Assembly: GCF_006912135.1 (NCBI RefSeq) | Contig: NZ_VIRS01000039.1 | Location: forward strand, 1-62,730 | DNA: 62,730 nucleotides | Direction: 5' to 3' | Source: Cryptosporangium phraense | Lineage (GTDB): Bacteria > Actinomycetota > Actinomycetes > Mycobacteriales > Cryptosporangiaceae | In this document: positions 1-62,730 of the stretch, in pieces | Layout of the letters: each line of letters starts with the position of its first letter | Numbering within the stretch: position 1 is the stretch's first letter | Notes under the pieces: model-generated | Told to the model about the DNA's origin: nothing | The model's input: the letters and a program-made list of their open reading frames with translations, nothing else | The model's database searches: none | Position numbers and translations under genes: made by a program

Positions 1-270
1 GCCGGGGCCAGGGGTGGCCGGGGCCGGGGGCAGCCGGGGTGGCCGGGCGGGCCCGCGGGCGGCGGGGTGGTTCGGGCCGCAGGGTGGTGCAGGTCGTGCC
101 TACGTGCAGGTCGTGCGTGTTTGCGGTTGTGCCGGATGCAGGTAGGCGGGTCTGGCGTCTGCGCAGGTTGGGCTTCCCCGGATCCCCGGACACCTTGATG
201 TTGCCCCCGCTTTCGTGCGCACGGGGTGGGGAGACTGCAACTCGATGACTGCCTGACAGAGGCCCTCGTC

Positions 271-530
271 GCGCCCAAGCCTTACCCACCGGGGTTTCGG
301 CGCCGCGCGTTGGATCGGCTCACATCCGGTCGCTCGGTCCGGGATGTTGCCGCGGTGCTGGGGATCGCGGAGTCGTGCCTGCCTCGGTGAAGGTCCCAGA
401 ACCTGGTCGAGCGGGGCGTCAATGCTCCGACGCCGGACGCGGTCGAGTCCGCGGCGATGAAAGCCGCCCGGCAGCGGATCGCCGAGCTCGTGCCTCTGCG
501 GAAAGCCGCAGCTGCCGTCGAGGAGGTGGT
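271..530 (+). pseudogene. IS3-type transposase OrfA remnant
   Basis: Reading in one frame from 271 gives a helix-turn-helix segment typical of IS3-family OrfA, with the pieces PPGFRRRALDRL and SGRSVRDVAAVLGIAESCL. A TGA stop at 388-390 falls where OrfA proteins normally have a tryptophan after the recognition helix. The same frame then continues as SQNLVERGV and KAARQRIAEL, the usual OrfA linker and leucine-zipper start. No intact start codon, terminal inverted repeat or full-length frame is visible. The match is from memory of the family, not a search. I infer an inactivated, old insertion. Confidence 0.6.
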
Positions 531-715
531 GCCCGCCTCCGCCCACCGTCGGCGGGTTCGCCGCGAGCACGCGCCGAGCTCGTCAATGATCACGGCCAGG
601 TCGTCCCGGCGAATGGTCGGACGGTCGATCGATTCACGGCAAGATACCGCCCTCGCGACCAGCGCTTCAGGCGTGGCCACCGAGTCCCGCGGAGCCACCG
701 GCGCTCGACCGGCAA

Positions 716-830
716 AGCTGGCGCACCCGAGTAGAACTGGCCAACGCGATGTTCGAGCGCCCCCGAAGGCTTCCACGACCGCGGCCGACCCCACTCACCA
801 GCCAACCCAAACTGAGCCCCGTCGAGGCGA
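716..830 (+). pseudogene. IS3-type transposase OrfB C-terminal remnant
   Basis: The frame from 716 gives SWRTRVELANAMFE. This resembles the end of the rve integrase domain of IS3-family OrfB, where SWPTRxELAxAIFEYLExFHNRRRRHSxLG is the common pattern. After FE the reading frame shifts, and a neighbouring frame continues as EGFHDRGRPHS, so at least one frameshift is present. It sits downstream of an OrfA-like remnant and upstream of an OrfB N-terminal remnant, an order one intact element would not give. At least two elements have probably decayed here. Confidence 0.5.
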
Positions 831-1013
831 CATTGGTCGCCGGATGGGGCTTCGGATGCTCGCACCGCCGGAGTCGCGTCAGCGCGCGACCGAGTCGGCC
901 CGCCGGCGCAACGAACCGCTGCGCACGATCGCCAAGGATCAAGGGATCTTCGGCACCGGCGCCCATGAGGGTCGGACCAACGACGACCTCAGCCCGGAGA
1001 AGATCCGGTCGCG

Positions 1014-1300
1014 GTGGCCCGCAGGGCGCTGAGCAGCTCGACGTGCGGCTTCTACGGGTGGCGCGCGGCGACCGAGCAAGACCTCCGCGGCATTTATCGT
1101 GCACCGCGCATTCACGCCGAGATTCGGCTCGGAGCGAGGATCGGAGCCGGGCGCAAACGGGTCGAGCGGCTCATGCGCAGCAGGTTTGCACGGGCCGGTG
1201 GTGCAGGGGGGTGGGAACGCGAAAGGCCGGGATCGGTCAACCCCCTCCTGGTGACCGACCCCGGCCAACCCACCGTGGTCTGTAGCTCCTTTGCTGACGA
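1014..1300 (+). pseudogene. IS3-type transposase OrfB N-terminal remnant
   Basis: The frame from 1014 encodes STCGFYGWR, then IYRAPRIHAEIRLG and GRKRVERLMR. These are the conserved start of the HTH_21 region of IS3-family OrfB (SxSGYYxWR, then a helper motif, then RIHAELR and GRKRVARLMR). About 15 residues between the first two motifs look deleted, and the DDE catalytic core is absent. The frame then runs into low-complexity sequence and stops at 1338-1340. It is a fragment, not a working transposase. Confidence 0.6.
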
Positions 1301-1531
1301 CGTCCCGGTGGCTCGCGTCCCGGAACCGCGGCAGCATTGACGCGGGGGACGGCGCTCGTGGCCGGGCAACGCTGCCCGGGTTCGTCAGCGGCCCCGGCCG
1401 GTTGGCGGACCGGATTTGCTGGGAGGCAGATCCGAGGCGCTGACATCCCTAACGGTGCGTCCCGAGAGGTGCACGCAGGGTGCGCCCCGGTAGCTCTTGA
1501 GTTGCAAGCCCCGCGAGGCGTTGAACGTTTT

Positions 1532-1549
1532 GGCGACCTATAGGTCGCC
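1532..1549. repeat. perfect 18-bp palindrome
   Basis: The 9-base arm ggcgaccta is followed directly by its exact reverse complement taggtcgcc. It lies in the gap between transposase debris and the converging peptidase gene. It could be a dimeric protein-binding site or one arm of a former element end. There is no flanking gene start that would make it an operator for a known neighbour. Confidence 0.5.
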
Positions 1550-1577
1550 GAAGTGCACACCGCTCGGACAAGAAGAC

Positions 1578-1617
1578 GACGGCCCGTCGGCGCGAGGGGC
1601 GCCGGCGGACCGCCGTC
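1578..1617 (-). terminator. candidate terminator of the secreted peptidase gene
   Basis: A GC-rich imperfect inverted repeat begins 14 bases past the stop of the peptidase gene on the minus strand. The outer arms gacggc/gccgtc and inner arms ggcgc/gcgcc can pair around a short loop. On the minus strand it is followed by a modest T-containing stretch (gtcttcttgt). This fits an intrinsic terminator of high-GC bacteria, although the T-run is weak. Confidence 0.45.
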
Positions 1618-1630
1618 GGTGGGGGAGGGT

Positions 1631-2644
1631 TCAGCGGGTGCCGTAGGTGGCGGCGAGGCCGCGGTAGTCACCCAGACCGAGCGAGCGCTTGCCGACCGAG
1701 CAGGGAGCGAGCGCCGGGGTCATGACCGCGCTGGCGTGCGACGCCTGGCTCACGTGGTTCAGACCGAGCGAGTGACCACGCTCGTGCAGCACCACCGACT
1801 GCAGGTCGTACGCACCGCTGCAGCTCTTGGCCGACGTGAAGAACTTGTACTGGGTGTTCAGCGCGGTGTCGGTGCCGGTCACGGTCTTGCGGCCGTTGAT
1901 CGTCTTGAAGTACGTGCAGGTCATCCCGAGCCAGCGACCCGAACCCGCACGCCAGCCAATGACGTTCCGGCCGTCGTTGCCGGTGCAGTTGCCGGCCGCA
2001 CCGACCTGCACGCCGGCCGTGGTCGCGCCACCGTAGGACGGGGCCAGCTTGATGGCCTTCTGACCGCAGGCGCGGGTCAGCGAGGTCGTCGCGGCCGAGA
2101 TCGCGGCCGGGGCGCTGGCGCGCACCGCGGCCGGGGCGCCGGCCGGGTTGTAGTACCACTTGAAGCTCGGGAGCTTCCAGCCCGACAGCGCGTAGGCCGA
2201 GTCGGTGCAGGTCTTGGCGGCGGCGGCACGAGCGGTGCTGGCCGCGGCGGCCTGCGCGGAGTGCTGCTCGACCGGGCCGGCCGTGGAGCCGGCGTGCTCG
2301 TGCTTGTCGGTCTTGACGACGACCGAACCGTCGGCCGAGCGGCTGACCGTGATCGACAGCTCGCCCGAGGTGCTCTCGGCGGCGGCCTGGACACCCTCGC
2401 CGGCAGCGGGGATGCGGACGGTCAGGCCCTGGAACTTGACGTCGGCACCGTCGACGCGAACGGCGGAGAGCGCGGTCTCGTTGTCACCGGCGACGAGCTT
2501 GACGCCGGCCGGGGCGGCGGCCGGGGCGGCGGTGGTGATCGAGGCGACCGGGGCGGCGATGCCTGCAACGACCGCGGCGGCGGCGGCGATCGCGGCGAAC
2601 GCGGTCGGAGCAGAGGCGGGGCGGAAGTTCAGCAGGTTACGCAT
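1631..2644 (-). CDS. secreted metzincin-type zinc peptidase
   Basis: The 337-residue protein has an Ala-rich hydrophobic N-terminus (about residues 13-35) that looks like a signal peptide, so it is probably exported. The C-terminal part holds HERGHSLGLNH at about residues 287-297. This is the HExxHxxGxxH zinc site of metzincins, and SAVMTP follows about 10 residues later as a likely Met-turn. Four to six cysteines in the C-terminal half may form disulfides. Residues 40-140 look like a propeptide or low-complexity region. The ATG follows an agaggg ribosome site. The gene is monocistronic and ends at a candidate terminator. The substrate is unknown; matrixin-like or snapalysin-like assignments are both possible. 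Confidence 0.8.
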   Translation of the reverse strand: MRNLLNFRPASAPTAFAAIAAAAAVVAGIAAPVASITTAAPAAAPAGVKLVAGDNETALSAVRVDGADVKFQGLTVRIPAAGEGVQAAAESTSGELSITVSRSADGSVVVKTDKHEHAGSTAGPVEQHSAQAAAASTARAAAAKTCTDSAYALSGWKLPSFKWYYNPAGAPAAVRASAPAAISAATTSLTRACGQKAIKLAPSYGGATTAGVQVGAAGNCTGNDGRNVIGWRAGSGRWLGMTCTYFKTINGRKTVTGTDTALNTQYKFFTSAKSCSGAYDLQSVVLHERGHSLGLNHVSQASHASAVMTPALAPCSVGKRSLGLGDYRGLAATYGTR

Positions 2645-2732
2645 GCCCTCTATGTCGGGAGGGCCGAGTGCGTGGGACGGTGCGGAAAAGTTTCGGCTCG
2701 GGAGCCTGCCGACCCCCTACCCGAACGGCAAC

Positions 2733-4553
2733 TTAAAGGGCGTCGCCATCGGCCAGGTGCGGCCGGACCGGCAGCGTGATCGCGAACGCGTCCGTCTGGC
2801 CGGTGCGGGGCGTCGCCAGCTGGCCGCCGTGCCGGGACACGATCGCCCGGGAGATCAGGAACGACAGCGCGTTGCCGGCGCCCCGGTCCCCGGTCGTGAA
2901 CAGGTGGTCGCCCTCGGCGAGCGCGGACGGCGCCCCGACCCGGATCGTCCACTGGGCGGCCGCGAACGTGACCCGGACGTCGATCCGGCTCCCGGCGTGG
3001 GCGGTCGCGACGATCGAGAGCAGCGCGTCGACCGCCTGACGCAGCCGGGGCGGGTCGACCCGGAGCATCGGGCCGGTGACGTTGGCGGACATCTCCACGG
3101 TGACGCCGGCCCGCACGGCCGCGCCCCCGAACGCGTCCACCGCCTCGCCGACGACGTCGGGGAGGTGCACGGCCCGCAGCGTGAGCGGCAGCGTCCCGGC
3201 CTCCAGCCCGGCCAGCGTGAGCAGGTCGTCGACGATCTTCAGCGTCCGGTCGGCGTTGCGGGCGATCGCGTCGAGGGCGATCTGCCGCTGGTCGGCAGGG
3301 GAGTCGGGCTCCTCGCACAGCATCTGGCTGAACGTCGCGATCGAGGTCAGCGGCGTCCGGAGCTCGTGCGACGCGGCTGCGACGAACTCGGTCTTGAGCG
3401 TGGCCACCTCGGCCAGCGCCCGGTTGCGCTCCTCCAGGCCGCGCCGGATCGTCGCCTGGTCGGTGACGTCACGCAGCACCCACAGGTGGCCGGCGACCGA
3501 GCCGTCGGCGTGGATCGGGGCGTAGTCGCGCACGACCACCCGGCCGTTGGTGAGCGCGAACTCGGCCCCGGTGGCCGGTTTGCCCTGGGCCAGGAGCTTC
3601 AGACTCTCGGCCCGGGCCGCGACCGGATCGGCGAACAGCTCGTCCGGCGGCAGCAGGTCGGACGTGTGCCGCCCGATGAGCTCGTCGGCCGAGACGTCCG
3701 AGCCGACCAGCCGGGGCAGCGCCTCGTTCGCCAGGACGGCCCGCCGGTCGGTGTCCTCGACCAGGATCCCGACCCGGAGCGCGGAGATCAGCGTCTCGAT
3801 GCGCGCGCTGTGCAACTGTTCGCGCCGCTCCGCGTCGACCGCTCGGGTGACGTCGATCGCGTAGATGACGACGCCCTCGACGGCGGGTTCGTCGACCAGG
3901 TTCTGGACGGTGAGCGCGAACACGCGCCAGTCGTCCTCCCCCGGGGGCCGCAACCGGACCTCGACCGCCTCCGGCTCCGCCGTCGGCGCGGTCAGCGCGG
4001 TCGCGAACAGCGACCGCACTCGTTCCAGGTCCTCCGGGTGCACCAGCGCGGCGACGACGTCCGGCATCGGCCGGCCGGGGCCGAGCAGCCGGATCGCGGC
4101 CGGGGACGACCAGCGCCACTGCCCGTCCGGGTCGAACACGAGTTTGACGACGGGCGAGCGCGCGATCAGCGCGCGGTGGAACCACTCGGACTGGCGCCGG
4201 TCCTCCAGCGCGGGCGCGTCGGCCGACGGGACCACCGGGCTGACGACCGCGGTGTAGCCGCCGCCGGGCAGCGCGGTGATCACCAGCTCGCCCAGGAACT
4301 CGCTGCCGTCGGCGCGCCGGATCGACCGCGTCCCGTGCGCCTCCCCGGTCTCGGCGCAGGCCTCGAACAGCGCGGCCAGCCCCTCGGAGCCCTGCAGCCG
4401 CTGGGGCACGATCAGCTCGCCCAGTGGCGTCCCCATTGCGGTCGAGGACGGGAACCCGAGCAGCTCGGCGGCCCCGCGCGGGAACGCGGAGATCCGGCCG
4501 TCCGGATCCAGAGGCAGGACGGCGAGGCGTACTACCGGCGTAGCCGGGTCCAT
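2733..4553 (-). CDS. PAS-domain sensor histidine kinase homologue with degenerate ATP-binding domain
   Basis: This 606-residue protein has no membrane segments and appears cytosolic. It holds about three PAS-like modules (roughly 10-120, 130-250, 260-370), then a dimerisation domain with an intact phospho-acceptor box, SHELRTPLTS, with His at about 396. The expected catalytic domain (about 460-606) is badly degraded. The N-box asparagine is missing (VDALLSIVATA), the DxGxG box is replaced by VGAPSALAEGD, and the GxGLGL box reads GAGNALSFL. It may therefore not bind ATP, and could be a pseudokinase phosphorylated or dimerised by a partner. The ATG is preceded by ggaggag. It diverges from an intact PAS kinase gene 135 bases away. 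Confidence 0.85.
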   Translation of the reverse strand: MDPATPVVRLAVLPLDPDGRISAFPRGAAELLGFPSSTAMGTPLGELIVPQRLQGSEGLAALFEACAETGEAHGTRSIRRADGSEFLGELVITALPGGGYTAVVSPVVPSADAPALEDRRQSEWFHRALIARSPVVKLVFDPDGQWRWSSPAAIRLLGPGRPMPDVVAALVHPEDLERVRSLFATALTAPTAEPEAVEVRLRPPGEDDWRVFALTVQNLVDEPAVEGVVIYAIDVTRAVDAERREQLHSARIETLISALRVGILVEDTDRRAVLANEALPRLVGSDVSADELIGRHTSDLLPPDELFADPVAARAESLKLLAQGKPATGAEFALTNGRVVVRDYAPIHADGSVAGHLWVLRDVTDQATIRRGLEERNRALAEVATLKTEFVAAASHELRTPLTSIATFSQMLCEEPDSPADQRQIALDAIARNADRTLKIVDDLLTLAGLEAGTLPLTLRAVHLPDVVGEAVDAFGGAAVRAGVTVEMSANVTGPMLRVDPPRLRQAVDALLSIVATAHAGSRIDVRVTFAAAQWTIRVGAPSALAEGDHLFTTGDRGAGNALSFLISRAIVSRHGGQLATPRTGQTDAFAITLPVRPHLADGDAL

Positions 4554-4688
4554 GCGCACTCCTCCGCCCGCCGTTACGTGTGTCAATGTGCGCAGATAGT
4601 CTCTACTATGAGAAAGATACGCAAAACTAGTGAAATGTGAGTTTCGTGTCGCGTGCGGCGGACTGAGGCCCGCCTGCGGAGGAGGGGC
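4554..4688. promoter_or_regulatory. divergent promoter region between two PAS kinases
   Basis: This short gap separates two divergent kinase genes. It is visibly richer in A and T than its surroundings, especially 4590-4640 (tctctactatgag, aaagatacgcaaaact), as expected of overlapping promoters. I cannot assign -35/-10 boxes with confidence. Shared control of the two kinases is inferred from the layout only. Confidence 0.4.
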
Positions 4689-6275
4689 GTGGCCGAGGTC
4701 ACGAACGGTGGGGTTGCGGCCGGCGGCGCCGTGACCGTGGGAAGAGCGGCCCGCGCGGCCGCCGATGCCCCGCGCCCGCGCACCGACCGCCCCGAGCTGT
4801 TCCGGGCCGTCGTGGAGGCGGCCCGGGCCGCGGTGGCCATCGTCTATCCGGACGGGTCCTGGACGGCGCTCGGCGACACGTTCACCCGTGGCCTCGGGCA
4901 CCAGGCGAACCTGCCCGAGCGGGTGCGGCTGCTCTCGCTGATCCATCCGGGCGACCGCCGGGCCGTGCTGGAGGCGTTCCTGGCCGCCCGGTCCGGACGG
5001 GAACCCGCCCAGTCGATCCCGGTGCGCGTCCGCACGGCCGGCGGGGGCTGGATCGAGCTCGCGACGACCGTCCGCAGCCGCGTCCACGACCCCGACGTCG
5101 GCGGGATCGTCTACTACGGGGTCGAGGTCGGCCGGGCGCGCGACGCGGAGCGCGCGCTGCACGAGACGCACGCCGGGCTCGCCCGGCTGATCGAGACGCT
5201 GACCGTCGGCATCCTGCTGGTCGACGCGGACGGACGGGTCGCGGTGGCGAACCGGGCGCTGCTCGAGCTGTTCGACGTGCCCGGGCCGCCGAGCCGCTAC
5301 GCGGGCAGCGACGCGCGGGCGCTGCTGCGCCGGATGGCCGGCGCGATGCGGGCGCCCGACCGGGTCGCCGACCGCCTGGACCGGCTGCTGGTCGAGCCCT
5401 GGACCGCGCTCGACACCGACCTGATGCTCGTCGGCGGCCGGGTGGTGGAGATCGACGTGGTGCCGGTCGCGGGCGGCGGCGCGCTGCTGCACGCCTGGGA
5501 CGTCACCACCCGGGCGAACGCCCAGCACAGCCTGGAGGAGCGGAACGAGGCGCTGTCCGCGCTGGTCGCGGCCAAGAACGAGTTCGTCGCGAGCGTGTCG
5601 CACGAGCTGCGCAGCCCGCTGACGTCGGTCGTGACGTTCAGCAACCTGCTGGCCCAGCCCGACTGGGGCGAACTCGACGACGAGCAGGTCCAGTTCATCG
5701 AGGTGATCCAGCGCAACGCCGATCGCCTGCTGCGGCTGATCGAGGATCTGCTCCTGCTCTCCCGGCTCGAGGCGCGGACGCTGCAGTTCGTCCCCAGCCG
5801 GATCATCCTCCCCGACCTGGTGCGCGCGGCCGTGGCCGAGCGCGCGCCGATCGCGCAAGCCGCCGACGTCACGCTGAAGGCCGAGGCCACCGGCGACGAC
5901 GTGATGTCGGGCGACGAGCTACGGATCAACCAAGTGCTCGGAAACCTGATCGGGAACGCGCTGAAGTTCACGCCGCCCGGCGGAAGTGTGACCGTGCGCT
6001 GCCATCCGGCCGCCGACGGCTGGCGACTCTCGGTGACCGACACCGGCATCGGGATCCCGGCCGAGGACGTGGACCGGATCTTCGAGGCGTTCCATCGGGC
6101 CTCGAACGTCGAGAAGCACAGCCATCCCGGCACCGGCCTCGGACTGGTGATCAGCAAAGCGATCGTCGAGCGCCACGGGGGACTGATGGAGATCACGAGC
6201 GAGCTCGGCAGGGGGACGACGGTAACCGTGTGGTTGCCGCAACGCCGGGTCGGTGACCGGGAGGGGGACCGGTGA
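4689..6275 (+). CDS. PAS-domain hybrid-free sensor histidine kinase
   Basis: A soluble sensor kinase of about 528 residues. Two PAS-like regions (about 35-150 and 155-270) precede a HisKA domain with SHELRSPLTS (His about 305) and a complete HATPase domain: N-box NLIGNALKF, DTGIGIP, and GTGLGLVISKAIV. It should autophosphorylate and pass phosphate to the response regulator that overlaps its stop codon. I chose the GTG at 4689 because aggagg lies just upstream; an in-frame GTG at 4653 has no ribosome site. The signal sensed is unknown. The gene is divergent from a related kinase with a broken ATPase domain. Confidence 0.88.
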   Translation: MAEVTNGGVAAGGAVTVGRAARAAADAPRPRTDRPELFRAVVEAARAAVAIVYPDGSWTALGDTFTRGLGHQANLPERVRLLSLIHPGDRRAVLEAFLAARSGREPAQSIPVRVRTAGGGWIELATTVRSRVHDPDVGGIVYYGVEVGRARDAERALHETHAGLARLIETLTVGILLVDADGRVAVANRALLELFDVPGPPSRYAGSDARALLRRMAGAMRAPDRVADRLDRLLVEPWTALDTDLMLVGGRVVEIDVVPVAGGGALLHAWDVTTRANAQHSLEERNEALSALVAAKNEFVASVSHELRSPLTSVVTFSNLLAQPDWGELDDEQVQFIEVIQRNADRLLRLIEDLLLLSRLEARTLQFVPSRIILPDLVRAAVAERAPIAQAADVTLKAEATGDDVMSGDELRINQVLGNLIGNALKFTPPGGSVTVRCHPAADGWRLSVTDTGIGIPAEDVDRIFEAFHRASNVEKHSHPGTGLGLVISKAIVERHGGLMEITSELGRGTTVTVWLPQRRVGDREGDR

Positions 6276-6955
6276 GCAAATTGCTGGTTGTCGAGGACAA
6301 TCCGGATATTGCGCTGGGGCTCAAGCTGCTGTTCGAGCGGGCCGGGCACAACGTCGAACACGCCCAGGACGGCCGGGAAGGGCTGCGCCTGGTGCACAAG
6401 GTGCGTCCTGACTTGGTCGTTCTCGACATCGGGCTGCCGATCATGGACGGCTGGCAGGTGCTCGAGCGGGTCCGTGACATCTCGGACGTGCCGGTGCTGC
6501 TGCTGACCGCGCACGGCCAGGAGCGCGACAAGGTGCGTGGCCTGCACGGGGGTGCGGACGACTACCTGACCAAGCCGTTCACGAACGGCGAGCTGCTGGC
6601 CCGGGTGACCGCGCTGCTGCGGAGGTCGTCGGCGCCGGACTGGTCGGAGGAGATCTACGACGACGGCCGGCTGCAGCTGGACCCGGTGCGGCGGTCGGTG
6701 ACGGTGGACGGGGAGTCGGTGCATCTGACGCCGATCGAGTTCCGGCTGTTGAACACGCTGGCCAGGCACAAAGGGGCGGTGTTGTCGCCGTCGCAGTTGT
6801 TGTCGCAGGTGTGGGACGACCCGACCGGGATCGGGGCCGAGCGCGTGAAGTTCGCGGTGCTGCGGTTGCGGCGGCGACTCGGCTGGAGCGACCCGTCCGA
6901 CTCCCCGATCGAGTCCGTCCGAGGAGTCGGCTACCGCTACCGCCCCCCGGCCTGA
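6272..6955 (+). CDS. OmpR/PhoB-family response regulator
   Basis: The 227-residue protein has a receiver domain with phospho-acceptor Asp52 in VVLDIGLP, the acidic pair near the N-terminus (VVEDN), a conserved Thr in LLLTAHGQ and Lys in TKPF. A winged-helix DNA-binding domain follows (about 130-225), with TPIEFRLLNTLARH and RGVGYRY. Its GTG overlaps the TGA of the upstream kinase by four bases, so the two are translationally coupled and form a two-component pair. A gggaggggga ribosome site lies inside the kinase gene. The target genes cannot be inferred. Confidence 0.93.
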   Translation: MSKLLVVEDNPDIALGLKLLFERAGHNVEHAQDGREGLRLVHKVRPDLVVLDIGLPIMDGWQVLERVRDISDVPVLLLTAHGQERDKVRGLHGGADDYLTKPFTNGELLARVTALLRRSSAPDWSEEIYDDGRLQLDPVRRSVTVDGESVHLTPIEFRLLNTLARHKGAVLSPSQLLSQVWDDPTGIGAERVKFAVLRLRRRLGWSDPSDSPIESVRGVGYRYRPPA

Positions 6956-6974
6956 CACTGGTACATTCGTGTGT

Positions 6975-7538
6975 ATGAGTAGTCCGGCAAGGGAGCGGGG
7001 TGTGTCCGTCTCCGAGTGGATGGCGGCCACCGCGGGCGACCTGGAGTGGGTCGAAGTCAGCGATGGGAAGTTCGTGGTCAAGCGTCTGGGAGGCAACCCG
7101 CACCACATCGTCGCTTGCGAGTTGAGGAACGAATTTCTTCGGCAGTGGCCGGAGTCGGTCGCGGCCGCGCCGGGCCACTGGGCGTTGCGAGCGTTCGGCG
7201 AGGACCACGTGTCGATCGCGCGCATACCGGATGTCCTGGTCAACGGTCCGGCTGTGCGGAGCACGTCGATCTTCGCGGGAACGCCCGATGCCGTGGTCGA
7301 AGTCTGGTCCCCGACCAACACGCTGGCCGAGATGAACGTCAAGCGACGCGAATACCGCGACGCCGGAGCGGCCGTGTTTCTGGAGGCGTTTTTAACCGAC
7401 ACCTTCGACGTCCACCTTCAGTGGTACGTGCTCGACCAAGGCCAGTGGGTGCTGCAGGCGGCCGCCGAAGGGGCGCGGGAACTCCGAGTGGAGGGCCCAC
7501 GGCCATTCACCGTCGTGCCGAACTCCTTGCTGCGCTGA
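6975..7538 (+). CDS. Uma2-family (DUF820) restriction-endonuclease-like protein
   Basis: A protein of about 187 residues with a PD-(D/E)xK-like pattern: PDVLVNG, then DAVVEVWSPTN, then KRREYRDAG. This is the core of Uma2/DUF820 proteins, abundant in actinomycetes and cyanobacteria, whose cellular role is poorly known. Two in-frame starts are close together (GTG at 6969, ATG at 6975); neither has a strong ribosome site. A TTA leucine codon occurs at 7392-7394, very rare in this window, so translation may depend on the tRNA-Leu(UAA) encoded at about 20.6 kb. It follows the response regulator by about 20 bases but need not be functionally linked. Confidence 0.75.
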   Translation: MSSPARERGVSVSEWMAATAGDLEWVEVSDGKFVVKRLGGNPHHIVACELRNEFLRQWPESVAAAPGHWALRAFGEDHVSIARIPDVLVNGPAVRSTSIFAGTPDAVVEVWSPTNTLAEMNVKRREYRDAGAAVFLEAFLTDTFDVHLQWYVLDQGQWVLQAAAEGARELRVEGPRPFTVVPNSLLR

Positions 7539-7577
7539 ACGACGGCGGCGACGGCGGGACGCATAGAGTTGCTCGGC

Positions 7578-9170
7578 ATGACTCGTGAGTTTCGTGGCAC
7601 GGCCGAAGCTGTCGTCGACGATCTGTTGGCGGGGGATCCCGTCGCGGCGCACTACGCCGGAGATCACCGGACCGACCACGTCCTCCCCGACTACTCCTCC
7701 AGCGGCGTGGCCGACCGCGTCCGGCGGCTGCGCGAAGACGCCGACGCGCTCGCCGAGCTCGACGTCGACGACCTCGGACCCGAAGACGCCGTCGACGCGC
7801 AGCTACTTTCCTCGGCCGTCGACCAGCAACTGTTCGCCCTCACCGAGCTGCGCGAACACGAGTGGAACCCGCTCCTGCACAACCCCGGCGCACTCCTCGA
7901 CGGGCTGCTCACCCGCAACTTCGCCCCGCCGGCCGAGCGACTGGCCGCGCTGACCGACCGCCTCCGCGCGATCCCGGACGCGCTGGCCACCGCCGAAGAG
8001 ATCCTCCGCGACTGCCCCCGGATCCACGTCGAGACCGCCCTCGGCCAGCTCGAGGGCACCGCGGCCCTGGTCAGCAACGACGTCCCCCGGCTCGCGGAGT
8101 CGACCGGCGGCGACGTCACCGCTCCGGTCGCGACCGCGCTGGCCGCGATCGACCGGCACCGGGCCTGGCTCACCGACCACCTCGACACGGCGTCCGGCGA
8201 TCCCCGGCTCGGCCGGCGCCGCTGGGAGGCCAAGCTCTGGCACGAGCTCGACTCCGAGCTCACCGCGAGCGCGCTGCTCACCGCGGCCGAGCAGCACCTC
8301 ACCGAGATCAGCGAGCAGATCCGCGCCACCGCCAAGGAGCTCACCGGCTCCGACGACGTGCGCGCCGCCCTCGACGCGCTGGCCGCCGATCGTCCGAACG
8401 ACGCGACCGTGGTCGGACAGGCGGCCACCGACCTGGGCACCGCGATCGCGTTCGTCAAGGCGCACGACCTGCTGACGCTGCCGGAAGACGAGTGCCAGGT
8501 CATCGAGATGCCGGAGTTCGCCCGCGGGGTGGCGATCGCCTACTGCGACGCCCCCGGCCCGCTGGAGACCGCGAACGTCCCGACGTTCTACGCGATCGCC
8601 CCGACGCCGGAAGACTGGTCGGACGACCGGCGCGACTCGTTCTACCGCGAGTACAACGACCACATGCTGCTGAACCTGACCGTCCACGAGGCCGTCCCCG
8701 GTCACTTCGCGCAGCTCGCCCACGCCCGACGGTTCCGGGCCTCGACCCGGGCCCGGGCGCTGTGCATGTCCGGCTCGTTCGTCGAGGGCTGGGCCGTCTA
8801 CGCCGAAGAGCTCATGGCCGACACCGGGTTCGGCGGCGCGAAAGTCCGCATGCAGCAGCTCAAGATGCAGCTGCGGATGACGATCAACGCCCTGCTCGAC
8901 CAGCTCGTCCACGCGGAAGACCTCACCGAGGCCGACGCGATGGCGCTGATGATCGACAAGGGCTACCAGGAGGAGCGGGAGGCGGCCGGGAAGTGGCGCC
9001 GGGCGCTGCTGACGTCCGCGCAGCTCTCGACCTACTTCGTCGGATACACCGAGATGAGCGCGATCGCCGCGGCCCGTCCGGCCGGCGTCGGACCGAAGGC
9101 CTGGCACGACCGCATGCTCGCCCACGGCTCCCCGTCCCCGCGGCACCTCCGCGCGCTACTCGGGCTGTGA
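7578..9170 (+). CDS. DUF885 family metallopeptidase-like protein
   Basis: A protein of about 530 residues matching the DUF885 family, which is all-helical and carboxypeptidase-like. HEAVPGHF resembles the HExxH-type zinc site, and GWAVYAEELM is the second conserved block with a glutamate that could be the third ligand. No signal peptide is seen, so it should be cytosolic. The ATG at 7578 is preferred over an in-frame TTG at 7569. Enolase follows 84 bases later with its own ribosome site. Substrate and peptidase activity are inferred from family knowledge only. Confidence 0.82.
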   Translation: MTREFRGTAEAVVDDLLAGDPVAAHYAGDHRTDHVLPDYSSSGVADRVRRLREDADALAELDVDDLGPEDAVDAQLLSSAVDQQLFALTELREHEWNPLLHNPGALLDGLLTRNFAPPAERLAALTDRLRAIPDALATAEEILRDCPRIHVETALGQLEGTAALVSNDVPRLAESTGGDVTAPVATALAAIDRHRAWLTDHLDTASGDPRLGRRRWEAKLWHELDSELTASALLTAAEQHLTEISEQIRATAKELTGSDDVRAALDALAADRPNDATVVGQAATDLGTAIAFVKAHDLLTLPEDECQVIEMPEFARGVAIAYCDAPGPLETANVPTFYAIAPTPEDWSDDRRDSFYREYNDHMLLNLTVHEAVPGHFAQLAHARRFRASTRARALCMSGSFVEGWAVYAEELMADTGFGGAKVRMQQLKMQLRMTINALLDQLVHAEDLTEADAMALMIDKGYQEEREAAGKWRRALLTSAQLSTYFVGYTEMSAIAAARPAGVGPKAWHDRMLAHGSPSPRHLRALLGL

Positions 9171-9242
9171 CGACCGGCGGGCCGGTGCAAAAGGAAAGGC
9201 GGGCGCGACTACGCTTTTGACGAAAACGACGCCCCGACCTGA

Positions 9243-10532
<1,290 letters not shown>

Positions 10533-10540
10533 CGAAGGCG

Positions 10541-11260
10541 ATGGCTACTCCGCGCCGCACTCCGAGCGGCCAGCGACCGTCCCGGGCCGGGGGAAACCGC
10601 CGCCCGTCGACGTCGTCGGCGGCCCGGAGCGCGGCGCGCTCGTCCCCCATCCGTGGAGCGGGACCCCGGGGTACGACCCCGCACGGCGGACGGGTCACCG
10701 GCCGGGTGCCGGGCAAGCAGCGGGACTACCCGGTCTCGTCGCTGCCGGCCCAGCGCCGGGGCGCGGGACGCAGTCCGGGCGCCGGTAGCCGCGAAGGGCG
10801 CCGACCGGGCGTCCGGCGCACCGCGGCCTCGGCGACCGCGGCGATCGACGGTCGCCGGTTCGTCCGCCGTGGCGAGGGCCGGTTCACCGGACGCGCGGCC
10901 GTGCTGGCGATCCTGTTCGCGGTGCTGGTGCTCACGCTGGCCTACCCGGTGCAGCAGTACCTGGCCCAGCGGTCCCAGATAGCCGAGGCCGAGCGCGCCC
11001 AGGCCCGTCAGTCCGAGCGGATCGCGGCCCTGCGCAGCGACCTCGAAGCGTGGAACGACCCCGAGTACGTACGGGGCCAGGCGAGTTCGCGTCTGCAGCT
11101 CGTCCAGCCCGGAGAGAAGCGGTACATCGTGCAGGACCCGTCGCGCGCCGGTGAGACCCGGGCGCCGGAAACCACCCCGTCCAGCGGCTCGCCGGTCAAC
11201 GACCCGCGCTCCTGGTACGGGCGCCTCTGGGACAGCGTCGAAGAGGCCGACAAGCCGTGA
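10541..11260 (+). CDS. DivIC/FtsB-like septum formation protein
   Basis: A 239-residue single-pass membrane protein. Residues 1-115 are a basic, Arg/Gly/Ser/Pro-rich cytoplasmic tail; one membrane helix follows (AVLAILFAVLVLTLAYPV, about 123-141), then a short coiled coil (about 145-175, with QRSQIAEAERAQARQ) and the DivIC-type block WNDPEYVRGQASSRL. The family stabilises the division complex with FtsL/FtsQ at the septum. It lies between enolase and DUF501, as in other actinobacteria, and the downstream gene starts inside its stop codon. The long disordered tail is typical of actinomycetes. Confidence 0.88.
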   Translation: MATPRRTPSGQRPSRAGGNRRPSTSSAARSAARSSPIRGAGPRGTTPHGGRVTGRVPGKQRDYPVSSLPAQRRGAGRSPGAGSREGRRPGVRRTAASATAAIDGRRFVRRGEGRFTGRAAVLAILFAVLVLTLAYPVQQYLAQRSQIAEAERAQARQSERIAALRSDLEAWNDPEYVRGQASSRLQLVQPGEKRYIVQDPSRAGETRAPETTPSSGSPVNDPRSWYGRLWDSVEEADKP

Positions 11261-11742
11261 GCCTGGCCGCCACCGACGAAGAGACCGTCGCCGCGCAGCT
11301 CGGCCGCGTCCCGCGTGGAGCGATCGGCGTCGCGCACCGGTGCCCGTGCGGCGCGCCCGACGTCGTCGAGACCGCGCCCCGGCTCCCCGACGGCACGCCG
11401 TTCCCGACCACGTTCTACCTGACCTGCCCGCGGCTGGCCGGCCTGCTGTCCACTCAGGAGTCGAGCGGGCTGATGCGGGAGATGTCCGAACGCCTGGAAG
11501 TGGATCCCGAGCTCGCCGAGCGGTACGCCGCGGCCCACCGGGATTACCTGGAGCGCCGGCGCGCGCTGGGTGAGGTCCCCGAGATCGACGGCGTCAGCGC
11601 CGGTGGGATGCCGACCCGGGTCAAATGCCTGCACGCACTGGCCGGCCATGCGTTGGCGGCCGGCCCCGGCGTCAACCCGTTGGGTGACGAGGCCGTCGAG
11701 GCGGTCGGCGACTGGTGGGAGCGTAACCCTTGTCAGCACTGA
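11257..11742 (+). CDS. DUF501 domain-containing protein
   Basis: A 161-residue cytosolic protein of the DUF501 family, recognised by AHRCPCGAPDVVETAP, then LPDGTPFPTTFYLTCP, and a C-terminal VKCLHALAGHALA block. Three Cys and two or three His residues are conserved and could bind a metal, but no function is established. GTG overlaps the TGA of the divIC-like gene by four bases, and its own end overlaps the start of the exopolyphosphatase gene, so the three are probably one translationally coupled operon. Confidence 0.9.
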   Translation: MSLAATDEETVAAQLGRVPRGAIGVAHRCPCGAPDVVETAPRLPDGTPFPTTFYLTCPRLAGLLSTQESSGLMREMSERLEVDPELAERYAAAHRDYLERRRALGEVPEIDGVSAGGMPTRVKCLHALAGHALAAGPGVNPLGDEAVEAVGDWWERNPCQH

Positions 11743-12653
11743 GGGTCGCCGCGATCGACTGTGGGACGAACTCCATCCGTCTGCTGGTGGCTGATCTTCC
11801 TTCGGGGGACGCTCCGCTGGTCGACGTCGTCCGCGAGATGACGATCGTCCGCCTGGGGCAGGGCGTCGACCGGACCGGCCGTCTGGCGCCGGAAGCGATC
11901 GAACGGACGCGGGTCGCGCTGGCGTCGTACGCGTCGACCATCACGGACCTCGGGGCCGAGCGGGTGCGGATGGTGGCGACCAGCGCCAGTCGCGACGCGT
12001 CGAACGCCGACGACTTCCGCGCGATGGTGCTGCAGACGCTGGGGTCGGAGCCCGAGGTCATCACCGGCGACGAGGAGGCCAGGCTCTCGTTCGACGGCGC
12101 GGTCCGCGGGCTGCGGAGCGGCGAACCGCCGTACCTGGTCGTCGACATCGGCGGGGGCTCCACCGAGTTCGTCCTCGGGTCGGCCGGGGTGGACGCGGCG
12201 CGGTCGGTGGACATCGGTTGCGTCCGGCTCACCGAGCGCCACCTGCACAGCGACCCGCCCACCGCCGACGAGATCGCCGCGGCCGAGAAGGACATCGTCG
12301 CGGCGGTGGCGCTCGCCCGGGAGACCGTGCCGGTCGAGCGGGCCGGGACGCTGGTCGGGCTGGCCGGGTCGGTCACGACCGTCACCGCGCTCGCGCTCGG
12401 GCTGACCGGGTACGACCCGGCGGCGATCCACCACGCGCGCATCACCCGCGACCAGGTCGCCGCGGTGACCGACCGGTTGCTGGGCGAGACCCGCGAGCAG
12501 CGGGCGGCCTACCCGGTGATGCACCCGGGCCGGGTGGACGTGATCGGGGCCGGTGCGCTGGTGCTGCGGGTGATCATGGACGAGGTCGGGGCGTCGTCGG
12601 TCGTCGCGTCGGAGCACGACATTCTTGACGGAATCGCCTGGTCGCTGCTTTAG
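11730..12653 (+). CDS. Ppx/GppA family exopolyphosphatase
   Basis: This 307-residue ASKHA-fold hydrolase should cleave inorganic polyphosphate or pppGpp. Visible motifs are the phosphate-1 loop IDCGTNSIRLLVADL near the N-terminus, VATSASRDASN, the phosphate-2 loop VDIGGGSTEFVLG (about 139-151) and GLAGSVTTVTAL. At about 307 residues it is the short actinobacterial form lacking the C-terminal HD region. TTG appears to be the start, inside the end of DUF501, indicating coupling. A convergent gene overlaps its stop by four bases. Confidence 0.92.
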   Translation: MSALRVAAIDCGTNSIRLLVADLPSGDAPLVDVVREMTIVRLGQGVDRTGRLAPEAIERTRVALASYASTITDLGAERVRMVATSASRDASNADDFRAMVLQTLGSEPEVITGDEEARLSFDGAVRGLRSGEPPYLVVDIGGGSTEFVLGSAGVDAARSVDIGCVRLTERHLHSDPPTADEIAAAEKDIVAAVALARETVPVERAGTLVGLAGSVTTVTALALGLTGYDPAAIHHARITRDQVAAVTDRLLGETREQRAAYPVMHPGRVDVIGAGALVLRVIMDEVGASSVVASEHDILDGIAWSLL

Positions 12654-13072
12654 CCCGTGCGCCGGACGTCGGCCCGGAACTGCTCCTTGGGCTCGCCCTC
12701 GTCGCGGGTCCACCACCAGGAGTAGGTGAGCGATCCCGGCTGGGGTGCGGTGATCACGATGCGGGCGGTGAGGCCCCCGTCGTAGGCGGTGAACACGCCC
12801 GGCCGGCTCTCGTTGAACGTCACGACGCCGGGCAGCTCCGTGCAGCAGACGTGCAGCGCCTGGCGGCCGTCTTCGCTGGTCGTCAGGATCGAGTGCTCGA
12901 CGTGGTGCAGGCCGCGGCGGTCCGAAGTGGCCTCGTAGTCGATGACCACTCCGCGGGCCGAGACCACCGGCGTCACGACCAGCCGGGCCAGGAAGGGCCC
13001 CGACTCGGCGCCGTCGCCGCGCCCCCGGTACAGCCCCGGTGCGGCGAGCAGGCCGGCCAACAGAGTGCTCAT
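12650..13072 (-). CDS. conserved hypothetical protein, lipocalin-like fold possible
   Basis: A 140-residue protein without a clear signal peptide. It consists mainly of predicted beta strands (LVVTPVVSARGVVIDYEAT, then SGGLTARIVIT-like strands and SLTYSWWWTRDEG), which suggests a small beta-barrel such as the DUF1579/THAP4-heme-like or lipocalin group. That resemblance is weak and not proven. Two adjacent cysteines (HVCCTEL) are notable. It converges on the exopolyphosphatase gene with a four-base overlap and has a gap of over 500 bases upstream. Confidence 0.6.
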   Translation of the reverse strand: MSTLLAGLLAAPGLYRGRGDGAESGPFLARLVVTPVVSARGVVIDYEATSDRRGLHHVEHSILTTSEDGRQALHVCCTELPGVVTFNESRPGVFTAYDGGLTARIVITAPQPGSLTYSWWWTRDEGEPKEQFRADVRRTG

Positions 13073-13634
13073 GCGCGCACGTTATCCGAGCGTTCCCGCC
13101 CAGGCGGTACGGGGAGTCGGCTAGCCGACGTCCGCCTCTTCGGATGCCCGAACCCGACATCCTGGCCGGGCTCGACCCCGCTGACGACGAACAGGCCCGT
13201 CGTGCGGCAGCCAGCGACATCCGGCTCCGCCGGCGGTCCGTCAGCTCCGAGGCTGTTTTCTCTTCGCGTTCGGGTGAGGACTTGCCAGTCGCAGGTTCGA
13301 GGGTGTCGATGGCCGGGGCTCGCGTCGAAGTTGAAGGTGCGCGGGGACTTCTCGCGGGGAACGCAGCCGCTTGGTCGTAGGCCGCGGCCGACGGCAGCGG
13401 CCTGGTGCCGGGTGGTAGCTGCGCGGGCCGCCGTGGGTCGGGAACGTCCCCGGCTTCCCGCGCGACCGCGCCAGCGGTCAGCGCGCCGCCGCGCAGTGCG
13501 GACGCGAGACCGGCGACGAGATCTTCGTGGTCGAGATGGCGCTGCCGGACCGGAAAGACGTGCACAACCGCTCCCACCGCAGTCCCGGCACCGGCCGGCG
13601 CCAGCGGCTCCGGCGCCCGGCCGGACCGGAGGGC
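13073..13634. other. gene-poor interval with possible decayed coding sequence
   Basis: No complete gene is supported here. A short reading from 13144 (MPEPDILAGLDPADDEQAR) has normal codon bias for about 25 residues, then loses it. Another piece near 13450-13570 (ETGDEIFVVEMALPDRKD) looks protein-like, with no start or full domain. I interpret this as remnants of one or more dead genes. No tRNA, array or clear terminator was seen. Confidence 0.35.
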
Positions 13635-14285
13635 TCAGGCACCCTTTGTCGTGGCGCAGGGTTGGGGGGCCGGCGTCCGGCCGGCGGCGAACGCGCCCGG
13701 CGTCACCCCCATCAACTGCCGGAACTCCCGCCCCAGATGAGACTGGTCATAGAACCCGGCCTGCGCGGCCACCTGGGCGATCGGCGCCGACCCGATCTCC
13801 CCGAGAACCCGCCGCACCCGCTGGATCCGCGCGAAATGCTTCGGCGAGACGCCGACCGCGGCGGAGAAGCGGTTACGCAGGTGCCGCTCGGACACCCCGA
13901 GCGAGTCGGCCGCCACGGCCACCGGGCGGTCGGTCAGCAGCGCCGCGGCCGCGTCGATCCACCGCGTCTCGCGATCGGCTCCGGCCAGATGGGGCCCGAG
14001 AATCCGGCCCGGTTCGTCCGGCGCCTCGAACCACCGCATCGCCAGCTGCTCGGCGTCCGGATGGCGCAGTTCGGAGAGCGGAACCACCCGATCGGCGAGC
14101 GCGGTCACCGGAACCCGCAGCACAGCGCGCGCCTGACCGGCCGTGAGCCGGACCCGCGGAGCCAGCGGCGCCGCGTTCGGCGAGTAGTAGAGCGCGCGGG
14201 TGCGCGGCCCCAGCACGACCAGCTCCGGACCACCGGCGGAACAGATCGACAGCACCAACTCGGTGGCCGCCGTGGGCGCGTGCAT
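13635..14285 (-). CDS. AraC-family transcriptional regulator
   Basis: A 216-residue regulator. The C-terminal two-helix-turn-helix AraC domain spans about residues 115-205, with SERHLRNRFSAAVGVSPKHFARIQRVRR followed by IAQVAAQAGFYDQSHLGREFRQLMG in separate segments, the classical second signature. The N-terminal half resembles the DUF6597-type cupin-like domain of such regulators (TRALYYSPN). It is divergent from an NmrA-like reductase gene about 90 bases away, which it probably controls. The inducer is unknown. Confidence 0.9.
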   Translation of the reverse strand: MHAPTAATELVLSICSAGGPELVVLGPRTRALYYSPNAAPLAPRVRLTAGQARAVLRVPVTALADRVVPLSELRHPDAEQLAMRWFEAPDEPGRILGPHLAGADRETRWIDAAAALLTDRPVAVAADSLGVSERHLRNRFSAAVGVSPKHFARIQRVRRVLGEIGSAPIAQVAAQAGFYDQSHLGREFRQLMGVTPGAFAAGRTPAPQPCATTKGA

Positions 14286-14372
14286 CACACCAGAAGCGTA
14301 GGGCGCGCAGCGCCCGGCGCCAGTTCCGAAACATCCTATCCCGACCGCCGGGGTCGGCGGCAGGGTGGCGCC
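14286..14372. promoter_or_regulatory. divergent AraC/NmrA promoter region
   Basis: The gap between the AraC-type regulator and the reductase must hold both promoters. A near-palindromic GC stretch gaccgccggggtcggcgg lies just before the reductase start and could be regulator-bound. Assignment is by position only. Confidence 0.35.
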
Positions 14373-15146
14373 ATGATTCTGGTGACAGGTGCCACGGGCA
14401 CGATCGGCTCCGCTCTCGTCGAGGTTCTCGCCGCGGCCGGCGAACCCGTCCGGGCCATGGCCCGCCGCCGGGTGGCGATGCCTCCCGGCGGCGAACTGGT
14501 CCACGGTGACTATGCGGACGCCGAGTCGCTGCGCGCCGCGGCCGAGGGCGTCGACGCGGCCTTCCTCCTCGACGCGGCCGGGCCGTCGGCGCCAAAGCAC
14601 GACCTGGCGTTCCTGGCGGCGGCCGGCGACGTCGGACGGATCGTCAAGCTCTCGGCGTTCGGCATCGACTCCGGCCTGGCGCCGTGGCACGAACCCGGCG
14701 AAGAGGCCGTGCGCGCGACGAAGGACTGGACGATCCTCCGGCCGTCGGTCTTCGCCTCCAACGCGCTGGGGTGGCGGCCGCAGATCGACGCCGGCGACCC
14801 GATTCCGAACCCGACCGGCGACGGCCGGCTCGGCGTGATCGACCCGCGGGACATCGCCGAGGTCGCCGCGGCCGCGCTCACCGGACGGATCTCCGGCCTG
14901 TACACGCTGACCGGCCCCGAGGCCCTCAGCACCGCCGAGCAGGTCGACGTGCTCGCCGACGTGCTCGGCCGCCCGCTCGCCGTGGCCGACGTCGACGCCT
15001 CGGAGCCGGGCTTCGCCTTCGTCCGGGCGGGCCAGGGCGCGGTCGTCACCGACGACGTGCCGCGGATCCTCGGCCGCCCGGCCCGGACGTTCCGGACCTG
15101 GGCGACCGAGTGCTTCACTCAGCAGTCGCGCAGCTCCGGCGACTGA
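14373..15146 (+). CDS. NmrA-like NAD(P)-binding oxidoreductase
   Basis: A 257-residue atypical short-chain dehydrogenase. The N-terminal dinucleotide-binding motif is TGATGTIGS, followed by a basic residue cluster MARRRV that favours NADPH. The protein belongs to the NmrA/TMR group, which includes redox sensors and quinone or isoflavone reductase-like enzymes. The typical YxxxK active site is not seen. It is divergent from an AraC-type regulator. Its 3' end overlaps the convergent SCO5389-like gene by about 28 bases. Substrate unknown. Confidence 0.85.
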   Translation: MILVTGATGTIGSALVEVLAAAGEPVRAMARRRVAMPPGGELVHGDYADAESLRAAAEGVDAAFLLDAAGPSAPKHDLAFLAAAGDVGRIVKLSAFGIDSGLAPWHEPGEEAVRATKDWTILRPSVFASNALGWRPQIDAGDPIPNPTGDGRLGVIDPRDIAEVAAAALTGRISGLYTLTGPEALSTAEQVDVLADVLGRPLAVADVDASEPGFAFVRAGQGAVVTDDVPRILGRPARTFRTWATECFTQQSRSSGD

Positions 15147-15493
15147 TTGAGCACCTGGGCCCGGGTGGACACGAACTCGTCGTACTCGGGCCCGGCCGTC
15201 GCGAACGCGGCCACCCGGTGGCAGTTCTGGAACGCCAGCCGCACCCCGAAGTGACGCTCGAGCGCACCCCGGATCGCGTCGCTGGCCAGCGCCCGCAGCA
15301 GCTGCCCGCGCTCGGCCTCGGACGGCGGCGGCGTCGCGTCGTCGGCGAAAGGCCCGTTCAGATCGGCGATGACGCCGGTGATCCTCTCCCAGGCGTACGG
15401 CAGCGACTCGCGGACGCAGTCGACGAACTCCGCGTCGGTGATCGGGCCGCGTTCGGCGCGCTCGAGCAGGCCGGTCGGGACGGTGAGGGACAT
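15119..15493 (-). CDS. SCO5389-like conserved actinobacterial protein
   Basis: A 124-residue protein similar, from memory, to Streptomyces SCO5389 and relatives: FVDCVRESLPYAWERI, TPPPSEAERGQLLRALASD, and the C-terminal LNQSPELRDC. These blocks are strongly conserved but no role is assigned. It lies nine bases after a CooC/ParA-like ATPase gene on the same strand. The same pairing is known in streptomycetes, so the two products probably act together. No membrane or signal segment is seen. The gene's 3' end overlaps the convergent reductase gene. Confidence 0.8.
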   Translation of the reverse strand: MSLTVPTGLLERAERGPITDAEFVDCVRESLPYAWERITGVIADLNGPFADDATPPPSEAERGQLLRALASDAIRGALERHFGVRLAFQNCHRVAAFATAGPEYDEFVSTRAQVLNQSPELRDC

Positions 15494-15502
15494 GGGTGCT
15501 CC

Positions 15503-16432
15503 TTATCGGGGTTGCAGGACGAAATCGGGGTCGATCTGGGCCGCGAGGTCGGTGCCGACGGCCCGGTTGCCCCAGGCCTCGGCGTTGCGCAGGTGGAACT
15601 CGACGGCCTGGCGGGTGTAGCGGGGCCAGTCGCGCGGAGTGGCGTCGACCGCGTCCCGGATCGCGGCCAGCGCGGCGCGGTCGGAGGCGCCGAGGTCGGA
15701 GAGCGCGAGCGGCGCGCCGCGTTCCGCGGCCCGGACCGCGGCCGAGTACCCGACGCACGCGAGCAGGTCGTCGCCGACCTGCTCCTCGAGGAACCTCCGG
15801 TCCACGTCGTCCAGCACCTTGTTCCCGACCACCGAGATCCGGACGTCCTGGGAAGCCGCGTACTCCCGGTACTGCCGGTACACGCCGACGCTCTTCGACG
15901 TGGGCTCGACGACCAGCACCGTGCGGTCGAACCGGGTGAACAGGCCCGAGGCGAACGCGTCCGCGCCGGCGGTCATGTCCACCACGACGTACTCTCCGAC
16001 GTCGTCCACCAGGTGGTTGAGCAGTAGCTCGACCGCACCGACCTTGCTGTGGTAGCAGGCGACGCCGAGGTCCTCCTCGCTGAACGGGCCGGTGACCAGC
16101 AGACGCGCGCCGTCGACCGGGTGGCCGTACCGGGCCCACAGCGGGTCGCCGAGCCCGAGGACCCGGGACCCGCGCCCCGGCGGGGTGGTCTTCACCATCG
16201 AGCCGGCCGACGCGATCCGCGGGTTGTCGCCGCGGAGGTACTCCTTCAGCTCGGGCAGGTGGGCTCCGAGTGGGGTGAGCGGCACGTCGGGCGCGAGGCC
16301 GAGCGCGGCGCCCAGGTGCTGGTTGATGTCGGCGTCGAAGGCGAGCACCGGGTGTCCGGCCAGCGAGCGGACGAACAGCGCGCTGAGCGTCGTCTTCCCG
16401 CTGCCGCCCTTGCCGACGAAGGCGATCTTCAT
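15503..16432 (-). CDS. CooC/ParA-like (MinD superfamily) ATPase
   Basis: A P-loop ATPase of about 309 residues. The deviant Walker A motif GKGGSGKTTL sits at residues 7-16, followed by DADINQHLG, and a later VVVDMTAGADAF acts as the Walker B/switch II region. Such proteins usually mature metal centres or position partners. The downstream SCO5389-like gene follows after nine bases and is probably the partner. I start at the ATG at 16432, matching the family N-terminus MKIAFVGKG; in-frame upstream ATGs exist, for example at 16441, and no strong ribosome site separates them. Confidence 0.85.
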   Translation of the reverse strand: MKIAFVGKGGSGKTTLSALFVRSLAGHPVLAFDADINQHLGAALGLAPDVPLTPLGAHLPELKEYLRGDNPRIASAGSMVKTTPPGRGSRVLGLGDPLWARYGHPVDGARLLVTGPFSEEDLGVACYHSKVGAVELLLNHLVDDVGEYVVVDMTAGADAFASGLFTRFDRTVLVVEPTSKSVGVYRQYREYAASQDVRISVVGNKVLDDVDRRFLEEQVGDDLLACVGYSAAVRAAERGAPLALSDLGASDRAALAAIRDAVDATPRDWPRYTRQAVEFHLRNAEAWGNRAVGTDLAAQIDPDFVLQPR

Positions 16433-16679
16433 GATGGTCATGAAAACGAAAACGAAAAGCATTGTCGAATCCGACACGCCGGTAGTAGCGCTGCGCAACC
16501 AAATCGAGGGTGAGCCCGGCCTGTTTCCTCAGATTCGGATGGGAAATCTGGCAGTGGGCTGAGAACTGGGGTCTTCCGCGATCAGCGCCCGGTCAGTTCT
16601 GTGCGGCACCACGCTACGATTGAGGCCCCGACCAGCAAGGTCGGCCGAAGACGTTGGCCGTCCAGGCCGAGGAGGCGTC

Positions 16680-17510
16680 GTGAAGAGCAGCAACCCCGTG
16701 CTGAGCAGGCTGGCTGACCGGTCAGCCCAGCACGCGACCTTCCACCGAGCACCGGCACAGCAGCCGTACGGCGGTTACCAGGCCCCCGCCGGTTACGGAC
16801 AGTCACCCGAGTACGCCCAGCCTTACGCGCCCGCGAGCACCGAGCGGATGACCGTCGACGACGTCGTCGTGCGCACGGTGGCGATGCTGGCGGTCGTCGG
16901 CATCTTCGGAGCGGTCGGCTGGTTCGTCCTGCCCGACAGCATCGCGACCGGCGTCGCGATCGTCGCGGCGATGGCCGGCCTGGTCCTGGGCCTGGTCATC
17001 TCGTTCGCGGGTATTACGAACCCGGCGTTGATCCTCACCTACGCGGCGGCCGAGGGCCTGTTCCTGGGCGTCATCAGCCAGGCGTTCGAGTCGTTCTACC
17101 CCGGCATCGTGGTCCAGGCCGTGGCCGCCACGTTCGGGGTGTTCTTCGGTATGGCCGCGCTCTACAAGTTCAAGGTCATCCGGGTCACCCCGACGTTCGC
17201 CAAGTGGGTCATCGGTGCGCTGATCGGCGTCACCGTGCTCATGCTGGTGAACTTCGCGCTGGCGATCTTCAACGTCAACGACGGCACCGGCCTCGGCCTG
17301 CGCAGCGGTGGCGGCATCGCGATCATCTTCAGCCTGGTCTGCATCGGCATCGCGGCGCTGACGTTCGCGCTCGACTTCAAGCAGATCGAAGACCTCGCGA
17401 ACGCGGGCGCCGACAAGAAGTACGCCTGGCTCTCGGCGTTCGGCATCGTCGTCGGCCTGGTCTGGCTGTACCTGGAGATCCTCCGCCTGCTGTCCTACTT
17501 CCGGAATTGA
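16680..17510 (+). CDS. Bax inhibitor-1 / YccA family membrane protein
   Basis: A 276-residue integral membrane protein. Residues 1-60 are a soluble, Tyr/Gly/Pro/Gln-rich tail (QPYGGYQAPAGYG); about seven hydrophobic helices fill 65-276. The pattern matches the BI-1/YccA/UPF0005 family, some of whose members are pH-gated calcium leak channels. The start is the GTG after ggaggcg. The next gene's likely TTG start overlaps its stop, and a third gene overlaps that one, so this may be a three-gene operon. Confidence 0.9.
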   Translation: MKSSNPVLSRLADRSAQHATFHRAPAQQPYGGYQAPAGYGQSPEYAQPYAPASTERMTVDDVVVRTVAMLAVVGIFGAVGWFVLPDSIATGVAIVAAMAGLVLGLVISFAGITNPALILTYAAAEGLFLGVISQAFESFYPGIVVQAVAATFGVFFGMAALYKFKVIRVTPTFAKWVIGALIGVTVLMLVNFALAIFNVNDGTGLGLRSGGGIAIIFSLVCIGIAALTFALDFKQIEDLANAGADKKYAWLSAFGIVVGLVWLYLEILRLLSYFRN

Positions 17511-17896
17511 TCTCTCCGTCGGTCGACCGGCTCCACCGCTCGGTGGGCCGGTTGACCACGCTCCTGTCGTACTGGACGCCGCCGCGGTTCACCGCGGCGG
17601 CGTCGCCGTTGTTGGTCGAGGCGGTGACCGCGCTCTGCACGTCGGCCGGGTCGCCTCCGGACGTCGCTGAGCGCGCCACCGTGGGCGACGAACTGCAGCT
17701 CGTGGCCCAAGTGCTGGCCGACGTGGCGGCGGATGCCGAGGGCCGCCGACGCCGTCCGGTGCCGCCGGTGACCGAGCCCGGCACGATCGCCGACCAACTC
17801 ACGGTGCTCGGCAACGACGTCGCCGCGGCCGGGCTCGCGCCGACCGCACTCGACCCACTGACCGACCGTCTGGATGCCCTACGATCCGCGCTGTGA
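17507..17896 (+). CDS. small helical hypothetical protein
   Basis: A 129-residue Ala/Leu-rich protein, predicted mostly helical and soluble, starting with TTG at the stop of the BI-1-like gene and ending inside the GTG of the beta-helix gene. It has no recognisable motif. Codon use (G/C in third position through most of the frame) and tight packing between two genes support a real gene. The TTG start is chosen for the overlap; a shorter form from an internal GTG is possible. Confidence 0.55.
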   Translation: MISPSVDRLHRSVGRLTTLLSYWTPPRFTAAASPLLVEAVTALCTSAGSPPDVAERATVGDELQLVAQVLADVAADAEGRRRRPVPPVTEPGTIADQLTVLGNDVAAAGLAPTALDPLTDRLDALRSAL

Positions 17897-19707
17897 CGCG
17901 GATCGGGGCGGCGCTGAGGCTTCTGACCGCGGCCGCGGTGGCCGCAGCCGTGCTGATCGCGCCCGGCCCCGCGTACGCGGCCGGACGCACGTTCTACTTG
18001 AGCCCGCTCGGCGACGACGCCGCCGACGGGCAGTCGCTGGCCACCGCCTGGAAGACGCTCGGGCGCGCCGGTCAGGAGCGGCTCCGCCCCGGCGACTCGG
18101 TGCTGCTCCAGGGCGGCGCCCGGTTCGACGGTCAGCTCCTCCTCGTCCAGGACGACGGCGGCACCGAGGACGCACCGGTCACGATCGCGACCTACGGGAC
18201 CGGCCGCGCCACGATCAAGGCCTCCGGCCTCGAGGCGATCAAGGTCTACGACGCCGGCGGCATCACGATTCGCGGCCTCGACATCGTCGGCGACGCCTCC
18301 ACCTACGACACGTGGAGCGGCGTCCTGTTCTACGCCGACGACAAGGTCCCGGCCCGCCCGTCGGACGTCACGCTCACCGACCTCGACGTCAGCGGCTTCC
18401 AGCTCGGCATCGCCTTCGCCGGGGCGTCCCCCGGCCGCGGCTTCCGGAACGTCGCCGTCACCGACACGAAGGTGCACGGCAACCGCGACGACGGCCTGCT
18501 CTTCTACGGCCCGGCCTTCGACGCGTCGAACCCTTCCTACGCTCATTCGGACGTCGTGATCCGCGGCGTCACGGCCTACGACAACGCCGGCAACCCGAAG
18601 AACACGGCGACGCACAGCGGCAGCGGGATCGTCCTCGGGTCGGTGCGCAACGGCGTGATCGAGCAGTCGTCGGCGTTCCACAACGGGTTCGCCTGCGCGT
18701 CGGCCGGCGAGGGCCCGGTGGGCATCTGGACCTACGACTCCACCGGCGTGACGATCCAGCGCAACGTCTCGTACCGGAACCGCACCGGCACGACCGCCGA
18801 CGGCGGTGGCTTCGATCTCGATCAGAACGTCTCGGACTCGGTCCTCCAGTACAACCTGTCGTACGAGAACTCCGGCCCCGGTCTGCTGGTCTTCACGGCC
18901 CGGACGAACGGCGCGCTGAGGGGCAACACCGTGCGCTTCAACGTCAGCGTGGGGGACGCGCAGGGCAACGGCTGGTACGGCGGGCTCACCGTCGCGGGTC
19001 AGGTCGCCGACACCGCGATCTACCACAACACGATCGTCACCAGGCGGTCCGCGGCGGTGAAGCTGCGGGAGGGCCTGACCGGGGTCTCGATCCGCAACAA
19101 CGTCCTGCTCTCGCAAGGCGCCGGAGCGGCCGTGGAGGCGCCCGACCTGACGACGGCGAACGTGCGGTTCGACGGAAACGCGTACTACCGGGCGGGCGGC
19201 GGACCGGTGATCAAGTGGGGAGACGGGCTCTACGCGTCGGTGGCGGACTGGCGGGCCGACACTGGTCAGGGCCCGGGCCTGGACGTCGACCCGAAGCTCC
19301 AGGACCCGTCCGCGACGCCCTCCGTCACCGACCCGGGCCGCCTGACGTCGGTGACGCAGTTCGCGCTGGCCGGCGATTCCCCGGCCGGCGGGGCCGGGGT
19401 GAAGGTCGCGTCGCCGGGCGGGGTCGACTACTTCGGAGCGCCGTTGGCCGGCCGCCCGGTGAGCATCGGAGCCGCCCAGCCGGCGACGGTCGCACCGGCG
19501 GACGCTGCGCCGGGGGCGAAGGGCCGTACGACGTGGCTGTGGGTCGTGGCGGTGGTGCTGCTGGTCGTCGTCGGGGGCGGGGCGTCGGTGACGGCGGGTG
19601 TGGCGGCCGGGCGCCGGAGCCGCCGGCGCCGGGCGGTGCCGGCACCGCGCCGCCCGGAGGCGCAGAAGGTCCCGTCCCAGGTCGGAGACGACCGCCAAAC
19701 GCCGTGA
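17893..19707 (+). CDS. secreted right-handed beta-helix protein with C-terminal membrane anchor
   Basis: This 604-residue protein begins with a signal peptide (about 1-32, cleavage near AYAAG). Residues about 35-480 contain repeated Asn/Gly/Ile-rich turns of a right-handed parallel beta helix (NSV, DLDVSGFQLGI, IYHNTIVTR, VSIRNNVLLSQ), as in pectate-lyase-like or polysaccharide-binding families. A membrane helix at about 540-563 (TTWLWVVAVVLLVVVGGG) is followed by a basic cytoplasmic tail of about 45 residues. It is likely exposed outside the cell and anchored by its C-terminus. GTG overlaps the upstream TGA by four bases. The sugar substrate, if any, is not evident. Confidence 0.85.
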   Translation: MTRIGAALRLLTAAAVAAAVLIAPGPAYAAGRTFYLSPLGDDAADGQSLATAWKTLGRAGQERLRPGDSVLLQGGARFDGQLLLVQDDGGTEDAPVTIATYGTGRATIKASGLEAIKVYDAGGITIRGLDIVGDASTYDTWSGVLFYADDKVPARPSDVTLTDLDVSGFQLGIAFAGASPGRGFRNVAVTDTKVHGNRDDGLLFYGPAFDASNPSYAHSDVVIRGVTAYDNAGNPKNTATHSGSGIVLGSVRNGVIEQSSAFHNGFACASAGEGPVGIWTYDSTGVTIQRNVSYRNRTGTTADGGGFDLDQNVSDSVLQYNLSYENSGPGLLVFTARTNGALRGNTVRFNVSVGDAQGNGWYGGLTVAGQVADTAIYHNTIVTRRSAAVKLREGLTGVSIRNNVLLSQGAGAAVEAPDLTTANVRFDGNAYYRAGGGPVIKWGDGLYASVADWRADTGQGPGLDVDPKLQDPSATPSVTDPGRLTSVTQFALAGDSPAGGAGVKVASPGGVDYFGAPLAGRPVSIGAAQPATVAPADAAPGAKGRTTWLWVVAVVLLVVVGGGASVTAGVAAGRRSRRRRAVPAPRRPEAQKVPSQVGDDRQTP

Positions 19708-20537
19708 GCCTCAGGGGCGCGACCGGCTCGTTCGATGAGCGTCGATCACGGCGTGGAATCCCGGTGGCAGCTCATCTCGCCGATGCCGCCGGCGAGTGCG
19801 TCGAAGGCACGCCTGGGGTCACCTTCGTGATCCCGGCGGGCTCGATCACGCGGTCCGCGCTGACGGCGGGCAACCCGTCCGCGTCGAGCAGCTTGGATGC
19901 CGCCCTCAGGATCTGGTCGCGCGTCGCCGCGCCACCGGTGAGCCGCTCGACGGACGCCGCGATCTCGTGAGCAGCCTCTCGGCAGGCGTCAACGAAGCCG
20001 CACACCGGGTGAGTCGTCGGCTCTCCGCCACCGCACGCTGCGCGAGCTTCTGCTCCTCGGCGGCCGACAGCACTCTGGCCCAGCAGTGGCACCGCTTCTC
20101 CAGAGGAAACAGCAGCGGATCGGTCATCAGCGCTTCCAGCGGCAGCGTCGCTCGATCGGCAGCCGGATGCGTCACCGAGAGCATCACGAGCGTCGGCTCC
20201 TCGTCGCCCTAGGTCAGGACGGCGTCGGCCTGGCTCTTGCGCATGACGACTGCCAGCCGGCTCCGCGACGGGCCCGGCCGTGGGGCGGTCACCCTCAGCG
20301 CCCGACCGCAGGGGCGTACTCGCGCGCCGTGCGCACGGCCTGCCGGCCCGAGGCCATGATGCTCGGCGTACGGACGAACCGCGCCACGCCGAGGTCACGT
20401 TCCATCGTCGGGCCGTCGCTGCTGCCCTGAGGCGAACCGGCATTACCCGGTACGATACCCAACGAAGGAGACGAAAAGGATATCGATTCGAGCCCGAGTG
20501 CGGATCCGTTCCACATGGCACACGTGCTTGAATTCCG
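19708..20537. other. gene-poor interval with a TetR-like remnant
   Basis: No full gene is supported. On the minus strand near 19815-19930 there is a TetR-type N-terminal helix-turn-helix (ATRDQILRAASKLLDADG, then AVSADRVIEPAGITKVT), but the next 13 codons are unrelated and end in a stop. The rest shows only short pieces in several frames. I read this as decayed genes between the beta-helix gene and a tRNA. No repeat array is seen. Confidence 0.4.
19780..19945 (-). pseudogene. TetR-family regulator fragment
   Basis: The frame gives RDQILRAASKLLDADGLP and SADRVIEPAGITKVT, close to the conserved start of TetR regulators, where the sequence normally continues FYRHFPTKDDLV. Here it becomes PGVPSTHSPAASAR and stops. 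The ligand-binding domain is absent, so the protein would not be functional. The frameshift or deletion point is near 19815. Confidence 0.55.
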
Positions 20538-20620
20538 TGCCCGGAGCGGGACTCGAACCCGCACGCCCTTTCGGGCAGCCGTTTTTAAGACGGCCGTGGC
20601 TGCCTTTACACCATCCGGGC
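20538..20620 (-). tRNA. bldA: tRNA-Leu(UAA), bldA type
   Basis: The minus strand folds as a class II tRNA. The acceptor stem is GCCCGGA/TCCGGGC, the D arm has the GTG/CAC pair with loop TAAAGGCAGC, the anticodon stem is GCCGT/ACGGC with loop CTTAAAA (anticodon TAA), a long variable arm is GCCC/GGGC, and the T arm is GCGGG-TTCGAGT-CCCGC. The discriminator is A and no CCA is encoded. The anticodon reads UUA, the rarest leucine codon here. In Streptomyces this tRNA (bldA) controls translation of TTA-containing genes. Nearby eno, divIC-like, DUF501, ppx and ndh genes resemble the streptomycete bldA neighbourhood as I remember it. Confidence 0.92.
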
Positions 20621-20718
20621 TCAGCGCAGCTTTACCGTAAGGGGAGCAACCCCCCGTAGGTAGCGGCTTTGCCAGAAGTGGGATCGGTCAGCCCAGGTAC
20701 GACCTGAACAGGTAACGC

Positions 20719-20739
20719 CGCCCGGCAACCAGCCGGGCG
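20719..20739 (-). terminator. hairpin after the NADH dehydrogenase gene
   Basis: An 8-bp perfect inverted repeat CGCCCGGC/GCCGGGCG with a five-base loop lies downstream of the ndh stop on the minus strand. It could terminate ndh transcription, although no T-run follows. It separates ndh from the tRNA on the same strand. Confidence 0.4.
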
Positions 20740-20766
20740 ACGTTCTGCAACCATTTGTGCTACGTC

Positions 20767-22218
20767 CTACGAACGAGCAGGGACAACCGGAGCCTTCTCG
20801 GCCTCGGCCGGAGTGTCCGACGGCACAGCCGGCTTGGCCGGCGGCGTCGGGCCACCCGCCGTGGCGACGGCCTCGACGACCGTCTTCGGGTCGGGCGACG
20901 ACGGCGTCGCGAACAGCTCGAAGCTGGCCCGCGGGTCGTGCAGCTGGCCCAGCGCAACGACCTCGCGACGGAGGAACAGCGCGAGCGTCCAGTCGGAGAT
21001 GACCCGCACCTTGCGGTTGAACGTGGGCACCCGGCTCACGTGGTACGCCCGGTGCATCATCCAGGCCACGAAGCCCTTGGTCTTCACCCCGTACGTCTGG
21101 GCCACACCCTTGTACAGGCCGAGGCTCGCCACCGAACCGACGTGCTTGTGCTCGTAGTTCACCGGCTGGCCGCCGTTGAGCAGGATCGCGATGTTCTTGC
21201 CCAGCCGCTTGGCCTGGCGGACCGCGTGCTGCGCGCTCGGCGAGCAGGTGGCACCGGGGGTGTCCGACGTCAGGTCGGGCACCGCGGCGCAGTCACCGGC
21301 ACTCCAGGCACCCTCGACGACGTTGCCCTCGGGGTCGACTACCTGCAGCGTCGGCAGGCAGGTGACGCGGCCGCGCTCGTCGAGCGGGAGGTCGGTGTTG
21401 GCCAGCATCGGGTGCGCCTTGACGCCGGCCGTCCAGACGATCGTCCGGGCCTCGAACTCGTCGCCGTCGGAGAGCTTGACGTGCCCGTCGACGCACGACT
21501 CCAGCCGGGTGTTCAGGCGGATGTCGATACCGCGATCGAGCAACCGCTGCACGGTGTACGCGCCCATCTCCGGGCCGACCTCGGGCAGGATCCGCTGGCT
21601 GGCCTCGACCAGCACGAACCGGATGTCGGACTGGCTGATCGTCCCGTAGTACTTCACCGCCGAGCGCACCATGTCTTCGAGCTCGGCCAGCGCCTCGATA
21701 CCGGCGTAGCCACCGCCCACGAACACGAACGTCGTCGCGGCCTGGCGGAGCGCCGGATCGTCGGTGCTGTCGGCTGCGTCCAGCTCACCGAGGACCTGGT
21801 TACGCAGGTAGATGGCCTCACCGACGGTCTTGAAGCCGACCGCGTTCTCCTTGAGACCGGGGATCGGCAGCGTCCGGGAGACCGAGCCGGGCGCGAGCAC
21901 GATGTGGTCGTAGGTCAGCTCGTAGGGGTCACCCATCACCGGGACGATCGTGGCCGTCCGCCGGGCGTTGTCCACGCTCTCGACGTAACCGGTGATGACG
22001 TGGGCTCCGCGCAGCGTCTTGCGCAGCGGCGCGACCACGTGACGGGGCTCCAGGTTGCCGGCTGCTGCCTCCGGCAGGAATGGCTGGTAGGTCATGTGCG
22101 GCTGCGGGTCGACGACGGTGATCCGCGCCTTCTTCGCCCTACGCTGCAGCTCCAACGCCGTGTACAAACCGACGTACCCACCACCGACGACGAGGATGTG
22201 CGGTCGATCCGCGCTCAT
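20767..22218 (-). CDS. ndh: type II NADH dehydrogenase (FAD/NAD-dependent oxidoreductase)
   Basis: This 483-residue flavoprotein should move electrons from NADH to the quinone pool without pumping protons. It has an N-terminal FAD-binding VVGGGYVGLYTA (about 10-21), an NADH-binding FVGGGYAGIEALAEL in the middle, and GAWSAGDCAAVPD near 300, the usual FAD-ligand block. The region after about 380 is Arg-rich (HRAYHVSRVPTFNRKVRV) and amphipathic, fitting peripheral membrane attachment. The tail is Pro/Ala-rich. It lies just downstream, on the same strand, of nothing closely spaced; a gap of over 200 bases holds its promoter. Confidence 0.93.
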   Translation of the reverse strand: MSADRPHILVVGGGYVGLYTALELQRRAKKARITVVDPQPHMTYQPFLPEAAAGNLEPRHVVAPLRKTLRGAHVITGYVESVDNARRTATIVPVMGDPYELTYDHIVLAPGSVSRTLPIPGLKENAVGFKTVGEAIYLRNQVLGELDAADSTDDPALRQAATTFVFVGGGYAGIEALAELEDMVRSAVKYYGTISQSDIRFVLVEASQRILPEVGPEMGAYTVQRLLDRGIDIRLNTRLESCVDGHVKLSDGDEFEARTIVWTAGVKAHPMLANTDLPLDERGRVTCLPTLQVVDPEGNVVEGAWSAGDCAAVPDLTSDTPGATCSPSAQHAVRQAKRLGKNIAILLNGGQPVNYEHKHVGSVASLGLYKGVAQTYGVKTKGFVAWMMHRAYHVSRVPTFNRKVRVISDWTLALFLRREVVALGQLHDPRASFELFATPSSPDPKTVVEAVATAGGPTPPAKPAVPSDTPAEAEKAPVVPARS

Positions 22219-22439
22219 GCCTCTACCTTCCGCGCTTGCGGCGACGCCTTGTGAGCGTCGTCAGGCTTCCTGGAGGACCGGCTCTGGTCCTTGAAAAGCG
22301 TAACCAGGCTTCTTGAACGATTTGGTTGCACGGTCGTCCGATGCGACCGGCGACACACTTCGGGTACCCCCAACGGGGCCATCGATGCCCCCGTTAACAG
22401 TCTTGACCGTGCGTCACTCGCCCAAACCGGTTCAGCTTC

Positions 22440-23207
22440 TCACGCTTGTGTCAATGCTTTGGCCTGCGCGAATATTCCATCGAGCATAGGTGCGGTCAGC
22501 ACGCCCGTGAAGGTGTTCTGCTGGCTCACGTGGTAGCAGCCGAGCAGCGAAATGTCCGTCCCCGGCACCGCCACCAGGGCTCCGTGGCCGAAGCGGGGGC
22601 GCGGCCGCGGGGCGGTGCCGCCCACCGCTTCGACCACCGGCCAGAACGCGGTCCAGGCGAATGCGCCGAGCGCGACGATCACCCTCAGCGTCGGCGCGAG
22701 CAGCGAGAGCTCCCGGACCAGCCAGGGCGCGCAGGTATCGCGCTCGGTCGGCGTCGGCTTGTTGGCGGGCGGTGCGCAACGCACGGCGGCCGCTATCCGC
22801 ACGTCGGTCAGTTCGAGACCGTCGTCGACGTCGACGGAGGTGGGTTGGTTGGCCAGACCCGCGCGGTACAGCGCGGCGTAGAGCCAGTCGCCGGACCGGT
22901 CGCCGGTGAAGACGCGACCGGTCCGGTTCGCGCCGTGCGCGGCCGGGGCCAGGCCGAGGACCAGGATGCGCGCGTCGGAGGGCCCGAAGCCCGGGGCCGG
23001 ACGGCCCCAGTAGGTCTGGTCCGCGAACGCGGCCCGCTTCTCGACCGCGACCTGCTCCCGCCACGCGACCAGCCGCGGACAGGCCCGGCAGTGCGCGACG
23101 CCCGCGTCGACCTCGGCCAGGTCGCGCGCCCCGCGCGCGAGCCTCCGCACCGCGGCCGTACTTCCCGCCGCGAGTGCGTCGGCGTCGAGGTAGGCCGGCC
23201 GTCCCAT
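22440..23207 (-). CDS. uracil-DNA glycosylase, family 5 (UdgB-like)
   Basis: A 255-residue DNA-repair enzyme that should remove uracil, and possibly other deaminated bases, from DNA. The catalytic-region block [19 protein letters not shown] is typical of UDGb. CRACPRLV and later cysteines (RCAPP, DTCAPWL) are the likely iron-sulfur ligands. The C-terminal motif reads [11 protein letters not shown], where the family usually has HPS, so a proline is changed. The start ATG at 23207 has no clear ribosome site and lies only 38 bases after the stop of an upstream gene on the same strand, so the two may be co-transcribed. Confidence 0.88.
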
Positions 23208-23244
23208 CACTACATTCTTGCCGACGTCCGGCCGCGCGCGGTTC

Positions 23245-23919
23245 TCAGGACGTGCGTCGCAGCAATTCCAGCGAGCGGGCCCAGGCCGTGGTGGCGGAGC
23301 GGTGGTCGTAGGAGTCGGTGCGGTCGTCGTTGTAGAAGCCGCGCTTCGTGCCGGGGTACTCGTAGACCGTGAACTCGCCGCCGGCCTGCTCCACCGCCTT
23401 CTTGGCCAGTTCGAGCTCGGGCCCGGTGGTGGCGGCGTCCTCGTCGGCCGCGTGTACGACCGCGGCCGTGCCGCCGAACGCGCTCCAGTCCGGTGCGGCC
23501 GGCTGCCACGGCACCAGCGGGTAGAACGCGACCGCGGAGACGACGTCGTCACTCAGGCCGGCGGCCCAGAGCGCGAGCGAGCCGCCGAGCCCGAAGCCCA
23601 GCACGCCGATCGGCCCGCCGACGGCCCCCGACAGGTAGCTCGCCGCCCCGGTCAGGTCGCCGGCCGCGCGGTCGGCCGGCAGCGCCTCGGCGAGCTTCAG
23701 CCCTTCGTCGGCGCCGAGGGCGGTCTCACCCCGGTAGACGTCGGGCGCGAGGACGACGAAGCCCTCCTCGGCGAGGCGGTCGGCCACCGACCGGATCTGT
23801 TCGCCCAGACCCCACCAGGCCGGGAGTACCAGCACGCCCGGGCCGCTGTTCTCTGACGGCCGCGTCAGATAGCCCTCCGAAGTTCCGCCATCAACCTGAA
23901 ACTCCACGTTCGCACCCAC
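23245..23919 (-). CDS. dienelactone hydrolase family protein lacking the usual nucleophile
   Basis: A 224-residue alpha/beta-hydrolase of the DLH family, opening with [17 protein letters not shown], then [11 protein letters not shown] and [10 protein letters not shown]. The nucleophile elbow of true DLH is GxCxGG; here it reads GFGLGG, so the Cys is replaced by Gly. [10 protein letters not shown] block near the end may hold the His. It is probably an inactive or altered enzyme. The GTG start follows gggagcctgcc. The uracil-DNA glycosylase gene follows 38 bases downstream. Confidence 0.8.
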
Positions 23920-24423
23920 GGCAGGCTCCCTTCGGTAGGCAGTCACCCAATCACGCGAGTGGACCGGATGGAGCGGGTCGCGCGCTACGTCACATTCCGC
24001 ATGAAGCCACCTGAATCGATGCGGAGGGAGGCTGTCCGGCCTGGACGGCCGGGGTTTCGCGCCCCCGCCGCGAGGAGTCCACATGGGTGCCGGCGTCGGT
24101 GTTCCTCGGCTACGGCCGGGATGACCGTGCTCACGCTGACTTTGTCGACGGAGGGCGGCCGCGTTCGTTCGGCTGTGTCGGTAGCGGTGGGCAGTGTCGA
24201 TGACATTTGGCAGTGCTGGGGGGCTTGCGAACTGGTGGGTGGTGGTCCGGGGTAGCAGTGCAGGGGATTGGGTCGGGGCTGGTGACGGGGGGCTGGATTC
24301 TGGCGGCGGATGCGGGGCTTTGGCGGGCTCTGAGCAGGTGAGCGCGCGGCGTCGTGGGGTCGAAGAGTGCGCCGTCGAGCCGGAGGCCGGTGGGCTGTTC
24401 GCCGTCTTGGGCCGGGCCACTGG
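23920..24423. other. interval with no supported gene
   Basis: This stretch is GC-rich but shows no consistent codon bias, ribosome site or known motif in any frame. The hairpin-capable ggcctggacggccgg near 24040 may be a stray structural element. It borders decayed regulator and transposase sequences, so it is probably also relic sequence. Confidence 0.35.
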
Positions 24424-24680
24424 CTAGTCGTTCGCGGCGGCCAACGGCGTGGGCGCGGCGGCGTCGCCGCGGTCGGCGTGGAAGGGCGCTTGGCGCAGCA
24501 GGCGCCGGACGTGGTCGTCGGCGGCGGAGTAGTAGAAGAATGTGCCTTCCCGGCGGCCTTCGACCAGGCCGGCCAGGCGGAGTCTGGCGAGGTGCTGGCC
24601 GACGGCGTCCGGCGCGGCGCCGGCGAGCAGCCGGAACGTCTCCGCGGCAGAGGGATCTGCTCCTTCGCAGCTCGCTGGGG
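24424..24680 (-). pseudogene. ArsR/SmtB-type regulator, 5'-truncated
   Basis: The minus frame gives GADPSAAETFRLLAG, then DAVGQHLARLRLAGLVEGRR and GTFFYYSAADDHVRRLL, which is the recognition helix and wing of ArsR-family repressors. The stop is a TAG at 24424-24426. The N-terminal helices that should precede it (with a DPTR motif) are absent or out of frame, so it looks truncated. No intact start is evident. It lies next to transposon remains. Confidence 0.55.
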
Positions 24681-24852
24681 CGCCGGCCGGAAAGGTTTGC
24701 TGCGCAGCACCAGCGGCGCCCCGGTCGCCGCGAGCGGCGCGGCCACCGTGTCGCGGGCGCCAGCGCGGAGCCGGTCGGCGAAGCCCAGCGCCGCGGCGGA
24801 AACACCGTCGACGCGCATCACCACCGTGGTCCCTTGCCGCAACCGCTGCCGG

Positions 24853-25065
24853 ACGAGAGTTCGAGACCGGGCTGATCGTCTACGACGGGCACACCGAGGT
24901 CGCCCGCCGCTCACGGCTCCTGGCCAAAGGCCGATCCCGGCTGGACCTGGACTTGGACCTGGGCCTGGACCACTACCTGGAGATCCTGGTCCGCAAACCC
25001 GGCGCGCTGCCCGGCGCGACCGCTCGGGCAAGTCCGCGCCGCCGACGAGTTCACTCCGGGGCGGC
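24853..25065 (+). pseudogene. IS21-type transposase (IstA) C-terminal remnant
   Basis: The frame gives FETGLIVYDGHTEVARRSRL, followed by LDHYLEILVRKPGALPGAT. This matches the conserved C-terminal part of IS21 IstA (DGxxEVARHxRLxxKGxxxLxLDHYLExLxRKPGALPGAT). Between these two parts there is a short expansion encoding LDLDLDLGLD from a tandem ctggac-type hexamer, which IstA lacks. The catalytic DDE core and IstB are absent. It is a dead fragment. Confidence 0.65.
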
Positions 25066-25074
25066 GGGCGCGCG

Positions 25075-25440
25075 GTAGGCGCCGTCGGCGATGACGGTCG
25101 CGCCGCGGGTCGTGCGGGCTGCGGTGGAGTCGTCGTCGACGGTGCCGTCGTTGCGGTTGGCCGGTTCCGGGTCGCCGACCCCGACCACGACGCGGGCGTC
25201 GGCGTGGATGACGACCTGCATCTTCACCGAGTACCGGCGGTTCTTCGAACGCGCGGCGATCCGTCGTCGCGGTTGCCGTCGGTGATGAGGACCCGCACGG
25301 GTGAGGGCCGGTGATCGCGTGAGCAGCGGCGCGGGCCGGTCGATGATGCGGCGTACCGCAGCCGGCTTGATCCCGAACAGCGACGCAACCGCCGCATCGT
25401 CAGAATCGGAGGTACGTCGCGACCAGCGGCACCCCGGTCG
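25075..25440 (-). pseudogene. IS5-type transposase remnant
   Basis: On the minus strand, pieces in shifting frames give FGIKPAAVRRIIDR (the HTH of IS5-like transposases), then YSVKMQVVIHADARVVVGVG, then NRNDGTVDD and ATVIADGAYR. These correspond to the order HTH, first Asp strand, RND-type block and second Asp strand of IS5 family DDE enzymes. Frameshifts interrupt them. It lies beside an IS21 fragment, so the interval is a landing site for insertions. Confidence 0.6.
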
Positions 25441-25481
25441 GCCAGACCGAGGGGGTCAGGGGCCGCGACCGGCCCTCCGGC

Positions 25482-26777
25482 CTACTTCCGGTGGATCGTG
25501 TAGTGCAGGACGAGGAACGGCAATCCGTACAGCGCGAACGCGTGCTCGGCTCGCAGTTCGCCGTCCGTCTCGTAGACGTCGAGCTGCTCGGCGAACCCGG
25601 GGACGGCCAGCGTGGTGAGCTCCCGGGTGCCGGGGTCGACGTAGGACAGATAGTGGCCGGGATGGGCCAGCCGACTGCGGCTGGTCAGCACGAGACCCCC
25701 GTCCGGGCGGGGCCCGGGGAGCAGCGTGGCCGTGAAGCTCCCCTGCGGCACCGGGAAGCCCACGCTGACGTAGCCGCGCCCCTCGTGCCGGTAGGTGGTG
25801 TAGATGCCGACGTAGATGGGCTCGTCGGTGTCGGCGAACGAGCGGATCCACCCCCGGACGCCCACGACATCGCCGCCGTCCGGCGTGATCGTGTCGATGC
25901 GGCTGCGTACTCCGCGGAGCGTCTCGCGCTGGTTCATCGGCACGTTGGCCTGGCCCACCGGACGGGCCACGAACGTGCGGTAGAGCAGGTAGCCCGGCCG
26001 CACCCAGTGCCGCCACTCGGGCACGATGTCGAGCCGGAACCGGGTGGTGTGTTCGTAGAACTCGCGGACCAACGGCTGGACGTGCGCCGGATCGAAATCC
26101 GGGCCGGCCAGGTCGTCGAGCGAGGCCACGATCCCGACGTCGGGGGCGTCGGCCTCGTACCGGCCGCCGATCACCTCGGCGAGCTCGCGAACGTAGCCGG
26201 TGCCGACGTAGCGCGAACGCGCTTCGAGCGGAACGACGAACGGCAGTTCGTCGGCCGGCGTGGCCTCGGCCAGCAAGCTCACCTGGGCGTCCCGGAAGAG
26301 CAGGGCGGACACCACCCGGAACGCGACCACCGCGCCCGCCGCCACCGCACCGGCATCCTGGCTGCTCGATCGACGGCGGCCGGCCCAGTGCCAGGCCGCG
26401 CCCACGGCCGCACCGACCACCGGGCCGAGCGCCACCTTCTGCGGCCGCAGCCCGAGCGCGCCGGCCACCGCGCCGGACGCCGTGCCCACCGCCATCGGAC
26501 CGGCACCGGTGATGCGTCCGCCGAGCCGGCCCACCGGGGCCGCCATCGCGCCGCTCATCACGACCCGCGACCACCACGCCGGAATCTCCCCGGGCCGCTG
26601 CCGGGCGCGGGCCACCGCCTCGGTCACGACCAGCGTCACCGCTCCGGCGACCGCCGCCCGGCCCCGCCGGCGTCGCGCCACCGAGGCTCCGGCCAGTGCC
26701 CCCACCGCGGCCGCGACGACCAGCTCGCCCAGGCGTTCACGACCGCCCGGACGTCGCCCGAGCTCGGTGGCCAGCAT
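25482..26777 (-). CDS. uncharacterised protein with N-terminal membrane region
   Basis: A 431-residue protein. The first 160 residues hold about five Ala/Gly-rich hydrophobic stretches ([70 protein letters not shown]), so it is probably membrane-embedded. Residues 190-431 form a soluble domain with [54 protein letters not shown] and several RxH-rich strands. I do not recognise a named family; related sequences occur in actinomycetes as far as I recall. It ends where transposase debris begins. Function unknown. Confidence 0.7.
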
Positions 26778-26809
26778 GTACGCACGCTAGCGCACCCGTG
26801 GCCGACGAC

Positions 26810-27184
26810 TCAGAGGACGGTCACGAACCACAGACCCCCGACCATCCAGACGACGAAGACCACCCACAGCACCGTCACCTGGTAGCCGATGACGAGCCGC
26901 TGCGGCCTCCGCACGTCGTACCGCACCGGCACCACCCGGCCCGGGCGGTACCGCGTCCAAGCCGTGGAGAACCGGTCGGTGCCGTACTGGAGTCGTCCGT
27001 CCGGCGTCCGGTACTCCACGACCGGCGCGCGGGTCGAACCGTCCCCGAGCGGGGTTCTGACGTTGTCCACGACGACGCCGGTGGTGGCCGGCCAGGTGAC
27101 GAGCCGACGGACGTTGCTGACGAGTTGCCAGACGCCCAGCGCCAGGAAGAGCAGCACGCCGGCCGCGAGAAGCCCCGTGTCCAT
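26810..27184 (-). CDS. DUF3592 domain membrane protein
   Basis: A 124-residue protein with a first membrane helix at about 4-22, a soluble beta-rich middle with YRTPDGRLQYGTDRFSTAW and GRVVPVRYDVRRP, and a second helix near the C-terminus. This is the layout of DUF3592 proteins, whose role is unknown. It lies downstream of the ugd gene on the same strand with a gap of 115 bases, so it may be the last gene of the polysaccharide operon or an independent unit. Confidence 0.72.
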   Translation of the reverse strand: MDTGLLAAGVLLFLALGVWQLVSNVRRLVTWPATTGVVVDNVRTPLGDGSTRAPVVEYRTPDGRLQYGTDRFSTAWTRYRPGRVVPVRYDVRRPQRLVIGYQVTVLWVVFVVWMVGGLWFVTVL

Positions 27185-27299
27185 GAGCCCGCACCCTACC
27201 GACGCCCCCTCCCCGCCTCCCGCCGGCAACCGACCGGCGCCCGCGCCCGACCGGCGCCCGCCCCCGCGCCCGCAGGCGACCGGCGCCCGCTACCGCGGG

Positions 27300-28583
27300 C
27301 TACCGGCGGCCGAGCGCCCGGACCGTCCAACCAGCCGCCCGCCACACCGACGCATCCAAGGCGTTGCGCCCGTCCACCAGCGCCCTCGCCGCCACCACCT
27401 CGCCGAGCGCCTCCGGGTCCAGCTCCCGGTACTCGTCCCACTCGGTCAGATGCAGCACCACGTGCGCACCCTCGCAGGCCTTCTGCGCGCCCGGCGAATA
27501 GTCCAACCCCGGGAACGCGGCCCTCGCGTTGTCGACCCCCTGTGGGTCGTGCACGGTGACCCGCGCGCCCTCGGCCCGGATCGCCGACGCCACGGCCAGC
27601 GCGGGTGAGTCGCGCACGTCGTCGCTGTCGGGCTTGAACGTCGCCCCCAGCACGGCCACGTTCCGGCCCGCGAACGAGCCCCCGACCAGCTCCCGCGCCA
27701 GCGTTACGGCCCGCGCGCGACGACGGAGGTTGATCTCGTCCACCTCGCCGAGGAACCCCAGCGAGACGCCGAGCTCGGCCGCCCGGTGACGGAACGCCCG
27801 GATGTCCTTCGGCAGGCAGCCGCCGCCGAAGCCGATCCCGGCCCGGAGGAACTGGCGCCCGATCCGGACGTCGTAGCCGATCGCCTCGGCCAGCGTCGCG
27901 ACGTCGCCGCCGGTCGCCTCGCAGACCTCGGCCATCGCGTTGATGAACGAGATCTTGGTGGCCAGGAACGAGTTCGCGGCCACCTTGACCAGCTCCGCGG
28001 TCGCCAGGTCGGTGCTCACCCAGGGCACGCCGGCCGCCAGCATCGGCGCGTACACCTCACGCAGCACGGCCTCGGCCGACGACGACGTCACGCCCACGAC
28101 CAGCCGGTCCGGGCGCAGCGTGTCCTCCACCGCGAACCCCTCCCGCAGGAACTCCGGGTTCCACGCCACCTCGGCCGGCACCCGGGCGGCCAGCCGCGCC
28201 GCCGTCCCTACCGGTACGGTCGACTTGCCGACGACCAGCGCCCCCGGACGCAGCCCGGCCGCCAGATCCGCGACCGCGGCGTCCAGGTAGGTGAGATCGG
28301 CCGCCTGCGACCCCGGCTGCTGGGGCGTCCCCACACAGAGGAAATGGACGTCGCCGAAGGCGGCGGCCTCGGCCGACGACGTCGAGAAGCGCAGCCGGCC
28401 GGACGCCAGGTTCCGCGTCAGCACCTCCGGGAACCCGGGCTCGAAGAACGGCGCCCGACCCTCGGAGAGCGCGGCGATCCTGGCCGCGTCGACGTCGACG
28501 CCGAGCACCTCGTGCCCGATCTCCGCCAGGCAGGCCGCGTGGACCGCGCCGAGGTAGCCGGTGCCGATGACGGTCAGCCTCAC
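27300..28583 (-). CDS. ugd: UDP-glucose 6-dehydrogenase
   Basis: This 427-residue enzyme oxidises UDP-glucose to UDP-glucuronate with NAD. It has an N-terminal Rossmann motif IGTGYLGAVHAACLAE, VGKSTVPVGTA, NPEFLREGFAVEDTL, and the active-site region GFGGGCLPKD with the catalytic Cys. The central dimerisation helix ELVKVAANSFLATKISFINAMAE and the C-terminal ATFKPDSDDVRDSPAL are typical. GTG overlaps the stop of galE by four bases. With galE and the GT2 synthase it forms a coupled operon. The divergent decarboxylase gene can use its product. Confidence 0.95.
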   Translation of the reverse strand: MRLTVIGTGYLGAVHAACLAEIGHEVLGVDVDAARIAALSEGRAPFFEPGFPEVLTRNLASGRLRFSTSSAEAAAFGDVHFLCVGTPQQPGSQAADLTYLDAAVADLAAGLRPGALVVGKSTVPVGTAARLAARVPAEVAWNPEFLREGFAVEDTLRPDRLVVGVTSSSAEAVLREVYAPMLAAGVPWVSTDLATAELVKVAANSFLATKISFINAMAEVCEATGGDVATLAEAIGYDVRIGRQFLRAGIGFGGGCLPKDIRAFRHRAAELGVSLGFLGEVDEINLRRRARAVTLARELVGGSFAGRNVAVLGATFKPDSDDVRDSPALAVASAIRAEGARVTVHDPQGVDNARAAFPGLDYSPGAQKACEGAHVVLHLTEWDEYRELDPEALGEVVAARALVDGRNALDASVWRAAGWTVRALGRR

Positions 28584-29617
28584 TGGCCGCTCCCCACGAC
28601 GAGGCCGGCCTCGTAGCCGTACGGGTTCAGCCGCTGGAACTCCCAGGCGTCGCGCACCATCGCGTGCAGGTCGCGCGTCGTGCGCCAGCCCCACGCGGAC
28701 GCGGCCCTGGCCGGATCGGCGATCAGCATCGCCACGTCACCCGGCCGCCGCGACACGACCCGCGCCGGGATCTCGACCCCGCACGCCTCCCGGAACGCCG
28801 CCACGAGCCCGAGCACCGACGTGCCCACGCCGGTACCGAGGTTGAACACGGAGAAGCCCGGCTCCAGCTGGGACAGCGCCACCCGGTGCCCGTCGGCGAC
28901 GTCCATGACGTGGATGTAGTCACGCACGCAGGTGCCGTCCGGCGTCTCGTAGTCGCCGCCGAAGACCTGCAGCTCGGGCCGCCGTCCGATCGCGACCTGC
29001 ATCATGTACGGCATCACGTTGTTCGGCACCCCGCGGGGGTCCTCGCCGAGCAGGCCCGACGAGTGCGCCCCCACCGGGTTGAAGTACCGCAGCGCGACCG
29101 CGTTCAGCTCCGGGTAGCGACGACAGGCATCCGCGATGATGTTCTCGCAGAACCACTTCGAGCGCGCGTACGGGTTCGTCGGCGCGGCCGGCTCGGCCTC
29201 GCCGAGCGGCACGGTGGACGTCTGTCCGTAGATCGAGCACGACGACGAGAAGACCAACTCGCGGACGCCGTGGGCGAGCATCGTGCGCAGCAACGACGTC
29301 GTCGCGCTGACGTTGACGTCGTAGTACTCCAGCGGGAGCTCGACGGACTCGCCGACCGCCTTCTTCGCGGCGAAGTGGATCACCGCGTCGATCGGGTGTG
29401 CTTCGAAGACGCTCCGGAGCAGCGAGGAATCGCGGAGATCGCCCTCGTGCAGCGCGGTGATCGGCCGCCCGGCGGCCTTGTCGATCCGGTCGATCACGGC
29501 CGGCGAGCTGTTCGAGAAGTCGTCGACGACGACCACCGCGTGGCCGTGCGCGAGCAGTTCGACGCAGGTGTGGCTGCCGATGAAGCCGGCACCGCCGGTG
29601 ACCAGCACAGTTCTCAT
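28580..29617 (-). CDS. galE: UDP-glucose 4-epimerase
   Basis: A 345-residue extended SDR enzyme that interconverts UDP-glucose and UDP-galactose. It shows the NAD motif TGGAGFIGSHTCVELLAHG, HFAAKKAVGES, SSSCSIYGQ (catalytic Ser region) and NPYARSKWFCE with the YxxxK pair. RYFNPVGAH and VRDYIHVMDVADGH are further family blocks. ATG overlaps the stop of the glycosyltransferase gene by four bases (ATGA), and its own TGA overlaps the ugd GTG. It probably serves the same polymer. Confidence 0.95.
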   Translation of the reverse strand: MRTVLVTGGAGFIGSHTCVELLAHGHAVVVVDDFSNSSPAVIDRIDKAAGRPITALHEGDLRDSSLLRSVFEAHPIDAVIHFAAKKAVGESVELPLEYYDVNVSATTSLLRTMLAHGVRELVFSSSCSIYGQTSTVPLGEAEPAAPTNPYARSKWFCENIIADACRRYPELNAVALRYFNPVGAHSSGLLGEDPRGVPNNVMPYMMQVAIGRRPELQVFGGDYETPDGTCVRDYIHVMDVADGHRVALSQLEPGFSVFNLGTGVGTSVLGLVAAFREACGVEIPARVVSRRPGDVAMLIADPARAASAWGWRTTRDLHAMVRDAWEFQRLNPYGYEAGLVVGSGQ

Positions 29618-31599
29618 GAGTTTCCCAAGGCCGCAAGGACGTGGAGCAGCCGAACGACGTCGTCGAGCTGGTACAGCAACTTCAGGGATCCGAACGGGTA
29701 GTGGGTCACCGCGACGACGAACGGCACGATGACGAGCGTCGCCAGGAAGAACGGGAGCGCGACGGTCCTGCGGAAGGCCTGGGCGAAGCCGACGCGGGCG
29801 TTGCGTGCGGCCTCGCGGGCGTGCATCCACGGCACGAACAGCCCCACCCACGCGTACGCGTTCGCGGCGAACAGGCAGAGCAGCAGGTAGCCGCCGGACC
29901 GGGTGTGCAGCACGAGCTCACCGACCAGCGCGGTAGCGGACATCGCCAGGCTGATCGCGAAGTACGGGACGAGCAGGCTCGTCGGCAGCTTCTCGAACCC
30001 GTCGCTGCCCTTCGGCGTGACCCGGAAGTTGATCGGCTTCGGCCGCACCTTCTGCACCAGCGCGGCCAGCACCCCGCGCAGGTTGAGCGGCCAGCGGGTG
30101 AGCATGTACAGCCAGTCTTCCCAGCTGATGAGCGGCGCCCGGTTCGGCCGCCGCACGCCTCCGCCGCGCAGCACCAGGACGACGCCCAGCAGCCACACGT
30201 TCACGGCCCCGAAGCGGAGGATGAACTCCAGGTACGGGACGTCGACCCACTGCAGCCCGGTGAGGACGGCCACCGGCGCCAGCAGCAGCCCGGCCGCCGT
30301 CGTCGCGGTGAGCAGCGGGTAGTACAGCAGCGCGTGCAGGAACCGGATCCGCAGTGACCAGGGCATCCGGCGCAGGTGCCGGGTCATGTTCAGCAGCACG
30401 GTCGTGAGGCTGCGCGACCACTGGAACTCCTGGGTCAGCATCGCCGCGAACGTCGGCGGCCCCTCGCCGTGGGCCTCGGCCTCGAGCGCGAACGCGCCGT
30501 GCCACCCGGCCGAGCTCAGCAGGTACGTCGTCGTGAAGTCCTCGGCCAGCTCGGGGCCGACGCCGCCGATGTCGCGCAGCGCCCGGGTCCGGACCGCGTA
30601 GTGCGAGCCGATGCACGACGGGGCGTAGCCGCCGTTGCAGCCGGCCTGGTACGGCCCGTGGAAGGCCGCCTCCCGGTACAGCCGCCCCCGCGCCGACCAC
30701 GACGACGACGCGTTCGTGTCGCAGACGCTCGGCGCGGCCACGTACCCGATCGAGTCGTCGGCGAACGGCCGCACCATCTCGCGGAGATAGGAAGAGTGGG
30801 GGATGTGGTCGCAGTCGAGCTGGCTGACGACGTCGTAGTCGCGGTAGCCGTAGTGGTCGTAGAAGTACGCGAGGTTGCCCTCCTTGCACTTCTTCCGCCG
30901 CGGCCAGGTCTCCCGCTGGTACTCGAGCTGCCCTCGCCGGGTGGAGACCCGGACGCCGTGCGCGGAACACCAGCGCAGCGTCTCGTCGCTCGGGTCCTCG
31001 TCGCAGATCCAGACGTCGTACCGGGAGGGGAAGTCCTGGCGGAGCATCGCTTCGAGCGTCGTCCGGGCGGTCTCCCAGGGCTCGGACGGCGCCTTGGTGA
31101 CGCAGAACGCGACCCGGAGGTCGGGCACGCGCAGCCGCGGATTGATCGTCGTGATCCGGTTGAAGCGCAGGATCGGCAGGATCGGGTAGATCGACAGGTA
31201 GGCCAGCAGCGCGCTGTTGATCACCAGGCCGGCCCAGCCGTGCCGGTGCTCCGGCCGTAACCACCAGACCCAGAACGCGACGAGCGTCGCCAGCCACGCG
31301 GCCGTCAGCAGGTGGACGAGAACCCGGCGCGCGGGCCGGAGCGCGGGGACGAACGTGTCCGGCAGCAACGCGTGCCTGCGCACCCGGCGGGCGCGCATGG
31401 CCGGACCGCTGGCCGGCGTCCCGAGCACCTTCCCGCCGGAGAGACGGCCGATCGCCGCCTCGTACGACGTGGCGCCGAACCCCACCCCGATGGGTGCCGA
31501 CGCCTCGTACGGATCGTAACCGGCCGAATCCCACCCGAGATCGATCAGAATCGTCTCGTCCCATTCCGAAGTATTGTGTCGGGAAACGGGCCCAACCAT
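29614..31599 (-). CDS. GT2-family processive glycosyltransferase (cellulose-synthase-like)
   Basis: A 661-residue membrane glycosyltransferase. An N-terminal soluble segment of about 85 residues precedes two membrane helices (about 91-113 and 124-143). The catalytic domain (about 160-400) has VWICDEDPSDE, the DxD-type motif DCDH at about 262-265, EDFTTTYLL, and QEFQWSRS at about 390, similar to the Q/RxxRW motif of processive synthases. About five C-terminal helices follow. No PilZ domain is seen. It is the first gene of the operon with galE and ugd. A TTA leucine codon occurs at residue 114 (31258-31260). The product is probably an exported polysaccharide of unknown composition. Confidence 0.9.
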   Translation of the reverse strand: MVGPVSRHNTSEWDETILIDLGWDSAGYDPYEASAPIGVGFGATSYEAAIGRLSGGKVLGTPASGPAMRARRVRRHALLPDTFVPALRPARRVLVHLLTAAWLATLVAFWVWWLRPEHRHGWAGLVINSALLAYLSIYPILPILRFNRITTINPRLRVPDLRVAFCVTKAPSEPWETARTTLEAMLRQDFPSRYDVWICDEDPSDETLRWCSAHGVRVSTRRGQLEYQRETWPRRKKCKEGNLAYFYDHYGYRDYDVVSQLDCDHIPHSSYLREMVRPFADDSIGYVAAPSVCDTNASSSWSARGRLYREAAFHGPYQAGCNGGYAPSCIGSHYAVRTRALRDIGGVGPELAEDFTTTYLLSSAGWHGAFALEAEAHGEGPPTFAAMLTQEFQWSRSLTTVLLNMTRHLRRMPWSLRIRFLHALLYYPLLTATTAAGLLLAPVAVLTGLQWVDVPYLEFILRFGAVNVWLLGVVLVLRGGGVRRPNRAPLISWEDWLYMLTRWPLNLRGVLAALVQKVRPKPINFRVTPKGSDGFEKLPTSLLVPYFAISLAMSATALVGELVLHTRSGGYLLLCLFAANAYAWVGLFVPWMHAREAARNARVGFAQAFRRTVALPFFLATLVIVPFVVAVTHYPFGSLKLLYQLDDVVRLLHVLAALGNS

Positions 31600-31893
31600 G
31601 CATTCTCCTGGGCGTTACGTGGCAATTACCCAGCGAATTGTCGGGGGTCGATTTCCGTCCGGGCGGCTGTAAAAGTAAGTGGCGCAAAGGACCTGGTCAA
31701 GTACGCATCGGCGGCCGGGCTTCCAGCGGAAACGCGAAAGGCGCCAATCGGTCTTCCGGCTTGAGAATAAATTGCTGAAACCGACTCTTAACGCGCCCCG
31801 AATTTCCTCGGAGAGCAATTTCACAGGCGCTGAGTTGGGGAGCTGGGCAGCCGATCGCTAGAGTTGCCTCGTTCCGAATTCCCTGGGGGATAG
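31600..31893. promoter_or_regulatory. divergent control region of the polysaccharide locus
   Basis: About 294 bases separate the GT2 operon and the divergent UDP-glucuronate decarboxylase gene. A+T content is clearly higher than the neighbourhood, for example gagaataaattgctgaaacc and cgaatttcctcggag. Several short inverted repeats are present, such as ggcgc with ggcgcc around 31680-31745. I could not match it to a known riboswitch. It must contain both promoters and long leaders are possible. Confidence 0.5.
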
Positions 31894-32889
31894 ATGCGCG
31901 TGGTGGTGACCGGCGGAGCCGGCTTCCTGGGTTCGCACCTGGCGGCGAGTCTGTGCCGCCGCGGCGACCAGGTGATCTGCGTCGACAACTTCTCCACCGG
32001 ACGCCGGGAGAACATCGAGCCGCTGCTCGGCGACCCGTCCTTCACGCTGATCGAGGCCGACGTCACCGAGGGTCTGGACGTCCCCGGCCCGGTCGACGCG
32101 GTCGCCCACCTGGCCAGCCCCGCCTCCCCGCCCGACTACCACCGCCTGCCGCTCGAGACGCTCGCGGTCGGCAGCCGCGGCACCGAGTACGGGCTCCGGC
32201 TCGCGGCCCGCCACCGGGCCCGGTTCGTGCTGGCGTCGACCAGCGAGGTCTACGGGGACCCGGTCGTCCACCCGCAGCGCGAGGAGTACTGGGGCAACGT
32301 CAACCCGGTCGGTCCGCGCAGCGTCTACGACGAGGCCAAACGGTACGCCGAGGCGGTCACGATGGCGTACAAGCGCAGCTACGACCTCAACGCGGGCATC
32401 GTGCGGATCTTCAACACGTACGGCCCGCGGATGCGCCCGCAAGACGGCCGGGTGGTCACCAGCTTCATCACCCAGGCGCTGGTCGGCGACCCGCTGACGA
32501 TCTACGGCGACGGCGAGCAGACGCGCAGCTTCTGCTACGTCGACGACCTCATCGCCGGCATCGTCGCGATGATCGACAGCGACGTGACCGGGCCGATCAA
32601 CCTCGGCAACCCGGTCGAGTGGACGGTCGCCCGGCTGGCGGAGGAGATCCTCCGGATCACCGGGTCGCCGTCGGTGATCGAGAACCACCCGCTGCCGACC
32701 GACGACCCGACCCGGCGCCGGCCCGACATCACGCTCGCCCGGCAGCTGCTCGGCTGGGAGCCGGTGGTTCCGGTCGAGGAAGGCCTGCGCCGGACGATCG
32801 ACTGGTTCCGGTCCCGTCCCGAGGAACTGTTAGCCGCCGCGCCTGCGCTCTCCGGCGCCCAGCCGGGCGGCGTCGAAGTTCTCTCCTGA
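31894..32889 (+). CDS. UDP-glucuronate decarboxylase-like epimerase (UDP-xylose synthase)
   Basis: A 331-residue extended SDR protein. It has TGGAGFLGSHLA at the N-terminus, HLASPASPPDY, STSEVYGDP, NVNPVGPRSVYDEAKRYAE (YxxxK) and RIFNTYGPRM. These are signatures of UDP-xylose synthase, which decarboxylates UDP-glucuronate. The upstream divergent ugd would make its substrate. It may instead be a dTDP-glucose dehydratase-like enzyme, but HPQ and YWGN favour UXS. A TTA codon sits at 32830-32832. A strong inverted repeat follows the stop. It is transcribed alone. Confidence 0.88.
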   Translation: MRVVVTGGAGFLGSHLAASLCRRGDQVICVDNFSTGRRENIEPLLGDPSFTLIEADVTEGLDVPGPVDAVAHLASPASPPDYHRLPLETLAVGSRGTEYGLRLAARHRARFVLASTSEVYGDPVVHPQREEYWGNVNPVGPRSVYDEAKRYAEAVTMAYKRSYDLNAGIVRIFNTYGPRMRPQDGRVVTSFITQALVGDPLTIYGDGEQTRSFCYVDDLIAGIVAMIDSDVTGPINLGNPVEWTVARLAEEILRITGSPSVIENHPLPTDDPTRRRPDITLARQLLGWEPVVPVEEGLRRTIDWFRSRPEELLAAAPALSGAQPGGVEVLS

Positions 32890-32910
32890 ACTGCCCTTCC
32901 GGAGAGAAAG

Positions 32911-32939
32911 AAGCCCGCCCCGGTGCCCGGGGCGGGCTT
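32911..32939. terminator. bidirectional intrinsic terminator
   Basis: A perfect 13-bp inverted repeat (aagcccgccccgg/ccggggcgggctt) with a three-base loop tgc lies between the convergent decarboxylase and thiolase genes. A-rich and T-rich flanks on both sides (gaaagaag, ggcttcgtcc) fit use on either strand. Confidence 0.85.
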
Positions 32940-32954
32940 CGTCCGGAAGACGGC

Positions 32955-34187
32955 TCAGCTCAGGCGCTCGAGCACCATCGCCATGCCCTGGCCGCCGCCG
33001 ACGCACATCGTCTCGAGGCCGAACTGCTTGTCGTGGGTCTGCAGGTTGTTCAGCAGCGTCCCGGTGATGCGGGCGCCGGTCATCCCGAACGGGTGGCCGA
33101 GCGCGATCGCGCCGCCGCTGACGTTGAGCCGGTCGAGGTCGATGCCCAGGTCCCGGTACGACGGGATGACCTGCGCGGCGAACGCCTCGTTGATCTCGAC
33201 CAGGTCGATGTCGGAGATCGCCATCCCGGCCCGGCCCAGCGCCTGCTTGGACGCCTCCACCGGCCCGTAGCCCATGATCTCGGGCGAGAGCCCGGTGACG
33301 CCGGTCGAGACGATCCGGGCCAGCGGGGTGAGGCCGAGCTGCTTGGCCTTCGCGCCGGACACGATGATCACCGCGGCCGCGCCGTCGTTCAGCGGGCACG
33401 CGTTGCCCGCCGTCACGGTGCCGTCGGGGCGGAACACCGGCTTGAGCCCGGCCACCTTCTCGTACGTCGTCCCCGGCCGCGGGCCGTCGTCGGTGCTGAT
33501 CACGGTGCCGTCGGGCAGCGTCACCGGGGTGATCTCCCGCTCGAAGAACCCGTTCGCGATGGCCTTCTCGGCCAGGTTCTGCGACCGCACCGCGAACTCG
33601 TCCTGGTCCTGCCGGGACACGTTCTTCAGCTGGGCCAGGTTCTCCGCCGTCTGGCCCATCGCGATGTAGACGTCGGGCAGCGCGTCGTTCTCACGCGGGT
33701 CGTTCCACGTGAAGCCGCCGCCGGTCGCGTCGTCCGAGCGCTTCTGGGCGTCCAGGAACAGCGGGTTCGTGGTGCCGGGCAGCCCGTCCGAGCTGCCCTT
33801 GACGAACCGCGAGACGGCCTCGACGCCGGCCGAGATGAACGCGTCGCCCTCGCCGGCCTTGATCGCGTGGAACGCCATCCGGGTGCTCTGCAGGGAGGAC
33901 GAGCAGTACCGGGTGATCGTCGTGCCGGGGAGCGTGTCGTAGCCGAGCAGCACGGCCACGACCCGGGCCATGTTGTAGCCCTGCTCGCCGCCGGGCAGGC
34001 CGCAGCCCAGGATCAGGTCGTCGATCGTCGTGGGGTCGAGGGCCGGCACCTTGTCGAGCGCGGCGCGGACGATGGTCGCGGTCAGGTCGTCCGGCCGGAC
34101 GTCCTTCAGCGAACCCTTGACCGCGCGCCCGATCGGTGACCGCGCGGTGGCGACGATGACGGCGTCGCGGTCGGCGAACTCAGTCAC
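32955..34187 (-). CDS. acetyl-CoA C-acetyltransferase (thiolase)
   Basis: This 410-residue thiolase joins or cleaves acyl-CoA units. The nucleophilic Cys is at residue 95 in RYCSSSLQS. The C-terminal half has NEAFAAQVIPS, the His block GHPFGMTGARITGT and a second Cys in CVGGGQGMAM. This arrangement suits the FadA-like or acetoacetyl-CoA class. A GTG start follows gggaggacc. It is flanked by a terminator on one side and an SGNH gene 67 bases upstream on the same strand. Fatty-acid degradation or mevalonate supply cannot be separated here. Confidence 0.93.
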   Translation of the reverse strand: MTEFADRDAVIVATARSPIGRAVKGSLKDVRPDDLTATIVRAALDKVPALDPTTIDDLILGCGLPGGEQGYNMARVVAVLLGYDTLPGTTITRYCSSSLQSTRMAFHAIKAGEGDAFISAGVEAVSRFVKGSSDGLPGTTNPLFLDAQKRSDDATGGGFTWNDPRENDALPDVYIAMGQTAENLAQLKNVSRQDQDEFAVRSQNLAEKAIANGFFEREITPVTLPDGTVISTDDGPRPGTTYEKVAGLKPVFRPDGTVTAGNACPLNDGAAAVIIVSGAKAKQLGLTPLARIVSTGVTGLSPEIMGYGPVEASKQALGRAGMAISDIDLVEINEAFAAQVIPSYRDLGIDLDRLNVSGGAIALGHPFGMTGARITGTLLNNLQTHDKQFGLETMCVGGGQGMAMVLERLS

Positions 34188-34254
34188 GGTGGTCCTCCCA
34201 GTGACGTGGTTGATGTCTGGGACGTTACCGCTCAGTACAGCCGAACGCTGTTAG

Positions 34255-35031
34255 TTAGAACTCACGCGGGGCCGAGGCGGCCCGGGAGGCCTCGTACACC
34301 ACCGGGTACAGCGCCAGCGCCCACAACTGGTACCCGTCGGCCGAGGGGTGGTAGCCGTCGGCCGAGAGCGTGCCGGCGTCGGCCCGGAACACCCCGCCGG
34401 TACGCCCGGCCAGGTCGACGACCCCGGCCCCGGCCTCGGCCGCCGCCCGTCCCGACGCGGCCGCGACCCGGCGCCCCGACCAGGCCATGATCTCGCGCAG
34501 CGGCTGCCCGAAGTTGCGGGCCGCGCCCAGGTCGGGACACGTGCCGACGACCACCGCGGTGCCGGCCGTGACCAGCCGCCGCACGGTCGCCGTGAGCTCG
34601 TCCTCCACGACCTCGATCGGCGTGAACGCGATCGCGTCCTCGCCCCCGATCAGGATCACCGCCACGTCCGGCACGCCGTGCACCAGGACGCGCGCGACCT
34701 GGGCGTCCAGATCCGCCGTGCGGGAGCCGGCGACCGCGCCGGACGACAGGTGGATCCGCCGTCCGGCGGAGGACAGCAGTTCGGCCAGGCGGCCACCGAC
34801 CGTCTCGCCGGTCACCGCGACGCCGAGCCCGGCGGCGGTCGAGTCGCCGAGCATCACCAGCCGCAGCGGCCGGCCGGCGCCGAACACTCCGGATCCGGGA
34901 GGAGCCAGGTCGGCCGAGAGGTAGCGCCGGCGGCGGGCCAGCAGCCCTTCGATGGCCAGTACGGAGACGGCGCCACCGGCTGCCGTCGCCGCCGCGGTCG
35001 CCGCTGCGGCTGCGATCGTCGTCAGCTTCAT
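34255..35031 (-). CDS. SGNH/GDSL-type hydrolase, smaller paralogue
   Basis: A 258-residue protein with an N-terminal hydrophobic helix (about 5-30) that acts as signal or anchor. Block I is LGDSTAAGLGV with the catalytic Ser, block III is IGGEDA (the usual Asn in GGND is Glu), and block V is SADGYHPSADGY with Asp and His. It should be a secreted or anchored esterase/lipase-like enzyme; peptidoglycan or lipid deacylation are possible roles. A paralogue lies about 90 bases upstream on the same strand. Substitution of the GGND Asn may alter the oxyanion hole. Confidence 0.85.
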   Translation of the reverse strand: MKLTTIAAAAATAAATAAGGAVSVLAIEGLLARRRRYLSADLAPPGSGVFGAGRPLRLVMLGDSTAAGLGVAVTGETVGGRLAELLSSAGRRIHLSSGAVAGSRTADLDAQVARVLVHGVPDVAVILIGGEDAIAFTPIEVVEDELTATVRRLVTAGTAVVVGTCPDLGAARNFGQPLREIMAWSGRRVAAASGRAAAEAGAGVVDLAGRTGGVFRADAGTLSADGYHPSADGYQLWALALYPVVYEASRAASAPREF

Positions 35032-35118
35032 ACCGCCCCCTTCTGCTCACTCCAAGGGCTGCCCCGTCGAGCCTCTCCTCGAAACGCTACCGCCCCGGGG
35101 CATCGGCGAATCGATTCA

Positions 35119-36120
35119 CTACACCGCGCTCGGTGCGCTCCCGACCGTCGGTGCGCCGCCGAACAGGCGAATTCGGTGGCGGAGTTCGACCCAGCGTCCC
35201 CACGGGCCTCGTTCGCGCCCGCCGACCTCGGCCGGTGCGACCTCGGTGCCGGCCGCCTCGGCCGCCGCGACCGCGGCGTCGACCAGCGACCGGACGCCCT
35301 CGCCGCGGCGCGGCTCGACCGCCGCGTCGGGACCCAGGCCGAGCGCGGCCGCCGCGGACGGCAGCATCGCGTCGACGGCCCGACCGTAGCCGGCCGCCGA
35401 CGGGTGGAACCGGTCCGGCGAGAACATCTCGACCGGGTGCGCGGCGAACTCCGCCCCGAGCAGGTCGCCCAGCGATACGGTCCGGCCGCCGGCCTCGACG
35501 GTGGCGACGGTCTGCGCCGCCGCCAGGTCACGACTCCAGCGGCGGACGATGAACCGCAGCGGCTGCGGGATCGGCCGGATCGTCCCCAGGTCGGGGCAGG
35601 TACCCACGACGACCTCGGCGCCGGCGTCGACCAGTCGCCGCACGGCCGAACGGAGTTGGGCGACCGCGATCGCCGGCCGGGTCTTGTGGGTGACGTCGTT
35701 CCCGCCGATGAAGATCAGCGCCAGCTCCGGCCGGCCCGGGAGCACCGCGTCGACCTGAGCGGCCAGGTCGCAGCTCCGGGCCCCGATCTCGGCCGCCGAC
35801 ACCACGTCGACCGGGCGGTCGGAGAGCCGGGCCAGACCGGTGCCGAACAGCGCGCCGGGAGTCTCGGCGACGGTTCCGACGCCGTAGCCGACCATGCTCG
35901 AGTCGCCCAGCAGGGCGAGGCGCACCGGGATGCCGTCGGCGGCGCCGTAGCGGCCGTCGGCGGGCGGCGGACCGACCTCCAGCGGCTGGATCGCCCGGCG
36001 GGCCAGGGTCGCCTGGCCCAGCAGGAGTCCGTAGAAGGCAGCGCTGAGGAGCCCGAGGCCGCCTCCGCCGTAGGCCGCGCCGATCGCGACCTGTTTCACG
36101 TGAAGTGCTCGACCATCCAC
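35119..36120 (-). CDS. SGNH/GDSL-type hydrolase, larger paralogue
   Basis: A 333-residue paralogue of the downstream SGNH protein. A hydrophobic anchor lies at about 10-32; block I is LLGDSSMVGYGV, block III IGGNDVTH, and block V DRFHPSAAGY. The oxyanion Asn is present here. The C-terminal 60 residues are Ala/Gly/Glu-rich. The GTG at 36120 is chosen because aggaggtg lies just upstream. Another in-frame GTG at 36099 lies within a sequence resembling a parS site. The two SGNH genes may be one operon. Confidence 0.87.
   Translation of the reverse strand: MDGRALHVKQVAIGAAYGGGGLGLLSAAFYGLLLGQATLARRAIQPLEVGPPPADGRYGAADGIPVRLALLGDSSMVGYGVGTVAETPGALFGTGLARLSDRPVDVVSAAEIGARSCDLAAQVDAVLPGRPELALIFIGGNDVTHKTRPAIAVAQLRSAVRRLVDAGAEVVVGTCPDLGTIRPIPQPLRFIVRRWSRDLAAAQTVATVEAGGRTVSLGDLLGAEFAAHPVEMFSPDRFHPSAAGYGRAVDAMLPSAAAALGLGPDAAVEPRRGEGVRSLVDAAVAAAEAAGTEVAPAEVGGRERGPWGRWVELRHRIRLFGGAPTVGSAPSAV
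36092..36107. promoter_or_regulatory. parS-like sequence within the SGNH gene start
   Basis: The 16 bases tgtttcacgtgaagtg match the bacterial parS consensus TGTTTCACGTGAAACA at 13 of 16 positions, with the core TTCACGTGAA intact. They lie within the N-terminal codons of the larger SGNH gene. No parA or parB gene is nearby, although a ParA-like ATPase occurs at about 16 kb. It could be a true outlying ParB site or a chance hit in coding sequence. Confidence 0.35.
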
Positions 36121-36375
36121 GTGTCACCTCCTGCTCACGCCGTGTGACGGCGCCGTTACTCGGCTCAGGTCCGCCACTGCTGACTCGCGCCGCGATGCGT
36201 CCGGTCCGTCGCGGGGAATCCCACGACCGCCCGGTGCATCCGCGGCGCTCCCTCCAAAGTAGCTCGCCGTCGGCTATGTCACTCTCCGTCTATCGGTCAT
36301 CCGTCACACCCGGAATGTCAGGCGCTCAGTTGCCTTCGGAGTTGCGCCACCCGGATACTCCTAGCCCGCACCCAT

Positions 36376-38877
36376 ATGTCGACGGGAGAGACGCGCGTGC
36401 GCCGAGGGTTGGTTCTGGTCGCCCTGGCGTTGGCGTCCGCCGTCACTTCGGTTCTGCTCGCGGTGGCCGTCAACGTGGCTACCGGTGGTGAGCTGCCGGG
36501 GCGGCTGGCCCCGCTCGAGCCGCTGGCCTGGCCCGCGGTCGCGCTGGCCGGGCTGGTCACCGCGTTGCTGGCGTTCTGGCAGCAGCGTCCGGCCGAGCCG
36601 CCGCGCCGGCCGGTGTCGGGCGAGGGCCGCCGGGGGAGCCCGGCCGAGCTGCCCGCCGCGCCCGCGCTGTTCACCGGCCGCGACCGGGAGATGCAGGAGA
36701 TCCTGACCGCGGCCGAGGACGGTGCTCCGGTGGTGGCGGTCTCCGGACCGGCCGGCGTCGGGAAGTCCGCGCTGGTCCTGCAGGTCGCGCACCGGCTCGC
36801 CGCCAGGTATCCGGACGGCGTGCTGTTCGTCCGCCTCCGCGGGGCGAGTCCGGAGCCCGCCGACCCGGCCGACGTCCTCGGCCGGCTGCTGCGCACCCTG
36901 GGTTCCGGTCCGGACCAGGCCGACGTCGTCGAGCTGCGCGGTGACGCCGACGCACTGGCCGCCCGGTTCCGGTCCCGGATCGCCGGGCGTCGCTTCCTGA
37001 TCGTGCTGGACGATGCGGGCACCGCCCGTCAGGTCCGCCCGCTGTTACCCGGGACGCCCGGCTCCCTGGTGCTGGTGACCAGCCGTCCGGTGCTGGCCGA
37101 ACTCGACGCGGCCACGCTCGTCCGGCTCGAGGTGTTCTCGCTGGACGAGGCCCGCGACCTGCTGGTCCGGCTGGCCGGCGCGGATCGCGTGCACGCCGAC
37201 CCGGCCGCCACCGAGGCCGTGCTCCGGGCCTGCGGCAACCTGCCGCTGGCGGTCGCGATCGCCGGGAGCCGGCTGCGGGCCCGCCCGTCGTGGTCGATCA
37301 AGACGATGGCCGACCGGCTGGCCGACGAGGGCCGCCGGCTCGACGAGCTGAGCTCCGGCCACGACGCGGTGCGGGCCAGCGTCGCCGCCACCTACGTCGA
37401 ACTCGACGCCTACCACCAGCGGGTGTTCCGGCGACTGGGCGCACATCCGGGCACCGACTTCGACGCCCCGGCCGCGGCCGCGCTGGCCGACCTGATCCCG
37501 GCCGGAGCCGTGCCCGCCCTCGACCGGCTGGTCGAGCGTCAGCTGGTGGAGGTCGTGACCAGCGACCGGTACCGGCTGCACGACCTGCTGCGGCTGTTCG
37601 CGGCCGAGCAACTCGGCGACGGGTCCGAGTACCCGGACGCGCTGCGCCGCCTGGCCCGGCACTACGCCGAGCGCGTCACCGGCCCCGACCAGGATCTGTA
37701 CGAGCCCGGCTACGTCGGCGACGAACCGGCCGAGGCCGCCGCGGTGGACGTCGAGCGCGAGAACATCATCGCGACGGCGTCGACGGCCGAGGCCGCCGGT
37801 CTGCACGAGGCGGCCTGGGAGCTGGCCGTCGCGGCCGAGCCCGCATTCGCCCGGTACCCGTACCACGCCGACGCCCGGCGGCTCTGGGACGCCGGTCTCG
37901 CCGCCGCCCTGGCCCTCGGTGAGCCCGAGCGGATCGCGCGGGCGGAGTACGGGATGGGCCGCGCCGCCCAGTACAGCGGCGACGTGCAGCGCGGGCTGGA
38001 CCACGCCCGGGCGTCCCTCGAGTGGTGGGAGCGAACCGACGACGAGCGGAACAGCGCGGCCGCGCACCGGCGCCTGGCCAGCTCTCTGCACAGCGTCGGC
38101 CGGCTGGCCGAGGCCGAGGACCACTACCAGCAGACGATCCGCCTCTGTGACCGCACGATCGCCGCCCCGGCGCCCGGCTCGCGGTGGTCCGCGGACGAGG
38201 CCCGCGCGCTGCGCGCCTCGGCGATGCGCGGTCTCGGCAGCCTGATCGTCGCGCTGGGCCGGATCGACGAAGCCGTGCAGACGCTGCAGGGCGCGGTGGA
38301 GATCCGCCGTAACGCCGGCGACAGCGCCGGGCTGGCCCGGGCGCGCACGTCGCTGGCCCGGGCGCACCGCAAGGCCGGCCGCACCGAGGTCGCGCGCGAG
38401 CTCGTCACGCCGCAGCTGGTGGTGTTCCAGCGGCTCGGAGACGCGATGTGGGAGATCACGGCGCTGCGCGAGATCGGGCGGCTGGAGCTGGCCGACGGGC
38501 GTCTGGCCCAGGCCGCCGAGCACCTGGAGTCCGCCCGCGTGCTGGCCGAGCGCAGCCGCAACCGCACCGGCGCCGGCATCACGCTGGTCGCGCTGGCCGA
38601 CGTCGACCTCGCGGCGGGCCGCCCGGACGCGGCGGCCGAGCGGTTGCGCCGAGCCGCGGACGGGTTCCGGGCGGTCGGCGACCGGGTCCGGGAGGGCACC
38701 GCGCTGCTGCGGCTCGCGCTGCTGCTGACCAACCGGGGCCAGGACGTCGACGACATCGTCGAGCGCGCCCGGACCGTACTGGTCGACGTCGAACTGCCGG
38801 AGGCCGAGGAGTTGCTGGCACGCGTCCGGCGGGTGCCCGGAGCGGCCGACCCCACCCGCTCCGACCTGGGGCGCTGA
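36376..38877 (+). CDS. membrane-anchored STAND (NB-ARC) NTPase with TPR repeats
   Basis: An 833-residue signalling-type NTPase. Two hydrophobic helices lie at about 10-33 and 50-68, followed by a Walker A loop SGPAGVGKSALV (about 123-134), Walker B FLIVLDDA and the NB-ARC landmarks GNLPLAVAIAGSRL and LHDLLRLFA. The rest (about 470-833) is helical with TPR-like repeats, for example GRLAEAEDHYQQTI and GRIDEAVQTLQGAVE. This resembles the AfsR/SARP C-terminal part without the DNA-binding domain, and also animal and plant NLR architecture. A TTA codon is present at 37045-37047. The gene has no strong ribosome site and stands alone. Possible roles are signal sensing or defence. Confidence 0.9.
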   Translation: MSTGETRVRRGLVLVALALASAVTSVLLAVAVNVATGGELPGRLAPLEPLAWPAVALAGLVTALLAFWQQRPAEPPRRPVSGEGRRGSPAELPAAPALFTGRDREMQEILTAAEDGAPVVAVSGPAGVGKSALVLQVAHRLAARYPDGVLFVRLRGASPEPADPADVLGRLLRTLGSGPDQADVVELRGDADALAARFRSRIAGRRFLIVLDDAGTARQVRPLLPGTPGSLVLVTSRPVLAELDAATLVRLEVFSLDEARDLLVRLAGADRVHADPAATEAVLRACGNLPLAVAIAGSRLRARPSWSIKTMADRLADEGRRLDELSSGHDAVRASVAATYVELDAYHQRVFRRLGAHPGTDFDAPAAAALADLIPAGAVPALDRLVERQLVEVVTSDRYRLHDLLRLFAAEQLGDGSEYPDALRRLARHYAERVTGPDQDLYEPGYVGDEPAEAAAVDVERENIIATASTAEAAGLHEAAWELAVAAEPAFARYPYHADARRLWDAGLAAALALGEPERIARAEYGMGRAAQYSGDVQRGLDHARASLEWWERTDDERNSAAAHRRLASSLHSVGRLAEAEDHYQQTIRLCDRTIAAPAPGSRWSADEARALRASAMRGLGSLIVALGRIDEAVQTLQGAVEIRRNAGDSAGLARARTSLARAHRKAGRTEVARELVTPQLVVFQRLGDAMWEITALREIGRLELADGRLAQAAEHLESARVLAERSRNRTGAGITLVALADVDLAAGRPDAAAERLRRAADGFRAVGDRVREGTALLRLALLLTNRGQDVDDIVERARTVLVDVELPEAEELLARVRRVPGAADPTRSDLGR

Positions 38878-38897
38878 CCGGCGGTTACGCTCGCGGC

Positions 38898-40283
38898 ATG
38901 CGGTATTTCGAGTCCGTCGTCGACCTGATCGGCGGCACGCCCCTCGTCAAGCTCAACTCGCTCGCCGAGGGGGTGCCCGGCACCGTCCTCGCGAAGATCG
39001 AGTACCTGAACCCGGGCGGCTCGGTGAAGGACCGGATCGCGGTCCGGATGATCGAGGCCGCGGAGAAGTCCGGCGCCCTCCGCCCCGGCGGCACGATCGT
39101 GGAGCCGACCAGCGGAAACACCGGCGTCGGCCTGGCCATCGTGGCGCAGACCAAGGGCTACCGGTGCGTCTTCGTCTGCCCGGACAAGGTCAGCGAGGAC
39201 AAGCGGAACGTGCTGCGCGCGTACGGCGCCGAGGTCGTGGTGTGCCCGACCGCGGTGGAGCCGGAGCACCCCGACTCGTACTACAGCGTCTCCGACCGGC
39301 TGGTCCGGGAGATCGACGGCGCCTGGAAGCCCGACCAGTACTCCAACCCCGAGGGCCCGGCCAGCCACTACGAGACCACCGGCCCGGAGATCTGGAACGA
39401 CACCGACGGCCGGGTCACGCACTTCGTCACTGGCATCGGCACCGGCGGCACGATCACCGGCACCGGGCGGTACCTCAAGGAGAAGGCCGCCGAGGCCGGC
39501 CGCTCGGTGAAGATCATCGGCGTCGACCCGGAAGGTTCGGTCTACTCGGGCGGCACCGGGCGCCCGTACCTGGTGGAGGGCGTCGGTGAGGACTTCTGGC
39601 CGAGCGCGTACGACCCGTCGGTCACCGACGACGTCGTGGCGATCTCCGACGCCGAGTCGTTCCAGGTCACGCGTCGGCTGGCCCGGGAAGAGGGGCTGCT
39701 GGTCGGCGGGTCGTGCGGGATGGCGGTCGCCGGGGCGCTGAGGGTGGCCCGGGAGGCCGGGCCGGACGCGGTGATCGTCGTGCTGCTGCCCGACGGCGGC
39801 CGGGGTTACCTGTCGAAGATCTTCAACGACGAGTGGATGGCCGGATACGGCTTCCTGAACCTCGCCGAGCGGACGCCGGGCGGGATCACGGTGGGGGAGG
39901 TGCTGCGAGCCAAGACCGAGGGCATGCCGCAACTCGTCCACACGCACCCGAACGAGACCGTGAAGACCGCGATCGACATCATGCGCGAGTACCACGTGTC
40001 GCAGATGCCGGTCGTGCGGGCGGAGCCGCCGGTGATGGCGGCCGAGATCGCCGGGTCGATCAGCGAGGCGGCGCTGCTGGAGGCGCTGTTCGAGCGGCGG
40101 GCGACGCTCAGCGACGCGGTCGAGACCCACATGGCCCCGGCGCTGCCCGCGGTGGGGTCGGGGGAATCGGTGGACGTGGCGATGAAGGCGGTCGAGGCGT
40201 CCGACGCGGCCCTGGTCCTCGAGGACGGCAAGCCGATCGGCATCCTCACCCGCCAGGACCTGCTGTTTTACCTAGCTCAGTAG
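38898..40283 (+). CDS. cbs: cystathionine beta-synthase
   Basis: A 461-residue enzyme of the reverse trans-sulfuration pathway that condenses serine with homocysteine. It has the PLP-lysine K44 in NPGGSVKDR, the phosphate loop TSGNTGVGL, GIGTGGTITGTGRYL, and GGSCGMAVAGAL. Residues about 330-461 hold two CBS domains (HTHPNETVKTAIDIMREYHVSQ and SVDVAMKAVEASDAALV), which in other enzymes bind nucleotides. There is no N-terminal heme domain. It begins 18 bases after the STAND gene stop, so the two could be co-transcribed. Confidence 0.95.
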   Translation: MRYFESVVDLIGGTPLVKLNSLAEGVPGTVLAKIEYLNPGGSVKDRIAVRMIEAAEKSGALRPGGTIVEPTSGNTGVGLAIVAQTKGYRCVFVCPDKVSEDKRNVLRAYGAEVVVCPTAVEPEHPDSYYSVSDRLVREIDGAWKPDQYSNPEGPASHYETTGPEIWNDTDGRVTHFVTGIGTGGTITGTGRYLKEKAAEAGRSVKIIGVDPEGSVYSGGTGRPYLVEGVGEDFWPSAYDPSVTDDVVAISDAESFQVTRRLAREEGLLVGGSCGMAVAGALRVAREAGPDAVIVVLLPDGGRGYLSKIFNDEWMAGYGFLNLAERTPGGITVGEVLRAKTEGMPQLVHTHPNETVKTAIDIMREYHVSQMPVVRAEPPVMAAEIAGSISEAALLEALFERRATLSDAVETHMAPALPAVGSGESVDVAMKAVEASDAALVLEDGKPIGILTRQDLLFYLAQ

Positions 40284-40978
40284 TCGAGGGCGCGGGCGCG
40301 TAGCGCGTCGAGGTCGTAGACGACCACGGTGAGGCGGCTCGTGCGGAGCAGTCCCTCCGCTCGGAGGGACTGGAGGGCCTTGCTGACGGCTTCCCGGGAG
40401 GCGCCGATCCAGCCGGCCAGTTCGTCCTGGGTGAGCGGCAGCGCGATCCGGGTGCCCTCCGCAGTCGGCTGGCCGAAGCGATCGGCCAGCTCGACCAGGC
40501 GGGCCGCCACCCGGCCGAGCGTGTCGTGGGCGCCGAACTCGATCCGCTTGCGGTCGGCGTCCCGGAGGCGGTCGGCGAGCATCCGGGCCAGCAGCAGCGC
40601 CAGCCGCCCGTGCGCCCGCAGGTACTCCTCGAACGCCCCCAGCGGCAGGACGAGCGCGGTCACCGGCTCCAGCGCCTCCACGGTCGCCGACCGCGGCCGC
40701 TCGTCGATCGCCGCCAGCTCGCCGACCAGCGCCCCCGGCCCGCGCACGGCCAGCAGCACCTCGGTGCCGCCGCCGGTGCTCGAGTAGGCCTTCACCCGTC
40801 CGCTCACCAGGACGAGCACCGAGTCCGACTCGTCGCCCTCGTGGAACAGCACGTCGCCCCGGGCCCACGACCGGGGCCGGGCCATCGCCGAGAAGTCCGC
40901 GGCCTCAGCCTCGTCCAGCGCGCCCCAGAACTCCTCGGCCGGCGGGCTCGGCGGCCTCGGTGGCCTTGGCGGCTTCAC
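40277..40978 (-). CDS. Crp/Fnr-family transcriptional regulator
   Basis: A 233-residue regulator with a cyclic-nucleotide-binding beta-roll (about 25-140: HEGDESDSVLVLVSGRVKAY, GALVGELAAIDERPRSATVEAL), with the phosphate-binding Glu and Arg in the PBC motif, a dimer helix and a C-terminal winged helix (LTQDELAGWIGASREAVSKAL). The binding pocket suits cAMP. The GTG overlaps the TGA of the nucleotide cyclase gene by four bases, suggesting that enzyme and receptor are co-produced. A Pro/Arg-rich N-terminal tail is odd. Convergent overlap with cbs at the 3' end. Confidence 0.9.
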   Translation of the reverse strand: MKPPRPPRPPSPPAEEFWGALDEAEAADFSAMARPRSWARGDVLFHEGDESDSVLVLVSGRVKAYSSTGGGTEVLLAVRGPGALVGELAAIDERPRSATVEALEPVTALVLPLGAFEEYLRAHGRLALLLARMLADRLRDADRKRIEFGAHDTLGRVAARLVELADRFGQPTAEGTRIALPLTQDELAGWIGASREAVSKALQSLRAEGLLRTSRLTVVVYDLDALRARALDY

Positions 40979-42984
40979 AGTGCGGCCACCACGTGGGCCC
41001 GGACCGGTTGCCGGCGGCCCTTCACGGTCAGCTCGCCGAGCGAGTACGAGATCGACGCCGGGAACTCCAGCTGCTGCATCGTCGCGTCCCCGACCACCAC
41101 CTGGCCCGGCTGGGCCAGCGTCTGCAGCCGGGCGGCGACGTTCACCGCATCGCCCATCGCGTTGAACCCCCGTAGCGTCTCGCTGCCGATGTTGCCGACC
41201 AGGGCCGACCCGGTGTTGATGCCGACCCGGAACCGCGGCCAGCCCGGACGATCGCCGGCGATCGCGTCGACCGCCGCCTGCATCGCGAGCCCGGCCCGCA
41301 CCGCCCGCTGGGCGTGGTCGGGCTGCCGGGCCGGCGCGTTGAACAGCGCGAGCAGTGCGTCGCCGACGAACTGGACGACCGTCCCTCCATTGTCGAGGAT
41401 GCACGGCACCGCAACACCGTGGTAGCGGTTGAGCATCGTCACGATCTCGCCCGGGTTCACCTGCTCGGAGAACGTCGTGAACCCGCGCAGGTCGGCGAAG
41501 AGCGCGGTGACCTCGACGATCGAGCCGCCCAGCGCGGCCTGCGCCGGGTCGGCCAGCAGCGACGCGGCCACGTCCGGGGACATGTACTGCCGGAACAGCG
41601 TGCTCAGCTCGGCGTACAGGCGGGCGTTCTCCACCGCGATCGAGAGCTGGTTCGCCAGCGCGGCGGCCAGCGCGTTCCAGGTCTCCGAACCGGCCCGCGC
41701 CGGTACCTCGACGACGCCCGCCACCTTGCCCTTCACGGTCAGCGGGTGGATCAGCCGGTCACCGTCGCGGTACGGGCCCCGCGCGGCCAGATCGTCGGGC
41801 GAATAGGCGCGCCCGGAGACGTCCAGAGTGCCGTTCGTGACCAGGCCGACCTCGACCGGGCCGTAGGCCGGACGCACGCGGGTCAGTACCTCCTGGAGGA
41901 GTTCCTGTTCACCCAGGCCGACGCGGGCCCGCTCGCCGACCGCGACCAGCGCGCCGAGCAGGGCGGAGAGCTCGCGCTCGGCGGCCAGCGCGGTACCGGC
42001 CCGGTCGAGGACCACGGCCTGACGTTCGGTGAGCCCGAACCGGTGGGCCAGCTGGGAGGCGAGCGGCTCGACGGTGGGCCGGCCGCTGCGCTCGCGGTCG
42101 CGCAGCGCGGTGACGAGTTCCTCCAGCGCGGACTCGTACTGTGCGCGCACGGCCCGGACGGTCGGCGCGAGCATCACCGCGTCGAACAGACCGGCGCTCG
42201 ATCCCTCCCGCCGGTACTGGACGTACGCGCTGTAGGCGACGAACCCGAACGCGAACACCAGCAGGACGTGCCACTCCCACCACGACAGGTGCCACTTGTC
42301 GGCCAGCGTGACCGCGACCATCGCCTCGGCCAGCAGCACGAACGCGGTCAGGATGCTGACCAGCACCGCGGCCGGTGCGCGCCGGTGCAGCCGGTAGTAC
42401 CGCCAGGCTGCGACCAGGTAGAGGACGACCGCGAGGATCGCGACGCCGATCAGTGGGCCCTCGACGTCGCGGACCTGCTGCGGGGCGTTCAACGGCGGTA
42501 GATCGAGGAGCTGGCCGACGCCCCACAGCGCCATCAGCGCGGTCAGGCCGATCCAGAGCGGCTTGCGGATCGCCAGCACCCGCGCGGAGTTCAGCGGCAA
42601 CGACGACGCGGCCGCGAACACCGCGGAGATCGCCAGCCCGGTCGGCTGGGAGAGGTCGAAGCCGATGTTCGCGTGGTCGACCAGCACGCCCGGCGTGGCC
42701 AGCGCGTGCAGCAGGAAGAACCCGGCCGACGACAGGAAGCACAGCGACACCAGGAACAGCCGCGCGTCGCGTCGGTTCATCGCCGCGTTGGTCATCGCGA
42801 TGCCGGGCAGCAGGCTGATCGCGGCGACGTTGAGCACCAGCCAGAAATGGCTCGGCGGATGGTGCCAGAGCACGTCGGCGGCCGGGTGGGCGAGCAGGAG
42901 CCAGAGCCCGCCCAGCGGCACCAGCAGGTGCATCGCCCACACGACGGCACGCACCGGCTGCACGGTGGGAGGAAGGGATGTCAT
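40975..42984 (-). CDS. membrane class III nucleotide cyclase with GAF region
   Basis: A protein of about 669 residues. The N-terminal 260 residues contain about eight membrane helices; a GAF-like domain lies at about 325-465; the cyclase catalytic domain is at about 485-665. It has the metal-binding TALFADLRGFTTFSE, GGTVVQFVGDALLALF, GINTGSALVGNIGS and FNAMGDAVNVAARL. The residue usually Lys in KFxGD, which selects adenine, is Gln (QFVGD), as in many actinobacterial homologues. The Crp-like gene starts inside its stop codon. The GTG at 43032 is an alternative start; I use the ATG at 42984. Confidence 0.88.
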   Translation of the reverse strand: MTSLPPTVQPVRAVVWAMHLLVPLGGLWLLLAHPAADVLWHHPPSHFWLVLNVAAISLLPGIAMTNAAMNRRDARLFLVSLCFLSSAGFFLLHALATPGVLVDHANIGFDLSQPTGLAISAVFAAASSLPLNSARVLAIRKPLWIGLTALMALWGVGQLLDLPPLNAPQQVRDVEGPLIGVAILAVVLYLVAAWRYYRLHRRAPAAVLVSILTAFVLLAEAMVAVTLADKWHLSWWEWHVLLVFAFGFVAYSAYVQYRREGSSAGLFDAVMLAPTVRAVRAQYESALEELVTALRDRERSGRPTVEPLASQLAHRFGLTERQAVVLDRAGTALAAERELSALLGALVAVGERARVGLGEQELLQEVLTRVRPAYGPVEVGLVTNGTLDVSGRAYSPDDLAARGPYRDGDRLIHPLTVKGKVAGVVEVPARAGSETWNALAAALANQLSIAVENARLYAELSTLFRQYMSPDVAASLLADPAQAALGGSIVEVTALFADLRGFTTFSEQVNPGEIVTMLNRYHGVAVPCILDNGGTVVQFVGDALLALFNAPARQPDHAQRAVRAGLAMQAAVDAIAGDRPGWPRFRVGINTGSALVGNIGSETLRGFNAMGDAVNVAARLQTLAQPGQVVVGDATMQQLEFPASISYSLGELTVKGRRQPVRAHVVAAL

Positions 42985-43097
42985 CCGGGTGTCCGGTAGG
43001 CGACAGGCAGCGCACTGTGCGTATTTCTGCACGGACTTGGGGTCGCGCTCGGTATCACAGTGGAGGGGACCACGTTGCGGCCAGACCTGGAGACGTC

Positions 43098-43775
43098 ATG
43101 AGCCACAGAGGACCACTCCTCACCCTCCTGTCCGGAGCGGTGGTCGCCGCTGTGCTTCTGACTCTCAGCTCGCAGGCCAACCACGAGAGCACCAGCACGG
43201 CTGCGCCCGCCGCCAATACATCCCAGCCGAGCGCGCCGCCCAGCGCCATCCCCTCTTCCGCCGACCCGGCGCCGTCGGCCGGTGGGAGCTCGAAGCCCCC
43301 GGTCGCGACCCGCAAAGCGGTGTTCGCCGGACGGGTCGTGGGCGGCCGGGCGACCGTCGCCATCTCGGTCAAGAACGGGAAAGCGGTCGCGTACTTCTGC
43401 GACGGCAAGAAGACCGAGGCCTGGATGACCGGCCCGGCCGCCGGTGGCGACCTCGACCTCGAGGGTGCTCCGGGCGGAACGCTCACCGGCACCTACGGAC
43501 GGACGAAGGCGGCCGGCACGGTGACCGCGGGCGGGCAGCAGTGGAAGTTCGACGCTCCGCTGGTGACCTCGCCGTCCGGGGTCTACCGGGGCACCGCGCG
43601 GGTGCAGGGCGCCCGGGTGGTGGCCGGCTGGATCGTGCTGCCCGACGGCAGTCAGGTCGGCGTCGCGAGCGTGGACGGGCAGCCGGAGCCGGCGCCTCCG
43701 ATCGATCTCAACTCCAAGACCGCGACGGTCGACGGCGGCCGGGTGCCGGTCGCCGAGGCCGAGCCGGCTGCCTGA
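43098..43775 (+). CDS. secreted or anchored protein of unknown function
   Basis: A 225-residue protein with a hydrophobic N-terminal segment (about 8-24) and a long Ser/Pro/Ala-rich linker (about 30-75), then a beta-rich domain (FAGRVVGGRATVAISVKNGKAVAYFCDG...). One Cys in YFCDGKK is notable. No catalytic motif is visible. ATG follows ggagac. The next gene starts 12 bases after its stop, so it is probably co-transcribed with the membrane protein and the Rieske gene that follow. A role at the cell surface is likely. Confidence 0.65.
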   Translation: MSHRGPLLTLLSGAVVAAVLLTLSSQANHESTSTAAPAANTSQPSAPPSAIPSSADPAPSAGGSSKPPVATRKAVFAGRVVGGRATVAISVKNGKAVAYFCDGKKTEAWMTGPAAGGDLDLEGAPGGTLTGTYGRTKAAGTVTAGGQQWKFDAPLVTSPSGVYRGTARVQGARVVAGWIVLPDGSQVGVASVDGQPEPAPPIDLNSKTATVDGGRVPVAEAEPAA

Positions 43776-43786
43776 GGAGCGTCGCG

Positions 43787-44398
43787 ATGACCTGGAACCC
43801 CGATCCTGACGAATCACCGACGCGCGCGTTCTCGGCGCCCACGCGGACGGCTGCTCCCCAGCCGGCGCGTCCTTCCACCGTGGCGAAGCTGATCGTTCCG
43901 CTGGCGATCGGGGCCGGGGTGGCGGTCGTGCTGGGGACGTACGGAAAGCTGCACACGCCGACCGGGATCGCGGTCAGCGTCGCCGGGTTCTCCGGGCCGT
44001 TGCAGGTGAAGGTGTGGCTGGCCACGATGGCGATCGTGTTCGCGGTCGTGCAGCTGGTCACCGCGCTGGCGATGTGGGGCAAGCTGCCGCTGCGCGGCTC
44101 CTGGGTGAGCCCGGTGCACCGGTGGTCCGGCCGGATCGCGTTCCTGCTGACGCTGCCGGTCGTCGTGCACTGCCTCTATGCGCTGGGGTTCGCCGATTAC
44201 AGTCTGCGAACACTGCTTCACTCGATCCTGGGGTGCTTGTTCTTCGGTGCGTTCACCACGAAGATGCTCGTGCTGACGAAGAACGGGCTGGCCGGGTGGG
44301 TATTGCCGGTGTTCGGCGGGGTGGTGTTCGCCGCGCTCGTGGGGGTGTGGGCGACGTCGGCGGCCTGGTTCTTCTCGACCTCGGGCCTGCAGTTCTGA
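43787..44398 (+). CDS. DUF6529-like membrane protein, possible heme protein
   Basis: A 203-residue protein with about five membrane helices after a 30-residue soluble tail. Conserved-looking histidines lie in VHRWSGRIAF, VVHCLYALGF and LLHSILGC, spaced so that pairs could coordinate heme across the membrane, as in cytochrome b561/ferric reductase-like folds. ATG follows gaggagc. Its position between a surface protein and a Rieske gene suggests electron transfer, but heme binding is my inference. DUF6529 assignment is from memory. Confidence 0.6.
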   Translation: MTWNPDPDESPTRAFSAPTRTAAPQPARPSTVAKLIVPLAIGAGVAVVLGTYGKLHTPTGIAVSVAGFSGPLQVKVWLATMAIVFAVVQLVTALAMWGKLPLRGSWVSPVHRWSGRIAFLLTLPVVVHCLYALGFADYSLRTLLHSILGCLFFGAFTTKMLVLTKNGLAGWVLPVFGGVVFAALVGVWATSAAWFFSTSGLQF

Positions 44399-44543
44399 AC
44401 TTTTCCGGGGTGGCTCCCGTGAAGTTCTGCGGTGCCTGTGAAGATCTGGTGTGGCCTGGCTGAGCCGTAGCAGTCTGTGCTACTGATTGAGCACTCAACT
44501 ACTACACGTACTACTACATCTCAGCCTAACCCGAGGAGAACGT

Positions 44544-45014
44544 ATGGATACCGAGATCCGCGGCCTACTGAACCGCCGATCGGTGCTCGCCGGGGCCGGA
44601 GCGGTCGGGGTGACGCTGGTCGCCAGCGCCTGCTCGACCTACGGCGACAACAGCAGCAGCGGTGACTCCGCGGCCGCGTCCAGCGCGCCCGCCTCCGCTC
44701 CGAGCTCGGGCGCGGCCACCGGGGAGGCCCCCGCGGCCGACGCGATCGCCAAGGTCGCCGACATCCCGGTCGGCGGCGGCAAGATCTTCGACGACGTGGT
44801 GATCACCCAGCCCCAGGCTGGGACGATCAAGGCCTTCTCGAACGTCTGCACCCACCAGGGCTGCAAGGTCAACAAGGTCGACACGACGATCGACTGCCCG
44901 TGCCACGGCAGCAAGTTCTCGCTCACCGACGGCTCGCCGACCGCGGGCCCGGCGACGAAGCCGCTGGAGTCGAAGAACGTCTCGGTGAACGGCGATTCGA
45001 TTTCGCTGGCGTGA
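44544..45014 (+). CDS. Rieske [2Fe-2S] lipoprotein
   Basis: A 156-residue protein with a twin-arginine signal (RR at 11-12, then [14 protein letters not shown]) and a lipobox whose Cys is at residue 30, so it should be exported folded and lipid-anchored. After a Ser/Ala-rich linker there is a Rieske fold with CTHQGC and CPCHGSKF, the two Cys and two His ligands of the cluster. It is not a bc1 Rieske subunit, which would have N-terminal helices. The upstream DUF6529-like gene could be the membrane electron donor. ATG follows ccgaggagaa. Confidence 0.93.
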
Positions 45015-45066
45015 GTCCGTCGCTCGCGTGGGCTGAGCGTTAGCGCTGGACCGATAGTGTTTTCTC

Positions 45067-46062
45067 GTGGATCTCGACGCCTACGTGGCCGAACACGAGG
45101 GGGAGTGGCGCCGGCTCGAGCAGCTGCTCGGCCGGCGGCGCCTCACCGGCCAGGAGAGCGACGAGCTGATCGCGCTCTACCAGCGGGCGGCCACGCACCT
45201 CTCCGCGGTCCAGAGCCGCGCGCCCGACCCGGCGCTCGTCGGGCGGCTGTCGCGCCTGGTGGCGCGGGCGCGGTCGGCGGTCACCGGGAGTACCGCGCCG
45301 TCATTGGTGACGTTCGCGCGGTTCTTCACGGTCGGGTTCCCGGTCGCGGTGTACCGGGCCTGGCCGTGGTGGTGCGGGGTGGCGACCGCATTCTCGGCGG
45401 TCGCGTTCGGGATGATCGCGTGGTTCGGTACGCACCCGGCGCTGGCGAGGCAGCTGGCGCCCGATTCGGTGCTGAAGCAGCTGGTCGAGCATGAATTCGC
45501 TGATTACTACTCGGAGAACCCGTCCCAGGACTTCGCCGCCCAGGTGTGGACGAACAATGCGCTGATCGCGGCGCTGTGCCTGTTCTCGGGGGTGCTGATC
45601 TTCCCGGTGCTGATCGTGCTGTTCGAGAACGCGGTCAACGTGGGCGAGATCGGCGGGGTGATGGTCGCGTACGGGCGCACGGACGTGTTCTTCGGTCTGA
45701 TCACGCCGCACGGGCTGCTGGAGCTCACCGCGGTGTTCGTCGCGGCCGGGGCGGGCCTGCGGATCGGCTGGTCGTGGATCGCGCCGGGCCGCGGCCGGAC
45801 CCGCTCCCAGGCGCTGGCCGAGACGTCCCGGGCGGCGGTGCTGATCGCGCTGGGGCTCGTCGTGGTGCTGGCTATTTCCGGGGTGATCGAGGCGTTCGTG
45901 ACCCCGTCGGGCCTGCCGACGTGGGCGCGGATCTCGATCGGGGTTGCCGCGTTTGCGGGGTTCTTGGCGTATGTGGTGGTGCTGGGAGGGCGTGCGGCTC
46001 GGGCCGGTGAGACGGGGGATCTGGCGGTGGGGGAGCGGGAGGATTTGGCTCCGACGGTGTGA
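45067..46062 (+). CDS. stage II sporulation protein M family membrane protein
   Basis: A 331-residue integral membrane protein of the SpoIIM family: an N-terminal helical segment (about 1-95, with RLEQLLGRRRL and LYQRAATHLS) and about six membrane helices. In Bacillus, SpoIIM takes part in engulfment; actinobacterial homologues are mostly uncharacterised and are often next to RDD, DUF58 and MoxR genes. Here those partners lie about 3.7 kb downstream, beyond a tandem repeat and an adenosine deaminase gene. GTG start; the 3' end borders a gene-free repeat region. Confidence 0.88.
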   Translation: MDLDAYVAEHEGEWRRLEQLLGRRRLTGQESDELIALYQRAATHLSAVQSRAPDPALVGRLSRLVARARSAVTGSTAPSLVTFARFFTVGFPVAVYRAWPWWCGVATAFSAVAFGMIAWFGTHPALARQLAPDSVLKQLVEHEFADYYSENPSQDFAAQVWTNNALIAALCLFSGVLIFPVLIVLFENAVNVGEIGGVMVAYGRTDVFFGLITPHGLLELTAVFVAAGAGLRIGWSWIAPGRGRTRSQALAETSRAAVLIALGLVVVLAISGVIEAFVTPSGLPTWARISIGVAAFAGFLAYVVVLGGRAARAGETGDLAVGEREDLAPTV

Positions 46063-46740
46063 GGGTTGGGGTTGGGGGTGGCTCGGTGGCTCTCCCGGCT
46101 GCCGTATCCGGCGTGGCATTACCGGCTGGTCGCGGGTCTCGTGGTCGCGGCCTCGTAGACGATGCCACGTCGGTGGCGGCGAGGCTTGGGTGGGAGATCG
46201 TGGCCGGGCCTGCGGGTGCAGTCGCGTAGGCGGCCATCGATGGTGCTGCTGTCGCTGGGCGCAGCGAGTCGCGGGGCAGTAGGCCGACCGCCCGACGTGC
46301 GTTTCCGAGCGGTCGATCGATGAACCGAGGTCGGGCACCTCGGGCGCACCGCCCGGTGTGGCAGGGGCCGTTCCGCGGCGCGCGATAGGGCGCCTCGCTC
46401 ACATCGACCCGCTGCTGTCGGGGCATTCTCACCTGCCCTCGCTCGCGGGGTGCGCTAACCGCTCCGCCGACGAGCGCGGTCCGCCGCCTGAGTCCCCTGC
46501 CCAGGTCCGCCGCCCGGGCCCGCCGCCCGAGTCCGCCGATCCCATTCGCCGCCCGTTCGCCGCTCCGGTCCGCTGTCCCAGGTCCACTCCGCTGTCCCAG
46601 GTCCCTGTCCGCGCCGCCCACCGCGCACGTTGGCTGGCCCGCGCCTGCGCCCGCCGCACGTTGGCCAGCCTGCGCCCGCCGCCTATGTCGCCCTCATGCG
46701 CACACCGGGCCCACGTCGGCCGGCCCACGCCCATCGGTCC
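46063..46740. other. repeat-flank without supported gene
   Basis: No gene is supported between the spoIIM-family gene and the tandem array. Short GC-rich words such as gcccgccgc and tccgccg recur irregularly, with a G-rich run near 46065-46082 (gggttggggttggggg). Two copies of a 31-base unit starting cacgttgg occur at about 46626 and 46657. It appears to be the decayed edge of the array. Confidence 0.5.
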
Positions 46741-48104
46741 GCGCTCATTGGCTCGCGTCTGCTGGCGCGCTCAGCGGCCTATATCGGCGGGTCTGCGTTG
46801 GCCGGTCTGCGTCCGGGCGGTCCGCGTCCGCCGGAGTGCGCTCATGGGCTGACACGCGCTGACGCGTGTTCGCCGGCCCACGGCAGTTGATCCGGGCTGT
46901 CGGCTCGCGCTGCTGCCCATGTCGGTGGGTCTGTCTCGGCCGGACCGCGTCCGCTGCCCATGTCCGCCGGTCCGCGTCCGTTACCGACGTCGGCCGATCT
47001 GTGACGGCCGGTCTGCGTCCGACGGGGCGCGTTCACCGGGTCACGTCCGCTGTCGCGTGCTCCCCCGGCCACGTTCGTCGATCCGCTCCCGCCGGGCCGC
47101 GCTCGCCGCACACGTTGGCCGGCCTGCACCCGCCAGACGTTGGCCGGCCTGCGCGTGCCGGGCCCATGTCGGCCGGTCCCCGTCCATCGGTCGCGCTCAT
47201 TGGCTCGCGTCTGCTGGCGCGCTCAGCGGCCTACGTCGGTGGGACAGCGTTGGCCGGTCTGCGTCCGGGCGGTCCGCGTCCGCCGGAGTGCGCTCATGGG
47301 CTGACGTGCGTTGGCGCGTGCTCGCCGGCCCACGGCAGTTGATCCGGGCTGTCGGCTCGCGCTGCTGCCCATGTCGGTGGGTCTGTCTCGGCCGGACCGC
47401 GTCCGCTGCCCATGTCCGCCGGTCCGCGTCCGTTACCGACGTCGGCCGATCTGTGACGGCCGGTCTGCGTCCGACGGGGCGCGTTCACCGGGTCACGTCC
47501 GCTGTCGCGTGCTCCCCCGGCCACGTTCGTCGATCCGCTCCCGCCGGGCCGCGCTCGCCGCACACGTTGGCCGGCCTGCACCCGCCAGACGTTGGCCGGC
47601 CTGCGCGTGCCGGGCCCATGTCGGCCGGTCCCCGTCCATCGGTCGCGCTCATTGGCTCGCGTCTGCTGGCGCGCTCAGCGGCCTACGTCGGTGGGACAGC
47701 GTTGGCCGGTCTGCGTCCGGGCGGTCCGCGTCCGCCGGAGTGCGCTCATGGGCTGACGTGCGTTGGCGCGTGCTCGCCGGCCCGCGGCAGTTGGTCCACG
47801 ACCGCCGGCTCGTGCTGCCCCATGTCCGCCGGTCCGCGTCCGCTGCCCACGTCGGCCGATATGTGTCGGCCGGTCTGCGTTCGCCGGGGCGCGTTCGCCG
47901 GGTTACGTCCCCTGGCGCGTGTCACCCTGCCCACGTCCGTCGATCCGCTCCCGAGGGACCGCGCTAGCCGCGCGTTGGCCGGCTTGCGCTAGCCGCGCGT
48001 TGGCCGGCTTGCGCCCGCCGCGCGTTGGCCGGCTTGCGCCCGCTGCACGTTGGTCGGCTTGCGCCCGCCGGGCCCGATGTCGGCCGGTCCGCGTCCATCG
48101 GTCC
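46741..48104. repeat. 452-bp tandem repeat array, three main copies
   Basis: The words gcgctcattggctcgcgtct recur at 46741, 47193, 47645 and 48105, a spacing of 452, 452 and 460. The first two units are nearly identical; the third diverges in its second half, and a fourth partial copy extends beyond 48105. Because 452 is not a multiple of three, the same peptides reappear in different frames, and long open frames here do not encode protein. Inside the unit are shorter GC words such as gccggtccgcgtccg. There is no transposase, integrase or rRNA. The function is unknown. Confidence 0.9.
47971..48070. repeat. 25-bp direct repeats within the third unit
   Basis: Four copies begin at 47971, 47996, 48021 and 48046, each close to cgcgttggccggcttgcgc followed by ccgc or ta. 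The last copy is altered to cacgttggtc. This inner array occurs where the third long unit departs from the first two, so local expansion may explain the difference in length. Confidence 0.85.
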
Positions 48105-48560
48105 GCGCTCATTGGCTCGCGTCTGCTGGCGCGCTCAGCGGCCTACGTCGGCGGGTCTGCGTCGGTCGGTTTGCGTCCGGGCGGTCCGCGTCCGCCGGAG
48201 TGCGCTCGTCGGCTCGCGTGCGTTGGCGCGTGCTCGCCGGCCCACGTTCGTCGCTCCGCGACTGTCGGCTCGTGCTGCTGCTGATGTCGGTCGGTTCGTG
48301 TCCGCCGGTCCGCGTCCGCTTCCCACGTCGGTCGGTCTGCGTCCGCCGGGGCGCGTTCATCGGGTCGCGTCCCCTGGCGCGTGCTCGCCCGGCCCACGTT
48401 CGTCGCTCTGCCCTCGTCGGCTGCCGCCCTGTCGGGCCGCCGCCAATCAGCCGTCCCCGCTGGGCCGCCCCCGCTGGCTGCCCCTGCTGGCCGTCCCCGC
48501 TGGGCCGCCCCTGCCGATCCGCCCTGCCGGGCCGCCCCTGCCGGGCCCCTCTCGCCTGGT
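48105..48560. repeat. fourth, diverged copy of the 452-bp unit
   Basis: Starting at 48105 the same opening words recur (gcgctcattggctcgcgtct, gcgtccgggcggtccgcgt), but the remainder differs and ends in a Pro/Gly-coding-like GC run (48430-48540). The copy is partial. No gene is supported in it. Confidence 0.7.
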
Positions 48561-48740
48561 CGCGCTGGTGCGGCGCGTCGGCCGTCAGGCGCCTTGTAAG
48601 GCGCGCTGAGCGCGTTTGCCTCTGCGATACCGAGGGTCACAGCGGGGCGACAACCACCCCGCGGCGGGCCAGCCGTCTCGGCTAACGGCGGCGGCGGCGC
48701 CTCGTCCAAAACATTGACACGGTGGTGGTAACGTCCACCC
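48561..48740. other. spacer between array and adenosine deaminase gene
   Basis: This spacer includes the promoter region of the next gene. A palindromic ggcgccttgtaaggcgc occurs at about 48588-48604 and could act as a terminator or binding site. No coding sequence is supported. Confidence 0.4.
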
Positions 48741-49763
48741 ATGGTGAACCTGGACGCGTTTATCTCCGGCCTTCCCAAGGCCGAGTTGCACGTGCATCAC
48801 GTGGGATCGGCATCCCCCCAGGCGGTGGCCGAACTCGCCGCGCGTCACGCCGGAAGCACGACCGTGCCCGCCGACCTCGACGCCCTCGAGAAGTTCTTCG
48901 AGTTCCGCGACTTCGCGCACTTCATCGAGGTCTACATCGCGGTCGCCGACCTCGTCCGCGAGCCCGAGGACGTCCGCATCCTCACGTTCGAGGTCGCCCG
49001 CGAGCTCGCCCGGCAGCAGGTCCGATACGTCGAGCTGACCGCGACCCCGTACTCGCACACGATGCGCGGAATGGCGCCCGAGGCCTACTGCGAGGCCCTC
49101 GAAGAAGCCCGCAACGCGGCCCGGCGCGACCTCGGCATCGAGATGGCCTGGTGCTTCGACATCCCCGGCGAACTCGGGATCCCGGCCGCCGAGGGCACGC
49201 TCGAGACCGCGCTCGACCAGCGCCCCGACGGGCTCATCGCGTTCGGCCTCGGCGGCCCGGAGATCGGCGTCCCCCGCCCTCAGTTCAAGCCGTACTTCGA
49301 CCAGGCGATCGCGGCCGGTCTGCACTCGATGCCGCACGCCGGCGAGACGACCGGCCCGGAGACGATCTGGGACGCGATCCGCCAGCTCGGGGCCGAGCGC
49401 ATCGGCCACGGCACCAGCGCCGTGCAGGACCCGGAACTCGTCAAGTACCTCGCCGAGCAGCAGATTCCGCTCGAGGTCTGCCCCACGTCCAACCTGCGCA
49501 CCCGGGCCGTGCCCAGCCTCGCCGAGCACCCGCTGAAGGCCATGGTCGAGGCCGGGCTGTTCGTCACGATCAACTCCGACGACCCGCCGATGTTCGGCAC
49601 GACGCTCGAGAACGAGTACCGCGTCGCCGCGGACCTGCTCGATCTCGACGCGCTCGGAGTGGCCGAGCTGGCCGCGGCCGGCGTGCGCGCCTCGTTCGCC
49701 CCCGACGCGCTGAAGAAGCAGCTCCTCACCGAGATCGAGGACTACACCGCCGCCAACGTCTAG
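48741..49763 (+). CDS. add: adenosine deaminase family protein
   Basis: A 340-residue zinc amidohydrolase. The first metal pair is H17-x-H19 in ELHVHHVGS; HAGETTGPETIW and GHGTSAVQD are the middle His blocks, and INSDDPPMFGT holds the Asp. HVHHVGSASP and the downstream sequence resemble the actinobacterial subgroup in which at least one member deaminates aminodeoxyfutalosine of the menaquinone pathway. The substrate here could be adenosine or that compound. No strong ribosome site precedes the ATG. It lies between the array and a divergent-facing DUF58 gene whose end overlaps its stop by four bases. Confidence 0.88.
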   Translation: MVNLDAFISGLPKAELHVHHVGSASPQAVAELAARHAGSTTVPADLDALEKFFEFRDFAHFIEVYIAVADLVREPEDVRILTFEVARELARQQVRYVELTATPYSHTMRGMAPEAYCEALEEARNAARRDLGIEMAWCFDIPGELGIPAAEGTLETALDQRPDGLIAFGLGGPEIGVPRPQFKPYFDQAIAAGLHSMPHAGETTGPETIWDAIRQLGAERIGHGTSAVQDPELVKYLAEQQIPLEVCPTSNLRTRAVPSLAEHPLKAMVEAGLFVTINSDDPPMFGTTLENEYRVAADLLDLDALGVAELAAAGVRASFAPDALKKQLLTEIEDYTAANV

Positions 49764-51070
49764 AGCCGCCCGGCCGCCTTCATCGCCAGGTACGTGTCGG
49801 TCACGGTCGACGCGAAGACGTCCGCGGGCGCGTCGACGACCTCGACGCCCCGCGCCCGCATCGCGGTCACGATCTTCCGCCGCTCGGCGTCACCCCGGGC
49901 GGCCGCGGCCGCCTGGTAGATCGCCGCCGCGTCCCCGCGCCGACCCTCCATCGCCGACGCCGCCGGGTCACCGACCGACGCCAGCACCACCGTGTGCCGG
50001 TCGGTGAGCCGGCTCAGCACCGGCAGCAGCCCCTCGGCCAGCGGCGCCGGCTCGATCGCGGTGAACAACACGACCAGGCACCGCTTCCGGGCCCGCACCA
50101 GCACCTCGGACACCACGAGGTCGAAGTCGGACTCCACCAGCCGCGGCTCGACCGGCGCCAACGCCTCGCCGATCGACGCGACCACGCTGCCGTGCCCCTT
50201 GCCCCGCACCGACGTCCGCACGGCCACGTCGGCGGCGAACAGCTCGACCCGGTCGCCCGCCTTGGCCGCGACCGCGGCCAGCAGGAGGCACGCGTCCATC
50301 GCCGCGTCCAGCCGCGGGATGTCGCCGACCCGGGCCGCCGACGTGCGCCCGGTGTCCACGACCAGCACCAACCGGCGGTCCCGCTCCGGGCGCCAGGTCC
50401 GCACGACGACCTCGCTCCGGCGCGCGGTCGCCCGCCAGTCGATCGACCGGGCGTCGTCCCCGGGCACGTACTCGCGCAACGCGTCGAACTCGGTGCCCTG
50501 ACCCCGGGCCCGCACGGCCAGCGACCCGTCCAACCGGCGCAGCCGGGAGAGCTTCTCGGGCAGGAACCTCCGCGAGGCGAACGGCGGCAGCGTCCGGACG
50601 GTCCAGGCCGGCGTCAGCCGGCGGATCCGCCGCCGCCGCGTCTGCCGGTACGCCAGCCCGAGCGGTCCGGTCGACCGGACCGTCACCGCCGCCGCCGGCC
50701 GGTCTCCCCGTCGCGTCGGGGTGAGGGTGGTGTCGAGCCGTTCCGTCGCCCCGGCCTTCAAAACCACTTGGTGGACGTAGGGGGAAGCGCCGGCTGACGG
50801 CACCCACGCGTCCCGGATGCGGGCGCGTACCGTGCGCCGTCCGGTGTTCGTCGCGACCAGCGTGACCACCGCGGACTCGCCCAGCCGGGTGTGCGTCGCG
50901 CCCCGGCGGCGGAACGCCACCTTGCCCGCCGCGCCGGCCAGCGACCAGTCGACGACACACACCAGCGCCAGCACCAGCAGCCAGATCTGCGCGGTCGCCG
51001 CGTGCCAGGGCAGCACCGCGCTCACCACCGCCCCGGCCACGCAGAGCAGAACGACCCGCCCGGTGATCAC
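49760..51070 (-). CDS. DUF58 domain protein
   Basis: A 436-residue protein with two N-terminal membrane helices (about 5-40) and a von Willebrand A-like DUF58 region whose signature is VPGDDARSIDWRATARRSEV, with RRLVLVVDTGRTS. DUF58 proteins usually work with MoxR-type AAA ATPases in chaperone-like assembly. The MoxR gene ends four bases upstream of its GTG, and both belong to an operon of five genes. The role is inferred from family linkage. Confidence 0.9.
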   Translation of the reverse strand: MITGRVVLLCVAGAVVSAVLPWHAATAQIWLLVLALVCVVDWSLAGAAGKVAFRRRGATHTRLGESAVVTLVATNTGRRTVRARIRDAWVPSAGASPYVHQVVLKAGATERLDTTLTPTRRGDRPAAAVTVRSTGPLGLAYRQTRRRRIRRLTPAWTVRTLPPFASRRFLPEKLSRLRRLDGSLAVRARGQGTEFDALREYVPGDDARSIDWRATARRSEVVVRTWRPERDRRLVLVVDTGRTSAARVGDIPRLDAAMDACLLLAAVAAKAGDRVELFAADVAVRTSVRGKGHGSVVASIGEALAPVEPRLVESDFDLVVSEVLVRARKRCLVVLFTAIEPAPLAEGLLPVLSRLTDRHTVVLASVGDPAASAMEGRRGDAAAIYQAAAAARGDAERRKIVTAMRARGVEVVDAPADVFASTVTDTYLAMKAAGRL

Positions 51071-51074
51071 GGTG

Positions 51075-52061
51075 TCAGCGAGGGGTCGGCACGGTCGCGA
51101 GCACCGAGTCCAGCACCCCGTCCGGCGTCGCGCCGTCCAGCTCGGCCTCCGGACGCAGCACGATCCGGTGCCGCAGCGTCGGACGGGCCAGCGCCTTCAC
51201 GTCGTCCGGAGTCACGTAGTCGCGGCCGGACAGCCAGGCCCAGGCCTTCGCGGTCGCCAGCAGCGCGGTCGAGCCCCGGGGCGAAGCCCCGGCGGCCAGC
51301 GACGGGGACGTCCGGGTGGCCCGGCAGACGTCGACGACGTAGGCCATGACCGGGTCGGCGACCTGCACGGTGCGGGCCACCGCCTCCCGGGCCGCGGCCA
51401 GATCGGACGCGCCGGCGACCGGCTCGACGCTCGACAGGTCGCGGGGATCGAAGCCGTGGTGGTGCGCGGCCAGCACCCGGAGCTCGGCGTCGCGGGAGGG
51501 CAGCGGGACGTCGACCTTGAGCAGGAACCGGTCGAGCTGGGCCTCGGGCAGCGGGTACGTGCCCTCGAACTCCAGCGGGTTCTGGGTGGCGGCGACCACG
51601 AACGGGTCGGGCAGCTTCCGTGGGCTGCCCTCGACCGTGACCTGCCGCTCCTCCATCGATTCGAGCAGCGACGCCTGGGTCTTCGGCGGCGTCCGGTTGA
51701 TCTCGTCGGCGAGCAGCAGGTTCGTGAAGACCGGGCCCTCGCGGAACTCGAACTCGGCCGTGCGGGCGTCGTAGACCAGCGAGCCGGTGACGTCGCCGGG
51801 CATCAGGTCGGGCGTGAACTGGACCCGCTTGGAGTCCAGCGACAGCGCCGCGGCCAGCGTCCGGATGAGCAGCGTCTTGGCCGTACCGGGGACGCCCTCG
51901 AGCAGCACGTGGCCGCGGCACAGCAGCGCGATGACCAGGCTGGTCAGCACCGCGTCCTGACCGATGACGACCTTGCCGACCTCGGCGCGGAGCCGCCCGA
52001 GCGCCGCCCGAGCCGCTTCGGCGTCGGTGGCCACACTGAACTGTACGGACGCATCGGTCAC
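51075..52061 (-). CDS. MoxR-family AAA+ ATPase
   Basis: A 328-residue ATPase: Walker A GVPGTAKTLLIRTL, Walker B LLLADEINRTPPK, sensor-1 VAATQNPLEFEGTYPLPEAQLDRFL and the arginine finger in the same block. MoxR proteins form hexamers that help assemble or activate other complexes. GTG overlaps the stop of the DUF4350 gene by four bases. The DUF58 gene follows directly. It is the catalytic member of this operon. Confidence 0.95.
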   Translation of the reverse strand: MTDASVQFSVATDAEAARAALGRLRAEVGKVVIGQDAVLTSLVIALLCRGHVLLEGVPGTAKTLLIRTLAAALSLDSKRVQFTPDLMPGDVTGSLVYDARTAEFEFREGPVFTNLLLADEINRTPPKTQASLLESMEERQVTVEGSPRKLPDPFVVAATQNPLEFEGTYPLPEAQLDRFLLKVDVPLPSRDAELRVLAAHHHGFDPRDLSSVEPVAGASDLAAAREAVARTVQVADPVMAYVVDVCRATRTSPSLAAGASPRGSTALLATAKAWAWLSGRDYVTPDDVKALARPTLRHRIVLRPEAELDGATPDGVLDSVLATVPTPR

Positions 52062-53242
52062 GACTGTTGTCCTTCGTCAGGGTTCGTCACTGAAGTGCGC
52101 GTAGGGCTCGTCACCGCGGACACCAGCGCGTCCAAAGCGTCGGCGAGGACGACCAGCCCGTGGTCGTCGGCCGGTGGCGGGCCATAAAGATGTTGGCCGA
52201 CGGTCGCGGCCGGCCAGCCGGAGCGGTCGGCGACCGCGTCGCAGACCTCACGGAGTTCGGGGTGCGAGCCGAGCCCGAGCACCGGCAGCAGCCGGGCGAG
52301 CGCGGCGCCGCGGAGCGCCTCGGCGGCCTCCGGGCGGGCCTTGGCCCGCTGGTAGAGGCGGGCCCGGCCCTCGACGGTCTCGGTCGAGCGGACGACGACC
52401 GGCAGCGGCTCGGCAATCGGGGCGCTGAGCCGGCGGCCGCGCCAGAACGCGGCCAGCACGCCGGCGGCCAGCAGCATCCACAGCGTCGTCGGGATCCAGC
52501 CCGGGAGCAGGTCGGTCAGCGAGCGGGGCTCGTCCTGGGCGATCGCTTCCGGGGTCACCCGCTGCAGCCAGATCACGCCGCGGTGGGCGGAGAGCAGGCC
52601 GAGCGACAGCGCCGCGTTGCCGTGTTCGGCGAGGTGCTCGTTGGTGAGCGCGTCGGCCGCGCCGACGAAGACGAGCTCGGCTTTGGACGGGCGGTCGAGC
52701 ACGGCCAGGGTGCCGCCGTAGCAGGTGGTGAGGCCGTCGCCGGTGAAGTGGTAGCCGCCGGCGTCGGCGTTGCCGGCCGAGCGGGCCTCCGGGAGGCCGC
52801 AGTTCGGCTCGGTGGTGTCGGTCAGGCTCACGGTGCCGACGCCGACGCCGACGTCCAGGTCGTCGAGGGTGAACGTGTCGGGCTGGAGGAACACGACGCG
52901 GACCGTGTCGGGCAGGTCGGCGAGTTTGCGGAGGCTCTCTTTGCCGAGGTTGTACGGGTAGGCGACGACGATCGTCACGTCGCCGTCGGAAGCGCCGGTG
53001 AGGGTCTCGTCGGTGGTGTCGACCTCGGTCAGGGGGTGGCCGTGGTTGCCGAGAAGCACGGCCAGGGCCCGGGTGCCCTCGGGGTAGGCGCCGTCCGGGT
53101 CGAGCGGAACCTTCTGTCCGGACGGGCCGGTGCTGTTCAGCACGATGATCGCGACGGCGACCAGCGCGACGAGCGCCGTCCCCAGCACGATCCGCACGCG
53201 CCACGGAGACCGCACCGCGGGTGGAGTGGCAGTGGTCGTCAC
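52058..53242 (-). CDS. DUF4350 domain membrane protein
   Basis: A 394-residue protein with a first membrane helix at about 18-38, an extracellular domain of the DUF4350 kind (GTRALAVLLGNHGHPLTEVDT, then DGDVTIVVAYPYNL), a second helix at about 250-270, and a cytosolic tail with PVLGLGSHPELREVCDAV. GTG overlaps the stop of the DUF4129 gene. The family accompanies MoxR and DUF58 in actinobacteria. Its function is not established. Confidence 0.85.
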   Translation of the reverse strand: MTTTATPPAVRSPWRVRIVLGTALVALVAVAIIVLNSTGPSGQKVPLDPDGAYPEGTRALAVLLGNHGHPLTEVDTTDETLTGASDGDVTIVVAYPYNLGKESLRKLADLPDTVRVVFLQPDTFTLDDLDVGVGVGTVSLTDTTEPNCGLPEARSAGNADAGGYHFTGDGLTTCYGGTLAVLDRPSKAELVFVGAADALTNEHLAEHGNAALSLGLLSAHRGVIWLQRVTPEAIAQDEPRSLTDLLPGWIPTTLWMLLAAGVLAAFWRGRRLSAPIAEPLPVVVRSTETVEGRARLYQRAKARPEAAEALRGAALARLLPVLGLGSHPELREVCDAVADRSGWPAATVGQHLYGPPPADDHGLVVLADALDALVSAVTSPTRTSVTNPDEGQQS

Positions 53243-53925
53243 CGCCCCTCACCGCCCGTGCCCGGGGCGACCCACGTGGTCGCGGCGACCAGGTCGCCCT
53301 GCCCCGGGCGGGCGGCCGCGACCGCGCGAGCGATCTCGCGCATCCGCGCGTCGTGCTGCGCGGTGGCCGTGCGGCCGCCGTACCAGACCTCGCTGAACAG
53401 CTCGGCCGCCTCGGCCAGCTCCGACGCCACCGACGGCAGCACCGCGCCGGCTTCCCCGGCCAGCTCGTACGCCGTCCGCCCCGGACGGTTGTCGACGAGA
53501 TCCCGGGCCACCAACCGCGCCACGATCCCGCGCAACCGCTCGCGCAGAGCCTCGTCCCACTTGCCCTCGGCGGCGAACGCGTCCGCCCGGGCCTCGTGCT
53601 CGGTCGCGGTCCGGGTCGGCGTCACCGGATCCGCGGCCCGGCGGACCCGGGCCGTCCGCCCCGGGAGCCCGAACCGCCAGATCAGCAGCCCCACCAGCAC
53701 GACGATCACGGCCAGGAAGACCAGCAGCCCGATCCCGTGCCCCGGCCCGGCGTTGCCCGCCCCGTCCAACAGGTGGCGCAGAGTGTCCTGGGCCCAGTCG
53801 ATCATCCGCTGGATCAGCGACGGCTTCTCGTCCTGATAGATCTGCTTCGACAGCTCGTCGGCCGCCTCGTCGGCCGACGGCTGACGCGGGTACGGCTGCA
53901 GGGGCAGCCCGAGCAACACGCTCAC
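53239..53925 (-). CDS. DUF4129 domain protein
   Basis: A 228-residue protein with one central membrane helix (GIGLLVFLAVIVVLVGLLIW) and a C-terminal DUF4129 domain (NRPGRTAYELAGEAG, ELFSEVWYGGRTAT). The conserved W/Y residues before the Gly-rich end match the family. It starts with GTG that overlaps the stop of the upstream membrane gene. DUF4129 domains are seen with transglutaminase or MoxR systems; here only the MoxR system is present. Confidence 0.85.
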   Translation of the reverse strand: MSVLLGLPLQPYPRQPSADEAADELSKQIYQDEKPSLIQRMIDWAQDTLRHLLDGAGNAGPGHGIGLLVFLAVIVVLVGLLIWRFGLPGRTARVRRAADPVTPTRTATEHEARADAFAAEGKWDEALRERLRGIVARLVARDLVDNRPGRTAYELAGEAGAVLPSVASELAEAAELFSEVWYGGRTATAQHDARMREIARAVAAARPGQGDLVAATTWVAPGTGGEGR

Positions 53926-54869
53926 CGGAGGCTCGCCTTCCGGGCGAGCCGGCCGGCCAGCCCCCACTCGACGTCCAGCGCCTCGGTCCGCATCCGCCCG
54001 TCCAAATACAGCATCGTGTCGATCCCGGACCGGAACGCCCACACGACGACCAACGGGAGGTAGTAGGCGACGGCCACCGAGATCGACAGCAGCAGGAGCG
54101 CGCCGTGGTTGCCGTTGGCCAGCGCGTCGTCTCCGACGACGGCCTCCACGATCAGGCTGGTGATGATCGTCAGCGGCAGGAACAGCATCAGCCAGACGAC
54201 GCCGCTGACCAGACCGGCCAGCAACCGGATCCCGAGCTGGCGGAACAGCGACGCGCCGGTGCCCCCGCCGACCTGGATCCCGCGCTTCAGCGCGGTGCCG
54301 ATCGACGCGCCCTCGAACACCATGACCAGCACCGAGAGTCGCATCAGGCCACCGAACAGCGGCACGAAGTACCCGACGATCGGGATCGCCGCGATGACCG
54401 TGTTCACGCCGGTCAGCGCCAGTGCGAGCAGCATCAGCCGGCCGAGCCGGGGCCGCATCCGGGCCCACACCGACGCCAGGTTCGACGGCGCTCCGGCGGC
54501 TTCCTGCGCCACCGCGATCGCGGCCGACGCGCTGGTCATCACCGCGGCCACGGTGGAGCCCAGCGAGGCCACCACCGAGAAGATCGTGAGCGTCAGGAAA
54601 AAGAGCAGCAGGTCGGTGCCGGCCGACGACGAGTCGCGGCTGAGCAGGCTGGTCAACACCCACCACAGCGGGACGCTGATGAGCAGCTGGACGCAGACCA
54701 TCACGGCGGCGACGCCGAGCGTCGGCCCGGGGTGGCGACGGAGCAGGTCCATGCCGCCGTCGAGGATCTCGCCGACCGAGAGCGGCCGGAGCGGGACGGG
54801 CCCGGAGCCCGGCCCGGCGGACAGCGGGGGCAGTCCGACCGGCGGAGCCGGCGCGGTCACCGTGCTCAC
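53922..54869 (-). CDS. multi-pass membrane protein (GDPD-membrane-domain-like)
   Basis: A 315-residue protein with a Pro-rich N-terminus (about 1-30) and about six hydrophobic helices. The block RPLSVGEILDGGMDLLRRHPG is typical of actinobacterial proteins annotated as glycerophosphodiesterase membrane domain or DUF7544. No catalytic phosphodiesterase residues are seen. GTG at 54869 is preceded by ggagggg. It is the first gene of the MoxR operon and is divergent from mtrA by 123 bases. Confidence 0.8.
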   Translation of the reverse strand: MSTVTAPAPPVGLPPLSAGPGSGPVPLRPLSVGEILDGGMDLLRRHPGPTLGVAAVMVCVQLLISVPLWWVLTSLLSRDSSSAGTDLLLFFLTLTIFSVVASLGSTVAAVMTSASAAIAVAQEAAGAPSNLASVWARMRPRLGRLMLLALALTGVNTVIAAIPIVGYFVPLFGGLMRLSVLVMVFEGASIGTALKRGIQVGGGTGASLFRQLGIRLLAGLVSGVVWLMLFLPLTIITSLIVEAVVGDDALANGNHGALLLLSISVAVAYYLPLVVVWAFRSGIDTMLYLDGRMRTEALDVEWGLAGRLARKASLR

Positions 54870-54992
54870 CCGCGAATCCCCTCCCGGTCGGTGACTGTTT
54901 GCAACATGGTGCCATGCCCTCGCGAGGCCATTCCGGCGCGTCAGTACGGCGGCGCCCGGGCAACTCGTGGCGGAGAGTGCCACGATGTGGGC

Positions 54993-55682
54993 ATGAGAGC
55001 GCGTGTGCTGGTGGTCGACGACGATCCTGCCCTGGCCGAGATGCTCGGAATCGTGCTACGTGGTGAGGGTTTCGCCCCCTCGTTCGTTGCTGACGGTGAA
55101 GCAGCGCTCACGGTCTTCCGGGAGACCCGGCCCGATTTGGTGCTGCTCGACCTCATGCTCCCGGGCATGAGCGGGCTGGACGTCTGTCGGGCGGTTCGGG
55201 CGGAATCCGGGGTTCCGATCGTGATGCTGACCGCGAAGAGCGACACGGTCGACGTGGTGCTGGGGCTGGAGTCCGGGGCAGACGACTACGTCGTCAAGCC
55301 GTTCAAGCCCAAGGAGTTGGTGGCCCGGGTCCGGGCCCGGTTGCGGCGGGGCGAGGAAGCACCGCCCGAGACGCTGACGATCGGCCCGCCGCACGCCCAG
55401 GTCGAGATCGACGTCCCCGGGCACTCGGTGACCCGCGAGGGCAACCCGATCGCGCTGACCCCGCTGGAGTTCGACCTGCTGGTCGCGCTGGCCCGCAAGC
55501 CGCGTCAGGTGTTCACCCGCGAGGTCCTGCTCGAGCAGGTCTGGGGTTACCGGCACGCGGCCGACACCCGGCTGGTCAACGTCCACGTCCAGCGCCTGCG
55601 GGCGAAGGTCGAGCGCGACCCCGAGCACCCCGAGGTCGTGCTGACGGTCCGGGGCGTCGGCTACAAGGCGGGCACGGGGTGA
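54993..55682 (+). CDS. mtrA: response regulator MtrA
   Basis: A 229-residue OmpR/PhoB-type regulator. The receiver has VVDDDPALAEML, the phospho-acceptor Asp53 in LLDLMLPG, Thr in VMLTAKSD and Lys in VKPFKPKE. The winged helix carries TPLEFDLLVALARKP, VWGYRHAADTRLVNVHVQRL and RGVGYKAG. In actinobacteria MtrA controls cell-wall, division and replication genes, and in streptomycetes also development. mtrB starts inside its stop codon. Upstream lies the divergent MoxR operon. Confidence 0.96.
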   Translation: MRARVLVVDDDPALAEMLGIVLRGEGFAPSFVADGEAALTVFRETRPDLVLLDLMLPGMSGLDVCRAVRAESGVPIVMLTAKSDTVDVVLGLESGADDYVVKPFKPKELVARVRARLRRGEEAPPETLTIGPPHAQVEIDVPGHSVTREGNPIALTPLEFDLLVALARKPRQVFTREVLLEQVWGYRHAADTRLVNVHVQRLRAKVERDPEHPEVVLTVRGVGYKAGTG

Positions 55683-57364
55683 GGCGGTGGTTTCAGCGCG
55701 CCCTCCGGGCGGCTCGCTGGCTCACCGCACGCGTGCTGGCCCGCTGGCGCCGGTCGCTCCAGCTGCGGGTGGTCGCCAGCACGCTGATCGCCAGCAGCAT
55801 CATGACCGTCGCACTGGGCCTGTTCGTCGTACACCGGGTCACCGACGGGCTGGTCGCGGCCGAGCGGGAACAGGCCCTGGCCCAGCTGGCCAGCGGCGCG
55901 AACTACCTCGGGAACGAGCTGTACGGCCTCAACGGCCCGGACGACCCCGATCTCGACAGCACGGTCCGCCTCGCGGTCGCGAACCTCTCCGCGAGCGGCG
56001 CTCGCAGCGCCGATTTCGCGGTCGCCGTGCAACAGACCGAGAACGCGCGGCTTCCCGCCAAGTACGTCCTCCGTTACGAGGCGGACGACGTCCGGCCGCC
56101 GGCCGCTCTCGCCCGGCTGATCGCCTCCGGTGAGCAGCGCGGCTACGAGTTCACCCGCACCACGGTGGACGAGCGCCCGGCGCGTCCGTTCCTGGTGGCC
56201 GCCGCGCCGGTCGAGACCAAGGCCGGCCGCTTCGACCTGTACTACTACTTCCCTCTGGACGACCAGGTCGCGACCGTCGGCCTGGTGCAGAACTCGCTGA
56301 CCGCGATCGGCGCGTTGCTGTTGCTGCTGCTCGCGGCGATCGCCGGAATCGTGACCAGGCAGGTCGTGACCCCGGTGCGGGTCGCCGCCCGCACCGCCGA
56401 GCGGCTGTCGGCCGGGCTGCTCGAGGAGCGGATGGTCGTCCGCGGCGAGGACGAACTGGCCCGGCTGGCGCACTCGTTCAACCAGATGGCCGCGAACCTG
56501 CAGCGGCAAATCGTCCAGCTGGAGAACCTGTCCCGGCTGCAGCAGCGGTTCACGTCCGACGTCTCGCACGAGCTGCGGACGCCGCTGACCACGGTCCGGA
56601 TGGCCGCCGACGTGATCCAGATGTCCGCGGACACGTTCCCGCCCGCGCTCGCCCGCTCCACCGAACTGCTGTCGGCCGAGGTCGACCGGTTCGAGTCGCT
56701 GCTCAACGACCTGCTGGAGATCAGCCGGTACGACAGCGGCGCCGCGGTGCTGGAGCCGGAAGACACCGACGTGCGGACGCTGGTGACCCGCACCGTCGAC
56801 GGGCTGAGCCAGCTGGCCGGCCGGATCGGTTCGACGCTCGAGGTGCACATGCCCGACGACGCCGTCATCGCCGAGGTCGATCCGCGCCGGGTCGAGCGGA
56901 TCCTGCGCAACCTGGTCGGCAACGCGATCGAGCACGGCGAGGGCCGCCCGGTCCGGATCACGCTGGCCAGCGATGCCGACGCAGTCGCGATCACGGTCCG
57001 GGACTACGGCGTCGGCCTGCGTCCGGGGGAGGCCCAGGCGGTCTTCGACCGCTTCTGGCGCGCCGACCCGTCGCGGGCCCGGCAGACCGGCGGCACCGGG
57101 CTGGGGCTCTCGATCAGCCGGGAGGACGCCCGGCTGCACGACGGTTGGCTGCAGGTCTGGGGGTGGCCCGGGCTCGGCGCCCAGTTCCGGCTGACGCTGC
57201 CCGCGCGGCGGGGCGTCCGGTTGACGTCGGCGCCGTTGCCGCTGGCGCCTGGGGACGCCGGGACCCGGTATCCGCGGGCCATCGAAGGGCCCCGGATCGA
57301 GGGGCCGCGTACCGAGCCGGTGATCCCGCACCCGGCCGACACCGAGGTGGGGAACCGTGGCTAG
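55679..57364 (+). CDS. mtrB: sensor histidine kinase MtrB
   Basis: A 561-residue membrane kinase. Two membrane helices (about 25-50 and 198-225) enclose an extracellular loop; a HAMP domain follows, then HisKA with SHELRTPLTT (His297), and HATPase with NLVGNAIEHG, DYGVGLRPGE and TGGTGLGLSI. The C-terminal tail is Pro/Arg-rich. GTG overlaps the mtrA TGA by four bases. It phosphorylates MtrA; LpqB, encoded directly after, is known in mycobacteria to interact with it. Confidence 0.96.
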   Translation: MRRWFQRALRAARWLTARVLARWRRSLQLRVVASTLIASSIMTVALGLFVVHRVTDGLVAAEREQALAQLASGANYLGNELYGLNGPDDPDLDSTVRLAVANLSASGARSADFAVAVQQTENARLPAKYVLRYEADDVRPPAALARLIASGEQRGYEFTRTTVDERPARPFLVAAAPVETKAGRFDLYYYFPLDDQVATVGLVQNSLTAIGALLLLLLAAIAGIVTRQVVTPVRVAARTAERLSAGLLEERMVVRGEDELARLAHSFNQMAANLQRQIVQLENLSRLQQRFTSDVSHELRTPLTTVRMAADVIQMSADTFPPALARSTELLSAEVDRFESLLNDLLEISRYDSGAAVLEPEDTDVRTLVTRTVDGLSQLAGRIGSTLEVHMPDDAVIAEVDPRRVERILRNLVGNAIEHGEGRPVRITLASDADAVAITVRDYGVGLRPGEAQAVFDRFWRADPSRARQTGGTGLGLSISREDARLHDGWLQVWGWPGLGAQFRLTLPARRGVRLTSAPLPLAPGDAGTRYPRAIEGPRIEGPRTEPVIPHPADTEVGNRG

Positions 57365-59147
57365 GCCGGGCGTCGTCCGTTGGGCCGCCGCCGCGCTGGT
57401 GGCGACCGCACTCGCGGGCTGCGCGCACGTGCCCGACAGCGGGCCGGCCGTACCGATCGCGGTGTCCGGTGGCTCGCCGGGCGGTGAGGCGTCGAACAGC
57501 AGCGTGAACACCGAGCTCCCGGGGCCGAGCGGGGACGCCGACACGTCCGTCCGGTCGTACGTCAACGCGCTGCTGACCACCCGGAACCCGGGACCACTGG
57601 GCGACCGGTACCTGCCGACCAAGGCGCTGCGGACCGCGTTCAGCCAGATCCGGTCGGTCGTGATCGTCAAGGGCGACATCACGACGTCGGTCGCTCCGAT
57701 CGCCGCGCAGGCCGACACCACGACCGCGACGTTCCGCGCCGACCTGCTCGGCACCGTCGACAGCGACGGCGTCTTCCAGCACGGCGAGAACCCGTCCTGG
57801 CAGCTCCAGGTGCGGATCCAGCTGGTCAGGGGCAACTGGGTGTTCGCCGAGCCGCCGCCGATCATCGTCAAGACCGACCAGTTCGGCACCGCGTTCTCGG
57901 AGCAGACCGTGTACTACGCGGCTGCGCCGAGTGCGATCACCGGCACGAACCCGCGGCTGGTCGTCCCGGAGACCCGGTACGTCAACGAGGACATCAGCGA
58001 CCAGCCGAGCCAGCTCGTCGACTACGTGCTCGCCGGTCCGTCGGCCGAGCTCAGTCGCGTCGCGGCGAACCCGCTCCCGAACATCAAGCGGACGCGGCGG
58101 GTCGCCGTCGAAGACGGCGACCTGATCATCGAACTCGAGCCGGAGGCCGAGTCGGCGAGCAAGGAAGCGCTCAACGCGTTCGTCGCCGAGGTCGGCTGGT
58201 CGTTGAGCGACTCGTTCCAGGGCGCGGTGCGGTTGCTGGTGGGTGGCCGTCCGCTGGACGTGGACGGGTTCGCGGCGACCCAGCCGCAGAGCGTCTGGCG
58301 GCGCTACAACCCGGCCGTCGTCAGCGAGCCGGGCCTGCCCGCGTTCCAGATCCGGAACGGCGCGGTGCGAGAGCTCACGCCGGGCGGCAACACCGAGCCG
58401 GACCGGCCCGGGCTCAAGCGGCCGATCCTGCAGAAGGGCGTCCACAGCGCGGCCGTGTCCGTCGACCTGACCCGGCTGGCCATCGTCCGGGACGAGCCGG
58501 GCGGGGGGCAGCGGCTGTGGGTGGCGGACGCGTCCGGGACGCTCCAGCCGACGCTGCGCGCGCCCGAGATCGGTCGTCCGACCTGGGGTGGCAACCGGTC
58601 GACGGTCGCCGTGCCGATCAACGGCCGGGTGCTCGAGGTGGGGGTCGGGAACGTCAGCAGGCCGACCGAGGTCCGCGTCATCGGGCCGGGCGGACGGTCG
58701 CTGACCGACGTCTCGGCGATCCGGCTCTCGCTCGACGGCGTCCGCGGGCTGGTGATCAACGGCGAGGGCAGCACCGCGAAGCTCTACTACGGCACGCTCA
58801 CCGGCGCGACCGGCGGCGTGCTCGTGCTGACCGTCCGCGAGCTGGAGGTCGACGGGACGCCCCGGGACGTGTCCTGGTACGGCCTGGCCAATGCGGCGGT
58901 GGCGGTGGAACAGGCGAACGGGCGGATCTCGGTCGTGCTGGCCCCGATCGACGGGACGCCGGCGCATTCGCAGTCGTCCGACCGGTCGGCACCGTTCCCG
59001 ACCACGGTGCGGATCGCCGCCGACCCGACGGCCAACCCCGAGGACAGCATTCCGCTCGAGGTCGGCGGGAAGATCGTCGACTACAGCGTGAACAGCCGGC
59101 CGTTGAACCCGGATACTCCCGGCGCGGCGCCGTTCTACCCGGGCTGA
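57357..59147 (+). CDS. lpqB: lipoprotein LpqB
   Basis: A 596-residue lipoprotein. The lipobox ends ATALAGC with Cys22, followed by HVPDSGPAVP, a characteristic start of LpqB. It contains a GerMN-type region and a long beta-propeller-like C-terminal half (for example VSVDLTRLAIVRDEPGG). It lies outside the membrane and modulates MtrB. The GTG start is eight bases inside the 3' end of mtrB, so mtrAB-lpqB is one coupled operon. Confidence 0.95.
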   Translation: MARPGVVRWAAAALVATALAGCAHVPDSGPAVPIAVSGGSPGGEASNSSVNTELPGPSGDADTSVRSYVNALLTTRNPGPLGDRYLPTKALRTAFSQIRSVVIVKGDITTSVAPIAAQADTTTATFRADLLGTVDSDGVFQHGENPSWQLQVRIQLVRGNWVFAEPPPIIVKTDQFGTAFSEQTVYYAAAPSAITGTNPRLVVPETRYVNEDISDQPSQLVDYVLAGPSAELSRVAANPLPNIKRTRRVAVEDGDLIIELEPEAESASKEALNAFVAEVGWSLSDSFQGAVRLLVGGRPLDVDGFAATQPQSVWRRYNPAVVSEPGLPAFQIRNGAVRELTPGGNTEPDRPGLKRPILQKGVHSAAVSVDLTRLAIVRDEPGGGQRLWVADASGTLQPTLRAPEIGRPTWGGNRSTVAVPINGRVLEVGVGNVSRPTEVRVIGPGGRSLTDVSAIRLSLDGVRGLVINGEGSTAKLYYGTLTGATGGVLVLTVRELEVDGTPRDVSWYGLANAAVAVEQANGRISVVLAPIDGTPAHSQSSDRSAPFPTTVRIAADPTANPEDSIPLEVGGKIVDYSVNSRPLNPDTPGAAPFYPG

Positions 59148-59203
59148 GGCCGTCGTCCACAGGGGGGTTACGGGAGGCGAGGCGGCCGGGCAGGGTTTTC
59201 GGC

Positions 59204-59869
59204 ATGCTCGACGCGGTGCTGGAACTCGTCCTGCCGGTGCGGTGTGCGGCCTGCGGGGGTGACCGCGGGCCGCTGTGTCCGGCGTGCGCACGGGAGGTGC
59301 GGGCGGCCCGTCCGGTGGCGGTGCCGCCGGGCGAGCGGTCCGGTGGCGCGGAGCCGGCGGTGTGTGTCGCGTCGGGGGTGTACGGGGGTGCGCTGCGGTC
59401 GCTGCTGATCGCCTACAAGGAGCGCGGAAGCCGGTCGCTGGCCCGTCCGCTGGGGGCGCGGCTGGCGGTCGCGGTGGCGGGTCTGGGCGGCCGCGGGCCA
59501 CTGCTGTTGGTGCCCGTCCCGTCGTCACCGGCTGCGATCCGCGCTCGCGGTGGTGACCACGTGTTGCGCCTGGCCCGGCGGGCTGCGGCTACATTGCGTT
59601 CCCACGGAGTGGACGCCCGCCCGGCTCAGTTGCTCACTCTGCGTCGCATTCCGGTGGATTCGGTGGGATTGAGCCCGGCTGAGCGTCGAGCGAACATCGC
59701 CGGCGCGTTCGGGGCGGTTCGTGGGGGCGGCCGGGGCGGCGGGGTCGTGCTGGTCGACGACATCGTGACCACCGGTGCGACGCTCACCGAGGCGGCCCGG
59801 GCGGCGTCCGGAGCCGGGTTGTCGGTGGTGGGGGCGGCGGTGGTCGCGGCCACTCGTCGGCGACCCTAG
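59204..59869 (+). CDS. ComF family phosphoribosyltransferase-like protein
   Basis: A 221-residue protein. An N-terminal Cys cluster CAACGG and CPAC can bind zinc; the C-terminal half has the PRPP loop VVLVDDIVTTGATLTEAARA. ComF proteins belong to competence or DNA-uptake systems, though in actinobacteria the role is uncertain. It is located 56 bases after lpqB, as in many actinobacteria. It starts with ATG after a modest ggaggcg further upstream. Confidence 0.9.
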   Translation: MLDAVLELVLPVRCAACGGDRGPLCPACAREVRAARPVAVPPGERSGGAEPAVCVASGVYGGALRSLLIAYKERGSRSLARPLGARLAVAVAGLGGRGPLLLVPVPSSPAAIRARGGDHVLRLARRAAATLRSHGVDARPAQLLTLRRIPVDSVGLSPAERRANIAGAFGAVRGGGRGGGVVLVDDIVTTGATLTEAARAASGAGLSVVGAAVVAATRRRP

Positions 59870-60223
59870 TTCGTGACGTTAGGTAGTCGCAGGGTTGCGC
59901 TGCGGGTGCAGTCCGTTAGAACCTCGTGTCGCCACGCGCGGTGTCTGTTTCCATTCTGAATGAAGTGGAAAGCCAGTCACCAGGCGTAACAAGCATACGG
60001 TTACCCAAACCGGATGTTTTGCTCGGAGTGGAGGGGTGACTACTACCCCCCAAGGGGTTAGCGTCAGGTTCCTCAGCAGTTCTCGCCCTGAACAGATGGA
60101 TGTCATCGAGGGGAGGTTGCCGTTTACCGGTTGCTTCCCGCCTGTGGGCAGAACCGGTACCTCGCAAATGAAGCCACCCAGCGTTGGGCAGGCTGATCAG
60201 ATCGCGGAAGCGTGGAGGTACGT
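59870..60223. promoter_or_regulatory. leader and promoter region of hpf
   Basis: This 354-base gap is less GC-rich than the rest and holds several inverted repeats, such as ccggt...accgg around 60127-60165 and the ggggtgact-actaccccccaagggg patch near 60030-60057. A long 5' leader is likely. No small RNA or riboswitch family was recognised. I expect stress-regulated promoters but cannot assign boxes. Confidence 0.45.
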
Positions 60224-60853
60224 GTGGACATCGTCGTCAAGGGTCGTAACGTCGAGGTGCCCGATCACTACCGGCAGCACGTGGGCGAAAAAATCGCCCG
60301 GATCGAGCGCTACGACCAGAAGTTGATTCGTATCGACGTCGAACTGTTCCACGAGCCGAACCGCAGGCAGGCGCAGACCTGCCAGCGGGTCGAGATCACC
60401 GTGAAGACCCGGGGCCCGATGATTCGCAGTGAAGCCTGCGCGGCGGACTTCTACTCCGCATTGGACCTCGCGATGACGAAACTGGAGAACCGTCTCCGAC
60501 GCGCGGCCGACCGCCGGCGCGTCCACCACGGTCGTCGCACCCCCGTCTCGGTCGCCTCGGCGATGGCGGACGCGACTCTCGAGCTCCCGGCGTCCATGTG
60601 GACGTCGCCCGACGGCCTGGAACAGCCCGTCGACGGAGCCGTCGCCGTCCTCGACGAGTGGGAGGACGGCCCGTGCCGGATCGTCCGCACCAAGGAGCAC
60701 CCGGGCGAGCCGATGACCGTGGATGACGCCCTCTTCGAGATGGAACTCGTCGGGCACGACTTCTACCTCTTCAACGACAAGGACACCGGCCGCCCGTCGG
60801 TCGTGTACCGCCGCAAGGGCTACGACTACGGCGTCATCTGCCTGGGCATTTAG
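60224..60853 (+). CDS. hpf: long-form ribosome hibernation promoting factor
   Basis: A ribosome-binding protein of about 209 residues. The N-terminal domain VDIVVKGRNVEVPDHYRQHV belongs to the HPF/RaiA fold, and the C-terminal domain has MTVDDALFEMELVGHDFYLF, KDTGRPSVVYRRKGYDYGVI, typical of the long form that dimerises 70S ribosomes. The linker is about 50 residues. I choose GTG at 60224 because ggaggt lies just upstream and it matches the family start; GTG at 60212 is in frame. A strong inverted repeat 50 bases downstream probably ends the transcript. secA, often next, is not in the window. Confidence 0.93.
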   Translation: MDIVVKGRNVEVPDHYRQHVGEKIARIERYDQKLIRIDVELFHEPNRRQAQTCQRVEITVKTRGPMIRSEACAADFYSALDLAMTKLENRLRRAADRRRVHHGRRTPVSVASAMADATLELPASMWTSPDGLEQPVDGAVAVLDEWEDGPCRIVRTKEHPGEPMTVDDALFEMELVGHDFYLFNDKDTGRPSVVYRRKGYDYGVICLGI

Positions 60854-60905
60854 GTTCACGGCCCGCCCAACGCGCCTGCTGGCGCGTCAACGACGACAAC
60901 ACGAT

Positions 60906-60938
60906 GCGGACGCCCGGCGCCTCACGCCGGGCGTCCGC
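60906..60938 (+). terminator. intrinsic terminator after hpf
   Basis: A perfect 14-bp inverted repeat (gcggacgcccggcg/cgccgggcgtccgc) with loop cctca is followed by ctgttccgt. It lies 52 bases after the hpf stop. Confidence 0.8.
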
Positions 60939-60996
60939 CTGTTCCGTGGTCGCCGAGCCCGCCCAGCGATCCGCCCCAACCGCGCTCGGAGCGCGC

Positions 60997-61054
60997 GGAT
61001 TGACGGGAAATCGGCGCTTCCGGGTGGCTCTGGACGCCGATTTCCCGTCAAACC
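60997..61054. repeat. long inverted repeat, copy 1
   Basis: The arm ggattgacgggaaatcggcg pairs with cgccgatttcccgtcaaacc after an 18-base loop, with one mismatch. It opens the first unit of a tandem array. A transcript through it would form a stable stem. Confidence 0.9.
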
Positions 61055-61482
61055 GCGGAACGGGCGCCGAACGAGGAGCGTCTCAGGCGGAGGGGCGCAT
61101 CGCCGGCCCGGCCGTTCACAACGCCCATCGGTGGCGGCGCGGCCAGTCAACGGCGCTGGTTGCGCGGGCCATGGTCGGCCGACAACCAGCTCGGAGCGCC
61201 CGCGTCGGCCCACGGATCACCGGCATGCGGGCCATGGCGCTGAACAGGGCCACGTCAGCGCGCCGCCACGGGGAGGCGAAGCCCGCATCCACGCCCGGGG
61301 CCACGTGACCCCGAGGCAAGTGCCGCAGGCCGCGGTGAAACGACGAGAGACCGTGATCCCCAACGCGCTGATCGAGGGGCAGCTGGGTGCGGGGCTTCAG
61401 TTCGCCGGCGCGCTCGGCCCTCAGTTGCGCCGGAACTGAGGGCGCGTTCGCCTACGGAGTTCCGAGGCACAGCGGGGCGCGC

Positions 61483-61540
61483 GGATTGACGGGAAATCGG
61501 CGCTTCCGGGTGGCTCTGGACGCCGATTTCCCGTCAATCC
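61483..61540. repeat. long inverted repeat, copy 2 (perfect)
   Basis: The 20-base arms ggattgacgggaaatcggcg and cgccgatttcccgtcaatcc are exact reverse complements around an 18-base loop (cttccgggtggctctgga). Confidence 0.95.
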
Positions 61541-61971
61541 GTGAAACGGACGCCGAACGAGGGGCGTCCTCGGGCGGAGGGGTACGGCGCCGCGTCGGCC
61601 GTTAACAACGCCCGTCGGTGGCGGCTGGGGCAATCAACGGCGCTGGTTGGCCGGCCTAATGGTCGGTCGGCGACCAGTTCGGAGCGCCCACGTTGGTGCA
61701 CGGAGTACCGAGCATACGGGCAAGGGCGCTGATCAGAGGCACGTCGGTGCGCCGCCGCGGGAGGCGAAGCCCGTATCGACGCGGGCGGCGGCGTGACCCC
61801 GAGGCAGCAGCCGCAGGCGGCGGTGAAACGACGGGCGACCGTGACCGACAGCGTGCTGATCGAGGGGCAACTGGGTGCGGGATTCAGTTCGCCGGTGCGC
61901 TCGGAGCTCAGCTGCGCCGGAACTCGTGGCGCGCCGCCCACTGGCTCCGAGGCCCAGCGGGGCGGGTGCGC

Positions 61972-62029
61972 GGATCGACGGGAAATCGGGGTCTTGAGGC
62001 GCCCGGAAGCCCCGATTTGCCGTCGATCC
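61972..62029. repeat. long inverted repeat, copy 3
   Basis: Arms ggatcgacgggaaatcgggg and ccccgatttgccgtcgatcc pair with one mismatch. Compared with copy 2, several changes on one arm are matched by the complementary change on the other, so pairing is kept. Confidence 0.9.
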
Positions 62030-62394
62030 GTGGTCGGCGCCGAACGAGGGCGTCGCTGGGCTGATGACTCGGCGCCTGTCAGTGACGATTAGCTCGCTTC
62101 GGGCGGCCCGCGGGCGCTCGTCTGTGGCTGATCGGCCGTGGCTGGGATGTGGCCACTACGAGGCCGCGGAATGTCAGGGCTCTCGTTGTGCGTCGGCGTG
62201 GCGTTATTGCGGCCAGGTGGCGCGCTCGGCGTTGGCCGGTGCGGATTCGCTGCCTCCTTGCGGTCCTGCGACCGCTCAGCTGGGTCAGGTCGGCCAACGC
62301 GGCCGTCGGGCGCCGACCGGTCGCAGGGTCGCGGGGTCGCGATGCGCATCCTCGGTGTCTGCGATGAGCGCGTTGTGGATCCCCGGCGGAACGC

Positions 62395-62452
62395 GGATTG
62401 ACGGGAAAGCGATGCTTCCGGGGCGCGCGAGACGCCGTTTTCTCGGCAATCC
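62395..62452. repeat. long inverted repeat, copy 4 (decayed)
   Basis: The left arm ggattgacgggaaagcgatg and right arm cgccgttttctcggcaatcc still pair at the outer ends but have several mismatches. Confidence 0.65.
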
Positions 62453-62730
62453 GCGTGACGGCGCTCGGGTGGATGGGCGAGACGCTGTTGGCTCGGCGGC
62501 ACCGCTCCTGTGGCGGGCCGATCGAGCTGCATGGCCGGGTGCGGGGCTGGTGCGCCGGGGGCGGGCGCCTAGCGCTGAGCTGGGTGGGTCGGGCTGGTCG
62601 GTCGTTCTGCGACGGGCCGGTGGTTGCCGACAGGGCGGATCGGGCTGGTCGGTCGATCCGCGGCCGGTGGGCGGTTGACGACCGGCGCGCGGATCTCGGG
62701 ATCAGGGCGGCGGCGGATCGTGAGGCCGCG
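62453..62730. other. window end without supported gene
   Basis: GC-rich sequence with small repeats such as ggctggtcggtc (62598 and 62644), and no codon bias in one frame. It may be the flank of the array or of a gene beyond the window. Confidence 0.4.

Follow-up and report, generated by a model that had tools for sequence, protein, structure and literature searches.

The closest described system is the control of TTA-containing genes by bldA in Streptomyces. Published counts are 147 TTA genes in S. coelicolor (PMC4255298) and 51-505 TTA ORFs per Streptomyces genome (PMC10327506). The two sources differ on the reach of bldA beyond Streptomycineae: according to the review its developmental meaning may not extend past this group (PMC4255298), whereas the later survey suggests that bldA may matter in most Actinobacteria (PMC10327506). 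It is this difference that makes TTA codons relevant in the stretch analyzed here, 62,730 nucleotides of Cryptosporangium phraense (contig NZ_VIRS01000039.1; called the window for simplicity).

TTA codons and the tRNA-Leu(UAA) gene in the window

Genes were called with our own script, not a standard caller, in which TTA was scored neutral and could therefore not bias the call. The 53 called genes (16,532 codons) contain four in-frame TTA codons, exactly one in each of four genes and none within their first 70 codons: a Uma2-like gene (7002..7538, + strand; TTA at 7392, codon 131), a membrane family 2 glycosyltransferase (GT2; 29614..31485, - strand; TTA at 31258-31260, codon 76), an extended short-chain dehydrogenase/reductase (SDR; 31894..32889, + strand; TTA at 32830, codon 313) and an NB-ARC/TPR STAND NTPase (36397..38877, + strand; TTA at 37045, codon 217). 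The original prediction had named these four genes and had described eno, mtrAB, lpqB, hpf and cbs as free of TTA; both statements were borne out by the window gene call, with the core genes identified by Pfam and MtrA and MtrB named by their domains and the adjoining lpqB. A further in-frame TTA (47903, codon 329) lies in an uncalled ORF (46919-47992) that lacks a Pfam match and whose GC3 is just 0.77. The 2.7-kb stretch 46063-48740, which is without called genes, gave no plasmid match.

The same prediction had taken the TTA genes for a small, biased set, and this did not hold, since 4 of 48 window genes carry TTA compared with 87 of 764 genes sampled over 880 kb of the remaining genome (Fisher p=0.64). 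In a genome sample of 35 stretches (700 kb) the codon was found in 75 of 623 genes of at least 100 aa, and in 91 of 812 genes when nine further stretches and the window were included. With TTA present in roughly one gene in nine of this genome, the four codons are what an average stretch would contain. Two of the TTA genes had been thought to head the two halves of one polysaccharide locus; they form a neighbor pair of the kind expected by chance, as 12 adjacent TTA-gene pairs were observed in this genome and 9.75 expected (p=0.25). TTA genes were not clustered here, whether within operons or among neighbors, and the relatives G001-G003 showed no excess at p 0.05.

The window also contains a bldA-type tRNA-Leu gene with anticodon UAA (20537..20620, - strand; ARAGORN; Rfam tRNA, 51.7 bits), which had been overlooked. 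Among the 40 tRNA matches of this genome, all of which were decoded, it is the single one with a UAA anticodon in an assembly that has gaps. A gene for an NDH2-like pyridine nucleotide-disulphide oxidoreductase (20767..22218, - strand; Pfam) adjoins the tRNA in 5 of 5 family genomes examined. In the region upstream of the tRNA (20621..20745, - strand), an inverted repeat recognized by eye lies behind the NDH-like gene. It is followed, in a five-genome alignment, by a stretch that four species of the genus share almost unchanged, and by a TAC..T hexamer that is conserved and may be a -10 element. A separate reader of UUG, tRNA-Leu(CAA), with which a cell could do without the UAA tRNA, was found in G001-G004 and is absent from the assembly of the present genome (G000). 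A true loss, which would rule out gating, is improbable: because the adjoining pyruvate-kinase-like gene is missing too, an assembly gap is most likely.

The four genes and the NB-ARC family

Conservation of the four codons had been expected under the original prediction; three of them drift, and the one shared with G002 and G003 belongs to the Uma2-like gene (PF05685, 37.6 bits, cut-off 27), whose ortholog is in pieces in these two relatives and was not found in two more genomes. The site is TTA in all three species having the gene, the two broken copies included. The gene has a low GC3 of 0.83, and decay is the most suitable reading of it.

The GT2 protein scores above the gathering thresholds (PF13632, 60.1 bits; PF13641, 51.1 bits; cut-offs 27) and is cellulose-synthase-like. 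Its locus resembles cellulose-synthase-like GT2 polysaccharide loci in that a GT2 with membrane segments stands beside a nucleotide-sugar dehydrogenase (27300..28583, - strand; 409.4 bits, cut-off 189.8) and a GalE-family UDP-glucose 4-epimerase (28580..29608, - strand; 400.8 bits, cut-off 262.3), both without TTA; it differs in that the GT2 falls far under the cut-off of the CelA model (64.2 vs 699.1). The SDR, an NAD-dependent epimerase/dehydratase, had been considered a UDP-xylose synthase; at 93.8 of the 294 bits required (NF008872) this was rejected and the protein is assigned as a general extended SDR only. Its ortholog in G001 has no TTA. A GT2 query among 2,071 called genes found four genes, two of them with TTA (p=0.07); matches to glycosyltransferase genes numbered 27 genome-wide. 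The GT2 and the SDR are possible members of a TTA-tolerant gene set.

The NTPase carries an NB-ARC domain (PF00931, 49.4 bits, cut-off 23.5) and shares with the SARP-family regulator AfsR an alignment over model positions 282-952 of 986 (E 4e-98). It differs from AfsR by the missing N-terminal SARP DNA-binding part and by two N-terminal hydrophobic stretches, and assignment as full AfsR (NF053617) was rejected, with 329.6 bits where the cut-off is 1430 and a match starting from position 282. All four species sampled have TTA in this gene. Together with it, 8 of the 10 NB-ARC genes found in this genome carry TTA, in a search that scored 150 of 203 candidates, so that the ten genes may not be all. 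TTA is present in 7 of the 9 other NB-ARC genes compared with 17 of 107 genes similar in length (p=0.0002), a result hardly altered on removing two NB-ARC genes from the comparison set, and in 4 of 6 other NB-ARC genes with high GC3 (p=0.012). The low-GC3 genes L336, L339 and L345 (0.52-0.82) count among the eight of ten and are left out of the four of six; L345 (GC3 0.52) may be in the wrong frame, and L336, L338 and L339 are cut by the locus end. Of the proposed enrichment in surface-polymer and STAND genes, the NB-ARC part is supported. The window's NB-ARC gene can be placed firmly in the TTA-tolerant set.

Codon usage and persistence across orthologs

In the class of at least 90% identity, taken together irrespective of function, 12 of 202 gene instances have TTA, compared with 8.6-13.9% in the other four identity classes; the most conserved genes have the codon at roughly half the usual frequency, reduced and not absent. 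The original prediction had set equal occurrence in housekeeping genes against itself, and half of this is seen, the conserved class being reduced without being TTA-free. Overall, TTA lies above the expectation from TTG x CTA / CTG (102 vs 19 in this genome; 55/16.8, 77/15.7 and 26/14.2 in the others), as AGA lies above its like expectation (94 vs 34 in this genome), which by look does not resemble strong avoidance. A 5' excess of TTA (5.9-fold in G000, 2.2-fold in G002, 1.2-fold in G001 and, in G003, no TTA in codons 2-20) is a doubtful sign of gating, since AGA (6.8) and ACA (4.0) in G000 and further codons show the like and the gene starts are our own calls. The Pfam families of 90 of the 91 TTA genes, set beside 90 length-matched genes without TTA as lists of the 25 commonest families, include four AAA_16, three kinases and three response regulators. 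Genes with a DJ-1 domain were too numerous as candidates for one of them to be assigned as adpA.

Persistence was followed in 264 ortholog groups (751 pairs) from unevenly sampled regions of four species; only pairs with at least 55% identity and 70% length were kept, and a bootstrap over ortholog groups was used because species pairs are not independent. The odds ratio (OR) for TTA anywhere in the gene across ortholog pairs is 43.4 (20-124), compared with 11.3 for ATA, 5.3 for AGA, 4.3 for AAT, 3.4 for TTT and 1.9 for the synonymous CTA; TTA exceeds ATA with bootstrap P=0.013, or 0.0037 after removing shared-site pairs. In the 133 groups of three or four species, TTA is absent from 111, restricted to one species in 5 and present in at least two in 17, whereas the corresponding numbers for ATA are 109, 17 and 7. 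Most sampled orthologous genes are without TTA in every species, and a minority have it in several, often at different leucines; the recurrent carriers include the NB-ARC NTPase, two-component proteins, symporters, binding proteins and some metabolic enzymes. In a control genus (G018 and G047, 80 kb each around the UAA tRNA), TTA was found in 1 of 128 genes and in 0 of 45 ortholog pairs, numbers too low for a comparison of persistence.

At leucines kept in both orthologs, the same codon is retained more often for TTA (0.42) than for CTA (0.15; P=0.004) and hardly more often than for ATA (0.38). Adjusted for leucines per gene, the co-occurrence of TTA at different sites is 2.68 (0.96-4.82), which ranks first of the 61 codons without differing clearly from ATA (P=0.21) or AGA (P=0.12). 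Judged from these alignments, TTA content is apparently a conserved property of some genes, the adjusted test being weaker.

A probable conserved set of TTA-tolerant genes and its alternatives

The explanation that we regard as on balance probable is a conserved set of TTA-tolerant genes with scarcity of the UAA tRNA behind it. What is observed are the codons and the gene for their tRNA, the rate of TTA in the genome, its persistence per gene and the turnover of its sites. In the mechanism proposed to account for them, the UAA tRNA would be scarce, TTA would consequently slow or limit translation, and selection would for this reason purge it from genes whose output matters in growth, while in genes tolerating a brake the codon would come and go. 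The window at the genome rate, the persistence across orthologs, the same-codon retention above CTA, the agreement of within-gene and cross-species pair counts and the NB-ARC genes speak for this explanation. Against it stand the adjusted co-occurrence and the same-site retention, in which TTA is close to ATA, the surplus of TTA over the expectation from the other leucine codons, and its presence in 12 of the 202 most conserved instances. Plain codon noise, in which TTA would accumulate where codon selection is weak through low expression, recent arrival or decay and tRNA supply would play no role, appears rather doubtful. It fits the window at genome average, the GC3 and broken orthologs of the Uma2-like gene and the three of ten NB-ARC genes with low GC3, and the other rarest codons, ATA and AGA, persist per gene as well, though less. 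However, of the 17 ortholog pairs in which both genes have TTA, 16 consist of two genes with GC3 of 0.88-0.97. When length, AT-ending rare codons, GC3 and identity are accounted for in a logistic model, the OR for TTA in the ortholog is still 62, with 17 shared TTA genes vs 2.75 expected. The synonym CTA shows little persistence.

True bldA-type gating seems unlikely. Here tRNA-Leu(UAA) would be supplied late or on a signal, and selection would preserve one TTA or more, at whatever position, in genes for NB-ARC regulators and in some envelope genes, whose proteins would then be made only at that point. Gene-level persistence with site turnover, the conserved region upstream of the tRNA, the Uma2 site and the NB-ARC enrichment speak for it, as does a published survey in which transcription and signal transduction are often prominent among Streptomyces TTA genes (PMC10327506). 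The five high-GC3 NB-ARC genes with TTA contain 5 TTA and no CTA, but over all seven high-GC3 NB-ARC genes TTA and CTA stand at 5 to 6, which is not unusual (P=0.30). Against gating, too, are the 5' bias that is not specific to TTA, the missing clustering and the possible confinement of the developmental role of bldA to Streptomycineae, for which a review argues (PMC4255298). The comparison of pairs within genes with pairs across species gave a ratio of 1.35 (0.78-3.0) and hence no evidence of selection for keeping a TTA; the two counts match, which is the prediction of plain tolerance, and cross-species pairs in no clear excess give no sign of lost TTA codons being replaced. Of the gating originally proposed, the presence of the tRNA, gene-level persistence and TTA in the NB-ARC gene of all four species are supported. 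Gating of the polysaccharide locus is not supported, given the TTA-free SDR in G001, the lack of clustering and pair counts that do not separate tolerance from selection for a gate.

A wider reading, in which UUA supply would act outside Streptomycineae as a translational brake per gene and not per site, with NB-ARC/STAND regulators as core regulon, is improbable at present. In such a gene-level reading, individual TTA codons would be gained and lost and the gene would nevertheless remain a TTA carrier. Persistence with site turnover is a test runnable on genomes alone. The persistence seen here points, from few genes, to the conserved TTA-tolerant set, including an NB-ARC NTPase with TTA-rich paralogs. 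Compared with bldA/TTA control in Streptomyces, the present genome differs by about 11% of genes with TTA and by a 5' bias not particular to this codon. It resembles that system in that one tRNA-Leu(UAA) gene was found, TTA is a very rare leucine codon, its sites are mostly not conserved and it is rarer in the most conserved genes.

TTA codons in the window and in the sampled genomes

The window comprises 62,730 bases (G+C 72%) and is the entire contig C39 of the C. phraense assembly (G000; 8.46 Mb in 87 contigs). It was compared with three congeneric genomes (G001 to G003, 9.2-9.6 Mb), with a genome from another genus of the same family (G004) and, within the order, with genomes representing fifteen further families. 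Gene calling with TTA scored neutral yielded 53 genes with 16,532 codons, among which were four TTA codons, located exactly in the four genes named by the original prediction. According to Pfam these encode a Uma2 protein, a GT2 (29614..31485, minus strand), an extended SDR (31894..32889, plus strand) and an NB-ARC protein with TPR repeats. The core genes eno, mtrA, mtrB, lpqB, hpf and the CBS-domain cystathionine synthase were free of TTA, as had been claimed; the label of UDP-xylose synthase for the SDR had to be dropped (93.8 bits versus 294 needed). The NB-ARC protein of the window is AfsR-like without the SARP part and carries two hydrophobic stretches at its N-terminus.

Counting genes of 100 aa or longer, TTA was present in 75/623 in G000 (35 stretches of 20 kb each) and in 34/308 in G002 (16 stretches). 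The view that the TTA genes of the window form a small, biased set did not hold, since the window (4/48) matched the enlarged G000 sample (87/764, p=0.64). Adjacent pairs of TTA genes occurred at chance level in all four congeneric samples (seen versus expected: G000 12 vs 9.75; G001 8 vs 6.8; G002 6 vs 6.8; G003 5 vs 2.9), and therefore the TTA pair opening the two halves of the polysaccharide locus requires no explanation. In the most conserved genes the frequency of TTA falls by half, without TTA being excluded. The four-codon finding as stated is thus ordinary, namely an average sample of a codon found in one gene of nine. Across 2,071 genes called in G000 to G003, TTA exceeded the expectation from the product TTG x CTA / CTG 1.8- to 5.4-fold; in G018 and G047, which belong to a different genus of the order but have the same G+C, it was found in only 1/128 genes (160 kb around the tRNA).

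A further feature of the window is a 2.7 kb stretch without called genes (46063-48740, G+C 0.75) between a SpoIIM-like gene and adenosine deaminase. The aligned genes are only ~120 bp apart in G002 and ~770 bp apart in G003, and a search for a plasmid match to this stretch gave none.

Persistence of TTA by gene

The four codons were poorly conserved as sites, and how well TTA was kept varied from gene to gene. In GT2, TTA lies at codon 76 in G000, at aligned codon 378 in G002 and at codon 8 in G004; in G001 the gene is split into two TTA-free fragments with CTA at codon 76, and among 20 more distant relatives TTA was found at this site in none and elsewhere in the gene in two. The SDR carries TTA at codon 313 in G000, at the neighboring leucine 312 in G002 and nowhere in G001. 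The Uma2 site is also TTA in G002 and G003, where the gene is in pieces, and the gene was not found in G001 and G004. The NB-ARC gene contains TTA in all four species (own numbering each: 217 in G000; 88 and 167 in G001; 90, 191 and 590 in G002; 172 in G003), with one site common to G001 and G003.

Prompted by this NB-ARC pattern, a wider ortholog test was run on genes called over 943, 453, 800 and 251 kb of G000, G001, G002 and G003, respectively. Orthologs were taken as reciprocal best pairs at 55% identity and 70% length, which gave 264 groups. TTA in one species predicted TTA in the ortholog with an odds ratio of 43 (20-124, bootstrap over the groups); ATA gave 11.3, AGA 5.3 and CTA, the synonym of TTA, 1.9. 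Across the six single species pairs the odds ratio for TTA was 35-85. With shared-site pairs excluded, which thins the margins and inflates the odds ratio, the values were 17.5 for TTA and 3.1 for ATA; per species pair TTA reached 23-51 in four of six, and 3.3 and 11.8 in the other two. Among the 133 groups with three or four species, TTA occurred in none in 111, in one species in 5 and in two or more in 17 (ATA: 109, 17 and 7). The effect was retained in a logistic model (OR 62; 17 shared genes vs 2.75 expected) fitted to an earlier set of 254 pairs at 50% identity with length, other AT-ending codons, GC3 and identity as covariates.

The results against persistence must carry equal weight with those in favor. 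When leucine number was used as exposure, different-site co-occurrence of TTA was 2.68-fold (0.96-4.82), the top of 61 codons; it exceeded CTA (P=0.037) and could not be separated from ATA (P 0.21) or AGA (P 0.12). Same-site retention was 0.42 for TTA versus 0.15 for CTA (P=0.004), with ATA at 0.38. A comparison of within-gene and cross-species pairs for selection to keep TTA gave a ratio of 1.35 (0.78-3.0), i.e. nothing beyond tolerance. The excess of TTA over the product expectation, and its halving instead of exclusion in the most conserved genes, likewise count against the persistence reading. The finding may nevertheless reflect a conserved group of genes that tolerate TTA and depend on a single tRNA to read it.

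For STAND genes the original prediction fared better. A family search of G000, with 150 of 203 candidates scored, revealed at least 10 NB-ARC genes, and 8/10 contained TTA. Without the window's own gene the count was 7/9 versus 17/107 genes of 500-1100 aa (p=0.0002), and without low-GC3 genes 4/6 versus 17/103 (p=0.012); the comparison sets include two NB-ARC genes, whose removal gives p=0.00016 and 0.009, respectively. CTA, ATA and AGA showed no significant rise in the high-GC3 NB-ARC genes (p=0.53, 0.21 and 0.11). TTA sites differ between the paralogs, except for one column common to two of nine aligned.

The tRNA reading TTA

The original prediction had overlooked a tRNA-Leu gene with anticodon UAA inside the window (20537-20620, minus strand; ARAGORN and Rfam). 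The presence of such a tRNA alone is ordinary in bacteria. In a census of G000 (40 matches, E up to 0.001, all decoded), the leucine anticodons were UAG, CAG, GAG and one UAA. tRNA-Leu(CAA), present in G001 to G004, was not found among these 40 matches. If it were truly absent, the frequent UUG codon would fall to the UAA tRNA, which would make gating impossible. We take the absence as an assembly gap, because the neighboring pyruvate-kinase-like gene (identity read from its first residues) is also missing from G000 and the 40 matches include no tRNA-His.

The block of DLH hydrolase, UDG, NDH-like gene and tRNA-Leu(UAA) (20537-23919) is moved and inverted in G000, unlike the arrangement on which G001, G002 and G003 mutually agree. 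Near it on either side lie genes (13635-16462 and 25051-27184) for which the syntenic stretches retrieved from G001 to G003 and G004 contain no counterpart. Upstream of the tRNA (20655-20692), ~35 bases (GACCGATCCCACTTCT region) are nearly identical in the four congeneric species while the flanks diverge; the stretch may be an element that controls the tRNA gene.

Persistent TTA genes and Streptomyces bldA

TTA was found in two or more species in 26 ortholog groups, 23 of which were covered by a Pfam scan. Regulators form part, not the whole, of this set: one response regulator, two histidine kinases, a Ser/Thr kinase, a TetR regulator and the NB-ARC protein stand beside two symporters, a sodium/proton exchanger, two binding proteins, an aldo-keto reductase, an inositol-phosphatase-like protein, a wax ester synthase family member, the GT2, the SDR, two DUF proteins and five proteins without family. 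In one sampled locus of G000 (L240:10993-14954, contig C26), a symporter, a small gene, a LytTR regulator and a histidine kinase are neighbors, each with TTA in two or three of the four species in changing combinations.

For Streptomyces, a published survey reports that TTA genes are enriched in transcription and signaling (PMC10327506). None of the papers searched mentions 'TTA codon' together with 'Cryptosporangium'. In contrast to Streptomyces bldA, the 5' bias of TTA in this genus is not TTA-specific, and for this reason, among others, the set described here cannot be filed as a member of the bldA system. In some respects, the putative TTA-tolerant set may work like the bldA set of Streptomyces.
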